This document shows positions 1 through 64,000 of a DNA stretch of 64,000 bases, piece after piece. Numbering within the stretch: position 1 is the stretch's first letter; every line of letters begins with the position of its first letter. The translations under genes and the position numbers were made by a program. Source of the stretch: Siphonodentalium dalli (lineage: Eukaryota; Mollusca; Scaphopoda; Gadilida; Siphonodentaliidae); NCBI GenBank assembly GCA_032622095.1, contig CP136066.1, forward strand, positions 169,146,664 to 169,210,663, read 5' to 3'. The notes under the pieces are model-generated. The model did no database searches and had not been told where the DNA came from. It saw only the letters and a program-made list of their open reading frames with translations.

Positions 1-250
1 TCGCGAGACCAAGTCCTGACTTGGAACACCGTGATTACTTTGGTGGTCTAGACCAGAGACCAGAAGTCAGCCGTCGATGATCAGTAATTTCCCCCGACCT
101 ATTGTCGAGAAACGTTACGTATATATTCAGTATATCATGACTAATGAAGTGGGCTAATGCGAGCATGTTTGTGTGAACATCGCTTGTGTGGAGGTAGTGA
201 GTGTGTAATTCAAAAGTCACAAACCCGTTATGAGGGTATAACTGATTTAA

Positions 251-764
251 ATACTCATATGAAGAACAGCTTAGTTCTGCACATAACACCATACAAGACT
301 TGGGGCACAGTTCCCTCACAATGAGTAGACACCATTCAAGACTGACATTGGCTACCTTGCCTGCCAATTCCTCTTGCGGACGGCATTTAGTTTGGTGTCA
401 CTGTCCACTCTTTGCCAGCCTGTTCTTCCGAAAACCCGCACATATCTGCTTATATTATAATTTACTTTAGTGCGATAATCTGCTTATAATTACCTTATTT
501 TGAGTCGATAATCAACTGACAATGAAAACATTTTAGTCACATTATCGACTCATAATGACCTCATTATAGGTTCATTATTGCGGACAATGACACAAAGACT
601 CATACGAAGAACATCTTAGTTCTGCACATAGCACCATACACCATGCACTATTCCCACATAATGAGTAGATCCTGTTTCCATGACTGCCACGAGACAACAT
701 TGCCTGCCAGTTCGTCTTGCAGTACAGAGGAACGTCATTTCGTTTGGTGTCACTGTCCACTTCT
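251..764. repeat. Imperfect direct repeat pair, about 165 bp each
   Basis: Two related blocks, about 251-413 and 597-764, lie about 346 bp apart. Both run from CATA(T/C)GAAGAACA(G/T)CTTAG through TTCTGCACATA(A/G)CACCATACA to TTTGGTGTCACTGTCCAC. Overlapping short ORFs here carry the same words in different frames, which fits a non-coding repeat. Family not recognised. Confidence 0.6.
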
Positions 765-840
765 GTGTAGACTTCTTCATCCCTTTGGTGACATATGTGT
801 CAAGTAACCAGGGGAAGATTTGAAATTTGAACATGACCAA

Positions 841-2106
841 ATGTCCAGCTTACGTGAACATATTCCCGCTTATAGTGAACCAAGTGATGTTGTGATATTC
901 GGAAAGTCGACTCTTCCTATTATTTAGTTAGAAAATATGCTGGTAAAATCAAAGAGATTAACTTTCGCAGCATTCTGATTACCGCATCTGAAAATATCCT
1001 CGACAGGATACAGGGGGACTTACTGTTGTCGAGGTGTTTATATACCAGTATTTCGCGTCTATATTGTCGCTTCAATCGAACTACATGTCAGCAGCGCATG
1101 GTTAACCACTTCTGTACTGAATGAATACTCCCACCCAGCTATAAAAGAGTATATTAGAATCGTGTGTTGTTCATTTGTCGGAGTAGTGTTCATGAAACAT
1201 GAACAGACGACAGACAGAAAACCAAATGATACAGGCGCAGAAGAATTCCTATTCCATGGCGTGAAATGTTCAGATAACAAGTTCAATTAATGACATATGG
1301 TCGATGAGAATTTGGTATAGACAGGTTTAATTTAGATGCAATTGAGGATTCAAAACTTGATGTCCCCTAAACCAGGGACTAATGTGACTTAAAACCTATG
1401 TCCCGATCCACTATCAGTGTTTATGTTTTTAAAACTATTTTAAGCAAGTTATGTGGTCTCAGTTTCCGCATACTTTTGTTCGTATGATGTTTTAATAATC
1501 GACTTGATATAAAAACAATACTTACACAATAATGACTTACTTACTCATCCTATCCCATCGATTTGCAAATGTGTTAGCCGGTACAGTCAAACGCGACGAA
1601 GTTACCACCTCACGATATACAACATCAAAACATGCGTATGCTATGCATGTGTGTTTATTGTGACCATATTCGTGAAAAATCAGTTGGACTGCGTTCGCGA
1701 GAATCTTCTTAACTGTAGCCGCTAAACTGCTGAACGGGCATGGCTGGTGGTCAAATGGTGTCGCCTTCCTGTACTGGGATTTAACGCACATATTACGCGT
1801 GATTTACACAGCCTATGGCCGACTACCTACTTTAAAATGTGTTGCACAAAAATCGTGAAATTTGCTGATTTGCATTTTAGGTTGTAACCTGCTGATCAAC
1901 AGTTGTTCCAGAATGTTAGGTATACCCGTGTATATTGACAACAAAAATATCATATCGTGTCCAAGAAGTGCTGAGTTACACATTCCAGGAAGCAGTACAG
2001 CTATTTCAGTACGCACCTTGGGATAATTTCTTGACAGTCGAGCTGATCTCGTGCGACCATGAAAGCGTGAACGTTTGCCGACGATGTCCCATTCGTCAGA
2101 TAACCA
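841..2106. other. Intergenic stretch, nothing recognised
   Basis: AT-rich DNA with only short unconvincing ORFs on either strand. I see no repeat structure, RNA gene or exon with good splice borders. Confidence 0.4.
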
Positions 2107-2547
2107 ATGCTTTTATCGTCGTATCCCACCAGATCACATAGCCACCTCACAACTGTTAACTCAACTTCACATCCACCTGTAGAAAATCGAACACAACATA
2201 TATGCGTGGTTTGTTTCTTATATTATAAGCCTCGTTCTGATAAGTCAGTAGCCTGTGTCACCATGGACATGTTGACGTCGTTTTGTTGTACTCTTCTGGG
2301 TTATAACATAACAATGCCACACAAAGCAAAATCGCTCACAATGTCACCTAAGTCCTGTAATTTCGAGTTGGGATATCCAACTACTATGAACTACATTATT
2401 AAGGAACGCGTAGTAACTAAGAAATTAAATCCCCTGCGTTATATTCTCGACTTTGTAAAGTTCCCTGTCATAGCATCCAAAAATTCACAGGTTTTGTACT
2501 TGTGGAATATGGTCTCTTCGGGCGTTAGCCAGAGTAGAGATTCATGA
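2107..2547 (+). CDS. Unrecognised 146-residue ORF, coding status doubtful
   Basis: An open frame of 146 codons from an ATG at 2107 to TGA. The product has no signal peptide, clear membrane segment or domain I recognise. Its second half (motifs SPKSCNFELGYPTTMNYI and LNPLRYILDFVKFP) has an amino-acid mix compatible with coding. It is the longest open frame outside the transposons in the first 10 kb, but AT-rich DNA can produce this by chance. No flanking exon or polyadenylation signal could be tied to it. Confidence 0.15.
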   Translation: MLLSSYPTRSHSHLTTVNSTSHPPVENRTQHICVVCFLYYKPRSDKSVACVTMDMLTSFCCTLLGYNITMPHKAKSLTMSPKSCNFELGYPTTMNYIIKERVVTKKLNPLRYILDFVKFPVIASKNSQVLYLWNMVSSGVSQSRDS

Positions 2548-2930
2548 CATGATCTACATTCCTCGTCATTTATGTCGAGGTATTTGTTTATTTTGTTTTT
2601 GGTGGGAAATCAAAGAGGAATTTTAAATGGCTTACCGGGAGCAGTTTCCATCATGACGGCACTTTTTGGCACAAGTTTTGATAGAGCTGCGCCGATTGAT
2701 GATATGTGAGTTTGTGAATTGGCCACCATCCTGAAGTTGCTACCACTCAGCAAATTCGGACCTGGAATATGTGCTAAATTTTGTCACATCGTCACCGTGT
2801 ATTGTTTTCAGTAAAGAAATGACTGATATGATGATGATATTATAAATGCTTAAAGCAATCACGTTGATATTTTAATCTAACTTTACAATATTCAAGAGTT
2901 ATTATTCATCGTTAGACTTCTTAAAGGCAC

Positions 2931-3444
2931 GGGCGGCGTTCGTTGCAGAGATATTCATATCTGTTCAAATCGCCATCAACAGAAGGAATATTAAAATATA
3001 TATAGTTTTGTTCATATGCCAAACATAATCAGCGCGTAAATATTATATTGCCAAGACGTACGATGGTGTACGTAAACAAGAACCTGCTAGTGTTACATAA
3101 GTTTTGCTTCTGTTTACATAACACAGCGCAATTATATTGGTTAATCACAAACAAATGATATAAACATTGTTTATTATTTCCATATCAGGTAAACAGCAAC
3201 AAACAACGCTCTTTGTGTTTACCATATCCGGATCTAAACAAAAGCCAGGTTCTGTAACGTTTTTTTGCGTTTGTTTACATAACAAATGAAAACCGTTGAC
3301 AATAACATACTGTTTATGCCATATTTCTGATTGCTATAAGAACAAAGTATGTCTATATTTTACTATTCTTTCTGTTTATGGCGGTTTTGACGGAGCTGAA
3401 TATTTTAACAGCATACCCACCACCAACGCCGCCCGTATCTTTAA
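2931..3444. mobile_element. TTAA-flanked inverted-repeat MITE, GGGCGGCGTT family, copy 1
   Basis: The element begins TTAAAGGCACGGGCGGCGTT and ends AACGCCGCCCGTATCTTTAA, so the termini are inverted repeats (about 60-70 bp with mismatches) flanked by TTAA on both sides. It has no coding capacity. Related copies occur at about 49517-49974 and 56810-57188. TTAA duplication is typical of piggyBac and Kolobok transposons; which superfamily mobilises this one is not determined. Confidence 0.75.
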
Positions 3445-3807
3445 ATGTTATATATATCGTTATCCTTTCTGCAAATAATTTTCGTTGGTTGTTTACAGCC
3501 ACAACTATAACCATGTTCTTTCGTTCCGCGACTTGGTTGAACATAAACCGTCAGTATCACAACATGATACATGAATATGTATACCGCCAATCAACAGCAA
3601 TAGCTTAGAAACTAAAACACTAAAACAAAAATGTCGTACCTCGTGACTTGTTTGTTATGAATACCAATATAATTTTTGCGAACTATTTCTCATCAATCAG
3701 GAAAATATCTATATGAAAGTTTTTCTCATTTAGCAACTGTGGTATAAGATACATCGGCCCTTCCCATAAGTGTAATGCGCTCCGCTTATCCCCTCACTGC
3801 ACTGCCC
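3445..3807. other. Spacer between two MITEs
   Basis: Non-coding. The stretch just after the MITE (about 3434-3490) recurs in inverted orientation at about 4965-5030, so the older repeat may extend beyond the TTAA border. Otherwise nothing recognised. Confidence 0.4.
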
Positions 3808-4171
3808 TTAAAGGGGTACTGTACACTATGTCAGACAATTTTAATGAATTTTTGGGACCATCTCCTTTTATACTCAACAGAACATATCCAACAAATGAAT
3901 GAATTTGAGCCATGAATGAGTGCAAAATACATTCATTTACCATATGAACGATACAAAAAACATGGTAATTATAACGAAAATGAATTTATGACTCCAGCCA
4001 TAAATTCCTTTTCATTATAATTACCACGTTGTTTGCATTGTTTATAGAGCACATGGGTGAATTTTGCACAAATCTCTTGCTCAAATTCATTCATTTGTTG
4101 CATATATTCTATTGAGTATTAAAGAAGATTGTCCCATAAATGTCCTGAATTAGTGAACAGTCCCCCTTTAA
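3808..4171. mobile_element. Palindromic TTAA MITE, AGGGGTACTG family, copy 1
   Basis: A 364-bp foldback element with TTAA at both ends. The left arm starts AAGGGGTACTGTACAC; the right arm ends AGTGAACAGTCCCCCTT. The arms pair almost to the centre: TTTGAGCCATGAATGAGTGC on the left answers GCACAAATCTCTTGCTCAAA on the right. Non-coding. Other copies are at about 11953-12197 (partial), 54244-54412 (one arm) and 57340-57694 (full). Confidence 0.8.
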
Positions 4172-5285
4172 CATCGCTCGGAAATAGACAAAATTAGCCA
4201 ATTTATCCGAGCAATTACATCGATATCGTCCGGATATATCGGCGAATGATTCCTCTTTCAAGTAATACCATAGACGCCCCACAATTTCATTTCTATCCAT
4301 AGCATTTAATAAACCGAATATTGTCTCACAAGAGAGTCAACAATAAGAGTCGATCTGACCTAAATGTAAACAAATCCGACTGTGATGAAAATCTACCCCT
4401 ACCAAACCTTCTAAATAAAAATTCGATGAAAAACCAGTTAACAAGAAAACAATAGTCAGAAATGGTAACGCCATCAATATCATATTATTAGGCACATATT
4501 TAAATTATAATATAAAATATATTGGTTTCATGAATGCACAACCTCAGAAAACCTTTAAAAAAACTAATCTTATCACTACGAGTTACTCATGCACCACACC
4601 AGAAAGCCTCTAAATGCGGACCAAAATATCTACTAATCAGATTACGTACACACCCGATACTTCGCAATACGACATTTAGAGTACAATCCAACTGAGACAT
4701 ACTTCATCGGCAAGGTTAGCTGATATATGATGCATTGTGTTCCCGTACTAAAATACGAGAAATTTTCGAGTCTATAACACACATACATACATACATACAT
4801 ACATACAAACAGACAGAAGTTCCAAAATATATAATAGATGTTACTATCTGACTATAATATAGTATACGGCATATAGCATATATGCGACGTCAGACATTGT
4901 TGATTATTCCTTTCTTATCGAAGTTTACGTTACCTGTTTACCGTCGTACTTCTTTTTTTATTAGTCGTAATATTTGGCATAAAATTATTCGCAGAAAGGA
5001 TAACGATATATATAACATTTAAAGATAGGGCGGCGTATATACGGTTAAAACAGTTTGTTTACCGAAATAACTCGCATCGCTTGAAACCCGAAATGTGTTG
5101 TTCTGCGAGATATCCCCATAGTCCCATTGACACCGCCACATCAGCATCAGCATGGCAGTATACTCACATAGGGCGTAATAATGTATGTGTATATATATAT
5201 ATATATCAGTGACTCCAAGCTATTGAAAAGGCAAGATGTGCCGAAACCGGTATAGCTGTTTGTACATACATGTAAAATAAATATT
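4172..5285. other. AT-rich non-coding stretch with small repeats
   Basis: Holds a (CATA)n microsatellite at about 4782-4806, an inverted partial copy of the 3434-3490 repeat at about 4965-5030 ending AAAGATAGGGCGGCG, and a short (TA)n run near 5192. At about 5225-5285 the words GCCGAAACCGGTATAGCTG and a following AAATAAATATTCAACA look like the 3' end of a retroelement, family uncertain. No exon seen. Confidence 0.45.
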
Positions 5286-8200
5286 CAACAACTAGCAGGG
5301 TTACCCGGCGTTGCCCAGGTTAATGCGATGAGAAACCCTCTGTATGCTGTGGATATTTGTTGGGGATAGAGAATGCTCTTGCTTAAAAGTGTTATACGTT
5401 TTCTCATAAATTGTATATTCAAATAGCATCATAAAACATGATTATTACAGTCATTGGATATAAGTAGAGGCTCACCTTGTCAATTGACATTCTGTTTGTC
5501 GCGATTAATCCGTTCCAACAATAATGAAGTATGTATTTATTTACAACTGCGTATACATTAGACGTGATAACATGATACGTGAACATCATAAACACATTAG
5601 TTCGATAAAAGATGATAATTGGGTTTTAAATATTGAGATGTATCAATCAATTTAGTGGGTTGGACTAAGTTATCGAGGACACCTGGCTATCTCCATGAAG
5701 ATAGATGTTTAAAATAAATTTCCAGGTGCTCCTCTGTTCATGGTGCTATATATTGGCTAAATATTCCCAGTTTAAACGAAATGTTGATGCGCATAAATAT
5801 TAGCTACATGTGACAGGCACAGAGCGAGATTTTGAGTTGTTTATGTCAGTCGAGGAGTCTGTTATAAAACCCTTGTCAGATGTGCAGTATTGGGAGGATC
5901 CTGAAAAGTCTTATGCTACTAACTGCATTTTCTTGTATATCAGAAGAAACTATATTTGACTGCACACTGTGACCACTATTTTTGAACAGCCCTTCCATAT
6001 CTCTTGACAAATTGTAACTTTTGTGTGGAAACTGTATTGAATGGAACAGACTCAATTTTGTTATTATATATATGCAATCCTCTGACGGTTCGAGGTCTCT
6101 CAGTTTGCACGAATACATGTATCTCTTCAATATAATGATAAATATACGTTTAATGCTTCTTCTATGTATCTCTTTTTGCTAGCTCATTTTGTGAATGCCC
6201 CGATTGCTACTCCCATATAAATATGACAGTTAAGAAGATATAATTGTTCAAGTGACTTTAGTGGGTCACCATATGTCGGGATTGTGAAATGTGAACGTTC
6301 AAAACTACTTAAAATGGTATGGAGATGGCCTGGGTGACTGTATATAACTTATATGTGGATAAAGGCGAATAGCAATCTTATCAATGATAGTGCATATCCG
6401 CTCGCCATCCGCGACGCAAACGACACCAAATGTGATTTAATTCATGGTATATCATTAGAGAAAAACGTGTATGAATTCGGTGGAAATTGGTGCCAAATAA
6501 ATTTGTACCAGCGTTTCCTCTTTTGACATATTTAAACCACTCCCATTAAACTCATGGATGCATGCTATACTGGAGATGATTATATATATATGTTTGGTGG
6601 TAATCAGCAACTAAACAAATTCTGAGAAGAGTTATGACCCATATCTCTCACCCAACCGGCAGCAATTTGACGTCTTTAAATCACACGATGATATTCCTCG
6701 TACCATAGAGAAGAATAATATATCAATTTGGTGGAAATCTGGGCTAAAAATAGTTTATTAAATCAATTGTTGATGCAACGTTGACTCGAACAACGCCATA
6801 TTGCGAAGGTGATTATGTATTCGTTTGGTGGAAATCGGCGACAAAATTATTTCACGATATATTTTTAATTTTTCCGACCTCCTCCTTTTCTTCCCCTGAC
6901 ACCAACAGCGTCATGTTATAAAATTTTTACCCGCACCGTTATCTTCCTTGATAACATTACCCCTCTTAGAACGCATTGGTGCCATCTCGATTGCACCGCG
7001 TGAAGTTATATATAGAACGCACACAGACAGACAGAAAGACAGACATACAGACAGACAGCACGATTTGATTTCTTGTATCATTTGAGAAGAACGTGTCTGA
7101 ATTTAATGGTAATTAGTACTAACAATATTTTGTATCAGTCGTGGTGACCCTCCCGTCCCTATTTCAGTCTCAAGCTGCACACACTAAGACTCATTAGAGA
7201 TTAGAGATGCATATATATGAATTTGGTGAAAATTGGCGAGTATACAAATTCGTATCAAATTTAAGGTCCCCCATATCTCTCACACATAGGGCACAAATTT
7301 GGAGTATCAAAACGACACGATAAGATTCCTCGTATCACAGAGAAGTATATGTATCAATCTTGTGGAAATCGGCACTAAACATATAGATATAATTTGTTGT
7401 GTCCCTCTCATCTCTATAAACCACTGACTCGAATGGCCTAACCTATGACATCCTTGAACCACACGATTATACTCCTGATATCATGGAGATGATTGTTTAT
7501 AAGTTTGGTGATAATCGGCGACTAAACGATTTTTTTTATCAAATTTGGTGCCAATCCACCCCCCCCATCTCTCAAACAAACAGCACCAATATGGCGTCTT
7601 TAATTCACACGATTATATTCCTCGTATCTTAGATAAGAACGTGTATCAATTTTTGTGGAAATTGGCGCAAAAAAATTGTGCATCAATTTTGGTGCCCCTG
7701 TCCCTTTCAATGCAACCCTGACTCGAATGAGGCCACATTTGACAGATATAAGCAACACTAATAGACTCCTCATACCATGGGGATGATTTTGTATAAGTGC
7801 GGTGGCAATCGGCGACTAAACCAATTATTATCAAATTTAGTGCCCACCCCCTCCCAATCTCTCAACCAAAAGACAACAATTGTTTTGTTTTTTTTCATAT
7901 CATGGGTTTGGCGTTGTTAAATCGCACAATTAGATTCCTTATATCATGAAGAAGAATATATATCAATTTGGTGGAGATCTGCGCTGAAATCAGTTTTTCA
8001 ATTTTGGTGCCCCTCTCCCCTTCCGTGCATCCCTGACTCGAACGACGCCACTTTTAAACCACACCATTGGTTTTTTTCATATCATGGGGATGATTATATA
8101 TAAGTTTGGTGGAAATCGGCGACAGTAAAAAAATCTGCCCCTCCCCCTTCGGGGCACCCCTGACGCGAGCGGCGCGACTTTTGCCATATTTAAACCACAC

Positions 8201-8455
8201 CATTAGATTCATATCATGGGGATTATTATATATAAGTTTGGTGGCAATCGGCGACAATTTTTGTTCTGCCCCTCCCCCGTTTCTGCCCCTGACAACAACG
8301 GCGTCACTTTAGAAAATTCTTACCCCGACCATTATCTTTCTCGTAAAAAGCTACTCCTAGTAGACGCCTTTGGCATCATCTAGATGGTCCCCTGTGAATT
8401 TCTATAGAACACAGACAGACAGACAGACAGACATACAGACAGACAGACAGACATT
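5286..8455. repeat. Interspersed repeat with degenerate ~140-bp array and (CAGA)n ends
   Basis: Starts with CAGGGTTACCCGGCGTTGCCC, a core I recall from dispersed repeats in many invertebrates. From about 6477 to 8260 the motif TTTGGTGGAAATCGGCG recurs about a dozen times (near 6477, 6591, 6727, 6823, 7219, 7357, 7503, 7650, 7798, 7966, 8105, 8237), often about 140 bp apart, alternating with CTCGAACGACGCCA and ATCATGGGGATGATTATATA words. (CAGA)n tracts lie at about 7022-7060 and 8407-8452. The short ORFs inside follow the repeat words and are not genes. Confidence 0.65.
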
Positions 8456-8559
8456 CGCAAATATAGATATAGATGAACGGATACCTTTCTTAATTTTCAA
8501 ACTATTCCATTCTTCGCGTCAGCAGTCACCTACCTCAGAGGAGAGTTTCTTCATTATTT

Positions 8560-8560
<1 letters not shown>

Positions 8561-8617
<57 letters not shown>
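8561..8617. repeat. (TA)n microsatellite
   Basis: An uninterrupted TA dinucleotide run of about 57 bp just after the (CAGA)n end of the preceding repeat. Confidence 0.9.
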
Positions 8618-8619
<2 letters not shown>

Positions 8620-9454
8620 CTCTCTCAATGTTGACTTATGGGCTAATAATTTATTTAAGCATACAAACCGACACATCGCCAGTAACATGTTTGTATACAA
8701 GTACATAAGCGAAGAAATATGTTATTAATTTTGAAATATTTCTTTTTAACCTGGATTATGAAGCTGAGTGCGTTAATTGGTTAGAATATAAGCATGCACG
8801 GCGATATTATTTGATATTATGCTGACGAGGTAATAAAGTCGCCTTTTTGGCATTCTCTGCGTTTACGGCATCGATGGCAGTTCCTCCTATGTTTTCGTTT
8901 AACTCATGTGTTGTTGTTTTGTTGTTATTCGCGTATATTTGTTTAAAATTACTTCATGGACCCGCGATGCATAGCCACAGTTAAAAATTAACCTCAACCG
9001 AAAATTGACGTGGTTCCAGTGTCTTCGTCCATCGTTGTAAAAGCCGAAATTAGCCGATCAGCCGCAGCCGAATCGCACCATATTAGACACATTTCGCATA
9101 ATGAACGACAACAGATAATTATTACGAACAGCTATGTGTATTCGTAATTTTTCGTACGGTCCAAAAAACCTTTTCCCATAAATAACGACCACGAGTCCGT
9201 TTATGAGACAATCGAGCTCTTCACTCGCAGTAAGGTGATTACCGTTCCTCGTGTCGTGATTATTCTGTACTTAATTATGCTGTTATCAGGTCATAGCTTA
9301 GCGCTATGTGTTTCCCAAGTGTTTCATGTATCACGATGACGAATGATTTGATTGCCATTATTACATGTCGATAAACATTAAGGCCACTGGCGTTCAAAAT
9401 TGAGGAGCTGAGAAACAATCGCGAACTTATTATTATATGCTGTATTTGTGAGTT
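8618..9454. other. Intergenic stretch, nothing firm
   Basis: Mixed AT-rich sequence. On the minus strand a short ATG frame at about 9031 (MDEDTGTTSIFG) and an open stretch at about 8821-8910 (ELNENIGGTAIDAVNAENA) look faintly exon-like, but neither has a convincing pair of splice sites. Confidence 0.3.
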
Positions 9455-9669
9455 ACAGTAATGCCCTAAGTAATCTACCTCTTAACCAAAGCAGAATTAT
9501 GGGTAACTTTTCAGGATTTAGTCGGAAATATGGCTTTTTGCCATTCATCGGAAAGCTCTCCCCGAGAGTTTTCCGATGAATGGCAACAAGCCATATTTCC
9601 CACTAAATCCTTAAAAGTTACCCATAATTCTGCTTTGGTTAAGAGATCGATTACTTGAGGCATTACTGT
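9455..9669. repeat. Near-perfect 215-bp palindrome (foldback MITE)
   Basis: ACAGTAATGCC at the left answers GGCATTACTGT at the right, and the arms pair through TCTTAACCAAAGCAGAATTA, GGGTAACTTTTCAGGATTTA and GCCATTCATCGGAAAGCTCT to a centre near 9562 (CTCTCCCCGAGAG). There are only scattered mismatches over about 105 bp per arm. No target duplication is obvious. The minus-strand ORF at 9511-9738 is a by-product of the palindrome. Confidence 0.85.
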
Positions 9670-10159
9670 CTGTTGCAAATCCAAAGAACGTAATCGTAAC
9701 AACGAATATGGAAAAACGATAACGAATAGAATGTACACTTGTCACAGTCTAGTGACGTAGTACCCTATTCGTGATAAGTATATGTTGTCGTTCATTATGA
9801 GAAAGGTGTCTATTATTTGACTACATTGTTTATTGCATAAATAGAGACAATATTTTAGATTTGTAAATGCTATGTGCACTATATGCACAGTCTTTATCTA
9901 ATATAAATATAACACTATCGGGTCTGTATGAAATTTAGCGAGCTTAATATCGCAATATTTTGCGTTCAATAATAAGCGCGACAGATTTATGGGTATTGCG
10001 CTATAATCGCGCCTTTTTCGAAATTAAGCGCGCTCAATATCGCAATAAAGGCGCGCCTCAATATACCACTTCTTCTGACTGGTACTGTATGCCGCGCCGC
10101 AATTGTTGTGTGGAAGAGCATTCAGCGCAGAAATGTTTTAGTACATCTGTACATGTAGT
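9670..10159. other. Non-coding stretch with ATCGC/GCGC words
   Basis: About 9940-10065 repeats short words such as AATATCGCAATA and AAGCGCG, resembling a small dispersed repeat. No gene evidence. Confidence 0.35.
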
Positions 10160-10211
10160 TTGTGTGTGTGAGGGTGTGTGTGTGAGGGAGGGGCTGTGTG
10201 TGTGTGTGAGG

Positions 10212-10259
<48 letters not shown>

Positions 10260-10268
10260 GTGTGTGAG

Positions 10269-10352
<84 letters not shown>
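10160..10352. repeat. Compound (TG)n-(TC)n microsatellite
   Basis: Interrupted TG repeats with GAGGG inserts run to about 10301, followed by about 50 bp of pure TC. All long ORFs here (His-Thr or Arg-Glu repeats on the minus strand, Val-Cys and Leu-Ser on the plus) are translations of the microsatellite. Confidence 0.95.
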
Positions 10353-10354
<2 letters not shown>

Positions 10355-10477
10355 CCAAAGTACGATTGAAGTGGCATAATTCATTGTTTTAAGTGAGCTA
10401 AAATTGAAGCGCTCATTTGGTTTGATCCGTGCACACGGTTCTCGGCATGATAAACAGACAAATCGTATACACCATAC

Positions 10478-12449
10478 CTGTTTTCACCACCAGTCTGTCG
10501 AAGATTTCGATAACTTCGGCCAACGGCTTTCTTTCCTCGACATGTTCGATAACAATTTCACCGAAAGACTGATCTGGAAGGAGAGAGAAAGCCTATTGTT
10601 TCTCACATCAACACGAGCTACGACAAAAGGGTGACTATTACGATGAGATTGTCCTTCCCACTCAATCAATTCACAGTAAAAATATATTCGGTCCGAAACA
10701 TTCGTGATGTCCTGGCTAGTAATAAGAGAACAGAATAAAAGCGAATATAATGGTTCTGAAAACGCATTCAATTAACGTGGATTGAACAGCCCGTACACGC
10801 ATGTCATCCCATATGGACCCCTATCTCAAATTTTACAAGGGAATATCCGAGCCGACATGCACGTGCACGATATACACACGCCTTCAATCGAAGGCTTGTT
10901 TGGTTGTTTTACTTGATCATATATAGACAATGTTTAGCTAAATATTGTGTATATCGTCAAGTAAAACAATCGTACAAGTCTAATGTGAACCAAAGCATTC
11001 TATCGACAGCGAATATCATAGCAGTAACGAAGAAGAGCTTTGTCGCAACTCGTGGGCCAAAGGAACGCAGAAGAGAAATAATATACATGTACGTAGCTCC
11101 ACCAGTGGCGGCACGATAAAGCTGATAACAAGTGCTGCAATATCGGAGAACCAACACGCGGCAAAGAAACCACATACACATTAATCTTCTGGTGAAATGA
11201 TATATAGTGCTAAAGAACACAAACATAGTTTTGAGTCCTTCGGTCGGCATTATATACAGAAATCCGGAACTCAATTAATTCAAGTGTTTCATATCCAGCT
11301 ATCGATGTCTAGGGACATCATTTTCAGAGCATAAGTTAGAAAGGTCATATAATACACATGAGCATATTCAATTCCACACAACTTATATCTTCATCACCTC
11401 TCGATAACGATTGAAGCTACAGTAAATGTTTCTATAAAGTATTCTTGATAATCCTACTCGTGCGAACCAGCGATTAAGCAATAGTAAATCACGAGATTTG
11501 GGGAATAACACATGTTCACACTTGACTTTGTAAGCCAGTGCATTATCGAATATGTGTTAGTTTCGCTATGGGACACTCCCATTTATAAAATAATGCATTG
11601 GCACATGGTCCTAATGCTGCACAAGCGCAGTTCCCGTTATGAAGGGGTTAACGCGTGTGAACAGTGTCTAAAACGATCAAGCCATTGTATAGGCCTAATT
11701 AGTTGACTTCGAATAAATATATACTATGAATTGCTGAGAATTAAAGAGATACTTACGCCAATTTCAATACATTCCCGATAATAACAACGATCTAATATCG
11801 ACAATATATTTCTGAATGTCATCGAGGTGGGTTGATGATGTGGGATCATGCAGTGGGTTCATGAAGAGGGTTCATGAAGTGGGTTCATAGAGTGGGTTCG
11901 TGAAATGTGTTCAAGTGATATAACACACACAAATCTGTAAAACGACTCATCATCAACAAATTAATTAATGATATTATTGAATTTGAGCCATGGACTAGTG
12001 CACAATACACTTGTGTGCTCTATGAACGATACAAACAACATGATAATTATAATGAAAATGAGTTAATGAATCGAACCATAAACTAATTTTCATATAGTAC
12101 ATGAGTGTATTGTGCATTTATTCCCCGCACAAATTAATTAATTTGTTGCATTCTGTTCAGTATAGTGGATTTCTGTATACATGTAGTTCCCCTTTAAGTC
12201 GTATGAGATGAAAAATAAGGCAATAACGAAACGATAAACAAACTTCAAATAAATACGACGTTAGTTTTTACCTGATGCAAGATCTCCTGAAACTGGTGTG
12301 TAATTGGCGGGAGACGAGTCGTCATAGAGATCGAGAATATATCGCATGAGACAATGTAGTTCCTCCTCCCTAGCTTCCCTAGACTCAATACGGTGACATT
12401 CTTGTGAAAACGTCTCGAGAAAAGACAGATCATACCCCGGTGTAGGCAT
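10478..12449 (-). CDS. First two coding exons of an unrecognised spliced gene
   Basis: Exon 1 runs from the ATG at 12449 to 12272 (59 codons plus one base) and stops at a CAG|GTAAAA donor. Exon 2 is 10573-10478, preceded by a pyrimidine-rich acceptor ending CTCTCCTTCCAG and closed by an ACAG|GTATGG donor. Exon 1 leaves phase 1, and exon 2 opens in that phase with no stop. The peptide is acidic and helix-prone: MPTPGYDLSFLETFSQECHR opens it, REAREEELHCLMRYILDLYD follows, and exon 2 gives GEIVIEHVEERKPLAEVIEI. I do not recognise the family. The 3' part below 10478 was not found. The 1.7-kb intron carries a MITE fragment and a 13-bp minisatellite. Matching phase, splice signals and composition make a real gene likely; function is unknown. 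Confidence 0.55.
11826..11915. repeat. Minisatellite, 13-bp unit GTGGGTTCATGAA
   Basis: About six imperfect tandem units with variants GTGGGTTGATGAT, GTGGGATCATGCA and GAGGGTTCATGAA. Confidence 0.75.
11953..12197. mobile_element. AGGGGTACTG-family TTAA MITE, left-truncated copy 2
   Basis: Shares TTTGAGCCATGGACTAGTGC, the central ATAATTATAATGAAAATGA and the right end CCCCTTTAA with the copy at 3808-4171. The left terminus is missing. TTAA at 12194-12197 marks the right border. Confidence 0.65.
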
Positions 12450-15006
12450 TGTATGATGTATTCCCTAGAGTGTACGCTTCGATAATGAACCACACAAGGA
12501 AATTACTCGTATATATATGTGCATATGATATATACATGTTCGTGGGGACGCAATCGTTACATTAAATTTATGTGACCACAACCTGTGGCCAAAACTATGA
12601 GACCGTATAATTGTAATTACAAGGTTGTGTGAGGCGCACAGGTGTTCTGTACAATCGACCACTGTGTTATAATAGTGTATATTATACCCGTGTGCTCGTG
12701 GGGTCACAACCGATGGGTGATTTTCTTTCACTAGAACGGCATTCACACTGCGGCATTCAAGTGGTATTCTGGGGCAAAGAACATAATGTCTCGAGAAATT
12801 CCATTTGCACGCCCCTTAGGTTGGAAATTTCCAATTGATTTCCACTTTAATCCGAAAATAGGAAACATTCGACTTTTGATCGACAAACAACTAAATCGAA
12901 TATAAAACAAATATAACACAATCTATTTCAAGCCAATCGTGAAATTTTCAACTGCTGAATATTTTAACCAAAGTATCGGGGTGGCGTGACACACCGCACC
13001 CTCCTTCGCCATGTTCCTGCACGCATGTAACCTTCCATTGAGCGAAATGACAAAGTGGTCACTTTTTTCGAAAATATTATATACACCTATGTTATAATTT
13101 AATCATACATGCATATATGGGAGTGGCAAAAATAACATGATGTTTTTTTTTAAATCGGAGGACCCCACCCCTGTGAAGTATTTTAGAGTTGGGTATATGG
13201 TTTGGTTTATGAAATGGTGTGGTATTGCATGTATCTGACTACATATAGCTTATGTATGTATGCAGGGTGTGACGACATAGGCTTGTGAGTCTCATTCCAC
13301 ACAGCTTCGGTTAAATTTGTCAACAGTTGGAAATTATAAACCTGACATAATATTAATTGAAAGTTTCACGGCAACAAAAAGTTGAAATTGTTCTCGTATA
13401 TAACTAAATGTAGTGTGAATTTCTTGTTTTAGACCAACAACGGAAAATTTCCCTACATGTGTTCGAAATTTTGGTATGAAATCGACATTAGTTGGAAATT
13501 GTCGAACCTTATGGGGTATATGTTGTATAGTTTGCAGTGTCTCAACCATCTTCCGATGGTCAGTCAAAAATAAAAATCAAGGCATTTGAGGGGTACCTGT
13601 TGGGAAATTCAAAGCCATGGGGAGAAGTGCAAATAAATTTTTCTAACCCGGGAGTTTGCCCTGGTTCATTGCGAGGGATGCAGTTGGAAAATCCAATATG
13701 GACATCCCCCGTCAACGGAGACCCTCTAGCCAGATAACTGGGCAAATTATCCATAGCATACCCCAGCGATTCTGGCAAAACAACTAGAAATGGAAATACA
13801 TGGTACGACTTGAATTATTGGGACAGACGATAACCCGATCGCAAGAACGGTTGCGACGTACTCACTGTGCGATTATTTAACGGATGCCGATGACCTCTAA
13901 TCAAAGTGAACATGGATCACAAACAAACAATGACGCATCAATGAGTGTCTCTGGTGAATATTGTTTTTGATTGGTCAATCAAGTAATATGTGGCGAACAT
14001 ATTATTTTATTGGTCGCCGTGTGAACGCGGAATCACAATATGGCATCCACACTATTAGAATACATGCAAGCAGAACATTACAAACACAATAGAAAGGCTC
14101 CATCGCTGAACAACGTAACAGAGATAGATACATGGAGATACGTATACGTGTGGATGCTGTGTGAGGCCATATCAAGTAAAAGACAGACAATGACCACCAG
14201 TTGAAGTTGCCCAACATCCTTGAATGTGTGAATAGGAACACGTACAGCCTAAGTCGGTGAGTACGTAACATACAGATGAACTTGTGCATATCATCAACAA
14301 GTCTGGGTATATTGGGCCATATTGCATGAATAGAAATTAATAAATATGCAGGACTAGGTTATTTCCAACTGAAAGGGCATTTTCATGGATCCGAGTTTGA
14401 TAAACTTGCAGAAATGTTCGATATCCCAAAGTAAATGAAACCTATATAAACTATAATAATAAAATAATGTATATAATTATAACTTTGTCGTCCATGTGAC
14501 TCAAACGAAATACAGGAAAGAAACACTTTGTGTTGAATATAACAAATATATACCGGCACCGTATAATATCACACTAATATCGGAGGGCTAAAACACATGC
14601 ATGAAATAGAAATTTAGCTGATCAAGACAGCACACACGTATGACAAACGTGCATTTCACAAAGACCATGTATATATTTGGAACATATAGAGAAATCAATT
14701 TACGTTTATGACCGCTCACCTAGACACAACGTTGAATAGAGCCTTAATTTAATCACATATTTATGGCATGCACATGTCAAATAACATATGGATGCAGAAG
14801 ACGCGCGTCTGATTTAACAACCAGTTGTAACTGATAGCAGATTTACGACCCAACGGCCCATGCACCGTTGTCCATGGATACATTAATTTGGACACCCCCT
14901 ACAGATAACTATTATGTAATTATGTACACTGCATATGTGTGATTCACACTTAGCAAATTTACATTGATATAATATGCTATATAGATATATAGAGATATAT
15001 ATGCCT
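12450..15006. other. Upstream/intergenic stretch
   Basis: No gene or named repeat recognised. A 55-codon plus-strand ORF at 14040-14204 (MASTLLEYMQAEHYKHNRKA at its start) has coding-like composition and an internal GTAAAAG donor-like site, but nothing corroborates it. Opposite-strand ORFs at 13537-13778 overlap and are unconvincing. Confidence 0.3.
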
Positions 15007-15525
15007 GCGTACATTCATATCGAATTCGGCAGCAGCGTATGGGTTAATTTATTCACTTCCGTTGCAGCTAGCGACTTGTCCGATCGTCCATGGATGCATA
15101 GGGGTATTCACTTCATGATATAATGTCCATTTCCGTGGTCAGGCAGCCAGGGGAGGTGCGGTCGGTGCCTTTTTGGATTTTGCGTACCTGGCGGAACCGG
15201 CCGCAAGTTAGGGGTTAACAGTACGGTGTCCGCTCGAGCTATCGACTTGGTGATTTGAACTTTGGTACATTTAGGTCTATTCTGCACGATAGTGCAAACC
15301 CCATCACGCTCCGACCCCTGTTGGTGGTGCGGTCGGCGGGTGTTAATTTCGGCGTTTATGCGTACATTCATAGCGAATTCGGCAGCAGCATATGGGTTAA
15401 TTTATTCACTTCCGCTGCAGCTAGCGACTTGTCCGATCGCCCATGAATGCATACGGGTATTCACTTCATGATATAATGTCCATTTCCGTGGTCAGGCAGC
15501 CAGGGGAGGTGCGGTCTGTGCTTTT
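15007..15525. repeat. ~353-bp satellite, unit 1 and start of unit 2
   Basis: Unit 1 is 15007-15359; unit 2 starts at 15360 with the same GCGTACATTCATA(T/G)CGAATTC. Shared landmarks are AGCTAGCGACTTGTCCGATC, GTCAGGCAGCCAGGGGAGGT, GTCCGCTCGAGCTATCGACT and TCTGCACGATAGTGCAAACC. Unit 2 is broken at 15525 by one insertion and at 16442 by another. Confidence 0.8.
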
Positions 15526-16338
15526 GTTATACCCCCCGCAACGAAGTTAGGGGGGTATACTGGAGTCAGCTCGTCCGTCCGTCCGTCTGTCGACCGTCCG
15601 TGGACACAAATTTGTCCGGAGTTTTTCTCAGTCGTTTTTTGATCAATTTCCGTGAAACTTGGCACAGACATCAACCACCATGGGAACCTGTGCACCCACG
15701 TTTATGACGTGTGTCGGACATTTTTTGGTGGAGTTATCCCCCTTTTTCGACTTAGAAAATTTTCGCAACATGTATACTTTTGTCCGAGCTTTTATTCCTA
15801 CATTTTTCGGTCAATGTTTTTTAATCTTGGCACTGATATTTAGTACCATGGGAACCTGTGCACCTGCGATTATGACGTCTATCCGACATTTTTTGTGTGG
15901 AGTTATTCCCCTTTTTCGACTTAGAATGTTTTTTCGCAACATACATAATTTTGTCCAAGCTTTTATTCCTAAATGTTTCTGTCAAGAGGTTTAAGCATGT
16001 ACCTTTATTTTACATGATACTTACTTATTATTGAATTATTCACACTTATGTACTCCGCAGAACAACAAAACAGGTACGGCAAACATCGTCTGAAATGAGA
16101 TCTCGTCAACTCTCGTAGCGTTCGCGATATCTCCTCGAGGCGTTATAGAGCGAGCACTGTGAGTCTCGCATACTCCGGATTAACGTACTTGGTTTAAGAT
16201 TAGGGTTATGGTTGTACACCTGCAATGGGAACTGTTATTTTATTATTTTAACTAAATGTTTACTGACATTCGAAACATCTTAGTATTTTAAAAACAGGGG
16301 GGTATCCGTAGTCCCATTGGGACAGTCACACCTCTAGT
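15526..16338. mobile_element. Hairpin-headed TACCCCCC element inserted in the satellite
   Basis: About 813 bp absent from satellite unit 1 at the same point (CTTTT|TGGATT). It starts GTTATACCCCCC and forms a 9-bp stem ATACCCCCC/GGGGGGTAT, then a (CGTC)n tract, then a ~175-bp segment present twice (about 15651-15806 and 15826-15985, sharing ACCATGGGAACCTGTGCACC). It ends GGGGGGTATCCGTAGTCCCA...CACACCTCTAGT. The 111-codon ORF at 15659-15994 is a translation of the internal repeat. No clear target duplication. The left border of the tandem duplication (16208) falls inside it. Confidence 0.65.
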
Positions 16339-16442
16339 TGGATTGTGCGTACCTGGCGGAACCGGCCGCAAGTTAGGAGTTAACAGTACCGTGTCCGCTC
16401 GAGCTATCGACTTGGGGGTTGGAACTTTGGTACATTTAGGTC
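16339..16442. repeat. ~353-bp satellite, middle part of unit 2
   Basis: Resumes with TGGATTGTGCGTACCTGGCG and ends with TACATTTAGGTC, where the foldback element is inserted. 15360-15525 plus this piece plus 18429-18510 add up to 352 bp, one base from unit 1. Confidence 0.8.
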
Positions 16443-18420
16443 GGGTGTGACTAATTACCGCCCGGGCGCCCCCACGGGCCCGTGGACACTATATATCGAC
16501 GTTATAAGGTAGCGACATGCCACCAGAGGGCAACATAGAAGATTTTACTCGCTCGCTCGTCTCCGGTCGGTGTTATTAACCCCGAAAATGCCGATATTGG
16601 CTAAGAGAGCCCGGTAGATCTCGGGTGATCCCGGGTGTCTTCGTGTGTTTTCGGACAGTATATACCACCTGAGTGTGACTTCCAAATATTGACTCGCTGA
16701 CGCATCCACGGCCGATGTTATTAACCCCTCAAAATCCGGTAAAATACCATATAAACAAAAAGAGCCCGGGACCGCCCGGGCGCCCCCATAGGCCCGTGGA
16801 CACTATATCTCGACGTTATAACGTAGCGACATACCCCACGAAGTTAACCTAGAAAATTTTACTCGATCGCTCGTCTCTGGCCGGTTTTATTAACCCCGCA
16901 AATGCCGATATTGGCTAAGAGAGCCCGGGTGTCTTCGTATGTTTTCGGACAGTATAGTTTGGTGATGCGTGGTAGTGCAATAACACCTGATTGTGACTTC
17001 CAAATATTGACTCGTTGGCGCATCCACGGCCGATGTTATCAACCCCTCAAAATCCGGTAAATACCATATAAACAAAAAGAGCCCGGGGCCGCCCTGGACC
17101 GCCCCGGCACCCCCATGGACCCGTGGACACTATATCTCGACGTTATAACGTAGCGGCATACCACACGAGGTCAACCTAGAAGATTTAACAAGCTCGATCG
17201 TATCCGGCCGGTGTTTTATTTACCCCCCCCCCCCACCCCCAACAATATTGACGGCGTCTCGAAACTGTAAGCAAGACTATAGTCGTTTTTATTTACAAGC
17301 ATACAATTCTCCTAGTATTGCTATGAAATAAATTGAAAGTGACTCATGTATTAATCCCTCAGCTGGTATGTCGCTACATAATAACGTCGAGATATGGTGT
17401 CGACGGGCCCATTGGGGCGCCCGGCCTCTCACGGGCTCTTATTGTTGATACGGTATTTCACCTGATTTTTAGGGGTTAATGACATCGGTCGTGGACGCGT
17501 CAGCGAGTCAATATTTGGATGTCACACTCAGGTGTATTGCACTACCACAGTGCACATCACCAAAATATACTGTCCGAAAATACACGAAGACGCCCGGCCT
17601 CCCCGGGCATTCTTAGCCAATATCGGCATTTGTCGGGTTAATAACACCGACCGGAGACGATCGAGCTTGTTAAATGTTCTAGGTTGACCTCGTGGGGTAT
17701 GCCGCTACGTTATAACGTCGAGATATAGTGTCTACGGGTCCATGGGGGTGGTCCCGGGCGGTCTCGGGCTCTTTATGTTTATATTGTATTTTACCGGATT
17801 TTGAGGGGTTAATAACATCGGCCGTCGACGCGTCAACGAGTCAGTATTTGGAATTCACACTCAGGTGTTATTCCACTACCACGCATCACCAAAATATACT
17901 GTCCGAAAAAACACGAAGACACCCGGGCTCTCCCGGGCTCTCTTAACCAATATCGGCATTTGCGGAGTTAATAACACCGACCGGAGACGAGCGAGCTTGT
18001 TAAATTTTCTAGTTTGACCTCGTGTGGTATGCCGCTACGTTATAACGTCGAGATATAGTGTCCACGGGTCCATGGGGGCGGTCCCGGGCTCTTTTTGTTT
18101 ATATTATATTTTACCGGATTTTGAGGGGTTAATAACATCGGCCGTGGACGCGTCAACGGGTCATTATTTGGAAGTCACACTCAGGTGGTATTGCACCACC
18201 ACGTATCACCAAAATATACTGTCCGAAAACACACGAAGACACCGGGCTCCCCCGGGTTCTCTTAGCCAATATCGGCATTTGCGGGGTTAGTAACACCGGC
18301 CGGAGACGAGCGAGCGAGTAAAATCTTCTAGGTTGCCCTCAGGTGGCATGTCGCTACCTTATAACGTCGAGATATAGTGGGCGGTCCCCAGGTGGTCCCG
18401 GGTGGTAATTAGTCACACCG
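16443..18420. mobile_element. Foldback DNA transposon, copy A, with 8-bp target duplication
   Basis: 1978 bp bounded by TTTAGGTC at 16435-16442 and 18421-18428; uninterrupted satellite monomers carry that site once. The termini are inverted: GGTGTGACTAATTACC at the left, GGTAATTAGTCACACC at the right. Each arm is built of tandem subunits of about 310-340 bp with landmarks ATCTCGACGTTATAACG, GTTATTAACCCC, TGCCGATATTGGC and GTGTTTTCGGACAGTATA. The left arm (16443-17216) and right arm (17364-18420) run in opposite directions around a loop that begins with a poly-C tract. No transposase; ORFs inside translate repeats. Non-autonomous; an 8-bp duplication is compatible with hAT- or P-like (Galileo) machinery, not decided here. 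Confidence 0.8.
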
Positions 18421-18820
18421 TTTAGGTCTATTCTGCACGATAGTGCAAACCCCATCACGCTAGGAGCCATGTTGGCGGTGCGGTCGGCGGGTGTTAATTT
18501 CGGCGTTTTTGCGTACATTCCTAGCGAATTCGGCATAGCGTATGGGGTAATTTATCCACTTCTGCTGCAGCTAGCGACTTGTCCGATCGCCCATGGATGT
18601 ATATGGGTATTCACTGCATGATATAATGTCCATTTGCGTCGTCAGGCAGCCAGGGGAGGTGCCTTTTTGGATTTTGAAGTTAAGGGTTAACAGTGCCGTG
18701 TCCGCTCGAGCTATCGACTTTGGAATTGGAACTTTGGTACATTCAGGTCTATTCTGCACGATAGTGCAAACCCCATCACGCTCGGACCCCTGGGGCGGTG
18801 CGGTCCGCTTTTTGTAGGAC
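18421..18820. repeat. ~353-bp satellite, end of unit 2 and unit 3 (copy A)
   Basis: 18421-18428 is the target duplication, 18429-18510 completes unit 2, and unit 3 starts at 18511 with GCGTACATTCCTAGCGAATT, continuing to about 18820. Unit 3 lacks a short segment after CTTTTTGGATTTT compared with unit 1. Confidence 0.75.
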
Positions 18821-18868
18821 CGGCATCGGGTCATGGTTCCTAGGAATCCAGGTTGCTGCTCAGTCGGT

Positions 18869-19175
18869 CAGGTGCATAGCGCATTATTGATATATTATCT
18901 ATATTTCGACGATAAATATAGCATTTTGGGGGTCTAGGTAAAAGGCGGACACATAGTGCCCAAGAGTCCCGGTCCGTCATTCAGACAGCCAGGTGCATAG
19001 CGCATTATTGATATGTTATCTATATTTCGGCGAGAAATATAGCAGTTTCTGGGTAAAAGGCGGACACGGAGTTTGTAATAGCATGTGTATACATCGTGCC
19101 CGTGAGTCTCAGACGGACAGGTGCATAGCGCATTATTGATATCTATATTTCGACGATATATATAGCTGGGTAAAA
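18869..19175. repeat. Three ~121-128-bp tandem repeats with hairpins, copy A
   Basis: CAGGTGCATAGCGCATTATT starts units at 18869, 18990 and 19118. Each carries a hairpin with stems CTATATTT and AAATATAG around a CGACG-like loop (18899-18921, 19020-19042, 19143-19165; the third is mutated). Stem pairing is largely kept between diverged units. Confidence 0.7.
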
Positions 19176-20697
19176 CACGAATGTGTTAATACCGTTTCTA
19201 TGATGGTCCCCCCACCCCCTTTGTCGGAGAATGTAGTTACAGGCGTGTCATATGCTAAGCCACTAAAACCGACGGTAAGCTGATTCCCAAACTACTCTAG
19301 TTCTCGTTATAGGTGTGATGTGATAAGTGACGTTAAACCTCCCACGTGCTGATTGAATCTGCTATTCAGTTTCATAATATGATCCCAGTGTCACACAAAT
19401 GAGTTCAACGCCTAATTAACCAGGGGTATTGTGGAACATATTATAACACGAATCATTAATAATAAAAAAAACTGTTATGCAACCCGTTAGTTCGAGACAG
19501 AAACAATATCACGACAAACAGTTTCCTGAAACATAATAATATATTATTTAATTAGTTCATTTAAACAATGCTTTCTATATATGATACAATAATGCATTTC
19601 TTCTTACAATATCAAGTAATGGCTGTTTCCTGTTTTAGTTCTAGAACCGACTATTCAAAACAAAAAGCGCTTTAAACCCAATGCATTGCAAAAACGTCAG
19701 TGACCAGCTGTATAAGAAAGGTAAGATACATGTAATACAAATGTTGTGCTTCGAATGGATGCAGATTAAATCATTTTTCATTATAACTCTGCTTTTATCG
19801 ATTGTTTAATGTATATGAGTTCAATTTGTTCTACAAACAGCGTAAAACAATAAAGAGCGTTTTGTGTTCCACATGGTAAAATTGAAGAGCGTTTGTGTCT
19901 CATTGGAATATAATCAATAGTGCAGTTCAATTAAGTTGTGCTTGTTGTTGAAAAACAATGACTCGCATATATATGTCGAAAGACATCTGAAATCCAACCA
20001 ACCATGCAAAAACCTGCGTTCTTCAAAACAATTCCACACTCTTTCTATGTGATGCTTCGTGATCGTGGGCATCATATGCCATGGCGATTTAGGTCAACGA
20101 TTCGTTGATGTAAACATATTTTATTCCAATTCTGATACATGTGACACATATGAACATATATTTTGACAATATTGTATAGATAGGTGAATTGGAAAATGGA
20201 TTAAATAACAAGTCCATGGACTTTTATTAAGTTTGCTCCCCAAACGATTCGTTATGCTGGAGAGCCGGATATTTCTGAGAAACACCCACGACCCAATATT
20301 ACTTTTGCTCTGTCGTAATTGTCAGAAAGATAAGATCTTATTCCAGTTACACGCCATCAACCACAGTGTGAATTATAATTCTGTAAAACAAAATACGACA
20401 TACGCGTACCGGTAGGTTCGTCGAATCGCGACACTCTGGAGCTCTTCTCTAGTGAGACCACGCCCATGCGTGTTACAGGTGGTAAATTCCAGCACATTCC
20501 CGTCGAACATCTCGCGCGAAGATACGCAAACCACGCCCATATGGACACCAATTATGCAATGTTCTTTGTGATCTCACACAGACTAATGAACACTAATTTG
20601 CGTAGCCCAATGGCCTGCTCGTGTGTGTTGTCAATCATACCAGTCCACACAATGGTCAGTTCGGCAGAATTTCATATATGGTGGTATGGATTATGGG
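19176..20697. other. Non-coding stretch of unit A
   Basis: AT-rich with no recognised gene. A minus-strand open stretch about 20390-20550 (with EFTTCNTHGRGLTREELQS) lacks splice support. Copy B lacks 8 bp (TAATTTGC) near 20600. Confidence 0.35.
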
Positions 20698-21065
20698 TGC
20701 ACTGACACCGTCAACCAAGCCAACCAACAGCCAAATCCAACAGCCTCGACTCCTCCACCACGCTTCCACTGCTTTGCCTCCAAATACAACAGCCTCAACA
20801 ACCGATTTTCATCGAAGAATTAAAGAAAGGGTGAAGGGAACTGCACAATGCATTCCGACCATCCTAACCGGCCTGCGGCCGGAAACTACACTACACGGGT
20901 GCACTGACAAGGGTGAAGGGAACTGCACAATGCATTCCGACCATCCTAACCGGCCTGCGGCCGGAAACTACACAACAAGGGTGCACTGACAGAACTGTGA
21001 AGGGACCTGCAAAATGCAGTCCGACCATCCAACCCGGCCTTCGACTGGAAACGAGTCGACTGCAG
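20698..21065. repeat. Array of LINE 3' tails, copy A
   Basis: TGCACTGACA occurs at 20698, 20900 and 20982, each followed by a LINE 3' UTR piece with GAAGGGAACTGCACAATGCA and a hairpin CCGGCC-TGC-GGCCGG (the last is GGCCTTCGACTGG). The same UTR ends the reverse-transcriptase-bearing insert in unit B. This looks like serial 5'-truncated insertions into the same site or amplification of the tail. Confidence 0.7.
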
Positions 21066-22529
21066 TGGCAGTAAGATACAGTGTGCGTCCAGACTTATGT
21101 GTGTGTTTTACATGTTCGTGTAGACATTCTATAATATAGGACGTTAGAGAATAATAATGTGCGATGATGTTCAATAAGGTGCGATAATGTTCAATAATGA
21201 TGTATATACAGTTAATATCTCACAGTTTGGAAGATACCTTCCGGATTCGTTGAACTAGAAATATCAACTGACATTGACGCTGAAACTTTCTGATTTTCGT
21301 CGGGATCCGGTGATGGCGCAAAACAAAAGTGTGATTTGTAGCCGAGATAACGTTGACTTCAGTGCGTTGGGTGTCCAGGACTCATAACAGGTAAGTGGTC
21401 TCCAAACCATCGAAATTGTTTTTTTCTTATACATGTACATGTATGCCGTTCTCATTTGTTAAGGTGCCACAACCTTTCGGGAACGAGCACATATGTAGTA
21501 AGTTTATACATTTCGCAATCGAATTGCCTTTCCACACACCCTATGTTAAACCGTTTAGCAGATCATTTTAGTTCGTGGTATGTCAAAGACTTCGAACAGG
21601 ACAGGGGTCCGAAAAACAGTGAAATTCGCCTTTCATATCTGCCAGCGATTAATTCAAAGTATCCCAGACTCCCATGATTCGGGAACCTGATTTATCTCGT
21701 TACATCACATTTGTGAACGTTTTTTTTTATTATCTACCGCTTTTGCGATACCGGAACACTATTGTTGTTTTTTGTTGGGGACACGTTTTTATTATCTACC
21801 GCTTTTGTTGGGATACAGGAGCATGAACGCTATTTATTAGAGCATGTCCTTTTTTCTGGACTGAGAACAATTCGAACATGTTAAAACTTCCTCTTTTGGA
21901 TCTCTCACTTGTTGTTGTTTTTGTTGCGGACATGGTTTCATTGGACCAAGATATCAATTGAATATATCTCTACCTTAGACGTGATTGGTTGTTCTGACGC
22001 TTTGGTCGAATGCTATCCACGATCAGACATGGGAAGTTGTGTTCTGCATCCATTGAAATTTTCAGACAATTTGGTCTCATTGAGCTGGGACGAGCTGGCC
22101 CGTTTCCAAAATATTATATAATATGTATAACATTGATTGATGCACAACATACAGCCGCCTGGGTATCTATTACACACATCTTTATTATTCGGTATCATCT
22201 GACTGCAGCCACGGGCTCAATCTATTTCCAGTCGGCATTCATATTCACACATGCAGTCTCATTGGTAAGAGATGCAAACTATTGTCACACAAGCTGTGAA
22301 TCTGGCCAAAGTTGGATTATATTACTGAAGTCGGATTGCATAATTATGTAGAATAGTATCGAATTTCGTTTTGTATTGATCATATGTACTGACCAGCCTA
22401 ACATTTATTATACTTACCCGAAATTTGGTTATTATTATACTTACCAGATTCTTTGGTTTGGGTCTTATTGGCTCGGGTGGCGTTTCTAGTTGGACGAATT
22501 TGGGACATCTGGTTATCGCCCATATTTTC
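21066..22529. other. Non-coding stretch of unit A
   Basis: No protein family seen. At 21313 a plus-strand 24-codon ORF (MAQNKSVICSRDNVDFSALG at its start) ends just before a strong donor ACAG|GTAAGT near 21390, which could be a 5' UTR exon with an upstream ORF. Two TTTTTATTATCTACCGC words near 21722 and 21787 form a short direct repeat. Confidence 0.3.
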
Positions 22530-22793
22530 GATGGTCACTAAAAAGAGTACCCCGGCCCCGACTCGGAGAAAATGTGTACTCGGAAGATATATGTTGCATA
22601 TATTTTCTACTTTATGGAAAAAACAAATTTCTTTTGCTAAATTATATGCTACTATGCCAATTTATTCAATATATGATAAAAATTTTACCGAAAAAATTAC
22701 TAACATACTTTTTAATAGCATTTTTACTTCGAAAACACACTAAAAAGTGTACTCCAGGAAAAAGTGTACCCGAGCTAAATCTTGAATTTCACG
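22530..22793. repeat. MULE copy A, left terminal inverted repeat
   Basis: Reads GATGGTCACTAAAAAGAG, then GACTCGGAGAAAATGTGTAC, and ends GCTAAATCTTGAATTTCACG. The reverse complement lies at 26806-27038. It carries an extra ~30 bp around TTTTCTACTTTATGG. Confidence 0.9.
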
Positions 22794-23776
22794 CTTCACT
22801 ATCCACTTCACAAACATTAAATGTTGTACAATACTCGTAACAGGTCGTAGAAATATATTGGTGATATGAATTAATTATTTTATGCAGTGAAACATATTCA
22901 ATTCTCACATTTGCCGTGGTGTCAACAAATGTCATACTCCGGCCCGACGCCGACTCGGGGGAAATTGTGTACTCGGAAGACATATGATATAATTGTATCA
23001 CTATTATACGAATAATTTATTATTTCAACGTCGGGGTTTTTAAATTCAGTGTCTTTTGGTTCATTTTAACTCCCCTCATCCTTTATCTGGGCTTGGGACC
23101 AGCAGACTTCGTGGAAGTCAGGCGGATTTAAAGTTTTTGTTTTTGTTTTTGTCTTTTTTTTTAAAGACACATGTATCATCGAACTGTTACACGTTATAAG
23201 TTATACTATGCTGGGAGTACCAGCTAGAGTTCTCATTACTGAACATCGGAGGACAAGAATAACAGCAAGAGCTTTAAATATATTCTACGGGAAAAGTGTT
23301 ACTTTAAAACATCATAACTACCGTCAGTGGTAGATTACATAAAGATAAATTTTAGGGATTACTCTATATAGGCCTAGTACTCTTAAGGAGAAAGCGTGTG
23401 GCCCTGAAAAGGCCCTTTTTAATCTTGGTTTAGACTTTCATCTTCATCTGAAATGATAAAATTGAACACGATTAATAGCTCCACCTGAAATTAAACGTGA
23501 AATTAACATTGTTTTAATACTATAAACAGGCTTATCATTATAATGACATGATCATATTCTTACTGATGTCTTGCTCGTTTTCCGATATTTTTTACCAATT
23601 AAGGATGTCCACGTTCAGCGCGGGTCACTAACGGTGACTCGATCCGAGGTGAGTTGGGCATCAGTAGAATTACACTAGTCTGACTACACGTCAATAGAAC
23701 CATGCAGTCACATGTGTATGATTCATCATGTCATTATACCATACATCATAGCAATAAGGCTGAGTTATCATTTAAT
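22794..23776. other. MULE copy A, non-coding 3' interior
   Basis: Sequence between the left terminal repeat and the transposase stop codon. Besides the partial terminal-repeat copy near 22936 it holds a (TTTTTG)n-like run near 23136. No ORF of note and no polyadenylation signal that I could fix. Confidence 0.5.
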
Positions 23777-25153
23777 TCAAACGGAACAGCTCTTGCATTT
23801 ATAATTATTTGGATCACTTGTACATATATGGTGAACCCATGTATCACATTCTTCTGCAGAACATTCTACCATGTCATCGAATATATTAGGCAAACGGCAT
23901 GTGGATGCTGACAATTTGTTATTAAATGCACTATCATACAGTCTAACTTGGCCGTCACTTTCTTTTGTTGAGAGTACCCAGTGGCTGGTTCCGGTGTGGT
24001 GTATTTGGGCACTGCGCTCACCTGTTGGCTGGAATCTCAAGCTGTAGTTCCATTTTTCATTCGCATCATCATAAACTGGAGCTAACCCAGTATGGAACTG
24101 TTCTTTTGTTATCTGCATGGCGAAGTTGACTATCTCGCTGCATAATTCCTCGTTGTTTACTATTTTGTTACGGTGCGACTGTCTCAGAAATTGTTGGCCG
24201 TTTTTAATCCAGATTGAGTCTACATCTTCCACACACTTACTAGAATCTTCTGGTCCTGTTGTCTGGTCGATTGTTTCTTCCGCTATGACCGAAAGATCGA
24301 TAACTGTGTTCTTTACAGCACTTCCAAACTTCTCAACTTTTTCTTTGATTTTGCTGCCGAATGTTTTTTCCTGATTCACTTGTGTCGGGCATCGGTGTTG
24401 AACAAAGTGGAGTTGCAATGATAGAATCTGGTGCAGGTTTGACACACCTCTCAACGTCTTCTTTGTCGCAAGGACGTGGGCATTCTTGTTTGGTTTCTTT
24501 CTGTTATTTCTCGTCAATTGTGTTAGGTTGTATACTTTCGGCATATTATTGTCGTCATCGCACTTCATTCCAACACTCAACTTGGCAGCCACGATGTGCC
24601 AACAAATACCCAAGGCAGGACATACACATTTTTCGTTAGGGAACAATGTCACTGTATATTTATCACCTTTTGACCCATTGACGACAAACGCACCCGCTTG
24701 TGGACAACTGAACACGTTGTTTTGGTCTACTGCGCGTTGGGCGAGAGCATGTTGTGAGGAGATCGGCCTAATGTGTACATCGTCTTCAGCATCTGTTGAT
24801 TCTTCTTCGTCTTCTGAATCGCGCGTTTGTTGTTTTGCTGATATTGTGTGTTTCATTTGTCCTTTTACGAAGGCGACAATATCAGCTGGCTTGATTATAT
24901 CGTCGGGCATCACAACTGTCTCTGGGTCTCGAATGTGGTGTCTATGTTGTGTTTTTAGTTCATAGTCCCCGACATCACAGAAACCTCTCATCAGTTCAAG
25001 CACATGAAACTTTTGTAAGAAATGAAGTGCCAGAACAACCGAGTCCATAGGCACTTGCTTCCAATCTAATAGATCCTTGTACACATAGTTGAATCCTTTG
25101 TTTGTTATTCCAGAATGATGGTTATATATCCCAAGTTCTTCCAGAACAAACCT
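23777..25153 (-). pseudogene. MULE transposase, C-terminal part: SWIM, truncated Ulp1-like, PHD-like
   Basis: Continues in the same frame as the 25154-26389 ORF after one TGA, running to the stop at 23777. Just after the TGA comes GITNKGFNYVYKDLLDWKQ, where family members usually read TNN..E.FN; the expected third catalytic Glu seems missing. Counting from the codon at 25084, a SWIM zinc finger (CVCPALGICWH, Cys153, Cys155, Cys161, His163) follows an acidic linker. Residues about 290-385 resemble the N-terminal half of an Ulp1/C48 peptidase (HTGTSHWVLST, VRLYDSAF) but the usual DCG active-site segment is absent. Then comes a PHD-like Cys/His tail (CDTWVHHIC, CKSC). Copy B differs by two residues. 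Likely inactive as it stands; read-through or splicing cannot be excluded. Confidence 0.8.
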
Positions 25154-26389
25154 TCAGCAATGCTCTTGGATGGACTGCTTTATGTTGGCATTGCAATGTT
25201 CGAGGAAGGATGCACTCCAGTTGACACTTAATGCTGCTACCATATCGTCAAACTCTTGTTGAGTTTCGCAACGGAGAAGACTGTAAATATCAGTGCAATA
25301 GACAGCCACATCATCACCTTTACCGCCGTGCTTTCGCACCCAAACTTTTATGTCACTCTTTATATGGTTCCAACAGAAGACGAGCTTTGCGTTTGGAACA
25401 AAATTGGATATCGCATTTGAGAAGGCACTTTCTCTGTCCGTAATTATTATTGGTCGTCCGGTGGTCATGTGTGGAACAGCAGCAACCATTTCTCTCCAGA
25501 AAGTGTCGTGAGTTTTCTGTGTTTTTCGTTCGTGTATGATAAATGACACTGGGAAGCACATCTTTCCTTTGAAAAATGGATGTTTCACTACCAGTGCCGA
25601 AACGAAAAAGTCACCAAGATTGAATGTAGTATCATACGACAATACAACTATCTCGTCGCCACCTGCTGCTAAGAGGCGATTTAACTCAATTAGAATGTCT
25701 TTGTCTGCAACAACAAGTCTAAGCTCTGGGTATACTGAATATTCTAAAACAAAACTATCAAGTGAATAGGCGAGCACAAGTGTATTGTACGCCGCATCGT
25801 GTGATATTTTCCTCTCTTTTGTAGCTAAATAGCGCCGATTTTCTACCTGCTTTCTATTTTTTGCATTCTTGATACCTTGTTCTGCTATTGTGATGTTGGA
25901 TGCGGTCACGCTGTCTCTGTATATCTTGGCTGGCTCACGGTCTACACTCTGCGATTTCAAAGACGACAGCGTTGATTTTAACGTTCGCTTGTGTGGCTGT
26001 TCTGTCTGTTTCGCATTTCCATGTGGGCGATCGACGTAAACTGTCTCGTCGCCTATGTAGTGGACCAATGCCAATTCGTCATGCAGAGAGTTGTAGATTA
26101 CACGTTTAAAACGTGTGTCGCCGACAGCATCTTTAGCGGAGCCTTTTATTCTATAATCACGACGAATCATTACAGGGTCGTTTTTTGGAACTCTTTTACC
26201 GCCTTTGTTCACCCACATGTACTGGTCACATGTTGCATCTTGTTGGCTATTGAGTAGATATATCTCACCACCTCGAGGTTTTAATGGCGGCGTCGCAGAG
26301 ACATTTTCTAAGGATGGATTCTTTAAAATCTCGATAACTTCACGGAAATCTAATAGATCTCTCCTTGTGTCATATATAGACACAGTCAT
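25154..26389 (-). CDS. MULE transposase, N-terminal part with DDE core
   Basis: A 411-codon frame from ATG at 26389 to TGA at 25154. Residues 55-120 (YMWVNKGGKRVPKNDP, LALVHYIGDETVY) and PHGN at 123-126 match the N-terminal region common in animal MULE proteins. The RNase-H-like transposase core follows: Asp253 in SYDTTFNLG, Asp318 in IITDRESAF, then CxxH in VFCWNHIKSDIKVW (Cys339, His342). The third acidic residue would lie beyond the TGA. The enzyme would cut and join the terminal inverted repeats in the nucleus. The identical ORF in unit B shows the TGA predates the duplication. I chose this ATG because a TATA-like box lies about 180 bp upstream and no earlier in-frame ATG fits. Confidence 0.85.
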   Translation of the reverse strand: MTVSIYDTRRDLLDFREVIEILKNPSLENVSATPPLKPRGGEIYLLNSQQDATCDQYMWVNKGGKRVPKNDPVMIRRDYRIKGSAKDAVGDTRFKRVIYNSLHDELALVHYIGDETVYVDRPHGNAKQTEQPHKRTLKSTLSSLKSQSVDREPAKIYRDSVTASNITIAEQGIKNAKNRKQVENRRYLATKERKISHDAAYNTLVLAYSLDSFVLEYSVYPELRLVVADKDILIELNRLLAAGGDEIVVLSYDTTFNLGDFFVSALVVKHPFFKGKMCFPVSFIIHERKTQKTHDTFWREMVAAVPHMTTGRPIIITDRESAFSNAISNFVPNAKLVFCWNHIKSDIKVWVRKHGGKGDDVAVYCTDIYSLLRCETQQEFDDMVAALSVNWSASFLEHCNANIKQSIQEHC

Positions 26390-26570
26390 TGTAACAGTAT
26401 AATAAATTTGAATATACTTGATAAGGATTTACGTGCGTACCCACGCTTAGCCTGAGCGGTAAACAATTGAAAATAATTAGCACTTACTTGGGAGCAAACT
26501 TGTCGCTGCCTACCAGGTTCGCTGTCGAGTCACGAATGATGATGATAAACTTGATAATGACGACTGGGTG

Positions 26571-26579
26571 TTTTATATA
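26571..26579 (-). promoter_or_regulatory. TATA box of the MULE transposase, copy A
   Basis: TATATAAAA on the minus strand, 182 bp upstream of the ATG and inside the element between the right terminal repeat and the ORF. A donor-like CCCAA|GTAAGTGC near 26490 suggests a possible 5' UTR intron. Not tested. Confidence 0.45.
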
Positions 26580-26805
26580 GAGAAATGTTTCTAACGAAAG
26601 ATTAAATGTAACATATTTTAGTGAAACAAAATGTAATATGAGTGACTATATAACACCAAACGACAGGGCGAATTACGACATATCAAACTTGTCACATAGG
26701 GCCTTCATAATGTGTTTTATTGGGTAAACAATCATGCATGTGCTGACAGAAGTATAAGAGAATACGAAAGCAAACCTTATGCGTGATAGATTATAAACGT
26801 GAAAT

Positions 26806-27038
26806 TCAAGATTTAGCTCGGGTACACTTTTTCCTGGAGTACACTTTTTAGTGTGTTTTCGAAGTAAAAATGCTATTAAAAAGTATGTTAGTAATTTTTT
26901 CGGTAAATTTTTTATCACATATTGAATAAATTGGCATAGTAGCATATAATTTAGCAAAAGATATGTAACATATATCTTCCGAGTACACATTTTCTCCGAG
27001 TCGGAGCCGGGGCCGGAGTACACTTTTTAGTGACCATC
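26806..27038. repeat. MULE copy A, right terminal inverted repeat
   Basis: Reverse complement of the left repeat, ending CTTTTTAGTGACCATC followed by the 9-bp duplication CATATTTTC. Confidence 0.9.
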
Positions 27039-27047
27039 CATATTTTC

Positions 27048-27400
27048 CTCTACAGTAGTTGCCCTTGTTGACTTGACCACGTTGTCGAGACCTTGATGTT
27101 TTATGTCCAGCCTATACAGCTTTTTGAAACTACACGAAATAAGCCGATATAGGGATTATTTGAATCTGAATTAAGCTCTATGTGAACCTAAATGGGACAT
27201 ACGAACAGTCGTATATCAATTTATTTCAACTCGAAATAAGCTCATGAAAAGTCAGAATTTAATATACTTGTTTCGTCAACACGACGTACCAGATGAACGC
27301 TCTTTATAATGTGTTTTCACTGCGACCCGCGCCATTCAACGAAATGACGGATAAAAGTCCTGTCTGGAGCTTATTTCAGAATAAAATGATTTTCTTTATT
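27048..27400. other. Short non-coding stretch after MULE copy A
   Basis: No gene or repeat recognised; it separates the intact MULE from the diverged MULE-like fragment. Confidence 0.4.
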
Positions 27401-27714
27401 TACGAATGGGTGGTATTGGACTAAGTTCTCAACTTGTTGAACATGATATGCAAGGTTGCGGCGATTTCCTTCAACGTTGTCGTTTTTTATCTCTTGTTGA
27501 TATTTGATGTTCTGCACTTGATTTCGGGCCTTGGGGCTGAGTAGACATCTTCTTCCTCGTTGACCAGTTTTCGATATACTTGATGTGGCTGTCGATGCTT
27601 GTTTTTGTCCATTTTGTCCATAGCTGCTTTAGGCATCCTGACATAATCCGCAGACAGTTTAGTACTGTTCCCATGTGGCGCTGCTCCCGGAAATTTACCG
27701 ATATATTCAATCAT
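27401..27714 (-). pseudogene. Fragment of a second, diverged MULE-type N-terminal region
   Basis: The minus strand encodes MIEYIGKFPGAAPHGNSTK, then MDKNKHRQPHQVYRKLVNEE, ending in YSAPR. After a frameshift the next frame gives NQVQNIKYQQEIKND and NLAYHVQQVENLVQYHPFV before a stop. PHGN, the following basic stretch, the PR..QVQNIKY segment and HPFV are in the order seen in MULE-family N-termini, and PHGN also occurs in the neighbouring intact MULE. It is broken by at least one frameshift and truncated before the DDE core. Probably the relic of an older relative beside which the intact MULE landed. Confidence 0.5.
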
Positions 27715-28186
27715 TGCACGTTTCTTGATTGACAGGTACTCGTGATCGATCCAAGTTATTCTTGTTGTTTGGCAACGGTTGTCCGGTTATCGGCGGTTTA
27801 GATTCTCCAGTGATTAAATCAGTGTAAATTTTCGAAATATCAGCATCATTGTCATACTTTCTGTTTGGCAACGGTTGTCCGGTTATCGGTGGTGTAGATT
27901 CTACAGTGATTAAATCATTGTCATTGTTCGAAATATCAGCATCGTTGTCACGTGCAACAAGTATAAAAATTGGTAGAATCGCTGGTAGAATCGTCACTGA
28001 GTCCCTCAACTATATATATATTGTTGTGTCAAAATCGTTGTCAATATAAACGATTGGTGCTACAATCGTTGTATCGATGGACGGAACGAAACGTACTCCT
28101 CTGGTCACTGGTCGGTTGGCTGGTTGGGGCGTAGGATATTCCGGTTTTTCCAGTATTGTTGGATCAATGACTTGTGGCGTAGACAT
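27707..28186 (-). CDS. ORF with duplicated 32-residue segment, unrecognised
   Basis: From the ATG at 28186 the frame reads MSTPQVIDPTILEKPEYPTP and on to FDTTIYI, hits TAG inside a (TA)n run at about 28010, then continues open to 27707. It contains two tandem units that share DNDADIS, DLITVEST/DLITGESK and PPITGQPLPN. It ends just where the MULE-like fragment starts in another frame, so it may be the disordered N-terminus of the same decayed protein. Function unknown. Confidence 0.35.
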
Positions 28187-28279
28187 GTTGCTCGGCTTGT
28201 CCTTATTTTGCAGAACGACGAAGTGAGTGGTATAATAATGTCCCTAAAAAGAAAGATATATTACATTTGAGATTTAAAA

Positions 28280-28410
28280 ATGGTTGTACACCTGCAATGG
28301 GAACTGTTATTTTATTATTTTAACTAAATGTTTACTGACATTCGAAACATCTTAGTATTTTAAAAACAGGGGGGTATCCGTAGTCCCATTGGGACAGTCA
28401 CACCTCTAGT
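28280..28410. mobile_element. 3' end of the TACCCCCC element (unit B)
   Basis: Only the last ~131 bp of the 15526-16338 element are present because the duplication starts inside it; it ends CACACCTCTAGT as in unit A. Confidence 0.75.
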
Positions 28411-28514
28411 TGGATTGTGCGTACCTGGCGGAACCGGCCGCAAGTTAGGAGTTAACAGTACCGTGTCCGCTCGAGCTATCGACTTGGGGGTTGGAACTTT
28501 GGTACATTTAGGTC
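28411..28514. repeat. ~353-bp satellite remnant before foldback copy B
   Basis: Copy of 16339-16442, from TGGATTGTGCGTACCTGGCG to TACATTTAGGTC. Confidence 0.8.
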
Positions 28515-29118
28515 GGGTGTGACTAATTACCGCCCGGGCGCCCCCACGGGCCCGTGGACACTATATATCGACGTTATAAGGTAGCGACATGCCACCAGAG
28601 GGCAACATAGAAGATTTTACTCGCTCGCTCGTCTCCGGTCGGTGTTATTAACCCCGAAAATGCCGATATTGGCTAAGAGAGCCCGGTAGATCTCGGGTGA
28701 TCCCGGGTGTCTTCGTGTGTTTTCGGACAGTATATACCACCTGAGTGTGACTTCCAAATATTGACTCGCTGACGCATCCACGGCCGATGTTATTAACCCC
28801 TCAAAATCCGGTAAAATACCATATAAACAAAAAGAGCCCGGGACCGCCCGGGCGCCCCCATAGGCCCGTGGACACTATATCTCGACGTTATAACGTAGCG
28901 ACATACCCCACGAAGTTAACCTAGAAAATTTTACTCGATCGCTCGTCTCTGGCCGGTTTTATTAACCCCGCAAATGCCGATATTGGCTAAGAGAGCCCGG
29001 GTGTCTTCGTATGTTTTCGGACAGTATAGTTTGGTGATGCGTGGTAGTGCAATAACACCTGATTGTGACTTCCAAATATTGACTCGTTGGCGCATCCACG
29101 GCCGATGTTATCAACCCC

Positions 29119-29886
29119 TTTAAAATGATCAAAGGAACAGCACCATCTATACTGAGAAATCTCGTACGCCCAGTTGATTCTTACGATACCGGTTATAACT
29201 TCCGTTTTGAGCACATAAGGTTGCCACCCGATATCTCGTACAACTATTACATGAATTCATTTTTGCCATCTGCTATAAGTGAGTGGAACTCTCTGCCTGA
29301 CACAATACGCAATTGTAATACAATTGATGACTTCAAAAAATCACTAAACGCAAGCACACGGCGCCCCCCAACCTACTACTACCACAATAAGTGTCGCAGA
29401 TCACATATACTTCACTCTCGCTTAAGATTAAAATGCAGTAGTTTGAACTCTGACTTATTGAGTAATCACATTAAAACGTCCCCTCTCTGTCATTGTGGCA
29501 AAATAGAAACAGCACATCACTTCTTATTGGAATGTCCTGAATACAATGGCCAAAGGACTGAACTTATATGCGCCATACCGAATGTTATTTTATCAGAACA
29601 AACTCTTTTGTGCGGATCACAGGAACTCAGCCATCGTGATAATATTAAAATATTTGACGCGGTCCAAAGATATATTTTGAAAACAAAGCGATTTTCATAA
29701 GGATATGATAGGTACACACACTTCGTGAAAAGCATGGAATATTACCGCTAAGCGCGGAACTTACCCGCCCCAGATCGTCTGACATCTCACGGCGACGGGC
29801 GTAGCAATGACACAAACAATAGTATATGTACAGCATTGTAACCAATCAGCTGCAACTGAATTACATCCTCACTTTACCCAGACAGT

Positions 29887-29963
<77 letters not shown>

Positions 29964-29995
29964 TTCCGTCTTCTTTCACCCTTTCTCTCTTTCTC

Positions 29996-30042
<47 letters not shown>

Positions 30043-30294
30043 CTTCCTGTCTATCATAACATCATCATTACTATTATTATTATTATAATATTTCCATTCC
30101 TTCCCGTCTGACCCCCCTCTACACTTAATGAAGAGTGGGCGCGAAAAAAAAAGGGAGCAAACTTAACAAAAGCCCTTGGGCTTGTTGTTTAATCCCTTTT
30201 CCAATCCAACAATCATTTATCCTATTCTGTTTTTATTGTCAACACTTTGTCAAATGTATATATGTTATTATGATTGGAATAAAATATGTTTACA
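29119..30294 (+). mobile_element. LINE 3' fragment inserted in foldback copy B
   Basis: Unit A reads AACCCC|TCAAAATCC at this point; unit B has 1176 bp between these words. The insert carries the C-terminal end of a LINE ORF, then a 3' UTR with (TC)n (about 29893-29961) and (TA)n (about 29997-30042), and ends GGAATAAAATATGTTTACA. I see no target duplication longer than a few bases. It is 5'-truncated. Confidence 0.85.
29125..29700 (+). pseudogene. LINE ORF2 C-terminus (zinc-knuckle tail)
   Basis: An open frame of 191 codons to TAA at 29700. It starts within the protein, and the ATG is incidental. It contains NSFLPSAISEWNSLPDTIRN, a segment that follows the reverse transcriptase in many mollusc LINEs, and a CCHC-like knuckle CHCGKIETAHHFLLECPEYN, then FDAVQRYILKTKRFS. 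The reverse transcriptase and endonuclease are absent because of 5' truncation. Closest recollection is the L2/CR1-like LINEs abundant in bivalves. Not functional alone. Confidence 0.85.
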
Positions 30295-31670
30295 TCAAAA
30301 TCCGGTAAATACCATATAAACAAAAAGAGCCCGGGGCCGCCCTGGACCGCCCCGGCACCCCCATGGACCCGTGGACACTATATCTCGACGTTATAACGTA
30401 GCGGCATACCACACGAGGTCAACCTAGAAGATTTAACAAGCTCGATCGTATCCGGCCGGTGTTTTATTTACCCCCCCCCCCCCCACCCCCAACAATATTG
30501 ACGGCGTCTCGAAACTGTAAGCAAGACTATAGTCGTTTTTATTTACAAGCATACAATTCTCCTAGTATTGCTATGAAATAAATTGAAAGTGACTCATGTA
30601 TTAATCCCTCAGCTGGTATGTCGCTACATAATAACGTCGAGATATGGTGTCGACGGGCCCATTGGGGCGCCCGGCCTCTCACGGGCTCTTATTGTTGATA
30701 CGGTATTTCACCTGATTTTTAGGGGTTAATGACATCGGTCGTGGACGCGTCAGCGAGTCAATATTTGGATGTCACACTCAGGTGTATTGCACTACCACAG
30801 TGCACATCACCAAAATATACTGTCCGAAAATACACGAAGACGCCCGGCCTCCCCGGGCATTCTTAGCCAATATCGGCATTTGTCGGGTTAATAACACCGA
30901 CCGGAGACGATCGAGCTTGTTAAATGTTCTAGGTTGACCTCGTGGGGTATGCCGCTACGTTATAACGTCGAGATATAGTGTCTACGGGTCCATGGGGGTG
31001 GTCCCGGGCGGTCTCGGGCTCTTTATGTTTATATTGTATTTTACCGGATTTTGAGGGGTTAATAACATCGGCCGTCGACGCGTCAACGAGTCAGTATTTG
31101 GAATTCACACTCAGGTGTTATTCCACTACCACGCATCACCAAAATATACTGTCCGAAAAAACACGAAGACACCCGGGCTCTCCCGGGCTCTCTTAACCAA
31201 TATCGGCATTTGCGGAGTTAATAACACCGACCGGAGACGAGCGAGCTTGTTAAATTTTCTAGTTTGACCTCGTGTGGTATGCCGCTACGTTATAACGTCG
31301 AGATATAGTGTCCACGGGTCCATGGGGGCGGTCCCGGGCTCTTTTTGTTTATATTATATTTTACCGGATTTTGAGGGGTTAATAACATCGGCCGTGGACG
31401 CGTCAACGGGTCATTATTTGGAAGTCACACTCAGGTGGTATTGCACCACCACGTATCACCAAAATATACTGTCCGAAAACACACGAAGACACCGGGCTCC
31501 CCCGGGTTCTCTTAGCCAATATCGGCATTTGCGGGGTTAGTAACACCGGCCGGAGACGAGCGAGCGAGTAAAATCTTCTAGGTTGCCCTCAGGTGGCATG
31601 TCGCTACCTTATAACGTCGAGATATAGTGGGCGGTCCCCAGGTGGTCCCGGGTGGTAATTAGTCACACCG

Positions 31671-32071
31671 TTTAGGTCTATTCTGCACGATAGTGCAAAC
31701 CCCATCACGCTAGGAGCCATGTTGGCGGTGCGGTCGGCGGGTGTTAATTTCGGCGTTTTTGCGTACATTCCTAGCGAATTCGGCATAGCGTATGGGGTAA
31801 TTTATCCACTTCTGCTGCAGCTAGCGACTTGTCCGATCGCCCATGGATGTATATGGGTATTCACTGCATGATATAATGTCCATTTGCGTCGTCAGGCAGC
31901 CAGGGGAGGTGCCTTTTTGGATTTTGAAGTTAAGGGTTAACAGTGCCGTGTCCACTCGAGCTATCGACTTTGGAATTGGAACTTTGGTACATTCAGGTCT
32001 ATTCTGCACGATAGTGCAAACCCCATCACGCTCGGACCCCTGGGGCGGTGCGGTCGGCTTTTTGTAGGACC
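31671..32071. repeat. ~353-bp satellite, unit B copy
   Basis: Copy of 18421-18820, with two substitutions seen (CCGCTCGAG to CCACTCGAG; GGTCCGC to GGTCGGC). Confidence 0.75.
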
Positions 32072-32118
32072 GGCATCGGGTCATGGTTCCTAGGAATCCA
32101 GGTTGCTGCTCAGTCGGT

Positions 32119-32426
32119 CAGGTGCATAGCGCATTATTGATATATTATCTATATTTCGACGATAAATATAGCATTTTGGGGGTCTAGGTAAAAGGCGGAC
32201 ACATAGTGCCCAAGAGTCCCGGTCCGTCATTCAGACAGCCAGGTGCATAGCGCATTATTGATATGTTATCTATATTTCGGCGAGAAATATAGCAGTTTCT
32301 GGGTAAAAGGCGGACACGGAGTTTGTAATAGCATGTGTATACATCGTGCCCGTGAGTCTCAGACGGACAGGTGCATAGCGCATTATTGATATCTATATTT
32401 CGACGATATATATAGCTGGGTAAAAC
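32119..32426. repeat. Three ~121-128-bp tandem hairpin repeats, unit B
   Basis: Copy of 18869-19175, same three units with CAGGTGCATAGCGCATTATT starts and CTATATTT/AAATATAG stems. Confidence 0.7.
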
Positions 32427-33940
32427 ACGAATGTGTTAATACCGTTTCTATGATGGTCCCCCCCACCCCCTTTGTCGGAGAATGTAGTTACAGGCGTGTC
32501 ATATGCTAAGCCACTAAAACCGACGGTAAGCTGATTCCCAAACTACTCTAGTTCTCGTTATAGGTGTGATGTGATAAGTGACGTTAAACCTCCCACGTGC
32601 TGATTGAATCTGCTATTCAGTTTCATAATATGATCCCAGTGTCACACAAATGAGTTCAACGCCTAATTAACCAGGGGTATTGTGGAACATATTATAACAC
32701 GAATCATTAATAATAAAAAAAACTGTTATGCAACCCGTTAGTTCGAGACAGAAACAATATCACGACAAACAGTTTCCTGAAACATAATAATATATTATTT
32801 AATTAGTTCATTTAAACAATGCTTTCTATATATGATACAATAATGCATTTCTTCTTACAATATCAAGTAATGGCTGTTTCCTGTTTTAGTTCTAGAACCG
32901 ACTATTCAAAACAAAAAGCGCTTTAAACCCAATGCATTGCAAAAACGTCAGTGACCAGCTGTATAAGAAAGGTAAGATACATGTAATACAAATGTTGTGC
33001 TTCGAATGGATGCAGATTAAATCATTTTTCATTATAACTCTGCTTTTATCGATTGTTTAATGTATATGAGTTCAATTTGTTCTACAAACAGCGTAAAACA
33101 ATAAAGAGCGTTTTGTGTTCCACATGGTAAAATTGAAGAGCGTTTGTGTCTCATTGGAATATAATCAATAGTGCAGTTCAATTAAGTTGTGCTTGTTGTT
33201 GAAAAACAATGACTCGCATATATATGTCGAAAGACATCTGAAATCCAACCAACCATGCAAAAACCTGCGTTCTTCAAAACAATTCCACACTCTTTCTATG
33301 TGATGCTTCGTGATCGTGGGCATCATATGCCATGGCGATTTAGGTCAACGATTCGTTGATGTAAACATATTTTATTCCAATTCTGATACATGTGACACAT
33401 ATGAACATATATTTTGACAATATTGTATAGATAGGTGAATTGGAAAATGGATTAAATAACAAGTCCATGGACTTTTATTAAGTTTGCTCCCCAAACGATT
33501 CGTTATGCTGGAGAGCCGGATATTTCTGAGAAACACCCACGACCCAATATTACTTTTGCTCTGTCGTAATTGTCAGAAAGATAAGATCTTATTCCAGTTA
33601 CACGCCATCAACCACAGTGTGAATTATAATTCTGTAAAACAAAATACGACATACGCGTACCGGTAGGTTCGTCGAATCGCGACACTCTGGAGCTCTTCTC
33701 TAGTGAGACCACGCCCATGCGTGTTACAGGTGGTAAATTCCAGCACATTCCCGTCGAACATCTCGCGCGAAGATACGCAAACCACGCCCATATGGACACC
33801 AATTATGCAATGTTCTTTGTGATCTCACACAGACTAATGAACACGTAGCCCAATGGCCTGCTCGTGTGTGTTGTCAATCATACCAGTCCACACAATGGTC
33901 AGTTCGGCAGAATTTCATATATGGTGGTATGGATTATGGG
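32427..33940. other. Non-coding stretch of unit B
   Basis: Copy of 19176-20697 with the 8-bp deletion near 33845. No gene recognised. Confidence 0.35.
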
Positions 33941-35172
33941 TGCACTGACACATAGAACACATCATCAGAATAGCAGAAGACGTCCGACTATCCCTAGGAA
34001 AAAACTGGACAACAGGCGCAGTCTTCCTAGACGTAGAAAAAGCCTTCGACTCAGTATGGCACGACGGCCTCCGATACAAGATCAGCCACCTCAACCTTGC
34101 AAGAAAATACACACGCCTCATCTCCTCATTCCTAAAAGACCGTCAACTCAGCGTCCGCATCAACAACGAAACATCAAACCCAGTCCACCTACGCGCCGGA
34201 ACACCACAAGGATCAGTACTAAGCCCACTCCTCTTCTTAATCTACGCCAACGACCTACCCATAGACAAGAGAAACAACGTTGAAATATCACAGTTCGCCG
34301 ACGACCTAGGACTCTGGACGACTCATACAAACCCTCGAATCCTACAGAAAAGACTACAAAAGACACTCGACGACCTATCAACATGGTGCTCAAAATGGAG
34401 AATTAAACTCAACGCCAAAAAGACCCAACTCATCATATTCCACAGAAGAAAAACAACACAATCCATCGACATCAAGATAGACAACGAGACAATCCAACCA
34501 TCCAACCAAGCGATCCTACTAGGAATAACACTAGACCAGCAAATGACCTTCATCCCTCACATCAACAAGATAGCCGATAAAGCTCGAAAAAGAACAAATC
34601 TACTACGATGCCTCCTGGGAACAGACTGGGGAACCAACAGCCAAACCCTCATCAACCTCTACCAAATCTACGTCCGACCAGTCATGGAGTACGGTGCTGC
34701 CGTCCTCACAGCAGCCCCAAAGACATACATTGAAAAACTACAGAAAGTCCAAAACCTAGCCCTCCGCATCGCGCTCCGCCAACCACCATGGACACCGATC
34801 AACGCCCTCCACGACGCAGCGAACATACCTACAATCAAGCAAAGACTGACGGATCTCAGAAACATGACACTATCCCGACTAGACAACAGCCCACTCCTCC
34901 TAGAACTACAAGTCAGAAATCAACTACTCACCACGAAAAAGACAAAGTCCATCCTACAACTAGACGCAACAGACAGACCCATATAACCTCGACAGCACAT
35001 GACGACTCCACCATGCTTCCGCCGCTTTGCCTCCAACCACAGTAACCACGACAGCCACAAGATCGATCCCCATCGAACATATCAAGAAAGGGTGAAGGGA
35101 CTTGCACACTGCAGTCCGACCATCCTACCCGGCCTTCGGCCGGAAACGACTCAACAACAACTGCACTGACAC
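33941..35172 (+). mobile_element. 5'-truncated LINE with reverse transcriptase, unit B only
   Basis: The insert lies between two copies of TGCACTGACAC (33941-33951 and 35162-35172); unit A has one copy (20698-20708). This is the form expected for an 11-bp target duplication, although the word also ends the LINE 3' tails. The 3' UTR (about 34987-35161) has GGGTGAAGGGACTTGCACAC and a hairpin CCGGCC-TTC-GGCCGG like the tails that follow. Confidence 0.8.
33952..34986 (+). pseudogene. LINE reverse transcriptase fragment (Jockey/CR1-like)
   Basis: Open without interruption for 344 codons to TAA at 34986, but with no start because the element is 5'-truncated. Reverse-transcriptase motifs appear in order: FLDVEKAFDSVWHDGL (first catalytic Asp), AGTPQGSVLSPLLFLIYAND, ISQFADDLGLWT (the ADD box) and KLNAKKTQLIIF. 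A thumb/connection follows with LLGITLDQQMTF and PVMEYGAAVLTAAP. The intact catalytic motifs and absence of stops indicate a young insertion. Codon use is C-rich, unlike the AT-rich surroundings. It lacks the N-terminal endonuclease, so it cannot move on its own. Confidence 0.9.
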
Positions 35173-35529
35173 CGTCAACCAAGCCAACCAACAGCCAAAT
35201 CCAACAGCCTCGACTCCTCCACCACGCTTCCACTGCTTTGCCTCCAAATACAACAGCCTCAACAACCGATTTTCATCGAAGAATTAAAGAAAGGGTGAAG
35301 GGAACTGCACAATGCATTCCGACCATCCTAACCGGCCTGCGGCCGGAAACTACACTACACGGGTGCACTGACAAGGGTGAAGGGAACTGCACAATGCATT
35401 CCGACCATCCTAACCGGCCTGCGGCCGGAAACTACACAACAAGGGTGCACTGACAGAACTGTGAAGGGACCTGCAAAATGCAGTCCGACCATCCAACCCG
35501 GCCTTCGACTGGAAACGAGTCGACTGCAG
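35162..35529. repeat. Array of LINE 3' tails, unit B
   Basis: Copy of 20698-21065 directly downstream of the LINE insert. TGCACTGACA is at 35162, 35364 and 35446. Confidence 0.7.
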
Positions 35530-36993
35530 TGGCAGTAAGATACAGTGTGCGTCCAGACTTATGTGTGTGTTTTACATGTTCGTGTAGACATTCTATAATA
35601 TAGGACGTTAGAGAATAATAATGTGCGATGATGTTCAATAAGGTGCGATAATGTTCAATAATGATGTATATACAGTTAATATCTCACAGTTTGGAAGATA
35701 CCTTCCGGATTCGTTGAACTAGAAATATCAACTGACATTGACGCTGAAACTTTCTGATTTTCGTCGGGATCCGGTGATGGCGCAAAACAAAAGTGTGATT
35801 TGTAGCCGAGATAACGTTGACTTCAGTGCGTTGGGTGTCCAGGACTCATAACAGGTAAGTGGTCTCCAAACCATCGAAATTGTTTTTTTCTTATACATGT
35901 ACATGTATGCCGTTCTCATTTGTTAAGGTGCCACAACCTTTCGGGAACGAGCACATATGTAGTAAGTTTATACATTTCGCAATCGAATTGCCTTTCCACA
36001 CACCCTATGTTAAACCGTTTAGCAGATCATTTTAGTTCGTGGTATGTCAAAGACTTCGAACAGGACAGGGGTCCGAAAAACAGTGAAATTCGCCTTTCAT
36101 ATCTGCCAGCGATTAATTCAAAGTATCCCAGACTCCCATGATTCGGGAACCTGATTTATCTCGTTACATCACATTTGTGAACGTTTTTTTTTATTATCTA
36201 CCGCTTTTGCGATACCGGAACACTATTGTTGTTTTTTGTTGGGGACACGTTTTTATTATCTACCGCTTTTGTTGGGATACAGGAGCATGAACGCTATTTA
36301 TTAGAGCATGTCCTTTTTTCTGGACTGAGAACAATTCGAACATGTTAAAACTTCCTCTTTTGGATCTCTCACTTGTTGTTGTTTTTGTTGCGGACATGGT
36401 TTCATTGGACCAAGATATCAATTGAATATATCTCTACCTTAGACGTGATTGGTTGTTCTGACGCTTTGGTCGAATGCTATCCACGATCAGACATGGGAAG
36501 TTGTGTTCTGCATCCATTGAAATTTTCAGACAATTTGGTCTCATTGAGCTGGGACGAGCTGGCCCGTTTCCAAAATATTATATAATATGTATAACATTGA
36601 TTGATGCACAACATACAGCCGCCTGGGTATCTATTACACACATCTTTATTATTCGGTATCATCTGACTGCAGCCACGGGCTCAATCTATTTCCAGTCGGC
36701 ATTCATATTCACACATGCAGTCTCATTGGTAAGAGATGCAAACTATTGTCACACAAGCTGTGAATCTGGCCAAAGTTGGATTATATTACTGAAGTCGGAT
36801 TGCATAATTATGTAGAATAGTATCGAATTTCGTTTTGTATTGATCATATGTACTGACCAGCCTAACATTTATTATACTTACCCGAAATTTGGTTATTATT
36901 ATACTTACCAGATTCTTTGGTTTGGGTCTTATTGGCTCGGGTGGCGTTTCTAGTTGGACGAATTTGGGACATCTGGTTATCGCCCATATTTTC
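35530..36993. other. Non-coding stretch of unit B
   Basis: Copy of 21066-22529; no gene recognised. Confidence 0.35.
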
Positions 36994-38239
36994 GATGGTC
37001 ACTAAAAAGAGTACCCCGGCCCCGACTCGGAGAAAATGTGTACTCGGAAGATATATGTTGCATATATTTTCTACTTTATGGAAAAACAAATTTCTTTTGC
37101 TAAATTATATGCTACTATGCCAATTTATTCAATATATGATAAAAATTTTACCGAAAAAATTACTAACATACTTTTTAATAGCATTTTTACTTCGAAAACA
37201 CACTAAAAAGTGTACTCCAGGAAAAAGTGTACCCGAGCTAAATCTTGAATTTCACGCTTCACTATCCACTTCACAAACATTAAATGTTGTACAATACTCG
37301 TAACAGGTCGTAGAAATATATTGGTGATATGAATTAATTATTTTATGCAGTGAAACATATTCAATTCTCACATTTGCCGTGGTGTCAACAAATGTCATAC
37401 TCCGGCCCGACGCCGACTCGGGGGAAATTGTGTACTCGGAAGACATATGATATAATTGTATCACTATTATACGAATAATTTATTATTTCAACGTCGGGGT
37501 TTTTAAATTCAGTGTCTTTTGGTTCATTTTAACTCCCCTCATCCTTTATCTGGGCTTGGGACCAGCAGACTTCGTGGAAGTCAGGCGGATTTAAAGTTTT
37601 TGTTTTTGTTTTTGTCTTTTTTTTTAAAGACACATGTATCATCGAACTGTTACACGTTATAAGTTATACTATGCTGGGAGTACCAGCTAGAGTTCTCATT
37701 ACTGAACATCGGAGGACAAGAATAACAGCAAGAGCTTTAAATATATTCTACGGGAAAAGTGTTACTTTAAAACATCATAACTACCGTCAGTGGTAGATTA
37801 CATAAAGATAAATTTTAGGGATTACTCTATATAGGCCTAGTACTCTTAAGGAGAAAGCGTGTGGCCCTGAAAAGGCCCTTTTTAATCTTGGTTTAGACTT
37901 TCATCTTCATCTGAAATGATAAAATTGAACACGATTAATAGCTCCACCTGAAATTAAACGTGAAATTAACATTGTTTTAATACTATAAACAGGCTTATCA
38001 TTATAATGACATGATCATATTCTTACTGATGTCTTGCTCGTTTTCCGATATTTTTTACCAATTAAGGATGTCCACGTTCAGCGCGGGTCACTAACGGTGA
38101 CTCGATCCGAGGTGAGTTGGGCATCAGTAGAATTACACTAGTCTGACTACACGTCAATAGAACCATGCAGTCACATGTGTATGATTCATCATGTCATTAT
38201 ACCATACATCATAGCAATAAGGCTGAGTTATCATTTAAT

Positions 38240-39616
38240 TCAAACGGAACAGCTCTTGCATTTATAATTATTTGGATCACTTGTACATATATGGTGAACC
38301 CATGTATCACATTCTTCTGCAGAACATTCTACCATGTCATCGAATATATTAGGCAAACGGCATGTGGATGCTGACAATTTGTTATTAAATGCACTATCAT
38401 ACAGTCTAACTTGGCCGTCACTTTTTTTTGTTGAGAGTACCCAGTGGCTGGTTCCGGTGTGGTGTATTTGGGCACTGCGCTCACCTGTTGGCTGGAATCT
38501 CAAGCTGTAGTTCCATTTTTCATTCGCATCATCATAAACTGGAGCTAACCCAGTATGGAACTGTTCTTTTGTTATCTGCATGGCGAAGTTGACTATCTCG
38601 CTGCATAATTCCTCGTTGTTTACTATTTTGTTACGGTGCGACTGTCTCAGAAATTGTTGGCCGTTTTTAATCCAGATTGAGTCTACATCTTCCACATACT
38701 TACTAGAATCTTCTGGTCCTGTTGTCTGGTCGATTGTTTCTTCCGCTATGACCGAAAGATCGATAACTGTGTTCTTTACAGCACTTCCAAACTTCTCAAC
38801 TTTTTCTTTGATTTTGCTGCCGAATGTTTTTTCCTGATTCACTTGTGTCGGGCATCGGTGTTGAACAAAGTGGAGTTGCAATGATAGAATCTGGTGCAGG
38901 TTTGACACACCTCTCAACGTCTTCTTTGTCGCAAGGACGTGGGCATTCTTGTTTGGTTTCTTTCTGTTATTTCTCGTCAATTGTGTTAGGTTGTATACTT
39001 TCGGCATATTATTGTCGTCATCGCACTTCATTCCAACACTCAACTTGGCAGCCACGATGTGCCAACAAATACCCAAGGCAGGACATACACATTTTTCGTT
39101 AGGGAACAATGTCACTGTATATTTATCACCTTTTGACCCATTGACGACAAACGCACCCGCTTGTGGACAACTGAACACGTTGTTTTGGTCTACTGCGCGT
39201 TGGGCGAGAGCATGTTGTGAGGAGATCGGCCTAATGTGTACATCGTCTTCAGCATCTGTTGATTCTTCTTCGTCTTCTGAATCGCGCGTTTGTTGTTTTG
39301 CTGATATTGTGTGTTTCATTTGTCCTTTTACGAAGGCGACAATATCAGCTGGCTTGATTATATCGTCGGGCATCACAACTGTCTCTGGGTCTCGAATGTG
39401 GTGTCTATGTTGTGTTTTTAGTTCATAGTCCCCGACATCACAGAAACCTCTCATCAGTTCAAGCACATGAAACTTTTGTAAGAAATGAAGTGCCAGAACA
39501 ACCGAGTCCATAGGCACTTGCTTCCAATCTAATAGATCCTTGTACACATAGTTGAATCCTTTGTTTGTTATTCCAGAATGATGGTTATATATCCCAAGTT
39601 CTTCCAGAACAAACCT
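38240..39616 (-). pseudogene. MULE transposase, C-terminal part, copy B
   Basis: Matches 23777-25153, including the upstream TGA, SWIM finger, truncated Ulp1-like domain and PHD-like tail. Two amino-acid changes are seen: Cys to Tyr in the DSSK-C-VEDVD segment and Glu to Lys in LSTKESDG. Both are single-base changes. Confidence 0.8.
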
Positions 39617-40852
39617 TCAGCAATGCTCTTGGATGGACTGCTTTATGTTGGCATTGCAATGTTCGAGGAAGGATGCACTCCAGTTGACACTTAATGCTGC
39701 TACCATATCGTCAAACTCTTGTTGAGTTTCGCAACGGAGAAGACTGTAAATATCAGTGCAATAGACAGCCACATCATCACCTTTACCGCCGTGCTTTCGC
39801 ACCCAAACTTTTATGTCACTCTTTATATGGTTCCAACAGAAGACGAGCTTTGCGTTTGGAACAAAATTGGATATCGCATTTGAGAAGGCACTTTCTCTGT
39901 CCGTAATTATTATTGGTCGTCCGGTGGTCATGTGTGGAACAGCAGCAACCATTTCTCTCCAGAAAGTGTCGTGAGTTTTCTGTGTTTTTCGTTCGTGTAT
40001 GATAAATGACACTGGGAAGCACATCTTTCCTTTGAAAAATGGATGTTTCACTACCAGTGCCGAAACGAAAAAGTCACCAAGATTGAATGTAGTATCATAC
40101 GACAATACAACTATCTCGTCGCCACCTGCTGCTAAGAGGCGATTTAACTCAATTAGAATGTCTTTGTCTGCAACAACAAGTCTAAGCTCTGGGTATACTG
40201 AATATTCTAAAACAAAACTATCAAGTGAATAGGCGAGCACAAGTGTATTGTACGCCGCATCGTGTGATATTTTCCTCTCTTTTGTAGCTAAATAGCGCCG
40301 ATTTTCTACCTGCTTTCTATTTTTTGCATTCTTGATACCTTGTTCTGCTATTGTGATGTTGGATGCGGTCACGCTGTCTCTGTATATCTTGGCTGGCTCA
40401 CGGTCTACACTCTGCGATTTCAAAGACGACAGCGTTGATTTTAACGTTCGCTTGTGTGGCTGTTCTGTCTGTTTCGCATTTCCATGTGGGCGATCGACGT
40501 AAACTGTCTCGTCGCCTATGTAGTGGACCAATGCCAATTCGTCATGCAGAGAGTTGTAGATTACACGTTTAAAACGTGTGTCGCCGACAGCATCTTTAGC
40601 GGAGCCTTTTATTCTATAATCACGACGAATCATTACAGGGTCGTTTTTTGGAACTCTTTTACCGCCTTTGTTCACCCACATGTACTGGTCACATGTTGCA
40701 TCTTGTTGGCTATTGAGTAGATATATCTCACCACCTCGAGGTTTTAATGGCGGCGTCGCAGAGACATTTTCTAAGGATGGATTCTTTAAAATCTCGATAA
40801 CTTCACGGAAATCTAATAGATCTCTCCTTGTGTCATATATAGACACAGTCAT
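39617..40852 (-). CDS. MULE transposase, N-terminal part with DDE core, copy B
   Basis: The 411-codon product is identical to that of 25154-26389, with the same Asp253, Asp318 and Cys339/His342 and the same TGA end. Everything inferred for copy A applies; lack of any difference over 1.2 kb argues for a recent duplication or a haplotype duplicate. Confidence 0.85.
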   Translation of the reverse strand: MTVSIYDTRRDLLDFREVIEILKNPSLENVSATPPLKPRGGEIYLLNSQQDATCDQYMWVNKGGKRVPKNDPVMIRRDYRIKGSAKDAVGDTRFKRVIYNSLHDELALVHYIGDETVYVDRPHGNAKQTEQPHKRTLKSTLSSLKSQSVDREPAKIYRDSVTASNITIAEQGIKNAKNRKQVENRRYLATKERKISHDAAYNTLVLAYSLDSFVLEYSVYPELRLVVADKDILIELNRLLAAGGDEIVVLSYDTTFNLGDFFVSALVVKHPFFKGKMCFPVSFIIHERKTQKTHDTFWREMVAAVPHMTTGRPIIITDRESAFSNAISNFVPNAKLVFCWNHIKSDIKVWVRKHGGKGDDVAVYCTDIYSLLRCETQQEFDDMVAALSVNWSASFLEHCNANIKQSIQEHC

Positions 40853-41033
40853 TGTAACAGTATATTAAATTTGAATATACTTGATAAGGATTTACGTGCG
40901 TACCCACGCTTAGCCTGAGCGGTAAACAATTGAAAATAATTAGCACTTACTTGGGAGCAAACTTGTCGCTGCCTACCAGGTTCGCTGTCGAGTCACGAAT
41001 GATGATGATAAACTTGATAATGACGACTGGGTG

Positions 41034-41042
41034 TTTTATATA
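41034..41042 (-). promoter_or_regulatory. TATA box of the MULE transposase, copy B
   Basis: TATATAAAA, 182 bp upstream of the ATG at 40852, as in copy A. Confidence 0.45.
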
Positions 41043-41863
41043 GAGAAATGTTTCTAACGAAAGATTAAATGTAACATATTTTAGTGAAACAAAATGTAAT
41101 ATGAGTGACTATATAACACCAAACGACAGGGCGAATTACGACATATCAAACTTGTCACATAGGGCCTTCATAATGTGTTTTATTGGGTAAACAATCATGC
41201 ATGTGCTGACAGAAGTATAAGAGAATACGAAAGCAAACCTTATGCGTGATAGATTATAAACGTGAAATTCAAGATTTAGCTCGGGTACACTTTTTCCTGG
41301 AGTACACTTTTTAGTGTGTTTTCGAAGTAAAAATGCTATTAAAAAGTATGTTAGTAATTTTTTCGGTAAATTTTTTATCACATATTGAATAAATTGGCAT
41401 AGTAGCATATAATTTAGCAAAAGATATGTAACATATATCTTCCGAGTACACATTTTCTCCGAGTCGGAGCCGGGGCCGGAGTACACTTTTTAGTGACCAT
41501 CCATATTTTCCTCTACAGTAGTTGCCCTTGTTGACTTGACCACGTTGTCGAGACCTTGATGTTTTATGTCCAGCCTATACAGCTTTTTGAAACTACACGA
41601 AATAAGCCGATATAGGGATTATTTGAATCTGAATTAAGCTCTATGTGAACCTAAATGGGACATACGAACAGTCGTATATCAATTTATTTCAACTCGAAAT
41701 AAGCTCATGAAAAGTCAGAATTTAATATACTTGTTTCGTCAACACGACGTACCAGATGAACGCTCTTTATAATGTGTTTTCACTGCGACCCGCGCCATTC
41801 AACGAAATGACGGATAAAAGTCCTGTCTGGAGCTTATTTCAGAATAAAATGATTTTCTTTATT

Positions 41864-42177
41864 TACGAATGGGTGGTATTGGACTAAGTTCTCAACTTGT
41901 TGAACATGATATGCAAGGTTGCGGCGATTTCCTTCAACGTTGTCGTTTTTTATCTCTTGTTGATATTTGATGTTCTGCACTTGATTTCGGGCCTTGGGGC
42001 TGAGTAGACATCTTCTTCCTCGTTGACCAGTTTTCGATATACTTGATGTGGCTGTCGATGCTTGTTTTTGTCCATTTTGTCCATAGCTGCTTTAGGCATC
42101 CTGACATAATCCGCAGACAGTTTAGTACTGTTCCCATGTGGCGCTGCTCCCGGAAATTTACCGATATATTCAATCAT
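41864..42177 (-). pseudogene. Diverged MULE-type N-terminal fragment, unit B
   Basis: Copy of 27401-27714 with the same PHGN and HPFV segments and the same frameshift, so the damage predates the duplication. Confidence 0.5.
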
Positions 42178-42649
42178 TGCACGTTTCTTGATTGACAGGT
42201 ACTCGTGATCGATCCAAGTTATTCTTGTTGTTTGGCAACGGTTGTCCGGTTATCGGCGGTTTAGATTCTCCAGTGATTAAATCAGTGTAAATTTTCGAAA
42301 TATCAGCATCATTGTCATACTTTCTGTTTGGCAACGGTTGTCCGGTTATCGGTGGTGTAGATTCTACAGTGATTAAATCATTGTCATTGTTCGAAATATC
42401 AGCATCGTTGTCACGTGCAACAAGTATAAAAATTGGTAGAATCGCTGGTAGAATCGTCACTGAGTCCCTCAACTATATATATATTGTTGTGTCAAAATCG
42501 TTGTCAATATAAACGATTGGTGCTACAATCGTTGTATCGATGGACGGAACGAAACGTACTCCTCTGGTCACTGGTCGGTTGGCTGGTTGGGGCGTAGGAT
42601 ATTCCGGTTTTTCCAGTATTGTTGGATCAATGACTTGTGGCGTAGACAT
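42170..42649 (-). CDS. ORF with duplicated 32-residue segment, unit B
   Basis: Copy of 27707-28186 with the same internal TAG in the (TA)n run and the same two PPITGQPLPN units. Unrecognised. Confidence 0.35.
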
Positions 42650-42737
42650 GTTGCTCGGCTTGTCCTTATTTTGCAGAACGACGAAGTGAGTGATATAATA
42701 ATGTCCCTAAAAAGAAAGATATATTACATTTGAGATT

Positions 42738-43439
42738 ACAAATAATACTCAATTTGTTATTCCCGCCCCAGGCTAAAAGGAGAGACGATTCGGTCGAATC
42801 ATCCCGACCGAATCTTATGCCGACCGAACCAAGCTCATTGAACAGTTATCTCCCATTCGGGACTTTCTGTATTATCATGTGACTTTCGGTGCTATCGAAG
42901 ACTTTCGGTAGTGCAAGGGACTTCGGTGTTAAGGACAACCCGTTCTACAAGAACCTATGGAAATAGTTAGGTCCTATATGAACCTATTTGCACGAGCATA
43001 TATTGTTAGTTCTGCTCTAATGTATACTGTGTATAGACGACGGTTGACGTGGGTGGGTATGACGGTGTTAGCCCTATTTGAATGGGCCATTGTTGCTTAC
43101 TATCACCGTCGCTCGGAAAGATGCACTGAAGTGAACGGATCTGAATTAATACATAATTCGGATCTCATACATGATTTGAATTTCATCTGGTTGTAACACA
43201 GTTTATAGCATGTAATCGCCGAATCGTAGTTTTTAGTTTGAAGATTGTTGTAATGATAGTTGGGACCGGCTGAATATATTCATCAAAAAGATATTGCCCT
43301 TAAATGTGTGAGGTGAAAGTACCCACCTATTCTCCAAATCCAAATGTCTGACTAAATCAGATTCAAACGATGACACACAGCAATATATAAAATGATATTA
43401 AATCTTGAACAATAACATATTTGTTATCGTTTGTTACAA
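42738..43439. other. Non-coding stretch after the duplication
   Basis: Starts outside unit B. A 10-bp hairpin GATTCGGTCG/CGACCGAATC lies at about 42788-42815. A 79-codon plus-strand ORF at 42957-43196 has one hydrophobic segment (VGMTVLALFEWAIVAYY) but no other support. Confidence 0.3.
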
Positions 43440-44900
43440 TACTAGTTTTGATTAGTGCATAATCAGACATACCAAATTCGTAAAAACTGTTGGCAATAAC
43501 ACATACTGCATGATATTCAATCTCATGGCTATTTACTTTATTTGTTTCCTTTGATGCACGTTCAGGAAATCAAACCAATGCAGGTTTATCTCCGAAAAAA
43601 CATTTTCAATAATGTTTTTATTTCTTTCTACAACATATCCAGTGTAAATTAAATTCGCGTTTTTTTGGACACATTCGGTCCAAATGAGTCGTGGCAAATC
43701 ATAAGTTGGTGGTTTTCGGTCAACGATTTTGGTAATGCATTTCCACTTGAATCCTTTAAATAAAGCATGCTTCCCTTCGAAGCGCATCAACCAATTATGT
43801 CGGAGTGGTCCAAATGTCAGCATCTGAAAAGACAGGTGCAGAAGAAAGTGCACTTTTGGTGTAACTGAAGCATGAGGATATCACTGTTGGAATTGTGCAT
43901 GGTTAGATGATATGAATTGTTCCAGATAGCCCACTGTCAACAACGTTACTTCGGGTGAAGTTACCTGGATCAGTTAGACAAATAAATTCCACTTTGAGTA
44001 GCCGTCGGGTATCTTTTTCCCATCATGAAAGGTTATGCACAAAGTCTTTACTGCACCCGATTTTGTTTGTCCTCGTTATACATTGTTTTTCTGTTGCCAC
44101 TGGGATCATTGGTGATTTTGCAACATCACAAGGCCGATTCGCAAAAGCAACTCCTTTGAATCCAACAATCCAGTGGGATGCTGGTGTCAGGACACAAAGC
44201 CAATAGAGAGCCCATTATTGTCTTGTTATTATTGTTTACACATATATTTATGCCTTCCGTCGACAAAACTTATGAAATATTTCAGAAGGATTCCAGTTCC
44301 ATATTTTCGAACAGCCTTGGTCTTACTGATCTCAAGAAGTTGTATGCTAGTTTGATATGTATATTGGCGGAATATTCACAAGCGTGCAGTAAATAGTTAT
44401 GTTGTGTCTTTTTACATTGTTCCAATTGTATTCACAATCTCAATGTCATCTGTATACATAACAATATACAGAGCCTTATTGTGTTCTTTCCGAATAAATC
44501 GTACTGAGAAATATACCTGCCATCACTGATGTCGCTCGTTGTGTTAACGTTAGTGTGAGGTGAACATATAGAGGCCCAAACCACCGGCAGTCAGAGATAC
44601 AATTGTTCCAGATTTTTTCCGGAAGGGAACAACATATTGATAAATATTTTCTGAGTATTTTCCCATTCACACCATGCATGTATGATGGCAAGAATAAATT
44701 ACTTCAGGTTAGATATAGCCGAAATATCCCTTTTACAATTTGAGACGCTTATGTTGAGTTTATAAACATTCGAAGCTGCCACCGTTTCTGCCATCCATTA
44801 CGGTGTCACTTCCACTAATATCACGATGCTCGAGATCATATATGATCCTCGGGTTGAAAGCACTGATATGATGAGACATGATATCGGGTGTGGTTGAAAT
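43440..44900 (-). pseudogene. Decayed transposon-associated protein (YTDD/RFExKH family), copy 1
   Basis: Reading down the minus strand: SQYDLFGKN and YIVMYTDDIEIVNTIGTM near 44550-44430, a frameshift to KRHNITIYCTLVNIPPIYIS near 44400, SKTKAVRKYGTGI near 44330, GSLLALCPDT near 44190, then FGPLRHNWLMRFEGKH and ALFKGFKWK at about 43853-43750, and NSFYEFGMSDYALIKTSI near 43470. These motifs, in this order, belong to a large animal protein family found in many transposon-rich genomes; I recall no settled name and suspect CACTA/Tnp2-like ancestry. Several frameshifts and stops and missing middle parts make it non-functional. Related copies are at 45560-46430 and 62523-64000. Confidence 0.6.
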
Positions 44901-45559
44901 AACACTTTGCAGAGCTTCCTATGCAAGTTGGTGTTTGGTTTCCAAAGATAATAGATCGGCATCACTGTATGAAATTAAAACAGTCTGATTGATAGACTAT
45001 GTTATTTGACATTATGGATGTCACTAGGATGATTCATCAGTGAGACGCAATGTGGGAAGTTGTCATAAGTTATAGGCGAAGCGGAACATCTAGCCGACTT
45101 TGAACAAGAGATTTAACTCTATTAAAGTAGCACCTATTATCCATATTTATGTTCAGTTGCGTGAGTCGCAGTTGATGTGTGAACCCGATTTTATGAAGGG
45201 TTTTCGTTATGTGAGTTGTTCTCATTTGTTTCATGTTACATTGTAAGTTCTCTGATGTGTCGGGTGTTGGTGGGTTAGTTTGAGGAACCGCGCTATTTTG
45301 AACTCGATTTCTGCAGCAAGAAATCTGAACGATTCGAAACAAACAAATCAGGACAGAATGGGTAGCTTCACACATAGACTGTGGTGGAACCAGTACAGGG
45401 TCTAGAGTGTCCGTGAGTTAAATCCAAGCTGGGATTTCCCTTAAACTGCTTGACAACGACACAGCCCTGTATATTCTTTTAAATATCATATTGTGATTAC
45501 CAAGTTGCTACCCCTGATCAAGCTATAATTCTGAAAAACTAAATTATCAAACCTTTGTT
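44901..45559. repeat. 3' side of a ~1.5-kb direct repeat, copy 1
   Basis: About 45055-45545 recurs at about 46425-46885 (GGCGAAGCGGAACATCTAGC versus GACGAAGCGGAACATCTAGC; CCAAGTTGCTACCCCTGATC in both). The minus-strand ORF at 45070-45375 is unrecognised and broken in the second copy. Confidence 0.6.
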
Positions 45560-46430
45560 TATGTTCACCGAGTGTCCGCGTTATACATTGTTTTTCTGTT
45601 CCACTAGTGTCATTGGTGATTTTGTAACATCACAATTTCTACACGGCCGATTTGCAAAACCAAATCCAACAATCCAGTGGGCTCCTGTTGTGCCAGATAC
45701 ATAGCCAGTAGAGAGCTCTTTATTGTCTAATTATTATTGTTTACACATATATTTATGCCTTCAGTTGACAACACTTTAACAGTATGAAATCTTTCAGAAG
45801 GATTCCAGTTCCATATTTTCGAACAGCCTTGGTCTTACTGATCTCAATAAGTTGTATGCTAGTTTGATATGTATTTTGGCGGAATATTCACAAGCGTGCA
45901 GTAAATAGTTATTGTGTGTCTCTTTACATTGCTCCAATTGTACTTACAATCTCAATGTCATCTGTATACAAAACAATATACAGAGCCTTAATGTCCTCTC
46001 CGAATAAATCGTGCTGAGAAATATAGCTGTCATCACATATGTCGCTCATTGTGTTAACGTTATTGTGAGGTGAACGTATAGAGAACCAAACCGCCGGGTG
46101 CCAGAGACAAAATTATTCCAGGTTTTTCCGGAAAGGAACAATATATCCATAACTATGTTTTTGAATTATTTTACCATTCACCCCATGCACGTGGTGACCA
46201 AGAATACATTTCTTCAGGTTCGAGATAGCGGAAATATCCCTTATACAATTTGATACGCTTATATTGAGTTTATAAACATTCGAAGCTGCCACCGATTCTA
46301 GCATCCATGACAGTGTAATTGTCACTAATACCGCGTTGCTCAAGATCATACATGTATGTGATCCTCTGTTTGAAATCATTGATATGATGAGACATGAGAT
46401 GTGAGACGCAATATGGGAAGTTGTCATAAG
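45560..46430 (-). pseudogene. Decayed YTDD/RFExKH-family protein, copy 2
   Basis: Minus strand: VNGKIIQKHS and GYIVPFRKNLE at about 46190-46113, SDICDDSYISQHDLFGED and YIVLYTDDIEIVSTIGAM near 46050-45935, the same frameshift to KRHTITIYCTLVNIPPKYIS, SKTKAVRKYGTGI near 45830, then VLSTEGINICVNN in another frame near 45760. The RFExKH part is absent. It is more similar to copies 1 and 3 than random decay would leave, so duplication is fairly recent. Confidence 0.6.
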
Positions 46431-46980
46431 TTATCGACGAAGCGGAACATCTAGCCGACTTTGAACTAGAGATTGAACTCTATTAAAGTTGCACATATTA
46501 TCCATATTTATGTTAAGTTGCGTAAGTCGAAGTTGATGTTTGAACCTGATTTTATGCAGGGTTTTCGTTATGTGAGTTGTTCTCTTTTGTTTCATGCTAC
46601 ATTGTAAGTTCTGACGTTACGGGTATTGGTGGGTTAATTTGAGGAAGCGCGCTATTTTGAACTAAATTTCTTTAGCAAGAAATCTGAAGGATTCGAAACA
46701 AACAAATCAGGACAGGATAGGTAGTTTCACGCGGTGGTCGTACTAGTGCATGGTTTAGAGTGCCCGTGCGTTAAATCCAAGCTGGGATCTCCCTTAAACT
46801 GCTTGAAAACGGCACAGCCCTGTATTATCTTCTCTTAAATAACATTTTGTGATTACCAAGTTGCTACCCCTGATCAAGCTATAACTCCATATTGTTCGGA
46901 CGTCTCTGATTACACCAAATGCGAACGAAACATTGACATTCTGATTGGAAGCGTGAACCTGTGAGGTTTTCATTCGCGGG
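46431..46980. repeat. 3' side of the ~1.5-kb direct repeat, copy 2
   Basis: Matches 45055-45545 as far as about 46885, then unique sequence. No gene recognised. Confidence 0.5.
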
Positions 46981-47105
46981 ATGGATTCTGCAACCTGTCT
47001 TTCCCAGAGATACCATCAGGCCACGCACACTCCTATAAAAAAAAGCATTTGTTTAGTACAATATGCAGAAATACATAAAAACAACTTCAACGATAAACTA
47101 ATTAC

Positions 47106-47223
47106 TCCGGGATTATATGTCAACGCACCGGGCTCCTCAGATGGTCTTGCTTGCTGTGCAGGTGCATTTCGAACCACTGGTTCTTCGTGATAGTCACCAG
47201 ATTGGTCTGACTCTGTCATGATC
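47106..47223 (-). CDS. Possible first coding exon of an unrecognised gene
   Basis: A pyrimidine-rich acceptor (TTCTTAATTTTTCCAG) lies four bases before ATG at 47219, so an untranslated exon would precede it. The frame MTESDQSGDYHEEPVVRNAP continues through AQQARPSEEPGALT to a GGA|GTAATT donor at 47106. The peptide is acidic, low-complexity and possibly disordered. Downstream exons were not found. No family recognised. Confidence 0.3.
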
Positions 47224-49516
47224 TGGAAAAATTAAGAAAAGTGCATCATAACTATGAGTATTATATGACGAGAATAATCACGGATTATCAAAATGAACAC
47301 ACATGTTATATAAAGTAAATTCGTGACTAACTTATTGATGCCATAGAGGTGGGCGGTCGCATTGGTCCTGCTCTTCAGTTTTGGTGTTTGTACTCCTCTG
47401 GGTATTCGTGTCTGACAATTAACTGACTGGTGAGTAAGGATCCGACAGTGATGGGTTGCCTGCCGTCCTCTCAGTGTCTCACGAATCCGGCATCATCTCT
47501 CAGCCATCTGGTTCTGCGAAAGTTCGTCGCTGTAATCGCACCGTGGCTGGTGTATGGTATGCGCTTCTGTGACACCGTCGGCCTGACCTTCTGTATCGAT
47601 CTCTCGTCCAGCGGGATACCTTTCTGTTTGCATGTGTAATCAATGCCTAATACAAATATTTTTGAAAAGTACTTAAATTATACAGCTATCCAATAAGTTA
47701 TGGTTGCTTTGTTTGTTTATTAGTTTAAACATATTTATTTGTCCAATTGTATAAAGATGGTACGGGACACACAAAATTCTATACAAACAGTGGCATTGGA
47801 GGTCAGGTGTTGGTCTCCCTTGCTGGTACCCCATCTTTCGTTTATTAACCAATTTCCAAGCAAATGAGTATCGCAAAAATCAATCGACATTGATTTTGCT
47901 CGTTGTGTTTAATGCTTCAGAGCTATAAGAATATCGCCGAAATCGATAGAGTTATCACGCTTCTTCCGTTTAGGATTTTTTTTTATTTTCAATGATGAAA
48001 TCACGATAATTACCTGTATATTTGACGGGATCTTCGTGGCCCGTCTTTGTCGTCTGGTCAAGGACATCCATACTAAGTTTATTCACAACATGGCACAGCT
48101 CCGAACAAAATGTTCTGGTTGTCGATGCACTGGTATGTGCAGCTGCCGCTCGGTTAGCGTTCCATCACACCAGACCATCGAGAAGATACGCATGGAGGCA
48201 CAGGCCCCTAGGGAAAATTACTAAAATACCAATACAGACTATACCAGTGTAAAGGTTCCAATGATCGATTTTGGCTAGAACCACACTATTAAAGCCCATA
48301 CAATTCTAGACATACATAATTGCAGCCATGAACGTAAATGAGATGGACAGGCAACTCTCACAGAGTAACGCGATATATCGGGGATTCTTTTGTTTGTAAT
48401 TAACGAGCGCCTGACTGCGAGATCGTCTGTTGGAATCACGGAACTAAATGGTTTCCCATAGGCGACAGTGTTAACGTTTAGGCCAAATTCACTGAATTGA
48501 AGCCTGCAGGCCATATCAGTGATGTTTACCCGGCTAGATTGACACCAGTTGATCACGAAAATGGACGAAAAATCATAGGTCATGTGTTTACTTTTTAAAA
48601 TAAATCCCCAAGTGTACGACAGCCAAATTTGATCTGGACAAATCCAGAACTACAGCAGCTAGTTAAATAAATTTCCCGCTCACAAAAATCCATTCCCCCA
48701 TTCATTCACCAGTTTAAATTATTTAGATATGATGTACAAATCAAATAAACGCGATGTCATCCTTTAATAACGTGTCGCATGTATCAGGTGAAGGTCATTA
48801 TTCAGTTACCTTCACCTTTAGCATTCCACGGTGTACTCGTTCCCCGAATCTGGAACACATTTAGCTCCCTGATTCCTGTTGCTAACCACTGCGTAAACAA
48901 AATGGCGTCTTTTGCTTTCTTTTAGTGTCGAAACAATATCGATAGCACGCTATGTTTCCTTTCTGACTCTAGCTTTCATTTACCCGCTTATTAATAAACG
49001 CTTGAATTAATTTTAAATGGATACATTTCGTTTATTATTTATAGTGGCCTAATAAAAGTGGGAAAGCACCCAAATGAGCATTACAAATAAAGCTTTGAAA
49101 TTTAATCATCATACTCATAGAATGAGCATTGTTGTCATTTCCGCCGAATTATTTCTTAACTAAAACTAAAAACTATTAATAACATATCAAGGTGGTGAAT
49201 GATCAATTAGCAAAACTTAGTGGTGTTTATATAACCAGGCTTGGAGGAAGCGGGAAGTTTTAATCTTCCCCAAAGCAATGCTAATTGAATATGATCACAC
49301 TTCAGTTAAAACAATGTTGACACATCGCGGAGAGGGCTAATCATCGCTGATTTGACGTGTTTTAATCAACAACGAAGCCATTGACAATATTGTTTTATTT
49401 CGCGTGTGACTTCTGAGTTCATAGTGCGATGGTTCAATCAACTACAGCATGACATCTACACTTACTAGTAGCTATTATTAAGTATCTTCGGTTTAAACAA
49501 AGAGTTATACAGACAA
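47224..49516. other. Intergenic stretch with a few doubtful ORFs
   Basis: About 47690-47850 resembles a dispersed-repeat tail. A plus-strand ORF at 48036-48224 is Cys-rich (CSGCRCTGMCSC, followed by HQTIEKIRMEA) and could be an exon of an unknown protein or transposon. A minus-strand 102-codon ORF at 48275-48583 (MTYDFSSIFVINWCQSSRVN at its start) is unrecognised. Nothing is firmly supported. Confidence 0.3.
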
Positions 49517-49974
49517 CTTTAAAATATATATAGTTTTTTTTGTATGCCAAACATAATCAGCGCGTAAATAGTGTATTGTCATCAAGACGTACGATGTTGT
49601 ACGTAAACAAGAGCCTGATCGTGTGACAGAAGTTTTGCTTCTGTTTACATAACACAGCGCAATTTTATTGGTTAATCACACACAAATTATATAAACGATC
49701 TTTATTATTTCCCTATCAGGAAAACAGTAACCAATAGCGCTCTTTATGTTTACCATATCCGTATCTAAACAAAAGGCAGGAAAATAACGTTTTTTGCTTT
49801 TGTTTACATAACAAAGGAAACACATTTGACGATAACATACTGTTTATGCCATATTTTTGATTGGTATAAGAACAAAGTATGTCTATATATTACTATTCTT
49901 TCTGTTTATGGCGGTTTTTGACGGAGGTGAAGATTTTAACAGCATACCATCACCAACGCCGCCCGTATCTTTAA
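49517..49974. mobile_element. GGGCGGCGTT-family TTAA MITE, copy 2, left-truncated
   Basis: Close relative of 2931-3444 from AATATATATAGTTTT to the right end GCCGCCCGTATCTTTAA, sharing GCCAAACATAATCAGCGCGT and GTTTATGCCATATTT. The left terminal repeat is missing. Confidence 0.75.
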
Positions 49975-50149
49975 GTATTTATGTAAATGCAAACTATTAA
50001 ACAATAAAGCGCCACATCATAGAGAGAAAAACTAATGTATATTCACATATTATAAATAAAGCTTATAGTAATCAGATTGGGTATTGTGAATATGTATTTA
50101 AAAGCCTATAAAATTGAGATATACCCCCCCCCCCCCCGACTTTCACAAG
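49975..50149. other. Short spacer with poly-C tract
   Basis: Contains a run of about 15 C at 50125-50139. No gene. Confidence 0.4.
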
Positions 50150-50640
50150 TGAAATGTTTTCTTAATTTGTCTTCGAGCTAATTTAGAATTATCAATTGAT
50201 CGTGCAGAATCCTGTTTGCAACCAGTGTTGCCATGTTTCGGAGTCAGAGTCTGACTTCCAATGGCTCTTAGATGTGTCATGGTGTTTTTGACATCGTACA
50301 GATGGATTGTTACTAGATCCACCTTTATGCCTATAATGTCCGAAATGTTATTCCAGGCGGTCCTGATTGAATCTGTTGGTCAAAACAAAGTCAGCACCTT
50401 TATCCAGAGTGTATTTAACACAGCTCAGAATTGAGGAAACAGTTATTCTCCGGCCTGAAATGGTCTGCCTGCTGATTTGCATCCCCACGGACCTTTGTCT
50501 TGATGCCTTTATCCTTCCGCGCATTGACAGCATTCTCCCATTCTTTCAGATAGTTCAGAAAGTCGTTGTATTCGAGCCACGATAATATTGCATCATCCTT
50601 GTCTCTATAAACATCTATATGTTTACATTTCTGTTTGTCA
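50150..50640 (-). pseudogene. P-element/THAP9-like transposase, C-terminal relic
   Basis: Three successive minus-strand frames give one recognisable protein: LEYNDFLNYLKEWENAVNAR; then after a shift SRQTISGRRITVSSIL and KGADFVLTNRFNQDRLE, a TAA, HFGHYRHKGGSSNNPSV in the same frame; then after another shift YDVKNTMTHLRAIGSQ and LTPKHGNT. FNQD.LE followed by G.YR.KGG..NNP is the signature of the C-terminal part of P-element/THAP9 transposases. Two frameshifts and an in-frame stop show it is dead. Another fragment of the same kind lies at 54548-54802. Confidence 0.75.
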
Positions 50641-51086
50641 CACACTCGCCTATATTCCGTGTATTCAGACAATCATACCATTTGTTAAATGTCTTTATAT
50701 GAAGCTCACAGTTTATGTAACATTGCCACAACACATAAGCTCGAGTGCATTTGCCACTGTACTACTGAGTACACTTGCAGCCAAACGGACTTTCATCTTA
50801 CTATATGGCTTTAGATATACATGCGCATTAATCAGTTTTGGACATAGTCAGTTGATCAGTTTTAGTCCAATATGTGAAGCCAGGAGATATCCTTTCCATT
50901 GATCCACAATTTCCTCGACTTTGCATAAGAGTTACTAAAGCAATTTATTACTTGATCCTACTCTTATTCCATTCAATAAACCCATTCTATAAAGTGTGAT
51001 ATTAAACGTTCGTTTAATAACAGGAAATAGTGCCAGGTGACTAAATTAGTAAGAACTTAACATGATTTGAGAGCATTTGATATATT

Positions 51087-54065
51087 TTAAATTATTCTGA
51101 TTGGTACCATCTTGACACTAACAATAGTACTACTCTTCATCCCCTTTCCTTTGGAAAACGATGTTGCCTCCTCCAATGTTTTCAGTAACGCAAGTTCTTT
51201 ATCTGTGTCTGTACACTGTATACATCAATTATAGTTTTATAAGATATGCCTACATAAAATAGAGTATGATGTCTAGATGATCATCCCTTTATCTGTTCTG
51301 GATAAGGTCTGATAAAACTATACATGCATTCGTTGTAGTAATTTCCACACACATGCCCTTGATGTGACCTTTTTATAATTCGGCAAACTAAACTATTGCC
51401 CACAATGTAACCTAACACAGATAAATGTTAATGAAATTTCCTTTCAGAAAATAAAGGCCACGACTATTCTAACGCATGAAGATGGGATGTAGTTAATTGA
51501 AATTTGTCAATAAAGTTAAGTCACCTAAAAAAATTAATCCGTGACAATGAAAAGTCACTCCAAATAAAGAATTATTTTAATACAGATTACTGGCCCTTTT
51601 AATTAGCAAAGATTTACTTAAAGCGTTGTGCTGTTAGTTTATCATGTTAGACAATACATTTATCTCTAACATTTTATAAAGGAGCACATAAAAGTGCAGT
51701 TAATTTATTAAAGTCGGAGAGCTTCTCTTAGTTTAGGTGTCAACCATATTTGTTGAGTTCCAGATATAAGAATTACTAACTTACCTTTAGCTCGGATTTC
51801 ATTCCAATTCGAATAGAATTTAAATTTTTGTCCCTGCCCCATCCAGATTCTCCTTCCCTTTCATGAGTTGGTATTCATACAATATCTTCAGAAAAGAAAC
51901 ATGAAGAAATTTGAAGAGTAAACACAACTTGAATGTCCATCTTAATACCTGAGAGTTATGTAAATTGAGAGTGCATCCTTGGTTGGATTATATAGTCTGC
52001 ACTATTTAATATGGTACATATTATATATTTATAAATGTAACTAACAACCAGATCCATATAAGTTTCCTAAATTATGACTAGCTTAGCAATGTGTCAAGGA
52101 TGGCTCATGCAGGTATTAGAGAATAGACATTTATGACAAAAATTGCGATTAATTTTAAAGCTCGGATACATGTACATAATCCGGGGTCGGTCTAAATTTT
52201 TTCTACAGCATTTTGCAGAACTGGGTAGAATTTGTATAGCATTCCCTACCAATACATGTTTTTCAATGAAAGTTGGTTTAGTAGCAAATTGGAAATTGCA
52301 TTGCGAATTGCAATGCGAATCCAGTTAAATCGAGCCCCTATAACGTAATAGTAAGATTATTCACTTACATATTCAATGTCATTGAAGCATGGGAATTCCT
52401 CGAGTATAGGTGCTATGGCACCTCCTTCCAGTCCCTTCAGCCATTCTCGTCTTTTGGTGAATGATTCCTTTAATAGCAGCTTTATGTGACTGGAAGGTTT
52501 CGATTTTTCTGACTCTGCCTTCATTTCAGCCAAGTGGTTGGTATAATCATCCTGGCTGGTGAAATAATGTGACTGCACAGATCGCCTTTTAAAAGAAGAG
52601 ATCTTTATTTTTGTCTGTTTTTTGTCAACATCCATACTCTTTCTCATGTTTTTAAGGCGCAAGTTTCTGATCTTAGCACTCAGTCGATCATTGAATACAG
52701 ACTGAAAAAAAGCTGCAATTGTTAAATAGTAACTGCCCTTTCACTACTACAGTCTTAGCAATATCATATCGGTAGAGTGTTAAGTAGACTATGCTGACAA
52801 ATGTCGATATATATGGCCTAGCAGCTGAAATGATGATAAACCCCAATCAAACAACCAAACACAAAATCAGCTTACATGGGAATCTACTACACTCACCTTA
52901 ATGATCTGCAGATATATCACATAGTTAAATTTGATAATACAAGCACAGCCTGACAATAACATAAGTGCTCGCTCAGATGTTTCAAAACAATTGGGTTCAA
53001 TAAATCTTGAAATAGTTAGTTTGAATACCAACTAGAGCTGAAACAATTAATCAAAGAATCGATAAATCGTCCATTAATTCACTAATGATTAATGAGATAA
53101 TCGATTAATCACCTGAGTTGAATCCAGGCCTACCATTATAATATGTTGATGACTAAAATTGTTAAATTCTGTTTGGAATATTATTTATGTACACGGAAAC
53201 GACCCATGCTTACCCATGGTTCTGTACCAGTTGGCATCCGAATGCATGGGTACTTCAAATACATTTGTTCTCCCACCTGCTTGTACTCGGACGACTCCTT
53301 GAGCATAAACACATTCGTATAGAAGCTTCCGCATTCTGATATCAAGTGGTTGAATGATGCCAAACTATTGCCATTTCTTAAGGCTTCTTCCAGTCCCGAT
53401 GAAAAGGTGGGAATCGGAACTGTGAATATTTCTGGAAAAACATTTATATGAATATTAAATATTTGTACTTGGTATTGGTAATGCATACAATAAATTTGAG
53501 ACATATTATGGCTCAAGGAAACATTCAGAGCATAGCAAGTGGAAAAACTGTATATCTATCTGAGATCGCCTGAATAAGATAATCCATCTTTAAATAAGTT
53601 TGTATTCAAAATACATGAACATCCACATGTACATTTAGCTTCCATCTACACATATGACAATAGGCATCAACAGTACATGTAACATTCATGAGAAATATTA
53701 AGATAATCATCGTGAATGCCTGAATGGTTGCTGAGGTAACAATACCAGTACCTCCACTTATTGAAGTTACTAGGAGGCTAAACAAATTGTTTGATACATA
53801 CTCTGTGCGGGTTTGGCTGGTAATGAAGATGACACGATTGACTCATCTGGCAAATCAGCTCTGCTTGGTCTCTCTGGATTTACTTCATTGGCAGAATGTT
53901 GTTGTGTCTGTTGTTCTTGTTGTTGTCTAGATCTCCATATCCCACCACCCTCCAGACAACAGGGGACTTCATCATTAAGAATCAGAAGTACTTCATCATC
54001 ATCCACCTCGATTCCTTGTTTCTCTGTTACAATCATTGCAGCTTGTATGGACACAAGCGCTGATG
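51087..54065 (-). pseudogene. Five-exon SAMD3-like/CIDE-N-like gene, probably a recent pseudogene
   Basis: Exons, all with GT-AG borders and matching phase: 54065-53802 (VEDDD-type acidic segment GIEVDDDEVLLILNDEVP, resembling a CIDE-N fold end), 53431-53214 (KYPCIRMPTGTEPW), 52701-52369 (SVFNDRLSAKIRNLRLK, LLLKESFTKRREWLKGLEGG, ILEEFPCFNDIEY), 51885-51785 (ILYEYQLMKGKENLDGAG) and 51215-51087 (TDTDKELALLKTLEEATSF to TAA). The order YP-TGT-PW, then LS.KIRN, then RR.W and FPC matches SAMD3-like proteins common in fish and molluscs. Exon 4 has a 13-bp deletion and reads into a stop compared with the copy at 62240-62350. A first exon with ATG was not found. Alternative splicing around exon 4 could still give a product. 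Confidence 0.6.
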
Positions 54066-54243
54066 CTGTGAAGACGTAAATGAGTGGAAATTTGTGCAAA
54101 GTAGATAATTCAAATAAAGTGCCAGCGGTGCAGAAAGTGTCGGGTTACTGTTTCCAACTTTTTTATGAACAAAGGCAAGGACCAGTCTAACCTGAGAACA
54201 AATTTCGTCTCAAAGTTGATATAGTTGCTTAGTGAATGAAAAT

Positions 54244-54412
54244 TGTACTGGAGTCATAAATTACCATGTTGTTTGAATCATTCATAGAGCACATGAGTGT
54301 ATTTTGAACTAATGCATGGCTCAAATTCATACATTTGTTGCATATATTCTGTTCAGTATAAAAGGATATGGTCCCGTAAATGGCTGGATTAAGCGTACAA
54401 TACAACTTTAAA
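54244..54412. mobile_element. AGGGGTACTG-family MITE, single arm, copy 3
   Basis: Corresponds to the right half of 3808-4171: ATTACCATGTTGTTTG, ATAGAGCACATGAGTGTATT, ATTTGTTGCATATATTCTGT and GTATAAAAGGA, ending near ACTTTAAAG. Confidence 0.65.
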
Positions 54413-54547
54413 GTAATGGTGTTACGGTGTCCCTCTTCCATTTGTCAAACAAAAACAAACATGACAACTGAGATGGAGTTAGAAGTTAACCCTGTGCTCT
54501 ATCTACTATATGTACATGCATATTTGACATTCAATGTCATTTGTTTG

Positions 54548-54802
54548 TTAACAATATATTTTCCTCGACTTGTCAATGGGATTGATGCTATAATTAACAC
54601 CATCGTCGCAAGAGAGAAGCTCAAAAAGCTTTCGGTTGGCCGAAGCACCATCACACGTAAGGAACAGAACTCTGAATCCAACGACACATTCCAATATGAT
54701 CACTGCTTTCTCCATGATAGGCCATGCGACCAAACTAGTTAGTGAAATACCAGACAACTTACTAGTAATACTTCCTAGATATTGAATGGAGAGGATTAGC
54801 AA
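54548..54802 (-). pseudogene. P-element/THAP9-like transposase, central fragment
   Basis: Minus-strand frame containing LECVVGFRVLFLTCDGASAN followed by RKLFELLS and YSINPIDKSRKIY. CDGAS.NR.F and NP....R.IY are conserved around the catalytic core of P-element/THAP9-type transposases. Stop follows and the next expected block (DPPHL..T.RN) was not seen. Same family as 50150-50640, with the SAMD3-like exons between them; either one split element or two separate relics. Confidence 0.65.
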
Positions 54803-54983
54803 GCGCTATAACAGTATGTTGTAAACAGCATGGTATGACTTTAACCAACGTTTACATATCAGACATATAACCACGGTGTTGAGTGTTTTCTTATCGCACA
54901 CTCCTTAAGTACTGTACCGTAATATAAAATGGCGTTTGTTTACTAACACTGTGTACGATGTAATGAACGTTGACTACACACTG

Positions 54984-55275
54984 TTAAAAAATATTCCGTT
55001 ATTTTACGGAACAAGGTTCCGGAAATATACTGCCGGAACCATGTTCCGTAATACTACGGACAACCGTAAAAATACGGATACAATTTTACGGACAACAGTA
55101 AAAATACGGATACGTAATATTACGGCCAACCGTAAAAAAAATTACGGGCAATCGTAAAACCACGGATACGTAATATTACAGCCAACCGTAAAAAAAGTTA
55201 TGGACAATCGTAAAATACGAATACGTAATATTACGGACTGCCATAAAAATACGGATGCTCTGTATTTGGAAGAGC
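54984..55275. repeat. TACGG/CCGTA hairpin-rich tandem array
   Basis: About five imperfect units of 50-60 bp built from TAATATTACGG, CAACCGTAAAAA and ATACGGATACG. Each unit holds both TTACGG and CCGTAA, so it can fold within and between units. It starts with a stem pairing TTACGGAACAAGGTTCCGG and CCGGAACCATGTTCCGTAA. Confidence 0.75.
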
Positions 55276-56096
55276 CGTATTTTTACATGTAAATCCAAAA
55301 GTATTGCTATAAATTCAACAGGCATGCCCACAGAATTACAACTTTCATTTTTGTTTTGACAAGGTATCTTCCAAATTTTCACATTCGTGTAGGGATCAAT
55401 CTATATTCATTGATATTAGGACACACACCATTATAAAAATATGAACCCATACAAATGTGTACCGTTCATCTATTGCACATTAAATATTAGTGTGGTTGCA
55501 AAAAATGCTTATGGAAAAAAATAATATTGAAGAGCAGGTAGTACTATCAAATTATATATCATAACTATAAAGGGATGAGAGGGAATGGGATAAATTAATG
55601 TTATTGATAGAAGCTCAAAACACCACAAGTTTGATTTGAAGTTTAAAGATAACATTTTTATTATAATACACATTAATAACAGGAGTTTCTCAACATATAT
55701 AATCAATACAAAGGTGATTTGAATAACAACCATACAGACACAGTTGGAAGTTTGGATTAGGACTATCTATTTACCAACTGGAGAATTGCCTGTCAAAAAG
55801 GAAGGTAATGGATCAAAGCACAACCCATTTAGTACCTTAATCTTGTACAATCTGCATAGAACAAGCACTTTGTGTGCAATTCCTTGAGTATGATAACCCA
55901 TAAAAGTACACTATTACATTGAAACCATGTAATCAGAGGACACTGCTATATAACTCGCACATATTGTTTGCACAAACTGAATTGTGTCACTATACTATAA
56001 TAGGGGAGACGTATACCCAAAAACAATGTTGATTAATTAGAAACAATTTTTATCCTGAGCGAATTTCAAGGGCAATATGGAATTTCCAACCTTCAA
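55276..56096. other. Intergenic stretch, nothing recognised
   Basis: AT-rich. The minus-strand ORF at 55509-55733 is a hydrophobic AT-rich chance frame. Confidence 0.4.
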
Positions 56097-56636
56097 CAAG
56101 AGCACGCCGTCGGGGCGTGGGCACAATACGCCCTTACTGGAGTAAAGTGGGGCAAGGTTTAATTCATTTGTTTGAAACTTGGTTCAGTTCACTCGATACA
56201 ATCTAAAGTTATCATCTGGAAACCGCATATCAGGTAAAATCTGAGTCGAAAAAGGGGCATAACTCAGTCAAAATCATGCGGACGAAACCCATATTCGAAC
56301 TTGATCTGTGTTTTGGGGTGATAAACTAACAAACCAAATTTGGTTCAGTTCACTCAATTCAATCTAAAGTTATCATCCGGAAACCACAAATCAGGTGAAA
56401 TCTAAGTCGAAAAAGGGGCATAACTCTGTCAAAATCATGCGGACGAAACCCATATTTGAACTTGATATGTGTTTTGGGGTGGTAAACTAACATACCAAAT
56501 ATGGTTCAGTTCACTCAATTCAATCTAAAGTTATCATCCGGAAACCAAATACGGACGGACGGACGGACAGACGAACGGACGACGGACGGACAACCCATTT
56601 CCATAATACGACCTTTTTTTCAAAAGGGCGTATAAA
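56097..56636. mobile_element. Dispersed repeat with GGGCGTAT ends and ~172-bp tandem core
   Basis: Runs from GGGCGTGGGCACAATACGCC to AAAAGGGCGTATAAAAAT. Inside, a ~172-bp segment is present about 2.5 times (TTGGTTCAGTTCACTC, AAAGTTATCATCCGGAAACC, AAAAAGGGGCATAACTC, AAAATCATGCGGACGAAACC), followed by (ACGG)n. I recall this type as very common in bivalve genomes. Non-coding. Confidence 0.75.
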
Positions 56637-56809
56637 AATATGTTATGTCTCAGTCTTTCTACAACGGATCACCATGAAATTTTGTATACCATGTTTTAAG
56701 ATGCGCGTGCCAAATATTGAGTTGAATTAGACATATATATATATATAGATAAGATTCGACAAACACACGAAAATTGGAAATTGTGACAGATAAACATATA
56801 TATTGAAAT

Positions 56810-57188
56810 ATGGGTGGCGTTGGCGGTGGGCATGCTGTTGAAATATTCATCTCCGTCAAAATCCGCCATAAACAGAAAGAATATTTATTAGTAAAATATA
56901 GACAGTGCCATTTGTTACTGTTTTCCTGATATGGAAATAATAAAGAATGTTTATATCATTTGTGTAATTAACCAATAAAATTGCGCTGCATTATGTAAAC
57001 AGAAGCAAAACTTCTGTAACACGATCATGCTCTTGTTTACGCACACCATCGTACGTCTATAGTATTTTATCTACGCGCTGATTATGTTTGGCATATGAAC
57101 AAAACTATATATGTTATAATATTCCTTCTGTTGATGGCAATTTGAACAAATATGAATATTTCCGCAATGAACGCCGCCCATGCCTTTA
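56810..57188. mobile_element. GGGCGGCGTT-family TTAA MITE, copy 3, inverted
   Basis: Left GGGTGGCGTTGGCGGTGG and right AACGCCGCCCATGCCTTTAA are inverted. The interior TTTCCTGATATGGAAATAAT, AATTGCGCTGCATTATG and TTTGGCATATGAACAAAACT is the reverse complement of 2931-3444. Confidence 0.75.
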
Positions 57189-57339
57189 ATCAGCTATATG
57201 TTAATTGACCACAATAAGCAGAACAAGACGCGCATCAAAGCCATAGTTTATCTCTGCCTATAACAAGTTTTATAGAGTTTCATGAATATAAAATAATAAA
57301 TATGAATCAAAGACCCCTCGCCGGAAACGCTTCTATCAA

Positions 57340-57694
57340 TTAAAGGGTTACTGTACACCAAATCCAGCCATCTATGGGACCATCTCCTTTTATACTCAAC
57401 AGAATATATGCAACAAATAAATGATTTGAGCCATGGATTAGTTCAAAATACACTCTTGTGCTCCATGAACGAAGCCACAAAATGGTAACTATAATGGAAA
57501 TGAATTTATGACTACAGCCATTTATTCATTTTCATTATAATTACCATGTTGTTTGCATCATTCATAGAGCACATAAGTGTAATTTGCACTAATCCATGGC
57601 TCAAATTCAATCTTTTGTTGCATATATTCTGTTGAGTATAAACGGAGATGGAGGTCCCATAAATGTCCGGATTTAGTGTACAGTACCCCTTCAA
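57340..57694. mobile_element. AGGGGTACTG-family palindromic MITE, copy 4
   Basis: TTAAAGGGTTACTGTACACC at the left and TAGTGTACAGTACCCCTTCA at the right, with arms pairing throughout. The right TTAA is mutated to TTCA. The minus ORF at 57512-57697 is a product of the palindrome. Confidence 0.8.
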
Positions 57695-57755
57695 CATAGT
57701 AGTGTTGGAAGGTTATAGAAATTTACTTTTCGTTTTTTTTCGGTTACTAACTTAC

Positions 57756-58347
57756 CTTTAGCACGGATTTCATTGTATTTGCCACCAATTCGAATAGTTT
57801 TTCAAATTTCTTTCATGCCCCATCCAGATTCGCCTTCCCTTTCATGAGTTGGTATTCATACAATATCTGCAGAAAAGAAACACGAAGAAATTTGAAGAGT
57901 AAACACAACTTGAATGGCCATCTTAATATCTGAGAGTTGGATTATATAGTCTGCACTATTTAGTGTAGTCAGTTGTTTTAGCAGAAAATTGCAAATTTCA
58001 TTGCGAATCCAGTTAAATCGAGCCCCGATAACGTAATTATTAAGAGTAAAATTATTCACTTAGATATTCAATGTCATTGAGGCATGGGAATTCCTCGAGT
58101 ATAGATCCAATGGCACCTCCTTCCAGTCCCTTCAGCCATGCTCGTCTTTTGGTGAATGATTCCTTCAATAGCAGCTTTATGTGACTGGACGAAGGTTTCG
58201 ATTTTTCTGACTCGACCTTCATTTCAGCCAAGTGGTTCGTATAATTTAGTTTATTTTTGTCTGTTTGATGTCAACATCCATACTCTTTCTCTTGTTTTTA
58301 AGGCGCAAGTTTCTGATCTTAGCACTCAGTCGGTCATTGAATACAGA
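57756..58347 (-). pseudogene. SAMD3-like gene, partial copy 2 (exons 3 and 4 only)
   Basis: Exon 3 copy 58347-58064 matches 52701-52369 but has a net 49-bp deletion and its donor GT is mutated to CT. Exon 4 copy 57866-57756 has normal length (111 bp) but GGA has become TGA in the GAG segment. The last exon is missing; a MITE lies where it would start. Clearly a pseudogene. Confidence 0.7.
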
Positions 58348-58977
58348 CTGAACAATTTGTTAAATAGTCACTGTCCTGTAACTACTACAGTCTTAACAAT
58401 ATTATATCGGTAGAGTGTTAAGTACACTATGCTGACAAATGTCGAGATATATGGCATAGCAGCTGAAATGATGATAAACCCCAATCAAACAACCAAACAC
58501 TAAATCAGCTTACAGGGGAATCTAATACACGCACCTTAATCATCTGCACATATATCACATAGTTTAATTAGATAATACAAGCACAGCCTGACAATAACAT
58601 TAGTGCTCGCTCAGATAATGTTTCAAAACAGTTAAAATTTCATGCCTGGTACTACATTAGTTGTAGATTAGATGTTCACACCAAAAATAGGTTAGAATTG
58701 TTCTGATAGTTTGGTTTGATTTTCCAACATGGTATGTTTTTAAACCATAAGTCCATATGGTCTTACTCCAGGTTAAACTGTTGGACCAAATTGGCCACAA
58801 ATTTTAACTTTATGGGTGGCGTCAGGTTGCTGTTAATACATCCACTGACTACTATAATATTAAAGAATAACTTATTACTCTGTCATTTACAGTAATTGAT
58901 TTTTCAGTGTGAGTAGTGCAATCAAAACATTCCCCACATGGTCACTGATGGCAGGCCTGGTGTTTTAAGGGGGGGCC
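58348..58977. other. Intronic/intergenic remnant of partial copy 2
   Basis: 58348-58640 matches the intron upstream of exon 3 in the 51-54 kb copy (for example AGCAGCTGAAATGATGATAA). After that, unique AT-rich sequence. Confidence 0.5.
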
Positions 58978-59125
58978 ATAGCCCTCACCCTCCTGAAACT
59001 AAATTAAGGAGGGCTATACAAATGTTCTTAAATAATAATGGCCTTCCCAAGTTTTTACTTTTAGCCCTCCTGTATCAAATTAAGGAGGGCTATTGTAGCC
59101 CTCCTGCACTTTTCAAACATACAGG
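58978..59125. repeat. Two TAGCCCTCCT hairpin units
   Basis: AGCCCTCA...CCTCCTGAAACTAAATTAAGGAGGGCTA and TAGCCCTCCTGTATCAAATTAAGGAGGGCTA repeat about 60-70 bp apart. AGCCCTCCT/AGGAGGGCT forms a 9-bp stem in each. Confidence 0.6.
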
Positions 59126-59369
59126 CCTGTGTTGGACATATATATACTATATTAAAATATCCATATGTAGAAGGTTATTATCTTACTAACTGTATTATAC
59201 ATACACATGTATTATCATTAAAATCCACTTATAAATTCAGTAGCATGCCTCAATTTAATAACAGTTTCAAAAAGTTAATATATTGATTTTGTCATTGACC
59301 AGTTTAACCATTTTTCTTGTCATAACCCTGACTGCAAGTTACAGAAAATGTCAAAGGATTAAAACTTAC

Positions 59370-60700
59370 AATTTCTAGTATCTTCAAAGCCGGATACATC
59401 TGTATGTCAGTCGTATGGCCTGAGATGGCCTGAGATGTAGTCATTTCTGGTGACTCTCGTACGGGCCATCCAGTCACTCATATGAGTAATTGATGGCCTC
59501 ATCTTCTTCATCTCAGCTGTCATCAGCAGCAAGTGTTGTTTTACACTGTACTCGTCTTCTACAGGCTCTTTGATAGTCTAGTCATGAAATGGAAATATTC
59601 ACATGTTTAACAGAACGTACACACGTGGCATCCAGAAACCTCCAACTAGAAAAGGAATAAATCAAGTCTGGTAAAAATCCATATTGAATTTTTTTTATCT
59701 GTAATTTTAGCTGAGAAACCAAATTGGTTGCGATCCAACATTCCACACTAAATTTATCAGGAAACCTAACAAAAAGTCAAAACAGAAACTGTAACTCCTG
59801 GTAAAAACAAGCAGTCGCAGACGACGGTACCCTCCGCCGAATTGTACGGTTGGGGAAGTGCATTCTTAATAATGTTGCGTTCTCAGTATGTGCTAAACAA
59901 GAGTTGGTCTTTATGTTCGCCTGGCTTGTGAACTCTTTTAGTTACTGACATTTGAGGAAATTAGCCATGTGCTGAAAATATCCGACCAGAAATGTATGTG
60001 GATGTTAATTTCCTCATGTTCTCGGGGAACATACTGGAGGAGAGCTGTATAAATATTGTTAATAGAAGACAGATCTAACTATCTGGTAATATTTACATTT
60101 GTATCATAAGACCTTCGTACAATCTTGTCATCTGTTTTTCGGTGAGCTCCACCACCCCTTGTGAACATCTCACGTGTTTTCGCAATGTCTGGGTCACTTG
60201 TTATGGTTTTCCTTGAGCGCTTCATCTTTTCTTTAAGGCAACATACCAAGAATTCCTGAAATTCAATTTATTTTTATTTAAAGATGGCCACCGGATTAGA
60301 GGAATGGAATTACAACCACAACATCATATTTTTCAAAACATTTTTTTTAGCCCAATTGGTCAATTACCCATAATAATCCTGTCCAGCGCCTTCTCCTGTG
60401 AAATTCCGATGTAAAAATATATGTAAAAAAAACGATATACATGAAACAAAATTTCCACCCACGAATAAAGGCGATATGCAGAGTGCATCTTTAATATATA
60501 CAAATAATAAGTGCCTGTTACATCTTCCTGTTGAATAATTAGTTTATAAATAGCCGCTGACTTACATCTTCATCGAATCTGATATTGTATCAGCTCTGTC
60601 TTTTATGGACAGAGTTGACTGCCTCTCCAACCAGACCCTCTTTTCTTCCTGTGTGGTCAAGTCCTCATCCTCTGTATAACTATCTGTCTGCCAACTAATG
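59370..60700 (-). pseudogene. Exons of a second SAMD3-like gene, frameshifted
   Basis: Three exon-like blocks on the minus strand: about 60700-60566 (DSYTEDEDLTTQEEKRVW, donor AGAT|GTAAG; the acceptor is weak), 60255-60113 (acceptor TTTCAG; EFLVCCLKEKMKRSRK and TREMFTRGGGAHRKTDD) and 59577-59370 (KEPVEDEYSVKQHLLLMTAE, then ITHMSDWMARTRVTRNDYI, donor AATT|GTAAG). The last block carries a 10-bp tandem duplication (GGCCTGAGAT twice, plus strand); removing it restores TDIQMYPALKILEI, which ends like SAMD3-like W.RR...YPAL segments. So it is probably inactive or polymorphic. Confidence 0.45.
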
Positions 60701-60949
60701 CATCCATAGCTGTTTTTTTATTGGTTCTTTTTCAGTTTGCTGACGCCTAATATTTGTCGTTTCGGACTGGTTTTCCTCTCCCCTCTTTTCAGATTTGTAT
60801 AGTGAAAATATGAGTATATACTCAACACCTCAGTTTCCTTCAGAGGTTTTTGTCGATGTATCTAGCGCCTTGCAATGCATGAACAATAAGCGCATCACCA
60901 CACGCTGTACACTGCAAAAAATAATTACCTATAACCATGTTTAATTAAA

Positions 60950-61270
60950 AAATACCTGAGAGACACACGTATAAGACATGTGCTATGTTTTAGTAAAACA
61001 CTCATGTTTTATAATTAAATCACCAGTGTTTATATAAAAACATGTCACTGTGTTTTATCATAAACACTCAATCCAATTATGAATAAACACTAGCGTTTAC
61101 ATAAACACATGTCATGGTGTTTTATAATAAACACTAGTGTTTATATAAAAAACATGTCATGGTGTTTTATAATAAACACTCCATCCAACTATGAATAAAC
61201 ATTGGTGTTTATATAAAAACATGTCATGGTGTTTTAAAACAACAATCAACGTGTGTATTTTCCAGACACA
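60950..61270. repeat. Tandem array with palindromic AAACACTAGTGTTT cores
   Basis: Four to five units of about 60-65 bp: AAACATGTCATGGTGTTTTA, TAATAAACACT and AACTATGAATAAACA. AAACACTAGTGTTT is a perfect palindrome and varies between units (AACACTAGCGTTTA, AAACATTGGTGTTT). Confidence 0.7.
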
Positions 61271-61577
61271 CTTTATAAACACTATTACATGATTATTATT
61301 TAGAAAATAAAACGCCTGATGCGTTTAAAAAAAAATATTCTCAAAATCTTAATAAAATAACATTTCAACATTTAACAGTTTTATACACTTCACAAAAAAT
61401 GATGGTGATATATCTATAATCACATTAGTCCAGTGCATTACTGATGACAGTTTGAAGCTAATATGTCAATCACATGCGTAGACTAATTTTCTGAAAATAA
61501 GTGTACAATGAAGGTCCTATCAAATGAGTAAATAAATTAGTAAGAACTTAACATGATTTGAGAGCATTTTATATCTT
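61271..61577. other. Non-coding stretch
   Basis: AT-rich; the last ~40 bp match the region downstream of the stop codon of the 51-kb copy. Confidence 0.4.
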
Positions 61578-62350
61578 TTAAATTGTTCTGATTGGTACCT
61601 TCTTGACAGTAACAATAGTACTACTCTTCATCCCCTTTCCTTTGGAAAATGATGTAGCCTCCTCCAATGTTTTCAGTAACGCAAGTTCTTTATCTGTGTC
61701 TGTACTCTGTGTAAATAAATTATAGTTGTATAAGATCTGCCTACATAAAATAGAGTGATGTCTAGATGATCATGCCTTTATCTGTTCTGGATAAGGTCTG
61801 ATAAAACAATACATGCACTGGTGGTAGTAATGTCCACACACATGCCCTTGGTGTGACCTTTTTATAATTCGGCAAACTAAACTATTGTCCACAATGTAAC
61901 CTAACTCAGATAAATGTTAATGAAATTTCCTTTCAGAAAATAAGGGCCACGATTATTCTAACGCATGAAGATGGGATGTAGTGAATTGAAAGTTGAAAAT
62001 AAAGTCAACTTGAAAAAATAAATCCAGATTACTGGCCCTTGTAATTAGCAATGATTTACTTAAAGCGTTGTGCTGTTAGTTTATCATTTTAGATACTTTA
62101 AATAGATAAGACATTTATCTCTCACATTTGATAAAAGAGCACATAAAAGTGCAGTTGATTCATTAAAGTCGGAGATCTTCTCTTAGTTTAGGTGTCAACC
62201 ATATTTGTTGAGTTCCAGAGATAAGAATTACTAACTTACCTTTAGCTCGGATTTCATTGTATTTGCCACCAATTCGAATAGTTTTTCAAATTTCTTTCCT
62301 GCCCCATCCACACTCTCCTTCCCTTTCACGAGTTGGTATTCATACAGTAT
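61578..62350 (-). CDS. SAMD3-like gene, partial copy 3 (last two exons, intact)
   Basis: Exon 62350-62240 (37 codons, GKKFEKLFELVANTMKSELK at its end, donor AAAG|GTAAGT) and final exon 61706-61578 (acceptor TTTACACAG; STDTDKELALLKTLEEATSF to TAA). Both are open and in phase 0, unlike the damaged exon 4 of copies 1 and 2. Homology with the 51-52 kb copy stops at about 62525, where the YTDD-family block begins, so upstream exons are missing here unless they lie beyond the window. Probably a truncated copy, but it preserves the ancestral exon sequence. Confidence 0.5.
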
Positions 62351-62522
62351 CTGCAGAAAAGAAACATGACAAAATTTGAAGAGTAAACACAACTTGAATG
62401 GACATCTTAATATCTGAGAGTTAAGTAAATTGAGAGTGCATCCTTGGTTGGATTATATAGTCTGCACTATTTAATATGGCATATAAATATTATATATTTA
62501 TAAATGTAACTAACAACCAGAT

Positions 62523-64000
62523 TCATATAAGTTTGGGACAGGGTTTTCCCAAAATTTCTTGAACAATAACATATTTGGTATCGTTTATTACAATACTAGT
62601 TTTGATCAGTGCATAATCAGACATTCCGAATTTGTAAACACTGTTGGCAATAACACATACCGCATGATATTTAATCTCATGGCTATTTACTTTATTTGCT
62701 GAATACACTGCGTCCAATGATGCACGTTCGGGAAATAGAACCAATGCAGGTTTTTCTCTGGAAAAACATTTTCAATAATTCTCCTTTATCTTCTTCCACA
62801 ACATCTCCAGTGTAAAGGAAATTCGCATTTTTGATGCATTCGGGACGTAGCAAATAATAAGTTGATGGTTTGCGGTGAACGATTTTGGAAATGCATTTCC
62901 ACTTGAATCCTTTAAAGAAAGCATGCTTCCTTTCGAAGCCCAACCACCAAACCTGTCGGAATGGTCCAAATGTCAGCATCTGAAAAGGCAGGTGCAGAGG
63001 AAAGTGCATGTTTGGTGTAACCGAAGCATGAGGATATTACTATTGTAATTGTACATAATGAGATGATATAAGTTGTCGAAATTCCACTTTTAGTAGGTCT
63101 CTGGTATCTTTTCCCCAGTATGAATGATATTTATTTGCACAAAGTCAATACTGCACCCAGTGTTAGTTTGATCTTGGTTTCAGGAAGTACACTTTGTTTT
63201 TCAAAATGGCATGGTCTGTCAACTTCAAGATATGAGTAGCTGAAGTTTGATTGTTGTGAATTGAACCAGCCATAGTGAACAACTTTTTCATCAATGACAC
63301 TATTGTACAGCATTAATGTCAGTTCGCATGGGAATAACACATTCCAACACAATATGCATTGAGTCTTGTAGAAATTAATTGACATACGTCGAACATGGGA
63401 ATATCAATCAGAAATATCTTGTTATGAATCCCTCAATGCTTACTCCAATAGTTCCGGGAGTTTTTTTTTTATCGAAATAATAAATTATCACACCTTTGTT
63501 TATGTTCACCGAGTGTCCTCGTTATACATTATTTTTCTGTTCCATTGGTTTCATTGGTGATTTTGTAACATCACTATTTCTACACGGCCGATTTTCAAAA
63601 CCAACTCCTTAGAATCCAACAATCCAGTGGACTCCTGGTTTGTCAGATACATAGTCAATAGAGAGTTCTTTATTGTCGAATTGGTATTGTTTACACATAT
63701 AGTTATGCCTTCCGTTGACAACACTTTAACAGTATGATATCTTTCAGAAGGATTCCAGTTCCATATTTGCGAATAGCTGATCGCAAGAAGTTGGATGCTA
63801 ATTAACTTTGATAATGTATTTTGGCGGAATATCCACAAGCGTTATTTTGTGTCTTTTTACATTGTTCCAATTATATTCACAATCTCAATGTCATCTGGTT
63901 ACAAAACAACATACATAGCCTTAATCTCCTTTCCGAATAAATCGTGCTGAGAAATATAGCTGTCATCACAGATGTCGCTCATTGTGTTCACGTTATTGTG
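62523..64000 (-). pseudogene. Decayed YTDD/RFExKH-family protein, copy 3 (runs off the window)
   Basis: Minus strand from the window edge: SDICDDSYISQHDLFGKE near 63970-63920, DDIEIVNIIGTM, the same frameshift to KRHKITLVDIPPKYI near 63840, SERYHTVKVLSTEGITICVN near 63740, LTMYLTNQESTGLLDS near 63650, then FGPFRQVWWLGFERKH and AFFKGFKWKCISKIVHRKP at 62960-62880, and HEIKYHAVCVIANSVYKFGM with VINDTKYVIVQEIL at 62690-62540 after another shift. Motif order follows the family. It aligns with 43440-44560 over its full length. Stops and frameshifts rule out a product. Confidence 0.6.

Follow-up and report, generated by a model that had tools for sequence, protein, structure and literature searches.

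The window, by which we mean the whole 64,000-nucleotide stretch of Siphonodentalium dalli DNA that was analysed (C6:169146664-169210663), lies in an assembly of 2.23 Gb in nine contigs. Comparison of the window with itself by BLAST yielded two adjoining copies of one unit in direct orientation, referred to here as A and B (Table 1). They were paired over 16208-17053/28280-29126, 17047-20708/30295-33951 and 20698-28281/35162-42743 at 99.65-99.91% identity, a similarity that exceeds chance by far. An earlier sequence-only reading had reported a block of ~12.07 kb occurring twice, head to tail, and both the BLAST pairs and the alignment of A with B bear this out; the end of the unit, which that reading put at 42737, is best placed at 42743. 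Somewhat over half of the unit consists of identified mobile elements.

Table 1. Features of the duplicated unit and its right flank (window coordinates; TIR, terminal inverted repeat; TSD, target-site duplication)
Feature	Position	Strand	Remarks
Copy A, 12.07-kb unit	16208-28279		ancestral left edge; final bases TTTAAAAA ancestral, no filler
Foldback-like DNA element	16443-18420		long inverted arms of about 330-bp units; 8-bp TSD TTTAGGTC
Older LINE tails, three in A	20698-21052	+	each preceded by TGCACTGACA
MULE DNA transposon	22530-27038	-	TIRs 22530-22796 and 26795-27038; perfect 9-bp TSD CATATTTTC; MULE domain E 2.3e-9
Type-P1 twister ribozyme match (predicted)	23069-23134	-	69.7 bits against an Rfam gathering threshold of 67.2
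Sole new joint	28274-28281		ancestral right end ...AAAAAT fused to unit start ATGG... via common AT
Copy B	28280-42743		two LINE-type insertions, 8-bp deletion, altered right end
LINE-type fragment 1	29119-30294	+	inside left arm of foldback element; microsatellite-rich 3' part
LINE fragment 2	33952-35161	+	5'-truncated; RVT_1 E 2.5e-25; (CAA)n tail
MULE, second copy	about 36994-41501		located by offset
Type-P1 twister match, second copy	37532-37597	-	
Right flank	42744-50993		collinear with paralogue P2

Differences between the copies and their polarity

The alignment of A with B contained six internal substitutions (A positions 18704, 18806, 23962, 24234, 26402 and 28230), two C-runs longer in B by two and by one C, a single A-run difference and 8 bp at 20593-20600 of A that were missing in B. 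The right end of B was also altered, reading TTACAAAT in place of TTTAAAAAT. The roughly seven substitutions noticed earlier and the coordinates given for the block are essentially right; a few small indels are added. Two pieces were specific to B, namely 29119-30294, with an aligned length of 1,176 bp, and 33941-35161, whose 1,221 bp include a target-site duplication of 11 bp; these are the two extra LINE pieces of ~1.2 kb of the earlier reading. Six substitutions in about 12,046 bp correspond to a divergence of 0.050% (95% interval 0.018-0.108%).

The right edge has two older counterparts on this chromosome, P1 and P2, which lie about 120-250 kb upstream (sequence TTTAAAAATAATACTC). P2 is collinear with window positions 42224-50993, a stretch of 8.8 kb at 97.7% identity that begins within the unit and crosses its right edge, and P1 is collinear with 42232-45533 at 92.7%, again across the right edge. 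The left edge at 16208 is crossed by P1 and by all five loci cut from other chromosomes, the latter in alignments starting at 16191. That the left edge is the end of a mobile element was ruled out, as the copies extend leftwards. Since the relatives are continuous across both outer edges, only the joint between A and B is new.

Comparison with the paralogues also indicated which copy had changed. The 8 bp missing in B are present in P1, so they were deleted in B. Polarity could be assigned for two of the six substitutions, 18704 being derived in B and 28230 in A. Neither LINE site is occupied in A, and fragment 2 is absent from P1 too, so the LINE-type fragments are derived in B. Judged by these comparisons, the derived changes lie mostly in B (two LINE-type insertions, the 8-bp deletion, one substitution and the right end), with one in A.

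The joint between the copies

The full joint (161 bases) was matched once among the 40 scored matches of 111 candidates in a search of the 2.23-Gb assembly. Its right half, including TAAAA, also matched P1 (C6:168942695-168942776) and P2 (C6:169055941-169056021), which read identically across the right edge: GAGATTTAAAAATAATACTC. The sequence-only reading had taken TAAAA for a 5-nt filler. Its presence in P1 and P2 shows that it is ancestral instead, that copy A retains the ancestral end and that B has changed there since; the joint is a 2-bp microhomology (AT), which is close to chance expectation. Paralogue comparison can thus overturn the interpretation of bases at a breakpoint as filler. 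A search for a nearby template of the filler yielded a match of 8 bp, but equally good ones occur at random places, and the idea was dropped as P1 and P2 show no filler.

The earlier claim that the junction lacks long homology held: only AT is common, and the local score of one unit edge against the other was 10 (opposite strand 13), within a null distribution with a mean of 13.1 and a maximum of 19. By this test no homology was detected between the two unit edges, which speaks against recombination between repeats; the edges do not have the homology of a product of non-allelic homologous recombination. The MULE was ruled out as an element at the breakpoint, as it is internal to the unit.

Mobile elements in and around the unit

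A MULE domain, TIRs and a 9-bp target-site duplication were all found at 22530-27038, which identifies this element as a MULE. Its TIRs have diverged by about 2.5% (a count by eye gave 6 mismatches in 238 columns), against 0.050% between the two copies of the unit. The open frame 25154-26428 (-) also matched the CG-1 DNA-binding domain (E 1.5e-5); between this frame and the following one, 23777-25153, stands a stop codon. One half of the MULE was compared at the protein level with viral contigs and the other half with bacterial and archaeal genome contigs, and neither comparison gave a relative. P1 had no match at the location of the MULE, though P1 is rearranged in that part; at the site of the foldback-like element, P1 is empty.

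The predicted twister is placed between the MULE open frames and the downstream TIR. Truncated twisters occur in RTE retrotransposons according to a passage of PMC7761336. Among the papers listed, titles and abstract openings showed no case of a twister within a MULE, and the word ribozyme is absent from PMC6446971, a MULE paper. The MULE also contains, upstream of the twister, a weak match resembling a histone 3' stem-loop at 23376-23420 (-), with 22.5 bits against a gathering threshold of 34.

Pfam scans covered five open frames and then ten more, the latter being 4 of the unit's 37, 6 of the 14 to the right of B and 0 of the 16 to the left of A; none of these ten had a match. Among the 6 of the 37 unit open frames (at least 75 aa) that were scanned, only the MULE frame matched and no host gene was found, so that a small or split one could still be present. 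Right of B, MIR7533 was matched below threshold on either strand at 57373-57661 (75 and 72 bits against a gathering threshold of 230), over a palindromic repeat that is probably a mobile-element hairpin.

Fragment 1 contains an open frame of 205 aa (29083-29700) that begins in the flank, and from this reading frame we take it to be a probable LINE. A Pfam scan of fragment 1 gave no match, and it has no clean target-site duplication (0-1 bp only). Fragment 2 has a reverse transcriptase match, a truncated 5' end and an 11-bp target-site duplication (33941-33951 and 35162-35172), as would be expected of a LINE insertion; no protein relatives of it were found in viral contigs. All three old tails share the target TGCACTGACA with the newly inserted fragment 2. 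In P1 a single target of this kind occurs, differing at one base, and of the tails just the last is present. Tails 1 and 2 closely resemble each other and could alternatively go back to a single insertion and a later tandem duplication of 82 bp.

A search with the tail of fragment 2 produced 1,209 candidates, of which 40 were scored, one of them the window's own. The other 39 were represented by their 20 best, and TGCACTGACA was found in none of the 3' flanks of these, which rules out that the element is site-specific; a further copy at C6:168938589-168938658 also sits at a different site. One 10-bp site (in 20698-21052 and 33941-35172) seems to have been hit more than once by a LINE family without site specificity elsewhere (0/20 copies). 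With three such sites per 12 kb, the chance that a single insertion falls within a base of one of them is ~7e-4, a value computed post hoc.

The surrounding 330.5 kb (C6:168920001-169250500), which contain no N, are prone to duplication and densely populated by mobile elements. Copies spaced 105-125 kb apart (superunits of about 115 kb) account for 88.7 kb of BLAST alignments with a mean identity of 94.5%. A 3.76-kb unit is present three times in tandem at C6:168991356-169003394 and once in the next superunit; neighbouring copies of the triplet differ by 2/3764 and 1/3765 substitutions, and BLAST, over longer stretches including indels and the outer end, gave 99.0-99.5%. From 0.77-kb end repeats and gag/protease matches we read this unit as a probable LTR retrotransposon. 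Downstream of the window, 5.6-kb tandem copies (at least 96.6% identical) occupy C6:169214580-169236290, and a 963-aa open frame at C6:169230897-169233785 is LINE-like by eye. Two superunits carry one like open frame each, C6:169021497-169022141 and C6:169137071-169137715; the latter matched Pyridoxal_deC (E 3e-16) and the former is nearly the same by eye. One might speculate that the region is an active hot spot at scales of about 115 kb, 12 kb, 5.6 kb and 3.76 kb, with a 10-bp site in the unit taken repeatedly by one LINE family whose 20 other copies examined all lie at different sites, the locus and not the element attracting breaks and insertions; we consider this possible but doubtful.

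Probable origin of the two copies

Two direct adjacent copies, ancestral outer edges and one new internal joint are all present here, as expected of a tandem segmental duplication. We are confident that the 12.07-kb unit underwent a real and recent tandem duplication in one chromosome; the event is probably real and ordinary in kind, and older duplications surround it. It would have occurred in the germline, with a joint made by end joining or replication template switching and not by repeat recombination, and the LINE-type insertions of B would have come after it. The likely order of events would be superunit duplication, insertion of the foldback element, the LINEs and the MULE, the 12-kb duplication and finally the two LINE-type insertions in B. 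The locus preserves this likely order and allows duplication to be measured against transposition.

A young duplication was also favoured by the sequence-only reading, and the lack of a gap, the 0.05% divergence, the 2-bp joint and the derived state of the LINE and 8-bp differences in B support it, but the statement that an assembly artefact would give the same picture was too pessimistic. The artefact would be a false haplotype duplication, in which A and B are two alleles of one locus placed serially by the assembler. Presence or absence of a LINE is a common allelic difference, which counts in its favour, and low-diversity or homozygous stretches also reduce allelic divergence. Six substitutions would be only mildly unlikely at an assumed heterozygosity of 0.1% (P = 0.04), whereas P is 1e-5 at an assumed 0.2% and about 2e-43 at an assumed 1%, where about 121 would be expected in 12 kb; the divergence of 0.050% would therefore argue against joined haplotypes. 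At the joint, moreover, just 2 bp of overlap were available to the assembler. Passages of PMC9516828 describe false duplications as frequent in assemblies and sometimes joined by unsupported sequence, give half depth, gaps between copies, discordant pairs and single-copy k-mers as their marks, and mention a true allele-specific tandem duplication inside one contig. Of these marks the one examined here was a gap between the copies, which is absent (no N in 330.5 kb); we regard the artefact as improbable.

In our judgement, the ratio of two LINE insertions to about seven substitutions is high for neutral time after a duplication. We therefore retain as a rival a real duplication that joined two different homologues, since it can explain this ratio: the LINE differences would have been allelic already and silent on the time since duplication, and both insertions do lie in the same copy. 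Such an origin is not needed, however, and the very low substitution divergence between A and B speaks against it; we give it a minor share of the probability. As an inter-homologue joint would still be a real duplication, the two explanations overlap and our confidences need not sum to one. Tandem copies often convert, and A and B might represent an older duplication homogenised by gene conversion, but the differences are spread between 17 kb and 28 kb in copy A coordinates and neither LINE insertion has been erased, making this quite improbable. Circles also yield head-to-tail copies, and an excised circle re-inserted at its own site by homology would be expected to give the same picture. 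That the unit is such a circle, or itself a mobile element, we nevertheless consider very improbable; against a mobile element, each edge lies within older sequence that is continuous across it in the relatives.

The real tandem duplication that we favour is like tandem segmental duplications formed by microhomology or end joining in its direct orientation, its one new joint and its 2-bp microhomology. For clustered human CNVs, a passage of PMC6258378 gives microhomology at 30 of 63 resolved joints, with a median of 2. It differs from that type in that identified mobile elements make up over half of the unit and two LINE-type fragments have been added to one copy. False heterotype duplications as described in PMC9516828 likewise consist of near-identical neighbouring copies that differ by indels, but here there is no gap, divergence is very low and the joint is clean. 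Finally, the upstream 3.76-kb triplet, which we read as the result of unequal LTR exchange, likewise comprises recent tandem copies (0.03-0.05% different); in contrast to the triplet, which is apparently repeat-mediated, the 12-kb unit has edges without homology.
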